From a virus, in IMG/VR virus record IMGVR_UViG_3300046810_000381, positions 1-27,940 of that record: a stretch of 27,940 nt of DNA; one strand, given 5' to 3'. The notes beneath the pieces were generated by a model. It saw only the letters and a list, made by a program, of their open reading frames with translations, was not told the origin of the DNA and searched no databases. Shown one piece after another: positions 1 through 27,940 of this stretch; the first letter of the stretch is position 1, and every line of letters starts with the position of its first letter. Made by a program: the position numbers and the translations under genes.

Positions 1-1399
1 GCATCACTGGGATGACGGCTTGTGTTACATCGACGAGTGCTGGCAACAGTGTGCTGCCGATGGTTATTCCGATCTCCGAAAGATTGATCGTCAGCGCTTT
101 TAGCTGTTCCTTCGGACTTTCCATCCGTTTTTTCCAGTCGGTATCGCCCCCACCTTTATCGGCAGCATCGATGCTGCTCTGCTGGATACCGGCAAGATCC
201 TTTCTGTTAGCCATGGCTGGGCGAATGAATGACAGTACCTGTTGGTCGGCAAACAACTCACCCAGCTTGTAGGCTTCATTTAAACGATTGAGAGCAATCT
301 GACGCTCTTCGTCGTCCTTGATCGCCATCGCATCTTGAAACTTGCCTGCGGCCTCTGGCCCCTTAGTTCCGACATAGTTAGTAATGACTTCTAGCATTGC
401 CTGAACAGGTGTAAAACCTTTTCCCACCAAGTTCTTCATCGACGTAGTGAGGTCGATTCCCGCGCCTTCAAAAGATTTTAGAGTGTCCTTTGCGGTGAGT
501 TTCGAGAGAAAGTTTTTAAAGTTGTTGGCTGCTTCATCGTTGCTGCCAGCGCCTCGGCGAGCGATTTGTAATGAGGCACCAATCTCGGCAATTGCACGTT
601 CACCAGTGATACCGAGCGCGGCAAACTGCGGCGTAAGTTGCGGCAGCCATTTGGCCATGTCCTTCAATTCGAACTGGCCGCTTTTGCCGGCAAAGGCCAG
701 CATGTTCATTGAACGTTCCAGTCCTGCAGCACCGATACCGAGGTTGTCATTCAATGCGATGGCAACCGAACCGAGGTCATCCATGCTGGCGCGAGTCGCC
801 GTAGCCGTTTTAGCCATCACTGGAGCATAAGCAGCAAGCTCCTTGGCACTGGAGATCCCGCCAGCGATTAACACCGCTGTACCGGCTGCGACTTCAGTTT
901 GAGTTTGATTCCACTTGAGTGCGGCGCCTCGCATTACATTGCTGAGCTGTGCTTCCTCTTCCGCATTGAAGCCACCCGTAATTGCGATGTCATTGGTCCG
1001 GTCTTTAAAGTCGATAGCGGTACGCAACGACTGCACAACGGGCGCGCCGATAACAGCCGCTGTACCCGCCGTTTCCATGGCCTGGCCACGCAACTCACCG
1101 CGTTTGTTTTTGAGTGTTTCGCCCCTGGCGATGCTGGTATTGAGAAGGTCTTGCTTGACCTTGAGTTGATCAATCGTCCGCCCTACCTGGTCGTACTGCC
1201 GACGCATGCGCTCGATGCCGGTACCGCCACGTGCAATGGATGCCGCCAGTTCGGTGCCGATGAGTTTCTGTTTGGCCGTCAATCCGTCAGTAGCGCGACC
1301 GAGCTGCTGCACGGTCGACTTGGCCGAACCGAATGCAGCATTCAGGCTGCCCGAAACAGCAGCCCCGATTTTTAGTCCAACCAGAACTTCATTAGCCAT
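1..1399 (-). CDS. Tail tape-measure protein, 3' end outside window
   Basis: Reading the minus strand from the ATG at 1399 gives 466 codons with no stop before the window edge, so the C-terminus is missing. The N-terminus (MANEVLVGLKIGAAVSGSL) leads into a helical, Gln/Lys-rich segment (roughly residues 35-90) and then an Ala/Gly-rich core with stretches such as IGAPVVQSLRTAIDFKD and LAAYAPVMAKTATATRASMDDL. This pattern is typical of the TP901-family core of phage tail tape-measure proteins. In that family the protein sets tail length, acts as a scaffold for tube assembly and is ejected with the DNA. It follows the tail-assembly chaperone pair, its standard position in Mu- and P2-type contractile tails. 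Family assignment is from sequence style and position. Confidence 0.9.
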   Translation of the reverse strand, partial: MANEVLVGLKIGAAVSGSLNAAFGSAKSTVQQLGRATDGLTAKQKLIGTELAASIARGGTGIERMRRQYDQVGRTIDQLKVKQDLLNTSIARGETLKNKRGELRGQAMETAGTAAVIGAPVVQSLRTAIDFKDRTNDIAITGGFNAEEEAQLSNVMRGAALKWNQTQTEVAAGTAVLIAGGISSAKELAAYAPVMAKTATATRASMDDLGSVAIALNDNLGIGAAGLERSMNMLAFAGKSGQFELKDMAKWLPQLTPQFAALGITGERAIAEIGASLQIARRGAGSNDEAANNFKNFLSKLTAKDTLKSFEGAGIDLTTSMKNLVGKGFTPVQAMLEVITNYVGTKGPEAAGKFQDAMAIKDDEERQIALNRLNEAYKLGELFADQQVLSFIRPAMANRKDLAGIQQSSIDAADKGGGDTDWKKRMESPKEQLKALTINLSEIGITIGSTLLPALVDVTQAVIPVM

Positions 1400-1418
1400 A
1401 ATTTGCTACGCTGTGGGC

Positions 1419-1679
1419 ATGTTTGAGAAGACCGCTATACGCACCGCTAAAACCCTCTATGCACTGGCCATCGGCGTCGGTGTGATCTGGCTTGCCTGGC
1501 TATGCCTGACGAACCTGCCAGTGTGGGCGGCGGTTTTGATGTTCTGCATGGGGCTGCCGGTGCTTGCCCTAGCGGCCGCCCCTATTGCAGCGGGCGGCGC
1601 GTTGTTGGCGGGAGTGGTGGTCGGGTTGGTGGCGGTGATCAGCCATTCATCCGCTCGGCGATTTCGATACGACGATTGA
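1419..1679 (+). CDS. Small hydrophobic membrane protein antisense to the tail operon
   Basis: An 86-aa plus-strand frame starts at ATG 1419 (MFEKTAIRTAKTLYAL). It has two or three hydrophobic segments (about residues 13-30, 33-50 and 55-72) and a short charged C-terminus (SSARRFRYDD). It fills the 240-base gap between the chaperone extension and the tape-measure gene, where no minus-strand gene is evident, and overlaps the end of the former by 41 bases. Codon choice looks like that of the neighbouring genes. Against it, no clear Shine-Dalgarno sequence precedes the ATG and it runs opposite to all nearby late genes. No function can be assigned. It could be a superinfection-exclusion type membrane protein or a spurious frame. 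Confidence 0.45.
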   Translation: MFEKTAIRTAKTLYALAIGVGVIWLAWLCLTNLPVWAAVLMFCMGLPVLALAAAPIAAGGALLAGVVVGLVAVISHSSARRFRYDD

Positions 1680-1806
1680 TTTCGCGCCTGCACGTCTCCA
1701 CCCACCGCCAGTAGTCCACCATGTCCAGTCGGACAATTTCAGACGGCTGCATCCTCAGCACCAGCAACAGTGCCTCGTCCCAGGAGTGCAGCAAGGTCTC
1801 CTCCAT
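1639..1806 (-). CDS. Tail-assembly chaperone extension frame (Mu gp42 / P2 E'-like position)
   Basis: A 55-aa frame (MEETLLHSWDEALLLVLRMQ...) overlaps the 3' end of the upstream chaperone gene by 68 bases. Trp-rich, acidic-to-basic short segments like VDYWRWVETCRREI are typical of the C-terminal extension made by programmed frameshifting in contractile and siphophage tail operons. The frame lies at +1 (equivalently -2) relative to the upstream gene, and stays open upstream to about 1902, so a shift anywhere in 1739-1902 would give a fusion. The ATG at 1806 has no convincing ribosome-binding site, which favours expression as a frameshift product. A GGGAAA run on the minus strand at 1813-1818 is one possible slip site, but I cannot prove it. 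Confidence 0.65.
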   Translation of the reverse strand: MEETLLHSWDEALLLVLRMQPSEIVRLDMVDYWRWVETCRREINRRIEIAERMNG

Positions 1807-2053
1807 TGGCCATTTCCCGGAACACCTCGGTGGCTGACTTAGAGTCAGCAATATCGAATTCACCGAGGTCCTCCAGCGTGATGCCCAGCATTTTCGAAAC
1901 AAGCATGTCTTCCAGACCGGCTTCGTCTTTGACGACGGCCTGCGCGGCGCTAATGTCTTTGCGTTTAAGGCGCTTGATAGGCAGCTTCGAGATCATCTCG
2001 CCGCTGGCACTCTGGAAAGGGAATTTGAGGGTGAAGCTGATTGTTTCGGCCAT
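1739..2053 (-). CDS. Tail assembly chaperone (Mu gp41-like)
   Basis: The 104-aa product (MAETISFTLKFPFQSASGEM...IKRLKRKDISAAQAV) matches the Mu gp41 / phage tail assembly protein family in its N-terminal beta-rich segment, the basic RLKRKD stretch and the helical centre. Such proteins chaperone the tape-measure protein during tail assembly. The ATG at 2053 is preceded by GGAG at about nine bases. A longer frame from 2113 exists but begins inside the upstream hairpin leader. The gene is the first of a unit that begins at the 21-base boundary element at 2130-2150 and continues into the extension frame and the tape-measure gene. Confidence 0.82.
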   Translation of the reverse strand: MAETISFTLKFPFQSASGEMISKLPIKRLKRKDISAAQAVVKDEAGLEDMLVSKMLGITLEDLGEFDIADSKSATEVFREMANGGDLAALLGRGTVAGAEDAAV

Positions 2054-2098
2054 CTTTATTGCTCCAGGTTGTCGGTCTGATCGACTGCTATAAATGAG

Positions 2099-2150
2099 CC
2101 CTGAGCATCGCACCTGACAGTGGCGCTGACTTTTAATCGAGTTTAAAGAG
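2099..2150 (-). promoter_or_regulatory. Late boundary element A, with hairpin leader
   Basis: A 21-base element at 2130-2150 occurs identically at 2692-2712, 9023-9043 and 17384-17404. It is an imperfect dyad with arms CTTTTAA and TTTAAAG around a 5-base centre. Here it lies about 77 bases upstream of the chaperone start. On the minus strand it is followed by a short stem (GCGCC/GGTGC) and the shared leader GCGATGCTCAGGG. The whole block 2099-2150 matches 2661-2712 over 52 bases with four mismatches. By position it is the equivalent of a Mu tail-operon late promoter. The promoter role is inferred. Confidence 0.6.
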
Positions 2151-2182
2151 GGGCCCTCACGACGGCCCCGCCTTTAAACTCG
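2138..2182. terminator. Long inverted repeat, probable bidirectional terminator
   Basis: CGAGTTTAAAG (2138-2148) and GGGGCC (2150-2155) pair with GGCCCC (2164-2169) and CTTTAAACTCG (2172-2182). This gives an almost continuous 17-bp stem with an 8-base loop. On either strand a GC-rich core is followed by a T-containing arm, as in bidirectional intrinsic terminators. It would end transcripts coming from the 2174-2631 cassette. It also contains half of boundary element A, so termination of one unit and initiation of the next are physically joined. Confidence 0.6.
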
Positions 2183-2338
2183 CAACGCTACAAAATCCCG
2201 CGCAATGGCTTGCTTGACCGCGGGTTCCATCCCCGAACTGCTGTGGTAGCTGCATACCAAACCACACTCCGATGAGGCCTGGTGCTGAGAAGTACCAGGT
2301 GCTCGGATCGTCAGGTTGATGTGGCGCTGTTTGTTCAG
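2174..2338 (-). CDS. Possible 54-aa protein with CTG start coupled to the upstream gene
   Basis: Directly at the end of the upstream gene a second frame opens in the overlap C-TGA (CTG 2338-2336, upstream stop 2337-2335). It runs 54 codons to a TAA inside the terminator stem. The product contains QRHINLTIRAPGTSQHQ and ends with MEPAVKQAIARDFVALRV. It has no ATG or GTG near the overlap, and the first in-frame ATG is codon 37. It could be made by reinitiation at CTG, by a -1 shift from the upstream frame, or not at all. It accounts for a stretch that otherwise has no gene. No family recognised. Confidence 0.3.
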   Translation of the reverse strand: MNKQRHINLTIRAPGTSQHQASSECGLVCSYHSSSGMEPAVKQAIARDFVALRV

Positions 2339-2631
2339 TCGAGCGGGAGCTCTACCGCTTCGCTTCCGCTTTCCATTACGCCAAGCGCCGCTTGGTCGAA
2401 CGCGAGATGGATCGGGGTAGCGCCTTGTTCATCCTCCCGCTCAAGCTCCCCCGCCAATTGCTTGAGGAACTGCTTGCGGTCGATGATCTTGCAGGGCTCG
2501 CCATCTTCATTTTTGGCGGGCCAGGTATCTGCCATCTCAGTGATGTTGCAGAGACAATCGATCCCGATTCGGATCACAAGATGGTCGCCCTCGATGCTAA
2601 CTGACAGTGCTTCTTGGGATGGTTCGTTCAT
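2335..2631 (-). CDS. Small accessory protein in the cassette between late elements A and B
   Basis: The 98-aa product (MNEPSQEALSVSIEGDHLVIRIGIDCLC) is acidic and soluble, with a beta-rich N-terminal half and a helical LKQLAGELEREDEQG segment. I chose ATG 2631 over the upstream ATG at 2670 because 2670 lies in the leader that is duplicated at element A. The ribosome-binding site is weak (GAG). The gene sits alone, or with the 54-aa frame, between two 52-base direct repeats and between two terminator-like hairpins, so it behaves as an inserted cassette in the tail region. No family recognised. Confidence 0.65.
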   Translation of the reverse strand: MNEPSQEALSVSIEGDHLVIRIGIDCLCNITEMADTWPAKNEDGEPCKIIDRKQFLKQLAGELEREDEQGATPIHLAFDQAALGVMESGSEAVELPLD

Positions 2632-2660
2632 GTAGTTGTGCTCGGGTGTGGGAGAAAGTC

Positions 2661-2712
2661 CCCTGAGCATCGCGCCTGGTCGTGGCGCTGACTTTTAATC
2701 GAGTTTAAAGAG
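2661..2712 (-). promoter_or_regulatory. Late boundary element B, with hairpin leader
   Basis: The second copy of the 52-base block. The 21-base core is at 2692-2712 and the GCGCC/GGCGC stem at about 2673-2689. On the minus strand it lies 30-80 bases upstream of the 98-aa gene and starts immediately after a strong terminator hairpin. Its near-identity with 2099-2150 shows a recent duplication or selection on the whole leader, not only the core dyad. Confidence 0.6.
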
Positions 2713-2745
2713 AAGCCCCGCACAATGGCGGGGCTTCGGTTTTCG
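2712..2745. terminator. Strong bidirectional intrinsic terminator
   Basis: GAAGCCCCGC (2712-2721) pairs perfectly with GCGGGGCTTC (2728-2737) around a 6-base loop. On the plus strand it is followed by GGTTTTCG, on the minus strand by TCTTTAAAC. It ends the minus-strand unit that finishes with the 78-aa gene at 2788. Boundary element B starts inside its minus-strand T-run. Confidence 0.8.
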
Positions 2746-2787
2746 TCCTGGCGGCTCCGATCCGTTGGAGCTAGTCCTAGTCATACA

Positions 2788-3024
2788 TCAACATTGCGGA
2801 CAGCCGCGGCAGCGACACTTTGGCGCGACCTGATAGCGGCCGGTCGCCAGCGCCATACTCAGTGCCTCAATCAAAATTTTTTTCGGGGTTCCTTCCAGAA
2901 CCTTGCCCCAGTAATGTTGCGCACGCATGAAGTCGATATCTCGACGTACCTGCATATCGATGCTTTTGATAATTTCATCGCGACTTTTTCCGCTTACTTG
3001 CGGTTCTCCTGGAGTCAATGACAT
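2788..3024 (-). CDS. Unknown 78-aa protein with C-terminal cysteine cluster
   Basis: The start is ATG 3024, preceded by an excellent GGAGGTGG ribosome-binding site. The product begins MSLTPGEPQVSGKSRDEI, has a helical centre (IDFMRAQHYWGKVLEG) and ends in KCRCRGCPQC, a Cys-x-Cys-x2-Cys-x2-Cys cluster that could bind a metal ion. Its start codon overlaps the start codon of the divergent gene at 3023. It ends 43 bases before a strong terminator. No family recognised. Confidence 0.65.
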   Translation of the reverse strand: MSLTPGEPQVSGKSRDEIIKSIDMQVRRDIDFMRAQHYWGKVLEGTPKKILIEALSMALATGRYQVAPKCRCRGCPQC

Positions 3025-3466
3025 GACCACCTCCAATATCAAACGATTCGACGAACTCACCGGCCAGATACTCGGCGTGCTGTATGAGAGCTTTCCAGTA
3101 CCACGTCATCTGTTGCTGAAAGAACTCTTACCTGATGGTTTTACACTCAATGATTTTTTGGGATACGAGATCCCCAACGAAGATGGTGAGTTTCTATTTG
3201 CTTGTATCGACTGGCTAGCCGAGTCGGGTTACTTGCGCTTCAAAGACAAGGTTCAAGCTACCGGTTACACCGAGAGCGTACTAACCGCCAAAGGCCTTGA
3301 GGTGCTGAAGGCAACCCCTGATAGCCTCAGCACCGGACCAACTCTTGGCGATCAACTGATTGATGCGACCAAGACTGGCGCCAAGGGGGTGGTCGGCAAC
3401 ATCGCCGGACAAGTTATGTCCCTTGGGTTCAAGTTCGCTTCAAATCACCTCGGCCTACCAGGCTGA
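3023..3466 (+). CDS. Divergent accessory protein with winged-helix-like N-terminal half
   Basis: The 147-aa product starts MTTSNIKRFDELTGQIL at ATG 3023 with GGAG nine bases upstream. Residues about 5-100 alternate helices with a short beta wing (FACIDWLAESGYLRFKDK, then ESVLTAKGLEVLKA), which resembles small winged-helix folds. The last 40 residues are Gly/Ala-rich and weakly hydrophobic (TKTGAKGVVGNIAGQVMSLG). It is a rare plus-strand gene within the late block, convergent with the tail-tube gene with one base between the stop codons. It is probably a lysogenically expressed accessory gene. Function unknown. Confidence 0.7.
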   Translation: MTTSNIKRFDELTGQILGVLYESFPVPRHLLLKELLPDGFTLNDFLGYEIPNEDGEFLFACIDWLAESGYLRFKDKVQATGYTESVLTAKGLEVLKATPDSLSTGPTLGDQLIDATKTGAKGVVGNIAGQVMSLGFKFASNHLGLPG

Positions 3467-3467
3467 C

Positions 3468-3992
3468 TCACGCCTGGCCGATGTTCTGCCTGTACTTGGC
3501 CAACTGATCCTCACCGCCCACGCGAAAGATGTTGGCCAGGTAATCCAGCAAAACCACCTCTTGCCCATTGAGTACCTGGCGGACATACGTCGCTGAAAAC
3601 GGCGTCTCGTACTTGGTCGGGTCTCGTGGTTTATGACTGCCCAGCTGATATTCCTTGCCAGTGATGGTCATCATCGTGACCAGCGCGATCTCGTCCACCA
3701 AGCCGCCGTTGTTGAAGACCTGGACGTTCGAGCGGCATTGCAACTGGACGCTCTTGAATGGCGTGACCAGCTTAACCGCCGCGTCGTAGTACATGCTGTT
3801 CCAGGTGATCTTGCCTTCCAGCTTATCGATACCGTCAGGCAGCTCGATGAGGCCGACCATTCCCAGCCCTTGAAAGTCGCTGGTCACGGTCTTGATTGAG
3901 CCCAGGTCGATCTCTTCGGCACGGCCAAAGAAGCTCGCGCCGTCGAGATAGATCGCTGCGTTGGAAACGCGGTGTGCACTAAAGCCTGCCAT
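3468..3992 (-). CDS. Major tail tube protein
   Basis: The 174-aa product (MAGFSAHRVSNAAIYLDG...LGSIKTVTSDFQGLGMVG) has the length and features of the P2 FII / contractile-tail tube family. These include the early variable loop, the GLIELPDGIDKLEGKITW segment and the late beta strands (LVTMMTITGKEYQLG). It polymerises as hexameric rings inside the sheath. Its ATG follows the TAA of the sheath gene directly, with GGGAG inside the end of that gene. It is the last gene of the unit that begins at boundary element C before the accessory insertions. Confidence 0.92.
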   Translation of the reverse strand: MAGFSAHRVSNAAIYLDGASFFGRAEEIDLGSIKTVTSDFQGLGMVGLIELPDGIDKLEGKITWNSMYYDAAVKLVTPFKSVQLQCRSNVQVFNNGGLVDEIALVTMMTITGKEYQLGSHKPRDPTKYETPFSATYVRQVLNGQEVVLLDYLANIFRVGGEDQLAKYRQNIGQA

Positions 3993-5417
3993 TTATGCGG
4001 CTCCCAGGTTGACCAGGTATTCCCCGGTGATTTCGGTTTCAAAGGTGCCGCGTTCGAACGGCAACGGCACAGTCAGCTTGTAGTTGAACAAGGCATGGCC
4101 CAGTTCCAGCTCTGGCTGGGGGTTACGTGCTGGGTCATACCAGCACTCGCCGCCGACTAAAGCCCCGTCGATGGTCAGCTTGCGCAGGAACAAGTTGACG
4201 CTTTCCGTGACGCTGTCGATCAACGAGGTAGTGATCGGCTGGTCTGAGAACTGCAGCGAGCTGTAACGAATCGACTCGTCCACCACATCCTTGGTGCGAC
4301 GAACGTTTTCGAAGTTGCGCATGTGCGTCACTGTCGGCCAGGCGGCGGTTCGGTTGCCCCACAAGCGCAGGCCGGTACCGAACGAATTGAAGACTGTGGT
4401 GATGCCATTTTCATTGAGCAGGTTGACCTCGCTGTTCGCGTCATCCACGCGGGCAGTCAATGGTCGCTCCAGCCCAATCACGCCTAACAACTCCTGGTTG
4501 GAGCTGCTCCACCAATAGCCCTTGTCGTTGTCGACTTTGGCCCGCAAACCAGCGGCGCGGATCGACAGTGGTTGCAAGCGCTCTCCGTTGGTTGCTGCGT
4601 CATACACCTTTACGTGGGGATAACACAGTCGTACGCGGTCACTGCTAGTGTTGAAATTGATCGCGCCTGCAGGACCTCGGCCCGCAATGACTTGTTGCAC
4701 CGTGGTGCCGATAGGCGCGTCGATATAGGCAGCGCCACTGACCTTGATGGCTTCCGAGGCCAATTCGACCCCCACTGAGTTCAGAGTACTGAAGCCTGGC
4801 GCGATGAAAATCTTCGCGAAAAAACCCAATGTGTTGTAGCTGTCCTGAAAGGCCTTCAAACCCGTGCGGCGTCCGGCGACGGTGATCCCGCCGATGATGT
4901 CGGCAGGCGTGACTTTGCTCGGGTCGGCATGGGTGTAACTGGCCTTCACTTGGCCGTTGGCTGGAATCGCTCCCGTCGCCAGACGCTTCACGCGACCGGT
5001 GAGCATGGTCACTGTGTAATCGGTGTCGAGTACGTACGGGGTATCACCGGCAGCAGACTTCAGCTGCAGCAGTTGTAATGCACCGCGCTCCAGCTGGAGC
5101 AGATCGTTATCCCCGAACTGTTTCACCTGGTCGACCACATTGGTGCGGTGAACAGCAGGGTCAAGCACGTTGATCACCAGCACCGTACCGGAGCCGAAAT
5201 CATAGATACCCTCCAGCGCTTCGGGAATGCTGAAGCCGGTGAGGTGTGAGCCGAACTGCGCCGCATCTTTATCGTTCAAGGACAAGGTCAGCTCATTGAC
5301 CGGGCCGATAGGCGCCGTGCCCACCAGGGCGATCACCGCCGACTTGACCACCCGAATGGCCCGTGGGCCACGCTCGACCTCGGTGGTTTCAATCCCGTGC
5401 AAATAGTTAGCAGGCAT
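3993..5417 (-). CDS. Contractile tail sheath protein
   Basis: The 474-aa product opens with the usual sheath N-terminus (MPANYLHGIETTEVERGPRAI, then VVKSAVIALVGTAPIGP). It continues with domains containing GFSTLNSVGVELASEA, AGRGPAGAINFN and the conserved late segment GTGLRLWGNRTAAWP, followed by NVRRTKDVVDESIRYSS. These are hallmarks of the myophage tail sheath family, which contracts around the tube to drive DNA delivery. The ATG is preceded by AGGAG at eight bases. This makes the phage a myovirus, like Mu and BcepMu. Confidence 0.96.
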   Translation of the reverse strand: MPANYLHGIETTEVERGPRAIRVVKSAVIALVGTAPIGPVNELTLSLNDKDAAQFGSHLTGFSIPEALEGIYDFGSGTVLVINVLDPAVHRTNVVDQVKQFGDNDLLQLERGALQLLQLKSAAGDTPYVLDTDYTVTMLTGRVKRLATGAIPANGQVKASYTHADPSKVTPADIIGGITVAGRRTGLKAFQDSYNTLGFFAKIFIAPGFSTLNSVGVELASEAIKVSGAAYIDAPIGTTVQQVIAGRGPAGAINFNTSSDRVRLCYPHVKVYDAATNGERLQPLSIRAAGLRAKVDNDKGYWWSSSNQELLGVIGLERPLTARVDDANSEVNLLNENGITTVFNSFGTGLRLWGNRTAAWPTVTHMRNFENVRRTKDVVDESIRYSSLQFSDQPITTSLIDSVTESVNLFLRKLTIDGALVGGECWYDPARNPQPELELGHALFNYKLTVPLPFERGTFETEITGEYLVNLGAA

Positions 5418-5422
5418 GGGCC

Positions 5423-5656
5423 TTACTCCTGTCCAGATTTCTGAGACGCAACCACAGCCTTGCTGGCAGATTTCGCGTCAGAAGGTGCAGGTACCAGGTG
5501 CTTGAGTTCCAACAACACTCGGGTGTACTCGTGATCGGCCGGCAACTCGACGGGTTTTCCAGGGAGCAGTTGCACTTCAAGCAATTCGCGGGCTTCGCCT
5601 ACTCGCAGGGAGGCGGCACTTGGCGGTCCGGTATAGATGTAACGGGTACGCGTCAT
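5423..5656 (-). CDS. Small tail-operon protein upstream of the sheath (Mu gp38 position)
   Basis: The 77-aa product (MTRTRYIYTGPPSAASLRVG...ELLEVQLLPGKPVELP) is short, beta-rich and ends in a Ser/Ala/Lys-rich tail. It overlaps the gp37-like gene by four bases (ATGA) and is five bases from the sheath start, so it is translationally embedded in the operon. Mu has a DUF2635-type small protein at this place, and the PGKPVELPADHEYTRVL segment is reminiscent of it. That family link is only tentative. Confidence 0.75.
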   Translation of the reverse strand: MTRTRYIYTGPPSAASLRVGEARELLEVQLLPGKPVELPADHEYTRVLLELKHLVPAPSDAKSASKAVVASQKSGQE

Positions 5657-6141
5657 AGGGGTTCCTCAAATTGAAGGTTGGGAGGTAGCGCTGGGCCGGT
5701 TGGAAATGGGGCTTGCACCTGAGTGGCCCGCATAGAGAAGTCCTGACCGTACTGCCAGACCCCACTCATTTGGCCGATGAACTGCTCGGCGATAGGACGG
5801 CACGCCTGATCGCAATGCGGTGCAAACCAGCCCGTCAGGCACGTGCGGATCTGATCAAGGAAGCTGATTACCCCGTCCTTGCCATTGAGCTGGCGAAACA
5901 CCAAGGTCAACCTGATGACGATGTTGCGTGACTGGAACATCGCGTCGCCGGATTCGGACCCACCGAAGGTCGATTTTCCGTAAGCCAACAAGATCGCCCC
6001 ACGCGGATGATTCAGTCGATAAGCTGTTGGGTTCTCGGGGAACAGCTCGACCATCAACGACGGCCCGAACTGATCCTGCAGTCGGACACGCATCGCATCG
6101 AGTAGCTGCTCGGTTTGGGTTTTGGGCAGGGTCCCGCTCAT
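5653..6141 (-). CDS. Mu gp37-like tail-terminator-region protein
   Basis: The 162-aa product (MSGTLPKTQTEQLLDAMRVR) contains PRGAILLAYGKSTFGGSE, VIRLTLVFRQLNGKDG and GWFAPHCDQACRPIAEQFIG. These features match the Gp37 family of Mu-like phages, which sits between head-completion genes and the sheath. I chose ATG 6141, in a TGATG overlap with the upstream stop and with GGAG at eight bases, over the upstream GTG-type frame start. The probable role is tail completion or head-tail joining, inferred from position. Confidence 0.85.
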   Translation of the reverse strand: MSGTLPKTQTEQLLDAMRVRLQDQFGPSLMVELFPENPTAYRLNHPRGAILLAYGKSTFGGSESGDAMFQSRNIVIRLTLVFRQLNGKDGVISFLDQIRTCLTGWFAPHCDQACRPIAEQFIGQMSGVWQYGQDFSMRATQVQAPFPTGPALPPNLQFEEPL

Positions 6142-6572
6142 CAGTAGCGCTCCCATAGATCGCTACCGAACTGCTGACGGCGTGCGCGCACACGAATTTC
6201 GCCGGGCTCTGGCGCCGCTTGGCCGCTGGGCATGCCCAGACTGACCACGCCGTCACGGATGCTGACCAAGAGTTTAATGGTGCCCATGCGGCTATCCATT
6301 ACTGCGTCGGGCAACGCCCCTTCGGGCCGGCGCTGATACAGCCAGTAACGCGCCAGGTACACCACTGCATCGCGCAACATGGTCGGAACAGGATCAAGCG
6401 GCAAGTCGTAGCGACCACGAAGATAGCCATCGACCAGCTCCTCAGCCTGACGGACGCTGTCCTCGATGACGCCCTCATTCGGCGACTCCGCAGCTGGGTC
6501 ATCGTTGGAGAGCTGAATCAGCGTCATCACTGGAATGGCGTTGCCGATGTCGGCGCGGGTGCAGTAGCGCAT
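6141..6572 (-). CDS. DUF1320-type head-tail connector protein (Mu gp36-like)
   Basis: The 143-aa product has the clear N-terminal signature MRYCTRADIGNAIP, then VRQAEELVDGYLRGRYDLPLDPVPTMLRD, typical of Mu gp36 / DUF1320 adaptor proteins. These form a ring joining portal and tail. The C-terminus (RVRARRQQFGSDLWERY) is also family-like. It starts three bases after the capsid stop and overlaps the next gene by one base. Confidence 0.92.
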   Translation of the reverse strand: MRYCTRADIGNAIPVMTLIQLSNDDPAAESPNEGVIEDSVRQAEELVDGYLRGRYDLPLDPVPTMLRDAVVYLARYWLYQRRPEGALPDAVMDSRMGTIKLLVSIRDGVVSLGMPSGQAAPEPGEIRVRARRQQFGSDLWERY

Positions 6573-6575
6573 AAA

Positions 6576-7556
6576 TCAGCCCGCCTTCAGCTCTACCAGG
6601 GCCTCAGGGAACAGGCACATGGCCAACGGGTTCGCCTGGGCTTCCAAATTCCAACCTTTGCCCATCTTGCGTTCTTCTGCCTTGCTGTAGAACGGCTGGC
6701 CCAGGGTGTTGACGGTTTCGTTGTAGTTGGCCGGTGCGTTGAACATGCGGAATACGCCACGGGCCACCGGGAACACCTGGGCGATATCGACCGGAATGAA
6801 ACGTTGGCCACTGACCGTGACGTCATACTCGATGTACTCGATGCCGCCGAAAGTGAAGCCGGAGCGCACATCACCACCGAGTCGGTCTTGTGCTTCCTGG
6901 TAGTTGGCAAATGCAGCTTTGACTTTTTCATGGTCGATCATCGCGTCGAACCAATCCGGCCCGCACAGTGCACGAAAGCCCGTAACCATTACGCCGCCCA
7001 GCTTGGACTCGGCGTAACGTTTGGCATCGAGGCAAGCCTTGCGTACGTTTGTGTCGGCATTGCTCAGGGCAACCGTAATCTTCTTTTGGCTAACCTCAAA
7101 CTCGTTGAAGAGGTCGAACATAACTTCGCCGTCTGCGTCCAACAACTTGCCGCGCAAAGCGCCCACACGCTGAAACTCACGGGTGGCCTCAATACTGTTT
7201 TTCAGCTCTTGCAGGTTGTCGTTGATCACTGTGGCCACAGGCGCGGTAGTGCTTTCCTGGCCAAACGCAGCGATGCCTTGCAACTGGCTTGGCAAGATTG
7301 GCCGGTTGATCGGCAGATGCAGTGTTTCGAAGCTTCGGCGCTTGCGTTTACCAGCCTTGATAGCGGCAGCATCGTCGTTGCGCGAGGTGTTTGGGACAAG
7401 TACCAGGCGGCCTTCGTGTTCATCGATCACCACGCTGGTAGTGGTGACGCCTTTTTCTTCAAACAACCCCATCGCGCCGACTTTGCCGGGAATGGCAGGG
7501 AGTTTGTTCACCGCAGCGGTGAGGTTGGCGATGCTGAACATATCTTGCAAATTCAT
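6576..7556 (-). CDS. Major capsid protein (lambda gpE / phage capsid E family)
   Basis: I chose ATG 7556 (MNLQDMFSIANLTAAVNKLP) because it has AGGAG at seven bases. The longer open frame back to 7739 overlaps the decoration gene and reads as its shadow. The 326-aa product has the capsid-E features TTTSVVIDEHEGRLVLVP, the basic loop KAGKRKRRSFETLHLP, and GPDWFDAMIDHEKVKAAF near the centre. Its C-terminus contains ANPLAMCLFPEALVEL. Mu itself uses a different HK97-like capsid gene, while several BcepMu/B3-like phages carry this gpE type next to a gpD-like decoration protein, as here. Confidence 0.95.
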   Translation of the reverse strand: MNLQDMFSIANLTAAVNKLPAIPGKVGAMGLFEEKGVTTTSVVIDEHEGRLVLVPNTSRNDDAAAIKAGKRKRRSFETLHLPINRPILPSQLQGIAAFGQESTTAPVATVINDNLQELKNSIEATREFQRVGALRGKLLDADGEVMFDLFNEFEVSQKKITVALSNADTNVRKACLDAKRYAESKLGGVMVTGFRALCGPDWFDAMIDHEKVKAAFANYQEAQDRLGGDVRSGFTFGGIEYIEYDVTVSGQRFIPVDIAQVFPVARGVFRMFNAPANYNETVNTLGQPFYSKAEERKMGKGWNLEAQANPLAMCLFPEALVELKAG

Positions 7557-7569
7557 GGAATACTCCTGA

Positions 7570-7938
7570 TCAGAGGGCCTTACGGGCAACGATGCCAAGG
7601 GCGTTAAGTTCGTCCAGGGCGGTGGCCTTCTGGGGTTCGGTGACGCCGTCTGGCCATGCCAGTTCGGTGGAGTCGATGACGGCGCCGCGAGAAACCACCA
7701 CGCCTGACTTGTCACCGGCTGTTGCGTCCACGGCTTCAATCAAAACCGCCGCAGATTTTTTGGCAGTGCCAGTGCCTGCGAGATCGAGCGCCTGATATTT
7801 GCCGGAGACTTTCGCCAGAACCTGGCCAAACGGGTAATTCGTTCCACCCAGCAGCGTGACTTTGTCTTTGGTCCAGCCGGGGCAGACCTCGACCAAGAGC
7901 AAGTCCCCCGGATCTTTCGGTTGAGTAAACGTGGCCAT
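7570..7938 (-). CDS. Head decoration protein (lambda gpD-like)
   Basis: The 122-aa product contains the N-terminal PGWTKDKVTLLGGTNYPFGQVL segment and VLIEAVDATAGDKSGVVVSRGAV. This matches the gpD-type trimeric decoration protein family that stabilises expanded capsids. The ATG at 7938 has GGAGG at five bases. It lies between the protease/scaffold gene and the major capsid gene, as in lambda-style head modules. Confidence 0.93.
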   Translation of the reverse strand: MATFTQPKDPGDLLLVEVCPGWTKDKVTLLGGTNYPFGQVLAKVSGKYQALDLAGTGTAKKSAAVLIEAVDATAGDKSGVVVSRGAVIDSTELAWPDGVTEPQKATALDELNALGIVARKAL

Positions 7939-7946
7939 GAGGCCTC

Positions 7947-8966
7947 CTATCGTTTGGAGCGGGCTTCAGCATCGGCCAGCAATGGGTTGGTGGTTTGGGC
8001 AACGGTCTTGCCGGCACGGGTCTTGGTGGCGACTTCAGCGAAACTGACGCCGCCGGCCAGGTCGTTGAAAATGGCTTTGAGGCCGTCAACCAGCGGTTCG
8101 CGCTCGTCGTCTTCGCCAAACTCCAGCGGCGTTGCACTCGACTCCGCGTAATCCAATGCCGCAATCACTGCAGGGGCGTGTACCGGTTTCATCCCGGCTG
8201 CCACCAGCTTCTCCGCGTACTCAACACTGGCAGCGTGGATCGTCTCCTGCGCGGCGATACGGGCAGTTTTGTCGCGCTTGGCGATGTCGGCCTTCAGTTG
8301 TTTGTTCTCCGCCTCCAAGGCGGCTTTTTCTTGCTCATTCACGGGGGATACCTCGGCGGCGCGGTGGGATTCAGAGAAAGCGGTGTTCAATTCCTGCTTT
8401 GGCTCGCGGCCAATTTCGGCGAGGCTTTCGATAGCCCAGGACGGGGCCACCTGGTCGGCGATGTCTTTGTCGAATTTGCCGATGAGCCATTCTCGGAAGC
8501 GGCGCCACATGTCGGAGTTGAGTTCGTGGCCGTAATCGCCGAATTGGATAACGCCTTCCTCGTCGTCCGCCAATTCGATGGGGCGAAGGCCTTTCACAGC
8601 AGGAGGTTGGGCGCCGAGGAAGCCGACATGACGCAGGTAGTACACGCCGGGCACGGGGTTATTGGCGGCGTCGGGATGGTAGAAGGAAGCGGAGATTTTT
8701 TTGTAGCTGCCCTTGGCCACCTGTTCGGCGAACGCGGCATCAACTTGCTGCGGCTCGGCAATCAGACCTTGCGCAGTAGCCGTCAGCGACTTGATCCAGC
8801 CAGCGGCCGGGGCGTCATGCTTCGGGTGGCCGATGACCATCGGAGCTTCGTGCAAGGCTGGGTCGTACGCGCTCACCGTGGCGGCCAGATCAGACTCGCT
8901 AAAGTCGAAGCTGACGCCACACATGGCAGTGTGCGAACCGGGCTTGAAGATGTGCAGTGGTTTCAT
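7947..8966 (-). CDS. Capsid maturation protease and scaffold (Mu gpI/Z-like)
   Basis: The 339-aa product (MKPLHIFKPGSHTAMCGVSF) begins with the Mu-like protease domain: ESDLAATVSAYDPALHEAPMVIGHPKHDAPAAGW, then the KKISASFYHPDAANNPVPGVYYLRHVGFLG core with the serine in the SASF segment. A central acidic, coiled region (EQEKAALEAENKQLKADIAKRD) and a helical C-terminus look like the scaffold. In Mu the scaffold Z is made from an internal start in the same frame, and that could occur here too. A longer frame from TTG 9008 exists, but its start lies in the hairpin next to boundary element C, so ATG 8966 is preferred. Confidence 0.92.
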   Translation of the reverse strand: MKPLHIFKPGSHTAMCGVSFDFSESDLAATVSAYDPALHEAPMVIGHPKHDAPAAGWIKSLTATAQGLIAEPQQVDAAFAEQVAKGSYKKISASFYHPDAANNPVPGVYYLRHVGFLGAQPPAVKGLRPIELADDEEGVIQFGDYGHELNSDMWRRFREWLIGKFDKDIADQVAPSWAIESLAEIGREPKQELNTAFSESHRAAEVSPVNEQEKAALEAENKQLKADIAKRDKTARIAAQETIHAASVEYAEKLVAAGMKPVHAPAVIAALDYAESSATPLEFGEDDEREPLVDGLKAIFNDLAGGVSFAEVATKTRAGKTVAQTTNPLLADAEARSKR

Positions 8967-8998
8967 GGCTGTGCGCTGCGTGGAGGTGATGCGCACAG

Positions 8999-9021
8999 CC
9001 TGGGCCAATGAATGGCCCAGG
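8999..9021. other. Perfect 9-bp hairpin beside late element C
   Basis: CCTGGGCCA (8999-9007) pairs with TGGCCCAGG (9013-9021) across a 5-base loop. On the minus strand it is two bases downstream of element C and would form the 5' leader of the protease operon. On the plus strand it is followed by ACTTTTAATC and would resemble a terminator. All four copies of the element have a stem on this same side. Confidence 0.65.
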
Positions 9022-9022
9022 A

Positions 9023-9043
9023 CTTTTAATCGAGTTTAAAGAG
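9023..9043 (-). promoter_or_regulatory. Late boundary element C, upstream of protease/head operon
   Basis: An identical copy of the 21-base dyad element (arms CTTTTAA and TTTAAAG). It lies 56 bases upstream of the protease ATG and 16 bases downstream of the stop of the accessory gene at 9060. Mu places its PI late promoter directly before the protease gene I, which supports a late-promoter or activator-site role. Confidence 0.65.
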
Positions 9044-9059
9044 TGAGTTGGCTGATGGC

Positions 9060-9863
9060 TCAGAAATTGCCTTTGAGGTGGGGCGTAATTTTGAAACGCT
9101 CAAAGATCGGTCCCGAGCGAATCTGATTCAGGAGATTCCAATAGCAACTTTTACCAAAGGGGTGCGCTATCTCAGCGGGATACTGATACCGATATCTACC
9201 AGTGCCGTCATCTTCACGAATTATGCTTCGATGAAATTCGGGGGTGAGATAGGTCTGGATGCCCCACCAAAGCTCATTCAGGAATTCGGCAATTGTGCTG
9301 GCATGATAGGCGGCGACATCGATGTGAAAGACTTCATAAATCTCCGGCAGCGCGAGAATTGCTTGGTGCAGTTCCACGTCTGCCCCAGCGTTCGACAGAA
9401 GGCGTTGCAGATCTTTGGCAACGCCCACCGAGCGAAGGAAATTATGCTTGGATAGATTGCCGCCGATTTTCAGTAACAAGCTTCGAGATATTTGCAGAAC
9501 TATCTGCTGATCAATAGAGGGGAGCCAAGCGTCTACCTCGATCTCTGTATCAAGCCAGTTCGAAAAACTATCAACGGTCTGTTTCAGGTGTGCCACCGAT
9601 CCGAATTGTTCAAAGCTCGGATCGTTGGCAATGGTCCGTAGTGCGTTCAAATAGGAGGTCTTCGGCACAGGGGCATCTTTGTCAGTCATGGATAAAAAAT
9701 CCACCAACGCGATTGAAAAAAACTGCTTATGAGTAGACGACTCGAACCAAACGTTTTTGTGCTCCCCCTCACCGATGACACTGAACAAGGCTCTATTGAC
9801 CATCGATCTAATCAGCTCCACGACGGCAGTAAGATAAACGACCTCTTGCTCCATTTTGTTCAT
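9060..9863 (-). CDS. Unknown 267-aa accessory protein inserted in the head operon
   Basis: The product starts MNKMEQEVVYLTAVVELI at ATG 9863 with GGTGAG upstream; a GTG at 9872 is an alternative. It is mostly helical (ELIRSMVNRALFSVIG, LVDFLSMTDKD, SRSLLLKIGGNLSKHNF) with a Trp/Tyr-rich C-terminal third (NELWWGIQTYLTPEFHR, RYRYQYPAEIAHPFGK). No signal peptide or transmembrane segment is visible. The DNA is clearly AT-richer than the flanking head genes, and the gene is placed exactly between the gpG-like gene and boundary element C. That is the hallmark of a moron. A defence or exclusion function is plausible but unproven. Confidence 0.8.
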   Translation of the reverse strand: MNKMEQEVVYLTAVVELIRSMVNRALFSVIGEGEHKNVWFESSTHKQFFSIALVDFLSMTDKDAPVPKTSYLNALRTIANDPSFEQFGSVAHLKQTVDSFSNWLDTEIEVDAWLPSIDQQIVLQISRSLLLKIGGNLSKHNFLRSVGVAKDLQRLLSNAGADVELHQAILALPEIYEVFHIDVAAYHASTIAEFLNELWWGIQTYLTPEFHRSIIREDDGTGRYRYQYPAEIAHPFGKSCYWNLLNQIRSGPIFERFKITPHLKGNF

Positions 9864-10005
9864 CTGGCTCACCGCAACCTACCTTCTACGCGCAGCCCCC
9901 CACCAAGAGAGGCTCAATGAGCCTTTATAAAGCCTTTACGACGATTTTTCAGTGGCTGTGTTGATGAACCGGAGCCGCTAGGTCTGCTGGGCGCTTCCAG
10001 AGGGG
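9864..10005. other. 142-base intergenic gap between gpG-like gene and accessory gene
   Basis: No gene is seen. The stretch contains a short palindrome (GGCTC-AAT-GAGCC, about 9910-9922) and, on the minus strand, two direct AAAGGCT repeats around TATAAA. It would be the natural place for an independent promoter of the accessory gene. I see no convincing -35/-10 pair. Confidence 0.5.
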
Positions 10006-10482
10006 TTACAGGCGGGCGGCTTTTTCCAGGTGACTCACAGCCAATTCCAAAATGGCCTCCTCAGTTTCAGGCTGTAGCTCACCCTCGGCGTTCATCGGTA
10101 AGTACGGGCGACCGGGAATGTCGCCCCAGAGATGAGGAAATTCTGACTTGTCACCACCGAACTGCATCATCGCTGCATAGGGCTTGTTACTACCGACCAG
10201 TGCTGAGCTATCGGTTGCATGAGTGGTGACCGACGCGGCCAAACCCGCAGCGCTGACCTGAAGCATCTGGCCTGGCCAATTTCCGTTTTTTTCGCGGCGA
10301 GTGGTGGTGACATCGGACAGGTCGGCCCAATCAGGGCGACCTTCCTCTTCGAAATTTTCCTCAGTCTGGCTGCCCAACTCGGCAGCGATACCTCGCATCA
10401 GTGGTGCAAGATCACCCACTGCCCACTCGACCTTGCGAAGGGCATCTTGCACGCGTTGGTGATCCAGTTCGACGGTGAACAT
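10006..10482 (-). CDS. Phage virion morphogenesis protein (Mu gpG-like)
   Basis: The 158-aa product (MFTVELDHQRVQDALRKVEW) has the family pattern of an N-terminal helix, ELGSQTEENFEEEGRPDWADLSDVTTTRREKNG, then LVGSNKPYAAMMQFGG and the conserved late segment IPGRPYLPMNAEGEL. Mu gpG is needed for tail or head-tail completion. GGAG lies eight bases before the ATG. It directly follows the F-like gene, the Mu order. Confidence 0.93.
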   Translation of the reverse strand: MFTVELDHQRVQDALRKVEWAVGDLAPLMRGIAAELGSQTEENFEEEGRPDWADLSDVTTTRREKNGNWPGQMLQVSAAGLAASVTTHATDSSALVGSNKPYAAMMQFGGDKSEFPHLWGDIPGRPYLPMNAEGELQPETEEAILELAVSHLEKAARL

Positions 10483-10492
10483 TTGAAATCTC

Positions 10493-11317
10493 CTAAGCGG
10501 CTGCCTGTTTGCGTTTGAGCATGTCGGCCAGGCCAGTACCGGGTGCGTGGTTGAACCCAGGATCGGTACGAAAGGTTATGGCTTTGCCTTCTGCGTCGGT
10601 TGTACGGATACCTGTGACGGGCGCGGTTCTGATCTCGCCGGTGCGCTTGGTGGTGCCTGTCTCCACGATCTCGGTGAAAACAAGTCCCTCGCTCGACACG
10701 ACCTTCAAACCCCGTCGCTTCACTGCGGCTTCGCTCAATGCGACAACACGGCAGCGGCAGTTAAAGCCGTTGGGAGGAAAGATCGCTGACCAGATCGGAT
10801 CATCGTGGCGAAACACTTGACCATTCAGCGCCCGATGACTGGGGCGCGTCTTGCCGTCCAGGATCGCGATGTACATCCAATACGGATGGGTGTCAGTGGT
10901 TTCCTCCATGCTGGCTTTGCGGCCGGCCATGTAGGCGCTTTGCAGGTTGGTCTGGTAGATCGTTTGAAGCCGGCGCGGGCTACCTAATTGGACCAGTTCA
11001 GCAACACCTTCACTGTCGACAATGACCTGTTGCCCCCACCAACCTTGTGTTTCCAGGGTGGGCTGTAAGGTGGCGATGAACTGTTTGAGGGTTTGACCTT
11101 CCTGCAATGCGGTTTCCAAGGCACCACGAATGTCCGATAGCAGATCAACTCGCATGGCTTTGGCCACGGTGAAGGATTGATCGTGCGCCTGGTCGAGCAT
11201 GTCCTGCCAGTTCCAGGTGAGCGCGTAACCCTTGAATTTGAGGTAGGCGATGGCCTTGGCGGGTTCAAGACCAAAGACGGCTTTGAGGTCAGTCGGGCTG
11301 AGACGTTTCTCGGTCAT
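10493..11317 (-). CDS. Minor head protein, Mu gpF-like
   Basis: The 274-aa product has the SPP1 gp7/Mu F head-morphogenesis domain in its second half. QTIYQTNLQSAYMAGRKASME leads into YWMYIAILDGKTRPSHRALNGQVF and the metal-site-like FPPNGFNCRCRVVALSE. The N-terminal half is helical. It is shorter than Mu gpF. It starts two bases before the portal stop, which keeps portal and F translationally close. The family role is initiation or stabilisation of head assembly near the portal. Confidence 0.92.
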   Translation of the reverse strand: MTEKRLSPTDLKAVFGLEPAKAIAYLKFKGYALTWNWQDMLDQAHDQSFTVAKAMRVDLLSDIRGALETALQEGQTLKQFIATLQPTLETQGWWGQQVIVDSEGVAELVQLGSPRRLQTIYQTNLQSAYMAGRKASMEETTDTHPYWMYIAILDGKTRPSHRALNGQVFRHDDPIWSAIFPPNGFNCRCRVVALSEAAVKRRGLKVVSSEGLVFTEIVETGTTKRTGEIRTAPVTGIRTTDAEGKAITFRTDPGFNHAPGTGLADMLKRKQAAA

Positions 11318-11318
11318 A

Positions 11319-12815
11319 TCAGTCCTCCCGATCTGCAGCGGCGCTCAAGCGGCCCCAAGTGTCGGCAATGAACAACAAGTCTGCGAGTTGTTGCTGCAGC
11401 GCCTCGCCGTCCATCTGCGGCAGCGCCTCAGCCAGTAAGCCAAGAGCCTCCGAGTCGCTGCGGGCGCGTTGCAGTACTTCAATCAGGGGGGCCACGGCTT
11501 GTTCGGCCTGCTGTTGCAGCGCTTCGGCGGGCAAGCTATCAATGGCCTGATCGAGGGCGATTTGATCCAGTAAAGGCCGCAAAATAGGCTCGGCAAACTC
11601 CGGCGATTCGACGGTGGCCACCGCCTCATTGATATCGCCATCCTGCAGGTTATAGGTGCGCTTCCAGTAAGCGTTGGTGAACTTCACCCCGGACTCAGTC
11701 AGAGCCTTGTCGCGCTGGGCCAGGGTTTTGTCGATCTCTTCTTGTTCCCATAGCTCGTACAGCGGCGCCACCACGTCAGGACCAAAATTGAGGTCGACGA
11801 CTAGACGAATACAAGCGTTCAACGACGCAGCAACGATGCCAGCATCGCCGTCACGAATATCATTAGTGACTTCCGCCCCGGCCGTTGCGCTGGCCCGGTT
11901 ACTTTCTTTCTCCGTGGTCTGGTTTTGTCCGAGCATCGCCACGTTGATTTCGCTGCGACAGTATTCCAGCAGCTCGCGATAGACCTCGGCGCTATCGGCT
12001 TTGCCAGCGGCTTCGATGATCTGCACGCTGGAGTCATCCGGGATCGAGGCGACAGCGTCTTGCACCATGGCTTCCAGGCTATCAAGCAACAAATCGGTTT
12101 CGCCATCCGTGGCGCCGCGTGGGTGTTTACCGATGACCCATGGGGTGCCGTACTTTTCGGTGAACTGCACCCAGAACTTCAGACCGCCTTTCATAAAGGT
12201 TGCCGGCCAAAAGCACATGCTGAGATCTGGAAAACCGTACGGGTTAATGTAGGTCGCGTCTTGTCGGGCCACGATAAAGCGTTGCGGGTCACACAATTCG
12301 CCGTCCTGGCCCGCTTCCTTTGAGCGAAAGCGCAGTGCGTTGTCCTTGTCGTAGAAAAACCATTCGGCCGGTTTGCCGAGCAGGTCTTCCGGCACCAGAT
12401 GCATGCCCACCGGTTGCCACATGAGTTCGATGGGCTGGTAACCGAACAACGGTGCATCGAGCAGCTCGCGGATGATGCGATCCAGGTCAAGGTCAGTCAG
12501 CCAGTCTCGGATGAAACGCTCGACCTTAATCGGTGCATCGCCACGCTTGATACCTCGCTCCAGGGATAACACAGCAGACTTGCGACGGCGCACGTTGCCA
12601 CCGACTAACGCCGAACTGCGCAGATCGCGGTAGACGGTAATGTCTTTGCCTTGCGCTTTGAGGATCGGGTCAGGATTCGGCAGGTTAGCGCCACTGAAAC
12701 CGCCCGCACTAGAGCGACCACGCGTGGCGATATGTTGGTTGAGCGAGGAGCTGTGTTTGGCATCAGCGAAGCTGACGAATTCGGTGGGGCTGACCCACAA
12801 ACCTTTCTTGTTCAT
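11319..12815 (-). CDS. Portal protein (Mu gp29-like, DUF935)
   Basis: The 498-aa product contains the DUF935 portal features DLDRIIRELLDAPLFGYQPIELMW, PATFMKGGLKFWVQFTEKYGTPWVIGKHPRGA, and an acidic helical C-terminal region (DSEALGLLAEALPQMDGEALQQQL). The dodecameric portal is the DNA channel and terminase docking site. Its start overlaps the terminase stop by four bases. The LGQNQTTEKESNRASA segment is typical for the family. Confidence 0.95.
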   Translation of the reverse strand: MNKKGLWVSPTEFVSFADAKHSSSLNQHIATRGRSSAGGFSGANLPNPDPILKAQGKDITVYRDLRSSALVGGNVRRRKSAVLSLERGIKRGDAPIKVERFIRDWLTDLDLDRIIRELLDAPLFGYQPIELMWQPVGMHLVPEDLLGKPAEWFFYDKDNALRFRSKEAGQDGELCDPQRFIVARQDATYINPYGFPDLSMCFWPATFMKGGLKFWVQFTEKYGTPWVIGKHPRGATDGETDLLLDSLEAMVQDAVASIPDDSSVQIIEAAGKADSAEVYRELLEYCRSEINVAMLGQNQTTEKESNRASATAGAEVTNDIRDGDAGIVAASLNACIRLVVDLNFGPDVVAPLYELWEQEEIDKTLAQRDKALTESGVKFTNAYWKRTYNLQDGDINEAVATVESPEFAEPILRPLLDQIALDQAIDSLPAEALQQQAEQAVAPLIEVLQRARSDSEALGLLAEALPQMDGEALQQQLADLLFIADTWGRLSAAADRED

Positions 12816-14419
12816 GCGTACCCCTGGGTAATGCGTTTGCCCTGACGGCGGCGACGGGATTTAACGGAAACGGGGCCGGAGCTGACTTCTAGCGTGGCAA
12901 AGTTGGCCAGCGCACCCGCCCCCGCGAAGTCGCCATGGCGGTACAGGTCCGGGTCCTTAAGATCTTGCGAGCGGGCTTTGACGATCATCGGGATGCCATC
13001 CACCAGTTCGATGGAGCGCACGTCCTGGTGCAGCGAATCATCGAGCGGCAATGTGATGTTGGCGTCTTCAAACAACTGCACAAATTTCGGCATCCAGGCG
13101 CCGTACCAGGTTCGGCTGATCTTCACCTGGTGAATACGATTGCGACCGAACTCATCGGCCGTCTCCTCGGCAAGTGTTTCGCCGCTGCCGGTAGCATCCA
13201 GTGCTGCACCGACAAAACGCGGCAGACCTCGCAGGATGTAAAAGAGAACCTGTTTTTGTTGGCGGGTCGGTACTTTGTGCATCTCCACCACAAACGGCAC
13301 ATCGCGGTGCCGGACCTGATCGACCGACATCGGGCAGATGATGGAGAAGTCACGATGCCGGGCGTAGTCCATGCCCAAAAAGTGACGCAGGTCAGGCGTC
13401 AAAGCCTGCTGCATCAAGGGCGTCAGATAGCGCCCGATCCAGTCATCAACATAGGCTTCGCGGCGATACACCGGCTGTTGGGTGAAGTCGTCGTCCAACG
13501 CCAGGCGCAGTACCACCCGACCGGGGCGCATGGCCTCATCGATCCACACGCCAGGAATGCACACGCCGTTGCCGTCACGTGGGATCGCATCAAGCTCTTC
13601 ACGCATCTGTGCCTTACGCGGGCCATAGGCGTTGCGAATCTTCTTGTACCAGGCTTCCTTCTCTTCGGCCGTAGCGACCTTGCCGGCCATGAAACACACC
13701 CGCTCAAACAAGCCGTTGGCCACAGCGTCATCAAAGGTCGCCCGGTAGACTTCGGCACTGTCGCCGTAACGTTTGTCCCGGATGTCATTGACCATCTGGT
13801 TGAACGCGTTGCCCTTACCGTTATGGGTACTGATGATGACGATCCGACCGCCCCAGATCAGCAATGCCGTAGCGGCATCGAGCACGGCCGACACGTCACG
13901 GTGAAACGCGGCTTCGTCGATGATGACCTTACCCTGCAGACCACGCACACCGGCAGGGTTGCTCGACAGAGCTACGATCTTGAAGCCCGAGGCGTAGCGG
14001 ATGCGGTAGGCGTTGATTTGCCGAGTGTTGCCCGCGTCGTCCTGGTCGTCGAACAGAAACTCCTCGATCTCGCTGACGCCGGATGACTGCGCCTCGGCCA
14101 TGACCCGACTGAACTTGGCGCAGTAGCCAATGAACTCCAGACCTTTTTCCTTGGTGTCACCGATGTAAAAGCAGTCCATACCCCCAGCAGACTTTTGCGA
14201 AGCTGCGGTGATGACCGATTCCAATGCCTCGGCGAAGGTAATGCCGGTGCGGCGACCTTTTTCGCAGAGTTTGATCTGTGCGTCGATGGCCAGCCATTCC
14301 GACTGGTGGGCCATCAAGATGCCCTCGTCCAGCGGGTTGTATCCAGCCGGGATTTCTCGGACGCTCGGTGGAAGCTCGTCCCACTCGATAACACGCAGTG
14401 TGCTTCCTGAGGGTTTCAT
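12812..14419 (-). CDS. Terminase large subunit (Mu gp28-like)
   Basis: The 535-aa product has a deviant Walker A (EKGRRTGIT, residues about 53-61), a Walker B with catalytic acid (KVIIDEAA, 164-171) and a coupling motif around IISTHNGKG. The C-terminal RNase H-like nuclease begins at LGMDYARHRDFS, with Asp351. This is the headful packaging motor of Mu-like phages, which cuts host-flanked phage DNA. It overlaps both neighbours by four bases. The nucleotide-binding and nuclease residues I can identify are intact. Confidence 0.95.
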   Translation of the reverse strand: MKPSGSTLRVIEWDELPPSVREIPAGYNPLDEGILMAHQSEWLAIDAQIKLCEKGRRTGITFAEALESVITAASQKSAGGMDCFYIGDTKEKGLEFIGYCAKFSRVMAEAQSSGVSEIEEFLFDDQDDAGNTRQINAYRIRYASGFKIVALSSNPAGVRGLQGKVIIDEAAFHRDVSAVLDAATALLIWGGRIVIISTHNGKGNAFNQMVNDIRDKRYGDSAEVYRATFDDAVANGLFERVCFMAGKVATAEEKEAWYKKIRNAYGPRKAQMREELDAIPRDGNGVCIPGVWIDEAMRPGRVVLRLALDDDFTQQPVYRREAYVDDWIGRYLTPLMQQALTPDLRHFLGMDYARHRDFSIICPMSVDQVRHRDVPFVVEMHKVPTRQQKQVLFYILRGLPRFVGAALDATGSGETLAEETADEFGRNRIHQVKISRTWYGAWMPKFVQLFEDANITLPLDDSLHQDVRSIELVDGIPMIVKARSQDLKDPDLYRHGDFAGAGALANFATLEVSSGPVSVKSRRRRQGKRITQGYA

Positions 14420-14967
14420 TGCTTCACGCCCAGGAACTTCTGGCGCCAGAACATGGCCTGGTCTTCGGTCATACCTTTGGCTTTTACGGCACTATCCAAC
14501 TCAGCTGCTTGTTCCTGGAGCAGACGTTCCCGCGTAGCTTTCTCGATGGTCTGACGTTCCTTGATGCTCAGGGTGCGAGCCTGCATGGTGTTTTTGGCAG
14601 CACGCGCCAACTCGGCCACTTCCTTGGTGGTGACATCATCCTTTTCGTGGGCCCCCATCGCAGCCTGGTAAGCCAGGGTCGAGATGGCCTCAACGAGCAA
14701 GGCACCGGTCTTGTCGGTCGCGTCTTCACCGAAGGCGCCAACAAAGGCTTCCGCCTGCTCACGATGCTGGCGGGCTTTTTCCGTTAGCAGATCAAAGCCC
14801 ATCTTGAAACGACCCAGGGCGCTACGGCTGGGGGCTTTCTCGTTGGGAAAGCGCCCCTGGATATCGGCCAGCATGTCATTTAGGGTCATGCGGTCTTCGC
14901 GCAGCAGCTTCTGAATGTAGGCCTTGACCATCGATGGCAGGCGGTTGATGGAGGACTTGCCCGCCAT
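14416..14967 (-). CDS. Probable terminase small subunit (Mu gp27-like, DUF3486)
   Basis: The 183-aa product (MAGKSSINRLPSMVKAYIQKLL) shows the DUF3486 pattern. An N-terminal helix-turn-helix-like segment (MTLNDMLADIQGRFPNEKAPSRSALGRF) is followed by long helices and a short C-terminal tail ending MFWRQKFLGVKQ. It lies directly before the large terminase with an ATGA overlap, consistent with DNA recognition for packaging. Confidence 0.9.
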   Translation of the reverse strand: MAGKSSINRLPSMVKAYIQKLLREDRMTLNDMLADIQGRFPNEKAPSRSALGRFKMGFDLLTEKARQHREQAEAFVGAFGEDATDKTGALLVEAISTLAYQAAMGAHEKDDVTTKEVAELARAAKNTMQARTLSIKERQTIEKATRERLLQEQAAELDSAVKAKGMTEDQAMFWRQKFLGVKQ

Positions 14968-14969
14968 GG

Positions 14970-15263
14970 TTATGCCCCCGGCCGCTTGATGCCGTGTACG
15001 CGAGCACGCCCGGCGGCAATGTCCTGACCACGCTCGGACAGCGTGGCGACCATTACCGGCCCGACATCCTCAAGGGTCAGCGCCCCTTGTTCGGCTAACC
15101 AATGCAGTTCGGTTTTCACCTGGTCACGGCTGAGGGTGTGACCGTAGCTATCCAGCGCCATGGTCAGTACGGAGCTGTTGGCGCGATAAGCCGTCATCTC
15201 GACCAGCAGGCGCAGGATCACCAGGCGAATGTCCTGGCGGATAAACTCGGCGTATTGAGTCAT
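14970..15263 (-). CDS. Mu gp26-like small winged-helix protein
   Basis: The 97-aa product (MTQYAEFIRQDIRLVILRLL) has a winged-helix look: helices, then LSRDQVKTELHWLAEQGALTLEDVGPVMVATLSERGQDIA. Proteins of this type precede gp27 in many Mu-like phages, often annotated as ArsR-like or VpaChn25_0724-like. It overlaps the gp25-like gene by four bases. The biochemical role is unknown. Confidence 0.85.
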   Translation of the reverse strand: MTQYAEFIRQDIRLVILRLLVEMTAYRANSSVLTMALDSYGHTLSRDQVKTELHWLAEQGALTLEDVGPVMVATLSERGQDIAAGRARVHGIKRPGA

Positions 15264-15565
15264 GTTTTTTCTCGCAACAAGTAATCATTGATCCGGTCCA
15301 GCGAACGGGCTAAAGGGCCAAGCGCATCCTTGACCCCCGACAGTTCGGCACGTACGGCTTTCATGTCGCCCAACAGATCGGTCACGGCCGTCTGGTCTGG
15401 AAGGTGCCGCACGTGCTCCTCCAGGGCGACGATGCGGGTTCGCAGCTCCAGCAATTCATGGGCACTGGCGGCCTGGCGTTTGGTCATCCATGTGTAGATG
15501 CTGAGTACCGTAAGAATTAGCCACTGCACGGTCTGGAAGCCAAAGTTGAGTTCGTTCAAGTTCAT
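15260..15565 (-). CDS. Mu gp25-like membrane-anchored protein (DUF2730)
   Basis: I chose ATG 15565 (MNLNELNFGFQTVQWLILTV), in an ATGA overlap with the upstream zinc-finger gene, rather than the longer frame from 15607. The 101-aa product has one transmembrane segment (about residues 12-28, ending SIYTWMTKR) and a coiled-coil tail (LELRTRIVALEEHVRHL). This matches DUF2730 proteins of Mu-like phages. It is usually found between lysis and packaging genes. Confidence 0.87.
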   Translation of the reverse strand: MNLNELNFGFQTVQWLILTVLSIYTWMTKRQAASAHELLELRTRIVALEEHVRHLPDQTAVTDLLGDMKAVRAELSGVKDALGPLARSLDRINDYLLREKT

Positions 15566-15783
15566 GCGAAACCCCGCGTGGCCAAGTGTTCCAAGGCGTC
15601 TATGCAATCAAAACAATGTTCGGTGCCAGGCTCCGCCTGGCGACGATCTTCGGGTATGGCGTCACCGCATTCCTCGCAGCGATGGGCCGAACGCCCTGAG
15701 CCCCGCCGCAATCTGCTGTTAAGAACGCGCAGCGCGGCCTCTTCAATGTCGTCTTCCTCTGTAGCGCGTTCAGCTACATCCAT
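15562..15783 (-). CDS. TraR/DksA-type zinc-finger protein
   Basis: The 73-aa product has a C4 zinc finger, Cys36-x2-Cys39-x17-Cys57-x2-Cys60 (CEECGDAIPEDRR ... HCFDC). An acidic N-terminal helix is preceded by MDVAERATEEDDI. Short TraR-like proteins of this size bind the secondary channel of RNA polymerase and mimic DksA/ppGpp effects. In phages they may bias host transcription late in infection. The start overlaps the end of Rz1 by ten bases. Confidence 0.92.
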   Translation of the reverse strand: MDVAERATEEDDIEEAALRVLNSRLRRGSGRSAHRCEECGDAIPEDRRQAEPGTEHCFDCIDALEHLATRGFA

Positions 15784-16091
15784 AGGGCGTCAGTCCTTTT
15801 CTTGGAGATCAAGCAGAGCATTGAGTTGGCCAAGGTTGGATCGGGCCCACACGCCATAATCCTGGGCGTGGGCAAGGATGTCGGCCGGAGTGACGCCGCT
15901 TTCCAGTAGCTCGGCGTCAGTGCCGGTGGCGGGCCAGGCCGCTTTTTCAGCAGGGGTGGAAGTGGCACCCGGTCTTGGGGTGGGTACACCGAGGGCGGTG
16001 TTGTAGTCGCGCAGCCAGCCAGCAGTGAACACGCAACGAGGGATAGGCTTAGCAACAGCGCCAGGCGCTGCAATGTATTGGGTCGTGACAT
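15774..16091 (-). CDS. Rz1-like outer-membrane spanin lipoprotein, nested in Rz
   Basis: The 105-aa frame starts at ATG 16091 with GGAG at nine bases, inside the Rz-like gene in a different frame. It has a signal peptide (LALLLSLSLVACSLLAGC) with lipobox LAGC at Cys27. A proline-rich segment follows (TTPPSVYPPQDRVPLPPLL, then KKRPGPPPALTP). This nested lipoprotein with proline-rich body is diagnostic of Rz1 o-spanins, which fuse inner and outer membranes with Rz. It runs 16 bases past the Rz stop. Confidence 0.9.
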   Translation of the reverse strand: MSRPNTLQRLALLLSLSLVACSLLAGCATTTPPSVYPPQDRVPLPPLLKKRPGPPPALTPSYWKAASLRPTSLPTPRIMACGPDPTLANSMLCLISKKRTDALWM

Positions 16092-16392
16092 GGGGGATGC
16101 GCTCCAGGAGCTGGCGTTTTTCTGTCGTAAAACGGTCGAATGTGGCAAACAGCAGGGCCTCGGCTTCGGTGGCGCGGGTGATTTGCTGCAGCAGCTGCAC
16201 ACGATTGGCGGACTCGGCGACGAGCGCCTGTTCAACGTGCGAGGTTTTCAGTTTTTCCAGCTCGGATTTGCCCAGCGCGTGGGCATACCGAAAGCCAAAG
16301 CCATAGGCGATTGAACCGGCCGCCGACGCACTAAACACGCAGGCCAATACAGCGGCCGTCAGCCCTGATGGCAACCGATCAAGCACGCCCAT
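15790..16392 (-). CDS. Rz-like inner-membrane spanin
   Basis: The 200-aa product has an N-terminal signal-anchor (LTAAVLACVFSASAAGSIAY) and a long periplasmic coiled-coil region (KSELEKLKTSHVEQALVAE, then TRATEAEALLFATFDRFTTEKRQ). This is the layout of class-I i-spanins. The nested Rz1 frame confirms the assignment. It overlaps the preceding small membrane protein by 14 bases and completes the endolysin-holin-spanin cassette. Confidence 0.9.
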   Translation of the reverse strand: MGVLDRLPSGLTAAVLACVFSASAAGSIAYGFGFRYAHALGKSELEKLKTSHVEQALVAESANRVQLLQQITRATEAEALLFATFDRFTTEKRQLLERIPHVTTQYIAAPGAVAKPIPRCVFTAGWLRDYNTALGVPTPRPGATSTPAEKAAWPATGTDAELLESGVTPADILAHAQDYGVWARSNLGQLNALLDLQEKD

Positions 16393-16591
16393 GGTGGTGC
16401 CTCATACGGTTACGGGATTTGCGCGCACGACGCTTTGCCGCTGCGATGCCGGTCTTGCCGTGACGGTAAGGATGAATAGCAGTGGGCTTGATCCAGCTGC
16501 CAGCGGCTGTACTGGGAATGGTCCAGCGCCAGGCCCCAATCAAGCCCGCCAGTAGTGCAGTGAAGGTTCGACCAAACAGGTTCAATCTCAT
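16379..16591 (-). CDS. Small one-TM protein with strongly basic tail, lysis cassette
   Basis: The 70-aa product (MRLNLFGRTFTALLAGLIGAW) has one hydrophobic segment (about residues 8-22) followed by a very basic C-terminus (KRRARKSRNRMRHHHGRA). It overlaps the holin-like gene by four bases (ATGA) and the Rz gene by 14, so it is translationally locked into the cassette. It could be a second holin or antiholin, but the family is not recognised. Confidence 0.7.
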   Translation of the reverse strand: MRLNLFGRTFTALLAGLIGAWRWTIPSTAAGSWIKPTAIHPYRHGKTGIAAAKRRARKSRNRMRHHHGRA

Positions 16592-16806
16592 GACTGAACC
16601 TCCTGATCAGGGCCTTGTTTGATCAGGCGAGCGACAAAGAGCAGCAAGCCCAGAACGCTGTTGAGCGTGGCGTAGGCCCTGGGCGAAAGCTGTACCTGCC
16701 ACAATGGCAGCAGCTCAAGTTGAGCGAAGCCAAACAAAGCGATCAACACGCCTAGTTGGACGCTGTACAGCTTGTAGCAGCAACGCCAGCCGCAGATCAG
16801 CTTCAT
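16588..16806 (-). CDS. Probable holin (two-TM, DUF7940-like)
   Basis: The 72-aa product starts MKLICGWRCCYKLYSVQLGV, with hydrophobic segments at about residues 15-30 and 47-61 (NSVLGLLLFVARLIKQG). Its size, two membrane segments and position directly after the endolysin (ATGA overlap) and before the spanins make it the best holin candidate. Similar proteins are common next to P5-like endolysins in Pseudomonas Mu-like prophages. Confidence 0.8.
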   Translation of the reverse strand: MKLICGWRCCYKLYSVQLGVLIALFGFAQLELLPLWQVQLSPRAYATLNSVLGLLLFVARLIKQGPDQEVQS

Positions 16807-17300
16807 GCTGGCACCTCACCTTTGCCATGCACGATGCCGCGGTCAATGCCAGCCAGTGCCAGCCCGTCAACGATGATTGGGTCGCCGTACCACTGGCCAC
16901 CGGGCAGTGGACCAAAGCCGTTTTCGTGGCGGATGACGGCCAGGGCCAGGACGCGCATAACTTCAAAGTCATAGACATCGACGCCTTCAAAATCAGGATC
17001 GAGTCCCAAGGCGCGGGCTACATTCAGCGCATAGGCATTGGTGTTGTTTTCGGATGGAGGCGCCCAGCGCTCGATGATCTCGCGGACGCTATCGATGCGA
17101 CTGCCATCGGCGGCCAGACGTTTGTCCTGGTAGGTGATGAGTACACGGGCAATAGCCCGAATACCCCAGTGCGGGGCGGTGAACTGTACGAACTCGCTAT
17201 CGCTCTGGGCGACAGCCATGCCTTGCCAGCGCACACCTTTGGCGTGACGGATGTTGCCGGGATTGAAATTGCGGATACCGCGAGGGGGTTCGGGTCGCAT
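16803..17300 (-). CDS. Endolysin / P5-like lytic transglycosylase
   Basis: I chose ATG 17300 (MRPEPPRGIRNFNPGNIR) because it has AGGAGG at about five bases. Upstream in-frame starts lie in the leader hairpin. The 165-aa product shows the P5-type muralytic pattern: RGIRNFNPGNIRHAKGVRWQG, FVQFTAPHWGIRAIARVLITYQ, then IIERWAPPSENNTNAYALNVA. These enzymes cleave the glycan strands of peptidoglycan. No signal peptide is present, so release would need the adjacent holin. It is the first gene of the late lysis unit. Confidence 0.92.
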   Translation of the reverse strand: MRPEPPRGIRNFNPGNIRHAKGVRWQGMAVAQSDSEFVQFTAPHWGIRAIARVLITYQDKRLAADGSRIDSVREIIERWAPPSENNTNAYALNVARALGLDPDFEGVDVYDFEVMRVLALAVIRHENGFGPLPGGQWYGDPIIVDGLALAGIDRGIVHGKGEVPA

Positions 17301-17348
17301 GGGACGCCTCCTGTAACGACGCCGCCAGTTTCGGGCGCCAGAAATACA

Positions 17349-17372
17349 CACGCCGCCATGATGGGCGGCGTG
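17349..17372. other. 9-bp leader hairpin of the lysis operon
   Basis: CACGCCGCC (17349-17357) pairs perfectly with GGCGGCGTG (17364-17372) around a 6-base loop. It lies 11 bases downstream of element D on the minus strand and 49 bases before the endolysin ATG. It has no U-run on the minus strand, so it looks more like a leader structure than a terminator in that direction. Confidence 0.6.
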
Positions 17373-17383
17373 GTACAGGAGGG

Positions 17384-17404
17384 CTTTTAATCGAGTTTAA
17401 AGAG
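17384..17404 (-). promoter_or_regulatory. Late boundary element D, upstream of lysis operon
   Basis: The fourth identical copy of the 21-base dyad. It sits between the stop of the SLATT-like gene (17406) and the endolysin, where Mu has its Plys late promoter. It would start the long unit running through lysis, packaging and portal genes. The flanking bases differ from the other copies, so the core itself is conserved. Confidence 0.65.
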
Positions 17405-17405
17405 G

Positions 17406-17936
17406 TTAGTGGATAGTGCTTTCGCGGAAGTCGAACAGCTGAGAAACCAACCGTTGGAACCAGCCAATTTTCGGCATACCGTCTTTTTCGTAGCCCATCG
17501 CTCTCATTGTTTCGTTATGGCAAATGCAATTCAATACGTGCAAAACCGGTGGTTCTTCAGCCTCAATACTCAACCGAGTTTGAGTTACTGTTAACAAACC
17601 TTCCTCAGACGGAGTCAGGAGCATGAGCTTTTCCAACTCAACATATCGACGCATAAAATCCGCATGAGCACGTGCACGTTGCGCGCTTCCAATAACCAAA
17701 TTGACCGACGCCAAAACCGTGACAGTGGCAGAGGCTAGCAGGGCAATTGCTAATGCGTTTTTCTCAAGAATGCCGTAGATAGCAGCCGAGCCGAAGATCA
17801 CTGAAAGCATGTTGGAGAACTGGTCTAGACGGTCGAAGAATGCTCGCCGCCGCAGGTGATATCGAATAGAGCGACGAATCCCGAAAAGCATGCCGTGCCA
17901 GCGATCTGCAAGAGGTTCAACTATCTCTTCCATCAT
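17406..17936 (-). CDS. SLATT-like two-transmembrane protein
   Basis: I chose ATG 17936 (MMEEIVEPLADRWHGMLFGI), which has AGAGGT at about seven bases. The 176-aa product has a helix with RRSIRYHLRRRAFFDRLDQF, two adjacent transmembrane helices (about residues 42-58 and 60-83) and a following helix (RARAHADFMRRYVELEKLML). This is the layout of SLATT domains, membrane effectors associated with nucleotide-signalling and other conflict systems, thought to form pores. It overlaps the 63-aa gene upstream by 20 bases. The DNA is AT-richer than the late genes. The SLATT label rests on fold pattern, not a search. Confidence 0.75.
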   Translation of the reverse strand: MMEEIVEPLADRWHGMLFGIRRSIRYHLRRRAFFDRLDQFSNMLSVIFGSAAIYGILEKNALAIALLASATVTVLASVNLVIGSAQRARAHADFMRRYVELEKLMLLTPSEEGLLTVTQTRLSIEAEEPPVLHVLNCICHNETMRAMGYEKDGMPKIGWFQRLVSQLFDFRESTIH

Positions 17937-18108
17937 TTTCGTTACCTCTACCTGGCCGCGGTGGTGGCTTAAGTGTATCAAAGACGAGCGTTCTATCTCG
18001 CTTTTCACTGTGATCGAGATTGGTATTGCGGCCGCGCTCATTATTTGATGCGCGATCAGTGCCGCTTTCGCTTTTTTCACGGCCTTTATCCTTGCTGTCT
18101 TTTGACAC
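17917..18108 (-). CDS. Highly charged 63-aa partner of the SLATT-like protein
   Basis: It starts with GTG 18108 behind an excellent AAAGGAG at seven bases. The product (MSKDSKDKGREKSESGTDRA) is very hydrophilic, with no predicted hydrophobic core, and ends in a Pro/Arg/Gly-rich tail (LKPPPRPGRGNENDGRDS). It is probably disordered. The 20-base overlap with the SLATT-like gene suggests translational coupling and a joint function, perhaps as an inhibitor or chaperone. No family recognised. Confidence 0.7.
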   Translation of the reverse strand: MSKDSKDKGREKSESGTDRASNNERGRNTNLDHSEKRDRTLVFDTLKPPPRPGRGNENDGRDS

Positions 18109-18131
18109 TGAGTAACTCCTTTAGTTATTAC

Positions 18132-18150
18132 AGGCACGGGTAATGTGCCT
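18132..18150. promoter_or_regulatory. Inverted repeat upstream of the 63-aa/SLATT pair
   Basis: AGGCAC (18132-18137) and GTGCCT (18145-18150) form a 6-bp dyad with a 7-base centre, 24 bases upstream of the GTG start, in an AT-rich gap. It could be an operator or a leader hairpin. A possible -10 (TAATCT) lies just upstream on the minus strand, but no clear -35 box is seen. Confidence 0.35.
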
Positions 18151-18193
18151 AGATTATTAATGCTTTGGAAAAATCGTTCGTTCGTTGGCTTGC

Positions 18194-18583
18194 TTAAGCC
18201 CAGCCTCGGCTGTGTTGGTAGATCTCTACAGTAGCGATGCTTTCTTGGTAGGCATACATCATAGGGCCATACCTCCGTTGGATTCGTAAGAAGAGAAAAT
18301 ACGGAACTATCATTCCGATCAAGATGGTTGCAGCGAGCAGCATCGAAGAGCTAAAAGCGATTCCGGAAAATAGCTCTATGAAGAACGTCACAGCCCCTAA
18401 GGACATCCAACCCACGATAGGGTTGAATATCAGCTTTTTGCGAGCATCCTTCAGGCGTTCACGCAGATGAATGAGAAGGTCAGCCACTTCATCGCGGCTT
18501 TGGCTGGTCAGATCACCCACACCATAGTTATGGATGTCGCCGCCAGCCACTTGTCCAACATTGCCATTGAACTCCATTTCCAT
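18194..18583 (-). CDS. Two-TM protein with N-terminal VGQ/AGGD motif
   Basis: The 129-aa product begins with a soluble Gly/Asn-rich motif (EFNGNVGQVAGGDIHNYG, residues 4-21). A helix follows (DEVADLLIHLRERLKDARKK), then two transmembrane segments (about 53-75 and 80-100) and a short C-terminal tail. The start overlaps the lipoprotein stop (TAATG) with AGGGGA at seven bases, so the two are coupled. The N-terminal motif recurs in the repressor C-terminus and in the 30-aa peptide upstream. A motif plus pore-like membrane domain is the layout of effector proteins recruited by homotypic, possibly amyloid-like, interactions. The function is inferred. Confidence 0.75.
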   Translation of the reverse strand: MEMEFNGNVGQVAGGDIHNYGVGDLTSQSRDEVADLLIHLRERLKDARKKLIFNPIVGWMSLGAVTFFIELFSGIAFSSSMLLAATILIGMIVPYFLFLRIQRRYGPMMYAYQESIATVEIYQHSRGWA

Positions 18584-18987
18584 TATCCATTCCCCTGAGG
18601 CAAGTCGATTTTAAGCTGACCATCTGGAGTATTTAACTGGTCTAGGCAGATAGATTTGCAGGCTAGCTTTTCAATGAAAATGCTCTTGCCTGTCGAGTCG
18701 ATCTCTACATAGCAAGTGTGTCCACCTGCATTGTAAGCATCCGGAATACGAGCTATTTCTGGGATATCGAAGAGAATGGCGGTTCGAAAATCGCCTCCGA
18801 CCCGAATGTTCTTAAACGTCTGAGAGTATTTATCCAAACCAGGACAAACCTGACGGATACCCGGAAGTGCTTTAATCACCAGTTGATCACTGGACGACAC
18901 GGCAAACACAGAGGGCGCAACTTCTTTACCACATCCCGACAAACCCAGTAGTGAAAGTCCAAGCAATCCAAAGACCCTTGTTATCAT
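18583..18987 (-). CDS. Prophage lipoprotein
   Basis: ATG 18987 opens a 134-aa product with a signal peptide (MITRVFGLLGLSLLGLSGCG) and lipobox LSGC at Cys19. The mature part contains SSSDQLVIKALPGIRQVCPG and two later cysteines in EKLACKSICLDQL, probably disulphide-bonded. The GKEV after the lipid cysteine does not give an Asp retention signal, so outer-membrane localisation is likely. Lysogenic lipoproteins often block superinfection. It is coupled to the two-TM protein by a TAATG overlap. I see no strong promoter between it and the terminator at 19031-19068. Confidence 0.82.
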   Translation of the reverse strand: MITRVFGLLGLSLLGLSGCGKEVAPSVFAVSSSDQLVIKALPGIRQVCPGLDKYSQTFKNIRVGGDFRTAILFDIPEIARIPDAYNAGGHTCYVEIDSTGKSIFIEKLACKSICLDQLNTPDGQLKIDLPQGNG

Positions 18988-19030
18988 TTCTACGCCCCTA
19001 GTTAGGAAAAAATCCGCCAATACACATACC

Positions 19031-19068
19031 AAGAAAAATAGTCCTGCTGCATTTTTTTGGGTGCAGCA
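19031..19068 (-). terminator. Intrinsic terminator after the repressor unit
   Basis: On the minus strand TGCTGCA (19068-19062) pairs with TGCAGCA (19051-19045) around an A-rich 10-base loop, followed by GGACTATTTTTC. This would end the repressor plus 30-aa peptide transcript. Incomplete termination would let the same transcript continue into the lipoprotein and two-TM genes. Confidence 0.7.
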
Positions 19069-19100
19069 CTACGAAATCCTCTAACGCAAGCTTACTGGGT

Positions 19101-19193
19101 TCAGAAAGTGGTGGTGTTATTTGCCGACTTGGTACGAAGCCCTGAATCGCCCCCAGCCGCTTGGCCAACATCACCATGAAAGTCCTGGCTCAT
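19101..19193 (-). CDS. 30-aa peptide carrying the VGQ/AGGD motif
   Basis: The peptide starts MSQDFHGDVGQAAGGDSG and ends NNTTTF. ATG 19193 lies three bases after the repressor stop, with AAGGAG seven bases upstream (inside the last repressor codons), so translation should be efficient and coupled. The segment DFHGDVGQAAGGD matches the repressor C-terminus (TFHGSVGQSVAGN) and the N-terminus of the two-TM protein (EFNGNVGQVAGGD). It has no other domain. It could be a free adaptor, seed or competitor for motif interactions. It has not been recognised from any known family. Confidence 0.6.
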   Translation of the reverse strand: MSQDFHGDVGQAAGGDSGLRTKSANNTTTF

Positions 19194-19196
19194 GGG

Positions 19197-19613
19197 CTAC
19201 TCCTTGGATTTTTCATCCCCAAAATTGAACGTAACGCCTGCTTTATTGGTGACATTGCCAGCAACAGACTGCCCCACCGACCCGTGGAACGTTTGTTTGA
19301 CTGGTACAGAGCCCGCAGTGACAGCGGCGATTGCAGCCGCCTTTACAGCTAGAGGTGCGGACCTGAACTTTTCAAGCAGCTCTATTTCATCTGCCGTGAG
19401 TGAACCCGCAGATCGCTCCCCGGTAACGATATAAAGCGTGTCTGCACCGATCTTTGCGAGCGCAGCAAGGTAGTCCGCACCGGGATACCTTTCTCCTTGT
19501 TCGTACTTCAGTTGAGCAAGCTTCCTGACCCCCCCGACAGCCCCAATTGCAGACTGGCTGTAACCCAGCCGTTCGCGCTCTTCTCTAAGGCGCTCACCGA
19601 TACTCAAAAGCAT
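19197..19613 (-). CDS. HTH (XRE-type) phage repressor with C-terminal VGQ motif
   Basis: ATG 19613 gives a 138-aa product. Residues about 4-66 are an XRE helix-turn-helix (IGERLREERERLGYSQSAIG...KYEQGERYPGADYLAAL). A helical linker (LLEKFRSAPLAVKAAAIAAV) follows, then a C-terminal Gly/Asn/Val-rich tail (QTFHGSVGQSVAGNV, ending TFNFGDEKSKE). There is no S24 peptidase domain, so induction by RecA-stimulated self-cleavage is not expected. It faces the early promoter across an inverted repeat at 19630-19647, the natural operator, and should repress the early operon and itself. An upstream frame to 19670 runs through the operator and is unlikely. Confidence 0.9.
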   Translation of the reverse strand: MLLSIGERLREERERLGYSQSAIGAVGGVRKLAQLKYEQGERYPGADYLAALAKIGADTLYIVTGERSAGSLTADEIELLEKFRSAPLAVKAAAIAAVTAGSVPVKQTFHGSVGQSVAGNVTNKAGVTFNFGDEKSKE

Positions 19614-19623
19614 ACCCCACCAC

Positions 19624-19655
19624 TTGACAGGTATCTTTTTAGATACCATTATGAT
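19624..19655 (+). promoter_or_regulatory. Early promoter with embedded operator
   Basis: A perfect -35 TTGACA (19624-19629) is followed by the inverted repeat GGTATCT-TTTT-AGATACC (19630-19647) filling the spacer. The -10 candidates are CATTAT (19647-19652, 17-base spacer) or TATGAT (19650-19655, 20-base spacer). A repressor dimer on this dyad would directly block RNA polymerase. On the minus strand CATAAT (19654-19649) is a possible -10 for the repressor gene itself, so both promoters share the operator. Confidence 0.8.
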
Positions 19656-19698
19656 TACCACACAAACCAATTATCTTTGCATCACAGGAGCCACCACC

Positions 19699-19911
19699 AT
19701 GGCCACCCATGCCAAAGCCCTTACTGCCGACCAGGTGAAAGAAAACTTTCGTCGCGCCGGCAAAACGATCACTCAATGGGCTCTCGAAAACGACTACACC
19801 CGTAACGAGGTGTATCGCGTCCTCAATGGCCAGGCCAAGGCCCATTACGGCAAAGCCCATGATATTGCGGTGAAGCTTGGCCTTAAACCTTCCGCCGCGT
19901 TGGCAGCATGA
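19699..19911 (+). CDS. Small HTH protein, first early gene (Cro/Ner-like position)
   Basis: ATG 19699 (GGAG 10 bases upstream) gives 70 aa: MATHAKALTADQVKENFRRA, followed by a helix-turn-helix (KTITQWALENDYTRNEVYRVLNG) and AHDIAVKLGLKPS. As the first product of the derepressed early promoter it is in the position of Mu Ner or lambda Cro. It would probably damp repressor synthesis and early transcription. It differs in sequence from Mu Ner. Confidence 0.85.
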   Translation: MATHAKALTADQVKENFRRAGKTITQWALENDYTRNEVYRVLNGQAKAHYGKAHDIAVKLGLKPSAALAA

Positions 19912-19947
19912 TGAAAGCCATACAGCTACGCACCGACTGCTTTGGCT

Positions 19948-20190
19948 TCAATCATGCAGCTCCAGCGATCGGCGAACGTCTCGCGCCTGAGCCAACTGAT
20001 CGCACAACCATTCAGCTGTCTTCACTGCCTCAAGCTCAAACGGCTCCCCAGGCCAGCGAGCAGTTCGCAGAGACTGATCAATTTGACCAGGGGCAACGAC
20101 TCCTCCTACTTCAAGAGCAGCAGCAAGACGCAACCAACCCTGCGCGAGGGCATTCACTTGCGCTTCAAGCTTTTCGATACGGTTGGTCAT
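19948..20190 (-). CDS. 80-aa protein encoded antisense within the early operon
   Basis: The minus-strand frame starts MTNRIEKLEAQVNALAQGW at ATG 20190, with AGGA at eight bases; a second ATG at 20196 is closer to it. The N-terminus is amphipathic coiled coil, followed by RTARWPGEPFELEAVKTAEWL. It reads like a real protein, while the opposing plus frame is Gln-rich and reads like a shadow. It converges on the Cro-like gene and points towards the repressor, so its transcript would be antisense to early mRNA. No family recognised. Confidence 0.6.
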   Translation of the reverse strand: MTNRIEKLEAQVNALAQGWLRLAAALEVGGVVAPGQIDQSLRTARWPGEPFELEAVKTAEWLCDQLAQARDVRRSLELHD

Positions 20191-20244
20191 AGCCATGTTC
20201 CTGTTAGCGAATGTACCCGAAAACATTGCGCCCGGAGTAATCCT

Positions 20245-20260
20245 TTTGCCTAGGTGCAAA
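20245..20260. promoter_or_regulatory. Short inverted repeat in divergent gap
   Basis: TTTGC (20245-20249) and GCAAA (20256-20260) flank CTAGGT in the 111-base gap between the divergent starts at 20190 and 20302. It may be an operator for the antisense gene or a second regulator site. No clear promoter boxes are seen, so this is weak. Confidence 0.3.
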
Positions 20261-20301
20261 CGTGCGCTTTGTTTGGAAAACAACATCATGAGGGCGCTCC
20301 A

Positions 20302-20781
20302 ATGAACCGACGTCGTTGGAAGAACGCTCAACCTACGTCGCTACGCCACGCCCTAGAGCTGTGCAAGGACTTCGCAAAGGAGGCTCATAACAAGGGAGTG
20401 GAGCGAATTGCCGATGAGATGGGTGTGACCGATCACTGGTCGGTTTACAAATGGCTACAAACGGGGCGCATGCCAGCCAATTTGATCCGCCCTTATGAGC
20501 AGGCGTGTGGCTGCGATTACGTCACCCGCTGGATCGCTGCCAGTGCAGGTCGATTGACGATTGACGTTCCTACCGGCCGAAACTGTACGGCCCAAGACAC
20601 GCAGGCACTGCAGGAGTTACTGACTGCTGCAGCCGGAAGGCTGCTCGCTTTCTATGCCAAGAACAGTGATGCCGACGAAACCTTGGCCGCCATACAGGCC
20701 GCCATGGAGGGGCTCGCTTGGCACCGGGGCAATGTCAGTCAAAACCAACAACCACAACTCGAATTGGAAGGGCAGTCATGA
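20302..20781 (+). CDS. Early regulatory protein with HTH-like N-terminus
   Basis: The 159-aa product (MNRRRWKNAQPTSLRHALEL) has a helical N-terminal half with an HTH-like stretch (VERIADEMGVTDHWSVYKWLQTGRMPANLI) and YEQACGCDYVTRWIAASAG. Its C-terminal half is helical (TQALQELLTAAAGRLLAFY). Similar proteins occur in the early region of Burkholderia and Pseudomonas BcepMu-like phages. The ribosome-binding site is weak (AGGGCG). The next gene overlaps it by four bases. Confidence 0.8.
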   Translation: MNRRRWKNAQPTSLRHALELCKDFAKEAHNKGVERIADEMGVTDHWSVYKWLQTGRMPANLIRPYEQACGCDYVTRWIAASAGRLTIDVPTGRNCTAQDTQALQELLTAAAGRLLAFYAKNSDADETLAAIQAAMEGLAWHRGNVSQNQQPQLELEGQS

Positions 20782-21080
20782 GCCGCACCGTTTCCGCCGC
20801 TGCACGAGTATTGCGCGTCCTCAAGGCTCTGAAGGGACATACGGTGTCGGGTCTCAGTAACACCGAACTTGCTCAGTTAGCCAAGGACAGCCCGAGCAAC
20901 ATCACCCGCGCCATGCAAACCCTAATCGAAGAAGGACTCGCGGTGAAGCTGGACAACGGCCGATTCGCCCACTCCGTGGGAATGCTGCAGATCGCCCAGG
21001 CACATGCCGAGCATATGGCCCGCTTGACCAACCGCATGCTGGAAATCAATCAACGTATTGCCGCTGGCTCGATGACATAA
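20778..21080 (+). CDS. IclR-like winged-helix early regulator
   Basis: The 100-aa product (MSRTVSAAARVLRVLKALKG) contains an IclR-type N-terminal winged helix: LSNTELAQLAKDSPSNITRAMQTLIEEGLAVKLDNGRFAHS. It lacks the effector-binding domain of full IclR proteins and ends in a short helix. It overlaps the upstream stop (ATGA), so it belongs to the early operon. It probably regulates phage or host transcription, with the target unknown. Confidence 0.85.
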   Translation: MSRTVSAAARVLRVLKALKGHTVSGLSNTELAQLAKDSPSNITRAMQTLIEEGLAVKLDNGRFAHSVGMLQIAQAHAEHMARLTNRMLEINQRIAAGSMT

Positions 21081-21090
21081 GGGGAACTAG

Positions 21091-22023
21091 ATGGGACGCA
21101 AACAACAGGAAGTCGCTGAAGCAATTGCTCTGCCCGCTCTGGATGGTGCTGCACTAACTGCTGATCAGAACTTGATGGCGACCATGCTGGCGTCGCACAG
21201 CGACGAGCGCGATATGGTCAATCAGCTGTTGGGGCAGGCACAAATGGCCGGCGCTTTTGAGGAGTTTTCCCGCACGGTGCGGACTTCCAAGCTGGCCTTT
21301 GTCAAAGAAAACAAGCTTTACCGGGCTATTGCTGGGCGTAAAAGTCCGCACGGTGCGGAAATTTTGAGTGGCACCTGGGACGAGTTTTGTGCCTTGCTGG
21401 GCCGCTCTGTAGACCAGGTTGACCGAGATATCGCAAACCACCGGGCATTCGGTGAAGAAGCACTGGACTCAATGTCTCGCATGGGCATTGGTTACCGTGA
21501 GCTGCGCCAATACCGGCGCCTTCCTGAAGACCAACAAGCTGCCCTGATTGAGGTAGCCAAGTCCGGTGACAAAGACGCGTTCATTGATCTCGCCGAGGAG
21601 ATCATTGCTAAGCACGCCAAGGAAAAAGGCGAGTTGACCCAGCGCCTTGACGAGACGAACGCCGACTACGAAGCGCAGAGCGAGGTCATGGCGAAGAAAA
21701 CCAAGGAACTGGACACCACCAAACAGGAACTGGAAAAAACTCGCAAACGCATCCAGTCCATGCCGGTGGATGAAGCGGCCAAAGAACTTCGTCAGGAAGT
21801 GGCAGCCGTTGCCTACGAGGCAGAAGCCAGCATCCTTGGCTCACTGCGCGCCGGCTTCACCAAGCTGGAAGAGCACGCCACTGAAAGCGGTGAAGACCAT
21901 CGTTCCTTCAAAGCCGGCTTGATACGCCAGCTCGAAATTACCCTTGCAGCGGTTCGCAGTGAGTTCCATCTGCCTGAGCAGTTGGACGGCGCTCCTGCAT
22001 GGTTGAACGCGGCCGAGGCTTAA
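21091..22023 (+). CDS. Early coiled-coil protein upstream of transposase
   Basis: The 310-aa product (MGRKQQEVAEAIALPALDGA) has a helical N-terminal domain with a possible HTH (GTWDEFCALLGRSVDQVDRDI ... SMSRMGIGYRELRQYRRL). It then has a long coiled coil (about residues 178-235: EKGELTQRLDETNADYEAQ...KQELEKTRKRIQ) and a helical C-terminus. Genes like this precede transposase A in BcepMu-like phages. The HTH plus coiled coil suggests a DNA-bound accessory factor. The gene contains two copies of a 13-base palindrome (21270 and 21346). Confidence 0.75.
   Translation: MGRKQQEVAEAIALPALDGAALTADQNLMATMLASHSDERDMVNQLLGQAQMAGAFEEFSRTVRTSKLAFVKENKLYRAIAGRKSPHGAEILSGTWDEFCALLGRSVDQVDRDIANHRAFGEEALDSMSRMGIGYRELRQYRRLPEDQQAALIEVAKSGDKDAFIDLAEEIIAKHAKEKGELTQRLDETNADYEAQSEVMAKKTKELDTTKQELEKTRKRIQSMPVDEAAKELRQEVAAVAYEAEASILGSLRAGFTKLEEHATESGEDHRSFKAGLIRQLEITLAAVRSEFHLPEQLDGAPAWLNAAEA
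21270..21282. repeat. 13-base perfect palindrome, copy 1
   Basis: CCGCACGGTGCGG, six-base arms around one centre base. Here it is read as Arg-Thr-Val-Arg within the coiled-coil protein gene. An identical copy lies 76 bases downstream in another reading frame. Confidence 0.7.
21346..21358. repeat. 13-base perfect palindrome, copy 2
   Basis: This copy of CCGCACGGTGCGG extends to 15 bases of dyad with flanking T and A. It is read as Pro-His-Gly-Ala, a different frame from copy 1, so the match is not explained by protein repetition. Confidence 0.7.
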
Positions 22024-22026
22024 TCC

Positions 22027-23802
22027 ATGAACCCAGTACAGACTCAGCAACTGGCGCAGATCGCCCAGCGCGCGGACAACGCCCCGCACGGTCAGCGTAC
22101 CGCCGTCTACCTGGCGGGCGCGGCAGAGCTGGGTGTTTCCATCCAAACACTTCAGCGCAAGCTGAAGGAGTTTCGAGTGGCCAAGCCGCGTAAACGTCGC
22201 AGTGATGCGGGCAACAGCGCCTTACCCTTGGAGGAAGCCCGATTGATATCGGCTGTACTGCTGGAGTCGATCCGTGCCAACAACAAACAGCTATCCACTA
22301 TTGAGCGTGCGGTTGAACGGCTTCGCAGCAACGGTTTAATCGCAGCTGGTCGGGTTGATGAAGGCACTGGTTTGTTTCGTCCATTGACCAGCGGCGCTAT
22401 CAGTCGAGCACTTCAGAGCTACAAGTTGCATCCGGAACAACTGCTGCACGACGCACCTGCGGTATCGCTGGCCAGCAATCACCCCAACCATGTTTGGCAG
22501 GTGGACGCATCGATCTCGACGCAGTTCTACCTCGCTGATGATGGGGCGCGGGTAATGAATAAGGCCGTGTTCTATGACGGCAAACCTGGGAATCTGAAGA
22601 AGATCGAGCGCCAGCGGTTGTGGCGGTACGTGATCACCGATCACACCAGCGGCACCTTGTACCTGGAGTACGTGCTGGGCGCTGAGTCCGCTGAAAACCT
22701 GTGCAACGTGTTGATCAATGCGATGCAGAAACGCCACGAGTCTGATCCGTTTCAGGGGGTGCCCTGGATGCTGATGACCGACCCAGGTGCTGCCATGACC
22801 AGTGGCATCTTTCGCAATCTGTGTCGTGCCATGTCAATCGACTTGATCATCAATCAGGTCGGTAACGCACGGGCCAAGGGCCAGGTCGAACAAGCGCACA
22901 ACATTGTTGAGCGTGAGTTTGAGAGTGCGTTGAAGTTTCAGGCGGCGAACAGCCTGGAGCAGATCAACACCTGGGCCGGCCAGTGGATGCGTTACTACAA
23001 CGCCACCTCGATTCACACCCGTACCCGCCGCACCCGGTATGGCGTATGGCAGTTGATTAAGCAGGACCAGTTGCGCTTGGCTCCGAGCATTGAGGTTTGC
23101 CGGGAACTGGCAGTCAGTACGCCGGAGTACCGCAAGGTCAGCAACCTGTTGCGTGTTTCGTTCCGAGGCGCTCAGTTCGATGTCAGCTCGGTACCGGGCG
23201 TAATGGTCGGAGAGAAGCTGCTGATCACGCGCAACTGCTGGCGCGACAAAGATGCTGCCATCGCAGTCCTGGTCGGTGAAGACGGCCGCGAAAACTATCA
23301 CGTCATTGAGCGGATCGAGATGAACGAGTTTGGCTTTGCCGAAACCTCAGCAACGATTGGTGAGCAATACAAGAGCCATGCAGAAACACCGGCCCAGGTA
23401 TCGCGCAAGGTGCTGGAACAGCTCGCTACCGGGACCACCAATCAAGCCGACGCCGAAGCCGCTCGCAAGGCCAAGGCGGTGCCGTTCGGTGGCCTGATAG
23501 ATCCGCACAAACACGTGAGCGACACCGTGCTTCCGTCTTATTTGCCACGTCGCGGTACGTCGCTAAGCGTCAATGCACCGACCGTGGAGCACGCCCTGTT
23601 GACCCATGTCGAGGCGGCGAAGTGGCTGCAGCCACGTCTGGCCAATCTCTGGTCCGCAGAAAGCTTCAGCTGGCTGCAGCAGAAATACCCGGAGGGAATT
23701 CCCCAAGAGCAGCTTGATGCCATTGAGGCTGAGCTGAAACGACCTGTCGAGGTCATGCGCAAGCCGTTCAGCCTGGTGTTGGCTGCGGTTGGAGGTGAGT
23801 GA
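22027..23802 (+). CDS. Transposase A (MuA-like DDE integrase)
   Basis: The 591-aa product has N-terminal helical DNA-binding segments (LGVSIQTLQRKLKEF; TIERAVERLRSNGLI) and a catalytic core. The core has Asp160 in HVWQVDAS, Asp252 in MLMTDPGAA and Glu289 in KGQVEQAHNIVE, giving a complete DDE triad. A beta-barrel domain follows and the C-terminal tail probably contacts B. It cuts and joins phage ends during integration and replicative transposition. It overlaps the start of the B gene. Confidence 0.96.
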   Translation: MNPVQTQQLAQIAQRADNAPHGQRTAVYLAGAAELGVSIQTLQRKLKEFRVAKPRKRRSDAGNSALPLEEARLISAVLLESIRANNKQLSTIERAVERLRSNGLIAAGRVDEGTGLFRPLTSGAISRALQSYKLHPEQLLHDAPAVSLASNHPNHVWQVDASISTQFYLADDGARVMNKAVFYDGKPGNLKKIERQRLWRYVITDHTSGTLYLEYVLGAESAENLCNVLINAMQKRHESDPFQGVPWMLMTDPGAAMTSGIFRNLCRAMSIDLIINQVGNARAKGQVEQAHNIVEREFESALKFQAANSLEQINTWAGQWMRYYNATSIHTRTRRTRYGVWQLIKQDQLRLAPSIEVCRELAVSTPEYRKVSNLLRVSFRGAQFDVSSVPGVMVGEKLLITRNCWRDKDAAIAVLVGEDGRENYHVIERIEMNEFGFAETSATIGEQYKSHAETPAQVSRKVLEQLATGTTNQADAEAARKAKAVPFGGLIDPHKHVSDTVLPSYLPRRGTSLSVNAPTVEHALLTHVEAAKWLQPRLANLWSAESFSWLQQKYPEGIPQEQLDAIEAELKRPVEVMRKPFSLVLAAVGGE

Positions 23803-24983
23803 TGTTGAAGCTAAAGCAAATTTTACAGGGAGTAGGCCGCCCTCAATCGGCTTTGGCCGAGTCGCTGAGTCTCAGCGGGGCCACAGTGGCTCAGCTGCTG
23901 AACCACGGCCACTGGCCGCGCAGTCTGGACTGCGACGAACTGCAGGGGCGCATTCGTGTGTTCCTGACCGAATCTGGCGCCAACGATGCCGATATCGCCA
24001 ACGCCTTTGAAGAAGTGGACCTGCCGTGCGCCAACACGACAGATCCGGCCCTTAAAAAAGAGCCGTCCGGGGAGGACGAACCGATGTTACTACCTAAACA
24101 GACCTTGCAGCCAAATACCCGCAAAGCCTTCAGCCTGTTTCGCGATCCTTTTGATGAGCTGCAGTGCGCCCAGGACATGTGGGTCAGCCCAGACATTCGC
24201 TACGTTCGCGAGATCATGTATCAGACCGCACGCCACGGCGGGTTCCTCGCTGTCGAGGGTGAATCTGGTGCGGGTAAAAGTACCCTTCGTCGGGACCTGG
24301 TGAACCGCATTGCTGAGAACAATGACCCGGTGATCGTCATCGAGCCTTACGTTCTCGCGTCCGAAGACAACGATATCAAGGGTAAATCTCTGAAAAGCAC
24401 CCACATTGCTGAGTCGATGATGGCTGCCGTTGCCCCGCTGGCGAAACCGAAGAGCAGCCCCGAGGCGCGCTTCGCACAACTTCACAAAGCATTGAAGGAC
24501 TCGCACGCGGCTGGTTATCGCCACTGCTTGGTGATTGAGGAAGCACACAGCCTGCCGATCCCGACGCTAAAACACCTCAAACGCATCCTGGAGCTGGAGG
24601 TCGGGTTCACCAAGCTGGTTAGCATCATCATGATCGGCCAGCCGGAACTGGGCGTGAAGCTCAGCGAACGCAACGCCGACGTGCGTGAAGTCGTTCAGCG
24701 TTGCGAGCGGGTGATCATGGCGCCAATCGAAGGCAATCGCCTTGAAGAGTTTTTGAAGTTTCGTTTTGACCGTGCGGGCAAAGTGCTCAGCGAGGTCATT
24801 GATGCCAGCGGCATTCAGGCCATTGCTGCGCGTTTGTCCCAACCGAGCCGGCGGGGTGTTCGCGACGAGACCGTTTCACTGCTGTACCCACTGGCCATTG
24901 GCAACCTGGTGATCGCGTCGATGAATCTGGCCACTAAATTAGGTGCGCCGATGATCACAGCCGATGTCGTGAAGGGGGTGTGA
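23802..24983 (+). CDS. Transposition ATPase B (MuB-like AAA+)
   Basis: ATG 23802 has GGAGGTGA at about five bases and overlaps the transposase stop; a GTG at 23799 is the alternative. The 393-aa product has an N-terminal HTH (GRPQSALAESLSLSGATVAQLL). It has a Walker A (GESGAGKST, about 153-161) and a Walker B (CLVIEEAH, about 242-249). The arginine-rich C-terminal half (LSQPSRRGVRDETVSLLYPL) resembles ExeA/MuB-type ATPases. It selects target DNA and activates A. It is longer than Mu B. Confidence 0.95.
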   Translation: MLKLKQILQGVGRPQSALAESLSLSGATVAQLLNHGHWPRSLDCDELQGRIRVFLTESGANDADIANAFEEVDLPCANTTDPALKKEPSGEDEPMLLPKQTLQPNTRKAFSLFRDPFDELQCAQDMWVSPDIRYVREIMYQTARHGGFLAVEGESGAGKSTLRRDLVNRIAENNDPVIVIEPYVLASEDNDIKGKSLKSTHIAESMMAAVAPLAKPKSSPEARFAQLHKALKDSHAAGYRHCLVIEEAHSLPIPTLKHLKRILELEVGFTKLVSIIMIGQPELGVKLSERNADVREVVQRCERVIMAPIEGNRLEEFLKFRFDRAGKVLSEVIDASGIQAIAARLSQPSRRGVRDETVSLLYPLAIGNLVIASMNLATKLGAPMITADVVKGV

Positions 24984-24984
24984 C

Positions 24985-25302
24985 ATGCCTAATCTTTCCC
25001 TCGTGCCATCGCAGCCCAAACCACCGTTGAGCCTCCTGGCCCCAGAGTTTCAGCCATTGCTCTCGACGTTCAACGAACTGACCCGCGATATCCGCTCTGC
25101 CGGTGTTCCTATCCAGAAGCTGAACTTCCTCGAAAAATGCATCGTGATTTCGGAGGACGATATCAGCCTGATCGCACACCGGTTTGCTCACGAGATCCGT
25201 AGCCAGAGCAGCAAGACACGGGAGTACTTAACCCGTCACTCAGTGCAGATCCGCGGTATCGACGTGTCATGGTTTTCCCTAGCGAAGGGGCAGGACCAAT
25301 GA
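24985..25302 (+). CDS. Unknown early protein, 105 aa
   Basis: The product (MPNLSLVPSQPKPPLSLLAP) has a Pro-rich N-terminus and a helical body (PLLSTFNELTRDIRSAGVPIQKLNFLEKC, then LIAHRFAHEIRSQSSKTREYL). It starts one base after the B gene and overlaps the following gene by four bases, so it is clearly a member of the early operon. Genes of this size between B and DUF3164 are common in this phage group but have no assigned role. Confidence 0.75.
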   Translation: MPNLSLVPSQPKPPLSLLAPEFQPLLSTFNELTRDIRSAGVPIQKLNFLEKCIVISEDDISLIAHRFAHEIRSQSSKTREYLTRHSVQIRGIDVSWFSLAKGQDQ

Positions 25303-25562
25303 CTCCGCCCCTCGACACATCAGAGCGCGTCGTTCGGATGGCCGATCTGCTGGACACCTTTGACCGGGCGCTGTCGGTGAGGCCCTTTCTGTGGCTTGAG
25401 ATTGGTTACAACCGAGTGAGTGATTGGATGGTCACTATCTACGACAAGGCCGGCGGTACTGAACGCGTGCTGGTTCAGGTCAGCGGCCTTAGTGCTAACG
25501 AAACGTCCCAGCAAGCTGCGCGGCAACTCCAGGCTCTATTAAAGGAAGAGAACCATGACTGA
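25299..25562 (+). CDS. Unknown early protein, 87 aa
   Basis: ATG 25299 overlaps the upstream TGA and has GGGGCAGGA just before it. The product (MTPPLDTSERVVRMADLLDT) has a helix, a beta segment (PFLWLEIGYNRVSDWMVTIYDKAG) and a C-terminal helix (NETSQQAARQLQALLKEEN). It overlaps the DUF3164 gene by eight bases. No family recognised. Confidence 0.75.
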   Translation: MTPPLDTSERVVRMADLLDTFDRALSVRPFLWLEIGYNRVSDWMVTIYDKAGGTERVLVQVSGLSANETSQQAARQLQALLKEENHD

Positions 25563-26181
25563 TACCCAACACAACACGGTGCCAGCTGGCTTCTGGGAAG
25601 ATGCCCAGGGACGGCTGGTGCCTGAAAGCTTGATCAAGCCCATCGACATCGAGCGGGATCGTCTAGTGCGCCATCTGGTGGATCGTGCCAGTGAACTCAA
25701 CTCCGAGCTGGTCGACTTCAAGGCAGTTGCGTTTGGTGACATTGAGGCCTTTATCGAACTGAGCGCCGAACAGTACGACATCAAACTCGGTGGCAAGAAG
25801 GGTAATGTCACTCTTTATAGCTTCGATGGCCGCTTCAAAATCCAGCGCTCAGTGCAGGAGTCGATTGCTTTCGATGAACGTCTGCAGGCAGCACGCGCTT
25901 TGATCGATGAATGTCTACGCGACTGGACCCAAGGTGCTCGACCAGAGGTGGCCACCTTGGCCAACGACGCATTCCGCACTGACTCTCAGGGTGAGATCCG
26001 TACCGCTCGGGTGCTTGCGTTGCGCCGCTTGGACATCAAGGACGAGCGTTGGCAGCGGGCTATGCAGGCAATCGGCGAAGCGTGTCAGGTCGTTGGCTCC
26101 AAGTCTTATATCCGCGTGTATGAGCGGATCGGTGACTCGGACCAGTACCACGCCATCAGCCTTGATATCGCGGGGGTGTGA
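25555..26181 (+). CDS. DUF3164 family early protein
   Basis: The 208-aa product has the family pattern AGFWEDAQGRLVPESLIKPIDIERD, then LGGKKGNVTLYSFDGRFKIQRSVQESIAFDERLQAAR and LRRLDIKDERWQRAMQAI. DUF3164 proteins are standard in the early regions of Mu-like phages, sometimes misnamed sulphate transporters. Function is unknown. A nucleic-acid role is likely from context. Confidence 0.92.
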   Translation: MTDTQHNTVPAGFWEDAQGRLVPESLIKPIDIERDRLVRHLVDRASELNSELVDFKAVAFGDIEAFIELSAEQYDIKLGGKKGNVTLYSFDGRFKIQRSVQESIAFDERLQAARALIDECLRDWTQGARPEVATLANDAFRTDSQGEIRTARVLALRRLDIKDERWQRAMQAIGEACQVVGSKSYIRVYERIGDSDQYHAISLDIAGV

Positions 26182-26182
26182 G

Positions 26183-26878
26183 ATGGACGAGAATCGCACC
26201 CTCGACAAAATCAAAAAGTGTCTGGAGATGGCCAAATCCAAAACCAGCAATCCGCATGAAGCGGAGATCGCTCTGCGTCAGGCTCACAAGCTGATGGAGC
26301 TGTACAACCTGGAGATGGGCGATGTGTTGGCCAGCATGGCCGGTGAAGTCCAGATCGCGGCGGGCTCGGAAGGGTCGCCGCCGACCTGGCGGGTACGGCT
26401 TGCGCATGTCTGCGCACATGCATTCGGGACCCGTATGCTCATCACCCACAGTTGGCATAGCGGTGGCGGGTTCATCTTCGTTGGCTGTGCTGCGGCGCCG
26501 GAACTCACAGGGTATGCCTACGAGGTGTTGGAGCGGCAACTGCAGAAAGCTCGGCGAGACTTTCTGTCCCTGCCACCACAGAAGCGTTGCAAGCGCTCCA
26601 CGAAAGTCGCGAGGGGGGATCACTTTGCCAACGGTTGGATCGATGCCGTTTATCGCAAGGTCGACGAGTTTGCGGGCGTTGAGGACAACGTGGCAGAGGC
26701 AATCGAAGCCTACATGGTCAAGCATCATCCGGATCTCGAAAAGGCGGTTCTCAAACGCCGCAAGGTCAAAGTTCGTGATGAGGGCGCATCGACAGCAGGC
26801 TACCAGGCCGGCAAGTCCGCGCAGTTGCATAAGGCTGTAAACCATCAGCCACGCGCACTCCTGACAATGGGGGGATGA
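26183..26878 (+). CDS. DUF2786 family early protein
   Basis: ATG 26183 gives a 231-aa product beginning MDENRTLDKIKKCLEMAKSK, then TSNPHEAEIALRQAHKLMELYNL, the diagnostic N-terminal DUF2786 domain. The rest contains RVRLAHVCAHAFGTRMLI and a basic linker (PPQKRCKRSTKVARGDHFANGW). It occurs next to DUF3164 and GemA in many transposable phages. Function unknown. A longer frame from 25907 is a shadow of DUF3164. Confidence 0.92.
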   Translation: MDENRTLDKIKKCLEMAKSKTSNPHEAEIALRQAHKLMELYNLEMGDVLASMAGEVQIAAGSEGSPPTWRVRLAHVCAHAFGTRMLITHSWHSGGGFIFVGCAAAPELTGYAYEVLERQLQKARRDFLSLPPQKRCKRSTKVARGDHFANGWIDAVYRKVDEFAGVEDNVAEAIEAYMVKHHPDLEKAVLKRRKVKVRDEGASTAGYQAGKSAQLHKAVNHQPRALLTMGG

Positions 26879-26879
26879 C

Positions 26880-27335
26880 ATGAACACGATGACGCCTTCC
26901 AGTCCTGACCGACTGCGCTACATCAGGCTGATTCATGTTGCGCGGCGCGAGCTGCGCATGGATGACGACACCTATCGAATGATGCTGGCTGGAATGAAGG
27001 GTTTGGACGGCGCGACATCGGCCGCTGACTTAAGCGTTCCAAATCTGGTGAGGGTTTTGGAACAGCTTAAACAACGGGGGTTTAAGGTTCGTCCAAACGC
27101 GGCAGGAAAGCGGCCGAAGGCCAACGATGTGCAGTCCAAGAAAATCCGGTCGCTTTGGCTGACTTTGCATGATCTGGGTGCGATCCGCGATCCGTCCGAG
27201 GAAGCTCTGGCTAAGTTTGTGCTTAACATGACGAAGGTCTCAGCACTGCAATGGCTCAACACAGGCCAGGCCAGTCGAGTTATCGAGCACCTGAAACAGT
27301 GGCAAAGCCGCGTGACTAATAAGGAGGGTGTATGA
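26880..27335 (+). CDS. gemA: GemA/gp16-like regulatory protein (DUF1018)
   Basis: The 151-aa product starts MNTMTPSSPDRLRYIRLIHV and contains the family core ARRELRMDDDTYRMMLAGMKGLDGATSAADLS, then KIRSLWLTLHDLGAIRDPSEEALAKFV and ALQWLNTGQASRVIEHLKQW. In Mu GemA affects host gene expression and DNA supercoiling. As in Mu it sits immediately before mor, here with an ATGA overlap. Confidence 0.9.
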   Translation: MNTMTPSSPDRLRYIRLIHVARRELRMDDDTYRMMLAGMKGLDGATSAADLSVPNLVRVLEQLKQRGFKVRPNAAGKRPKANDVQSKKIRSLWLTLHDLGAIRDPSEEALAKFVLNMTKVSALQWLNTGQASRVIEHLKQWQSRVTNKEGV

Positions 27336-27694
27336 AAGAGCCCAGCAGCACGGCAGGCGAGCTGCTCCAGACCTTGGCAGACCACGTTACCCAGTCAGCG
27401 AAAGAAACCCTTCACGTCAGTGACGAACTTGCTGAGGCACACGGTATCGAGGTGGCCATGCAAATGGCTACGGTTTGGGGTGGCCAACAGCTGTACATGC
27501 CGAAGGGTATTCACATTCAGGCTTCGAAGCTGCATCAACAGATCTTTGATGAGTGGAAGGGTCGCAACCATCGTGAGATCGCCATGAAGCACAACATCTC
27601 GCTGGCGTTCGTTTACAAGGTGGTTAAAAGGATGCGGCAAGCGGTAATCGCCCGTGACCAAGGCGACCTGTTCACCCCGCACCTGGATGAGTAG
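27332..27694 (+). CDS. mor: Mor-family transcription activator
   Basis: The 120-aa product has the Mor/C family features: an N-terminal dimerisation helix, the turn GGQQLYMPKG (about residues 50-59) and a C-terminal HTH (HREIAMKHNISLAFVYKVVKRMR, about 80-102). In Mu, Mor turns on the middle promoter for C, and C turns on late promoters. No second family member is visible in this window, so this protein may act directly on the late boundary elements. It is the last gene of the early operon. Confidence 0.93.
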   Translation: MKEPSSTAGELLQTLADHVTQSAKETLHVSDELAEAHGIEVAMQMATVWGGQQLYMPKGIHIQASKLHQQIFDEWKGRNHREIAMKHNISLAFVYKVVKRMRQAVIARDQGDLFTPHLDE

Positions 27695-27730
27695 ACGCCG
27701 AAACAAAAGCGCTTCGCCTTCCCACATTGC

Positions 27731-27758
27731 ACCCCGGTCACCAGCAACAGACCGGGGT
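27731..27758 (+). terminator. Hairpin after the early operon
   Basis: ACCCCGGTC (27731-27739) pairs with GACCGGGGT (27750-27758) around a 10-base loop, 37 bases after the mor stop. The following CATATCTCATT is only moderately T-rich. It probably terminates the early transcript before the phage end. It overlaps the innermost of the end repeats. Confidence 0.65.
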
Positions 27759-27878
27759 CATATCTCATTGCACTGGCTGCAACTCAATTACAATCCCCAT
27801 ACCACCATGTACCATTGAATCCCGGATTATCTCGGGTTTACCTCACACCTACCCTGGGATTTATCTCAGTTCTAAACA
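27753..27878. repeat. Phage end region: three phased repeats and candidate terminus
   Basis: Three related sequences share ATCTC at 27762, 27829 and 27863: CGGGGTCATATCTCATTGC (27753-27771), TCCCGGATTATCTCGGGTT (27820-27838) and CCTGGGATTTATCTCAGTT (27853-27871). Spacings are 67 and 34 bases, about 6 and 3 helical turns. Mu-type transposases bind repeats of this size next to the ends. Seven bases beyond the outer repeat is CA (27877-27878), so the complementary strand would begin TGTTTAGAAC, fitting the TG...CA rule. Confidence 0.7.
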
Positions 27879-27940
27879 TTTTGCCCTAATGAAATGGCTA
27901 CCCCCGCCGCCCCCTGTGATCGCCCACTAAGCTTTCACCG
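27879..27940. other. Probable flanking host DNA
   Basis: The 62 bases after the candidate terminus have no phage-like feature and become GC-rich (ccccgccgccccc). If the end assignment is right, the first five or so bases (TTTTG) would be the target duplication and should recur at the other prophage end, outside this window. Confidence 0.45.

Follow-up and report, generated by a model that had tools for sequence, protein, structure and literature searches.

In phage Mu, the activator Mor binds the promoter Pm at -51 to -36 (centre -43.5), upstream of and overlapping the -35 region, and Pm has a -10 but no -35 (PMC4287176). For the second Mu activator, C, the binding sites at Plys, PI, PP and Pmom lie upstream of the -35 position (PMC4461284). 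Here we analysed a window of 27,940 bases, which is an IMG/VR record without other contig and carries its early genes on the plus strand, with a transposase gene and, at the end, a gene of the Mor family, and its late genes on the minus strand. Four copies of one dyad precede the late units, and we consider it about 90% probable that they are the activator-binding sites of the late promoters of a Mu-like (BcepMu-related) phage, at which its single Mor would activate a predicted -10 element.

The 21-mer CTTTTAATCGAGTTTAAAGAG is present as exact copies at 2130, 2692, 9023 and 17384, all in one orientation, and reads CTCTTTAAACTCGATTAAAAG along late transcription. The number of copies expected by chance is 0 (none in 100 shuffles), and beyond the four copies the window contains no match at up to three mismatches. 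Scoring with a weight matrix built from 254 related sites gave 47-48 bits for the four copies and -7 for the next best window position, revealing no fifth dyad. The sequence-only reading had counted four identical dyads and placed each just upstream of a minus-strand unit; both claims were confirmed, as the copies directly precede the endolysin gene (17384), protease I (9023), a cargo gene (2692) and the tail chaperone gene (2130). Its assignment of the copies to lysis, protease/head and tail units holds for the boundaries, with one correction: 2692 and 2130 are a single tail promoter, duplicated around the cargo gene. A baseplate site, present in relatives, would in this phage fall past the left end of the record. 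The dyads and the genes that they concern are as follows.

17384..17404, minus strand: dyad of the lysis promoter, candidate activator site; exact copy, relatives have a matching boundary
9023..9043, minus strand: dyad of the putative protease I/head promoter; exact copy, relatives have a matching boundary
2692..2712, minus strand: dyad of the putative first (duplicate) tail promoter, before the cargo gene 2335-2670; exact copy, five sites also in the close relative G031
2130..2150, minus strand: dyad of the putative tail promoter before the tail assembly chaperone gene; exact copy, relatives have a matching boundary
16803..17351, minus strand: endolysin frame, first gene of the lysis unit (PHROG 873 endolysin, E=9e-55)
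7947..9008, minus strand: head maturation protease I, with a probable ATG start within the frame near 8966 (PHROG 976, E=9e-114)
2335..2670, minus strand: cargo gene between the two tail-promoter copies (weak PHROG matches of unknown function)
1739..2113, minus strand: tail assembly chaperone, first gene of the tail unit, with a probable start within the frame (PF10109, E=3e-12)
27332..27694, plus strand: last gene of the early region, encoding a 120-aa activator of the Mor/C family, the proposed dyad binder (PF08765, PHROG)

The site and its placement recur in related phages. Exact copies of the 21-mer were found in 92 stretches of viral contigs. Its core, CTTTAAANNNGATTAAAAG, occurs exactly four times per contig, on one strand, in all 20 relatives of 34-42 kb, in which a reversed-pattern control gave no match. 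A further 18 relatives carry the core on one strand four times (17 contigs) or five times (one contig), the latter being the close relative of the window, G031, with the same extra tail copy; two of these 18 records have one additional opposite-strand match each, which is the palindromic reading of the same site. Altogether, 37 of 38 related contigs, all of them uncultivated and without a completeness estimate, carry exactly four dyads, before the lysis, protease I, tail and baseplate units. The annotated Pseudomonas aeruginosa phage Komp_PAO1_1 has four sites as well, located before the protease I, tail, baseplate wedge (GPW_gp25) and lysis genes. Diverged dyads, hand-anchored on the core TAA-N6-TTA, mark these four boundaries in the Escherichia phage PhiKM, which is filed under Bcepmuvirus, in KP12 of Klebsiella and in AFS-2018a of Pasteurella. 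In the P. aeruginosa phage Bise, diverged dyads anchored in the same way lie ahead of genes for lysis, protease I, gp36 and baseplate. In Bise, the third late site (19271) precedes a gp36-family gene, not the tail chaperone, the late units being divided differently. The search of related phages that the sequence-only reading had proposed as a check thus returned the same boundaries in 38 contigs and diverged dyads in other genera. By-eye inspection of phage Fc02, the Mor of which is about 34-38% identical, gave no clear dyad. Across GTDB species genomes, sites were found nearly exclusively in Pseudomonas, in many species.

To a large extent, sequence upstream of the dyad is not shared between phages, and downstream sequence is conserved by class. 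The upstream flanks being highly variable among relatives, the dyads mark hot spots for cargo genes. In the window, accessory genes of unknown function (9060-9872, 17406-18137 and 2335-2670, all on the minus strand) end just before late promoters or sit between them; searches of the cargo genes against defence, NCBIfam and Pfam models gave no match.

Aligning 16 promoters, one per lineage and class, which are not fully independent because the four lineages share common ancestry, left few invariant columns: the TAA and TTA of the dyad, separated by six bases, and one A and one T. These last two, 22 and 26 bases past the dyad end, are the only invariant bases outside it, and independent random shifts of the 16 promoters yielded 0 invariant columns in 20,000 trials. 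Within the -10 hexamer of sigma-70 promoters, no bases are more critical than A(-11) and T(-7). The invariant A and T are predicted to belong to a weak -10 hexamer, NANNNT, positioned 20 bp downstream of the dyad. Both bases were present in 56 of 58 Pseudomonas sites versus three of nine matches in unrelated taxa in a genome scan whose search did not require them. Setting the T as -7 puts the predicted +1 33 bases past the dyad end, at the following positions.

17358..17363, minus strand: predicted -10 hexamer CATCAT of the lysis promoter, predicted +1 at 17351 (A(-11)/T(-7) invariance, 16 promoters)
8997..9002, minus strand: predicted -10 hexamer CAGGCT of the protease I promoter, predicted +1 at 8990 (A(-11)/T(-7) invariance)
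2666..2671, minus strand: predicted -10 hexamer GATGCT of the duplicate tail promoter, predicted +1 at 2659 (16-promoter comparison)
2104..2109, minus strand: predicted -10 hexamer GATGCT of the tail promoter, predicted +1 at 2097 (16-promoter comparison)

Relative to this start, the dyad spans about -51 to -33 (-53 to -33 for 17384..17404) and its TAA-N6-TTA core is centred at -42.5, which agrees with the layout of Mu Pm within a base or so. A search for canonical sigma-70 promoters gave no match at the four window sites, and the predicted geometry is that of Mor/C-activated late promoters, in which a -10 lacking a -35 partner is combined with a dyad-symmetric site near -51 to -36. Whereas Mu proceeds from Mor to C and from C to its late promoters, the same geometry is found here directly before the late units. 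As at Mu Plys, PI, PP and Pmom, a dyad for a dimer of the Mor/C family would lie upstream of a non-consensus -10 (PMC4461284), with one activator serving dispersed late units. The sequence-only reading had equated the boundaries with those of the Mu promoters; in the window and its relatives, this holds for lysis and protease I, and the tail region is served too, but a tail promoter at the chaperone gene and a baseplate promoter at the gpW/gp25 gene take the place of P and mom. Further differences from Mu are the dyad sequence, which is neither the C site nor the Mor site of Mu, the lack of a C gene apart from Mor, and the predicted leaderless start of some units. The arrangement also resembles that of the BcepMu-related phages PhiKM, Komp_PAO1_1 and KP12, in which late and early genes likewise occupy opposite strands, a single Mor gene is present and sites stand at the same four boundaries, although in the enterobacterial members the site is diverged.

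The candidate activator is encoded at 27332. Its product matches PF08765 with E=3.2e-31 and 107.9 bits (cut-off 24.9) as well as a PHROG annotated 'late transcriptional activator', and its relatives of known structure are Mu Mor (PDB 1rr7) and Mu C (PDB 9l0x). That it is the only Mor/C-family protein of the window, as noted from the sequence, was borne out by the PF08765 search, which likewise identified exactly one such gene in each of 25 relatives searched and two in Mu (Mor and C). A Mu-type three-stage cascade employs two genes, Mor and then C, with a middle operon between; with one gene in 25 of 25 relatives, we infer that a two-stage cascade fits this group better. Mor proteins only 37-40% identical overall occur in phages that keep the same site, and their second helices (SLxxVYxVVK) resemble one another, whereas those of Mu C and Bise differ; this pairing of a similar helix with the same site in diverged proteins is consistent with binding by Mor. 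Family membership, co-occurrence and analogy make the 27332 Mor the probable dyad-binding protein. The late region also encodes a DksA/TraR-like C4 zinc finger protein (15562-15783, minus strand), which could modulate RNA polymerase at the late promoters.

The predicted start points coincide with start codons in several units. At the baseplate unit, the ATG lies at the predicted +1 in 29 of 30 Pseudomonas-clade sites and at +2 in the other, and codon-position bias begins right after this ATG (non-consensus 0.03, 0.04 and 0.19 at positions 1, 2 and 3). The baseplate ATG is also at +1 in PhiKM and KP12 and at +2 in AFS-2018a and Komp_PAO1_1, and in Bise the ATGs, which are the annotated starts, coincide with the predicted +1 at all four units. 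A start codon on the predicted +1 implies leaderless mRNAs; we accordingly predict from these alignments that the baseplate unit and the four units of Bise are transcribed into leaderless late mRNAs, which, if true, would be unusual for virion genes. For protease I, the predicted transcript starts with AUCACCUCC (about 8982-8990, minus strand), a sequence conserved in part of the clade only and resembling the 3' end of 16S rRNA; the protease I ATG has no evident Shine-Dalgarno sequence.

Each dyad had been described as followed by a short hairpin on the transcribed side. Downstream folding indeed stood out at 9023 (z -4.2) and 17384 (z -2.3), whereas 2692 (z -0.3) and 2130 (z 0.6) were at background level, and the hairpin is not general in relatives: compared with shuffles, their spacer folds are strong only in the lysis class (mean z -2.28), weak in the protease I and baseplate classes and absent from the tail class. 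The hairpin varies among protease I promoters and flanks the -10 in lysis promoters. Lying between dyad and +1, it would not be part of the late mRNA if the predicted start is right. Given this distribution, we rejected the idea that the element includes an RNA hairpin. On the other side of the dyad, upstream, hairpins are enriched in the tail class (mean z -3.0), and the window has such a structure at the 2692 copy.

2712..2737, minus strand: GC-rich hairpin immediately before the 2692 dyad, resembling a terminator of the preceding unit and followed by the dyad's CTCTTT (sequence)

A palindrome around the -10 is constant in lysis promoters. In the window it reads GCCGCC[CATCAT]GGCGGC (17349-17372, minus strand), and palindromes also surround the -10 in promoters of PhiKM (GGGGGC[AATACT]GCCCCC-ATG), AFS-2018a and Bise.

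A rival explanation regards dyads and adjacent hairpins as terminators or RNA elements that end the preceding transcripts or stabilize or process mRNA, rather than as promoters. In its favour, hairpins flank some copies, a scan reported terminator-like sites at 2712 and 8999 (plus strand) and 17372 (minus strand), and tail-class dyads have strong hairpins upstream. We nevertheless regard this explanation as very improbable, since hairpins are not general, the sequence upstream is mostly unrelated between phages while that downstream is conserved, and the register of A(-11) and T(-7), fixed over four lineages, is to be expected of a -10 element but would serve no purpose in a terminator.

The stoperators of mycobacteriophage L5 are likewise identical, scattered among the genes and uniformly oriented, and the dyads could then be repressor operators or stoperators silencing late genes in the prophage. 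No site is present at the early/repressor region, however, the window dropping from 47-48 bits at the four copies straight to -7; moreover, the fixed spacing to the -10 favours activation and a Mor-family activator is present in each relative, so that we rate silencing lower still. The least probable explanation is that a phage-specific RNA polymerase or sigma factor uses the 19-mer itself as its core promoter and that the hairpin belongs to the 5' leader. This would account for the shortness and near invariance of the 19-21-mer, the unrelated sequences upstream of it and the hairpins that follow some copies, but neither an RNA polymerase nor a sigma factor gene is listed for the annotated relatives, and both the -10 register and the start codons at exactly +1 would be left unexplained.

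Activation by Mor, the favoured explanation, would work as follows. The single Mor/C-family protein, produced at the end of the early region, would bind the dyad as a dimer, on the core centred near -42.5, and recruit host RNA polymerase to the weak NANNNT -10 that lies 20 bp downstream and lacks a -35 partner. RNA would start about 33 bp past the dyad, and the lysis, protease/head, tail and, outside the window, baseplate units would be switched on together. Constant site number, orientation, boundaries, the fixed -10 register, conservation across genera, the single Mor gene and a position like that of Mu Mor were all computed, and they support the Mor/C-type late promoters suggested by the sequence-only reading; from them we infer the binder, the start points and activation. 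An extended model, in which one Mor drives an early-to-late cascade, late promoters overlap the start codon, the major late units are leaderless (baseplate in all four lineages, all four in Bise) and the -10 palindrome controls read-through coming from upstream units, is more tentative, and we would give it somewhat less than even odds.

The literature searched, which mostly did not cover subscription journals, contained no published account of these promoters. Together, these findings provide a testable late regulon, comprising site, -10, start point and activator, for widespread Mu-like prophages of Pseudomonas, enterobacteria and Pasteurella. They extend Mor-type promoter geometry beyond Mu, to a different site and a single activator, and, as the dyads delimit hot spots of accessory genes, they offer an aid to finding cargo genes.
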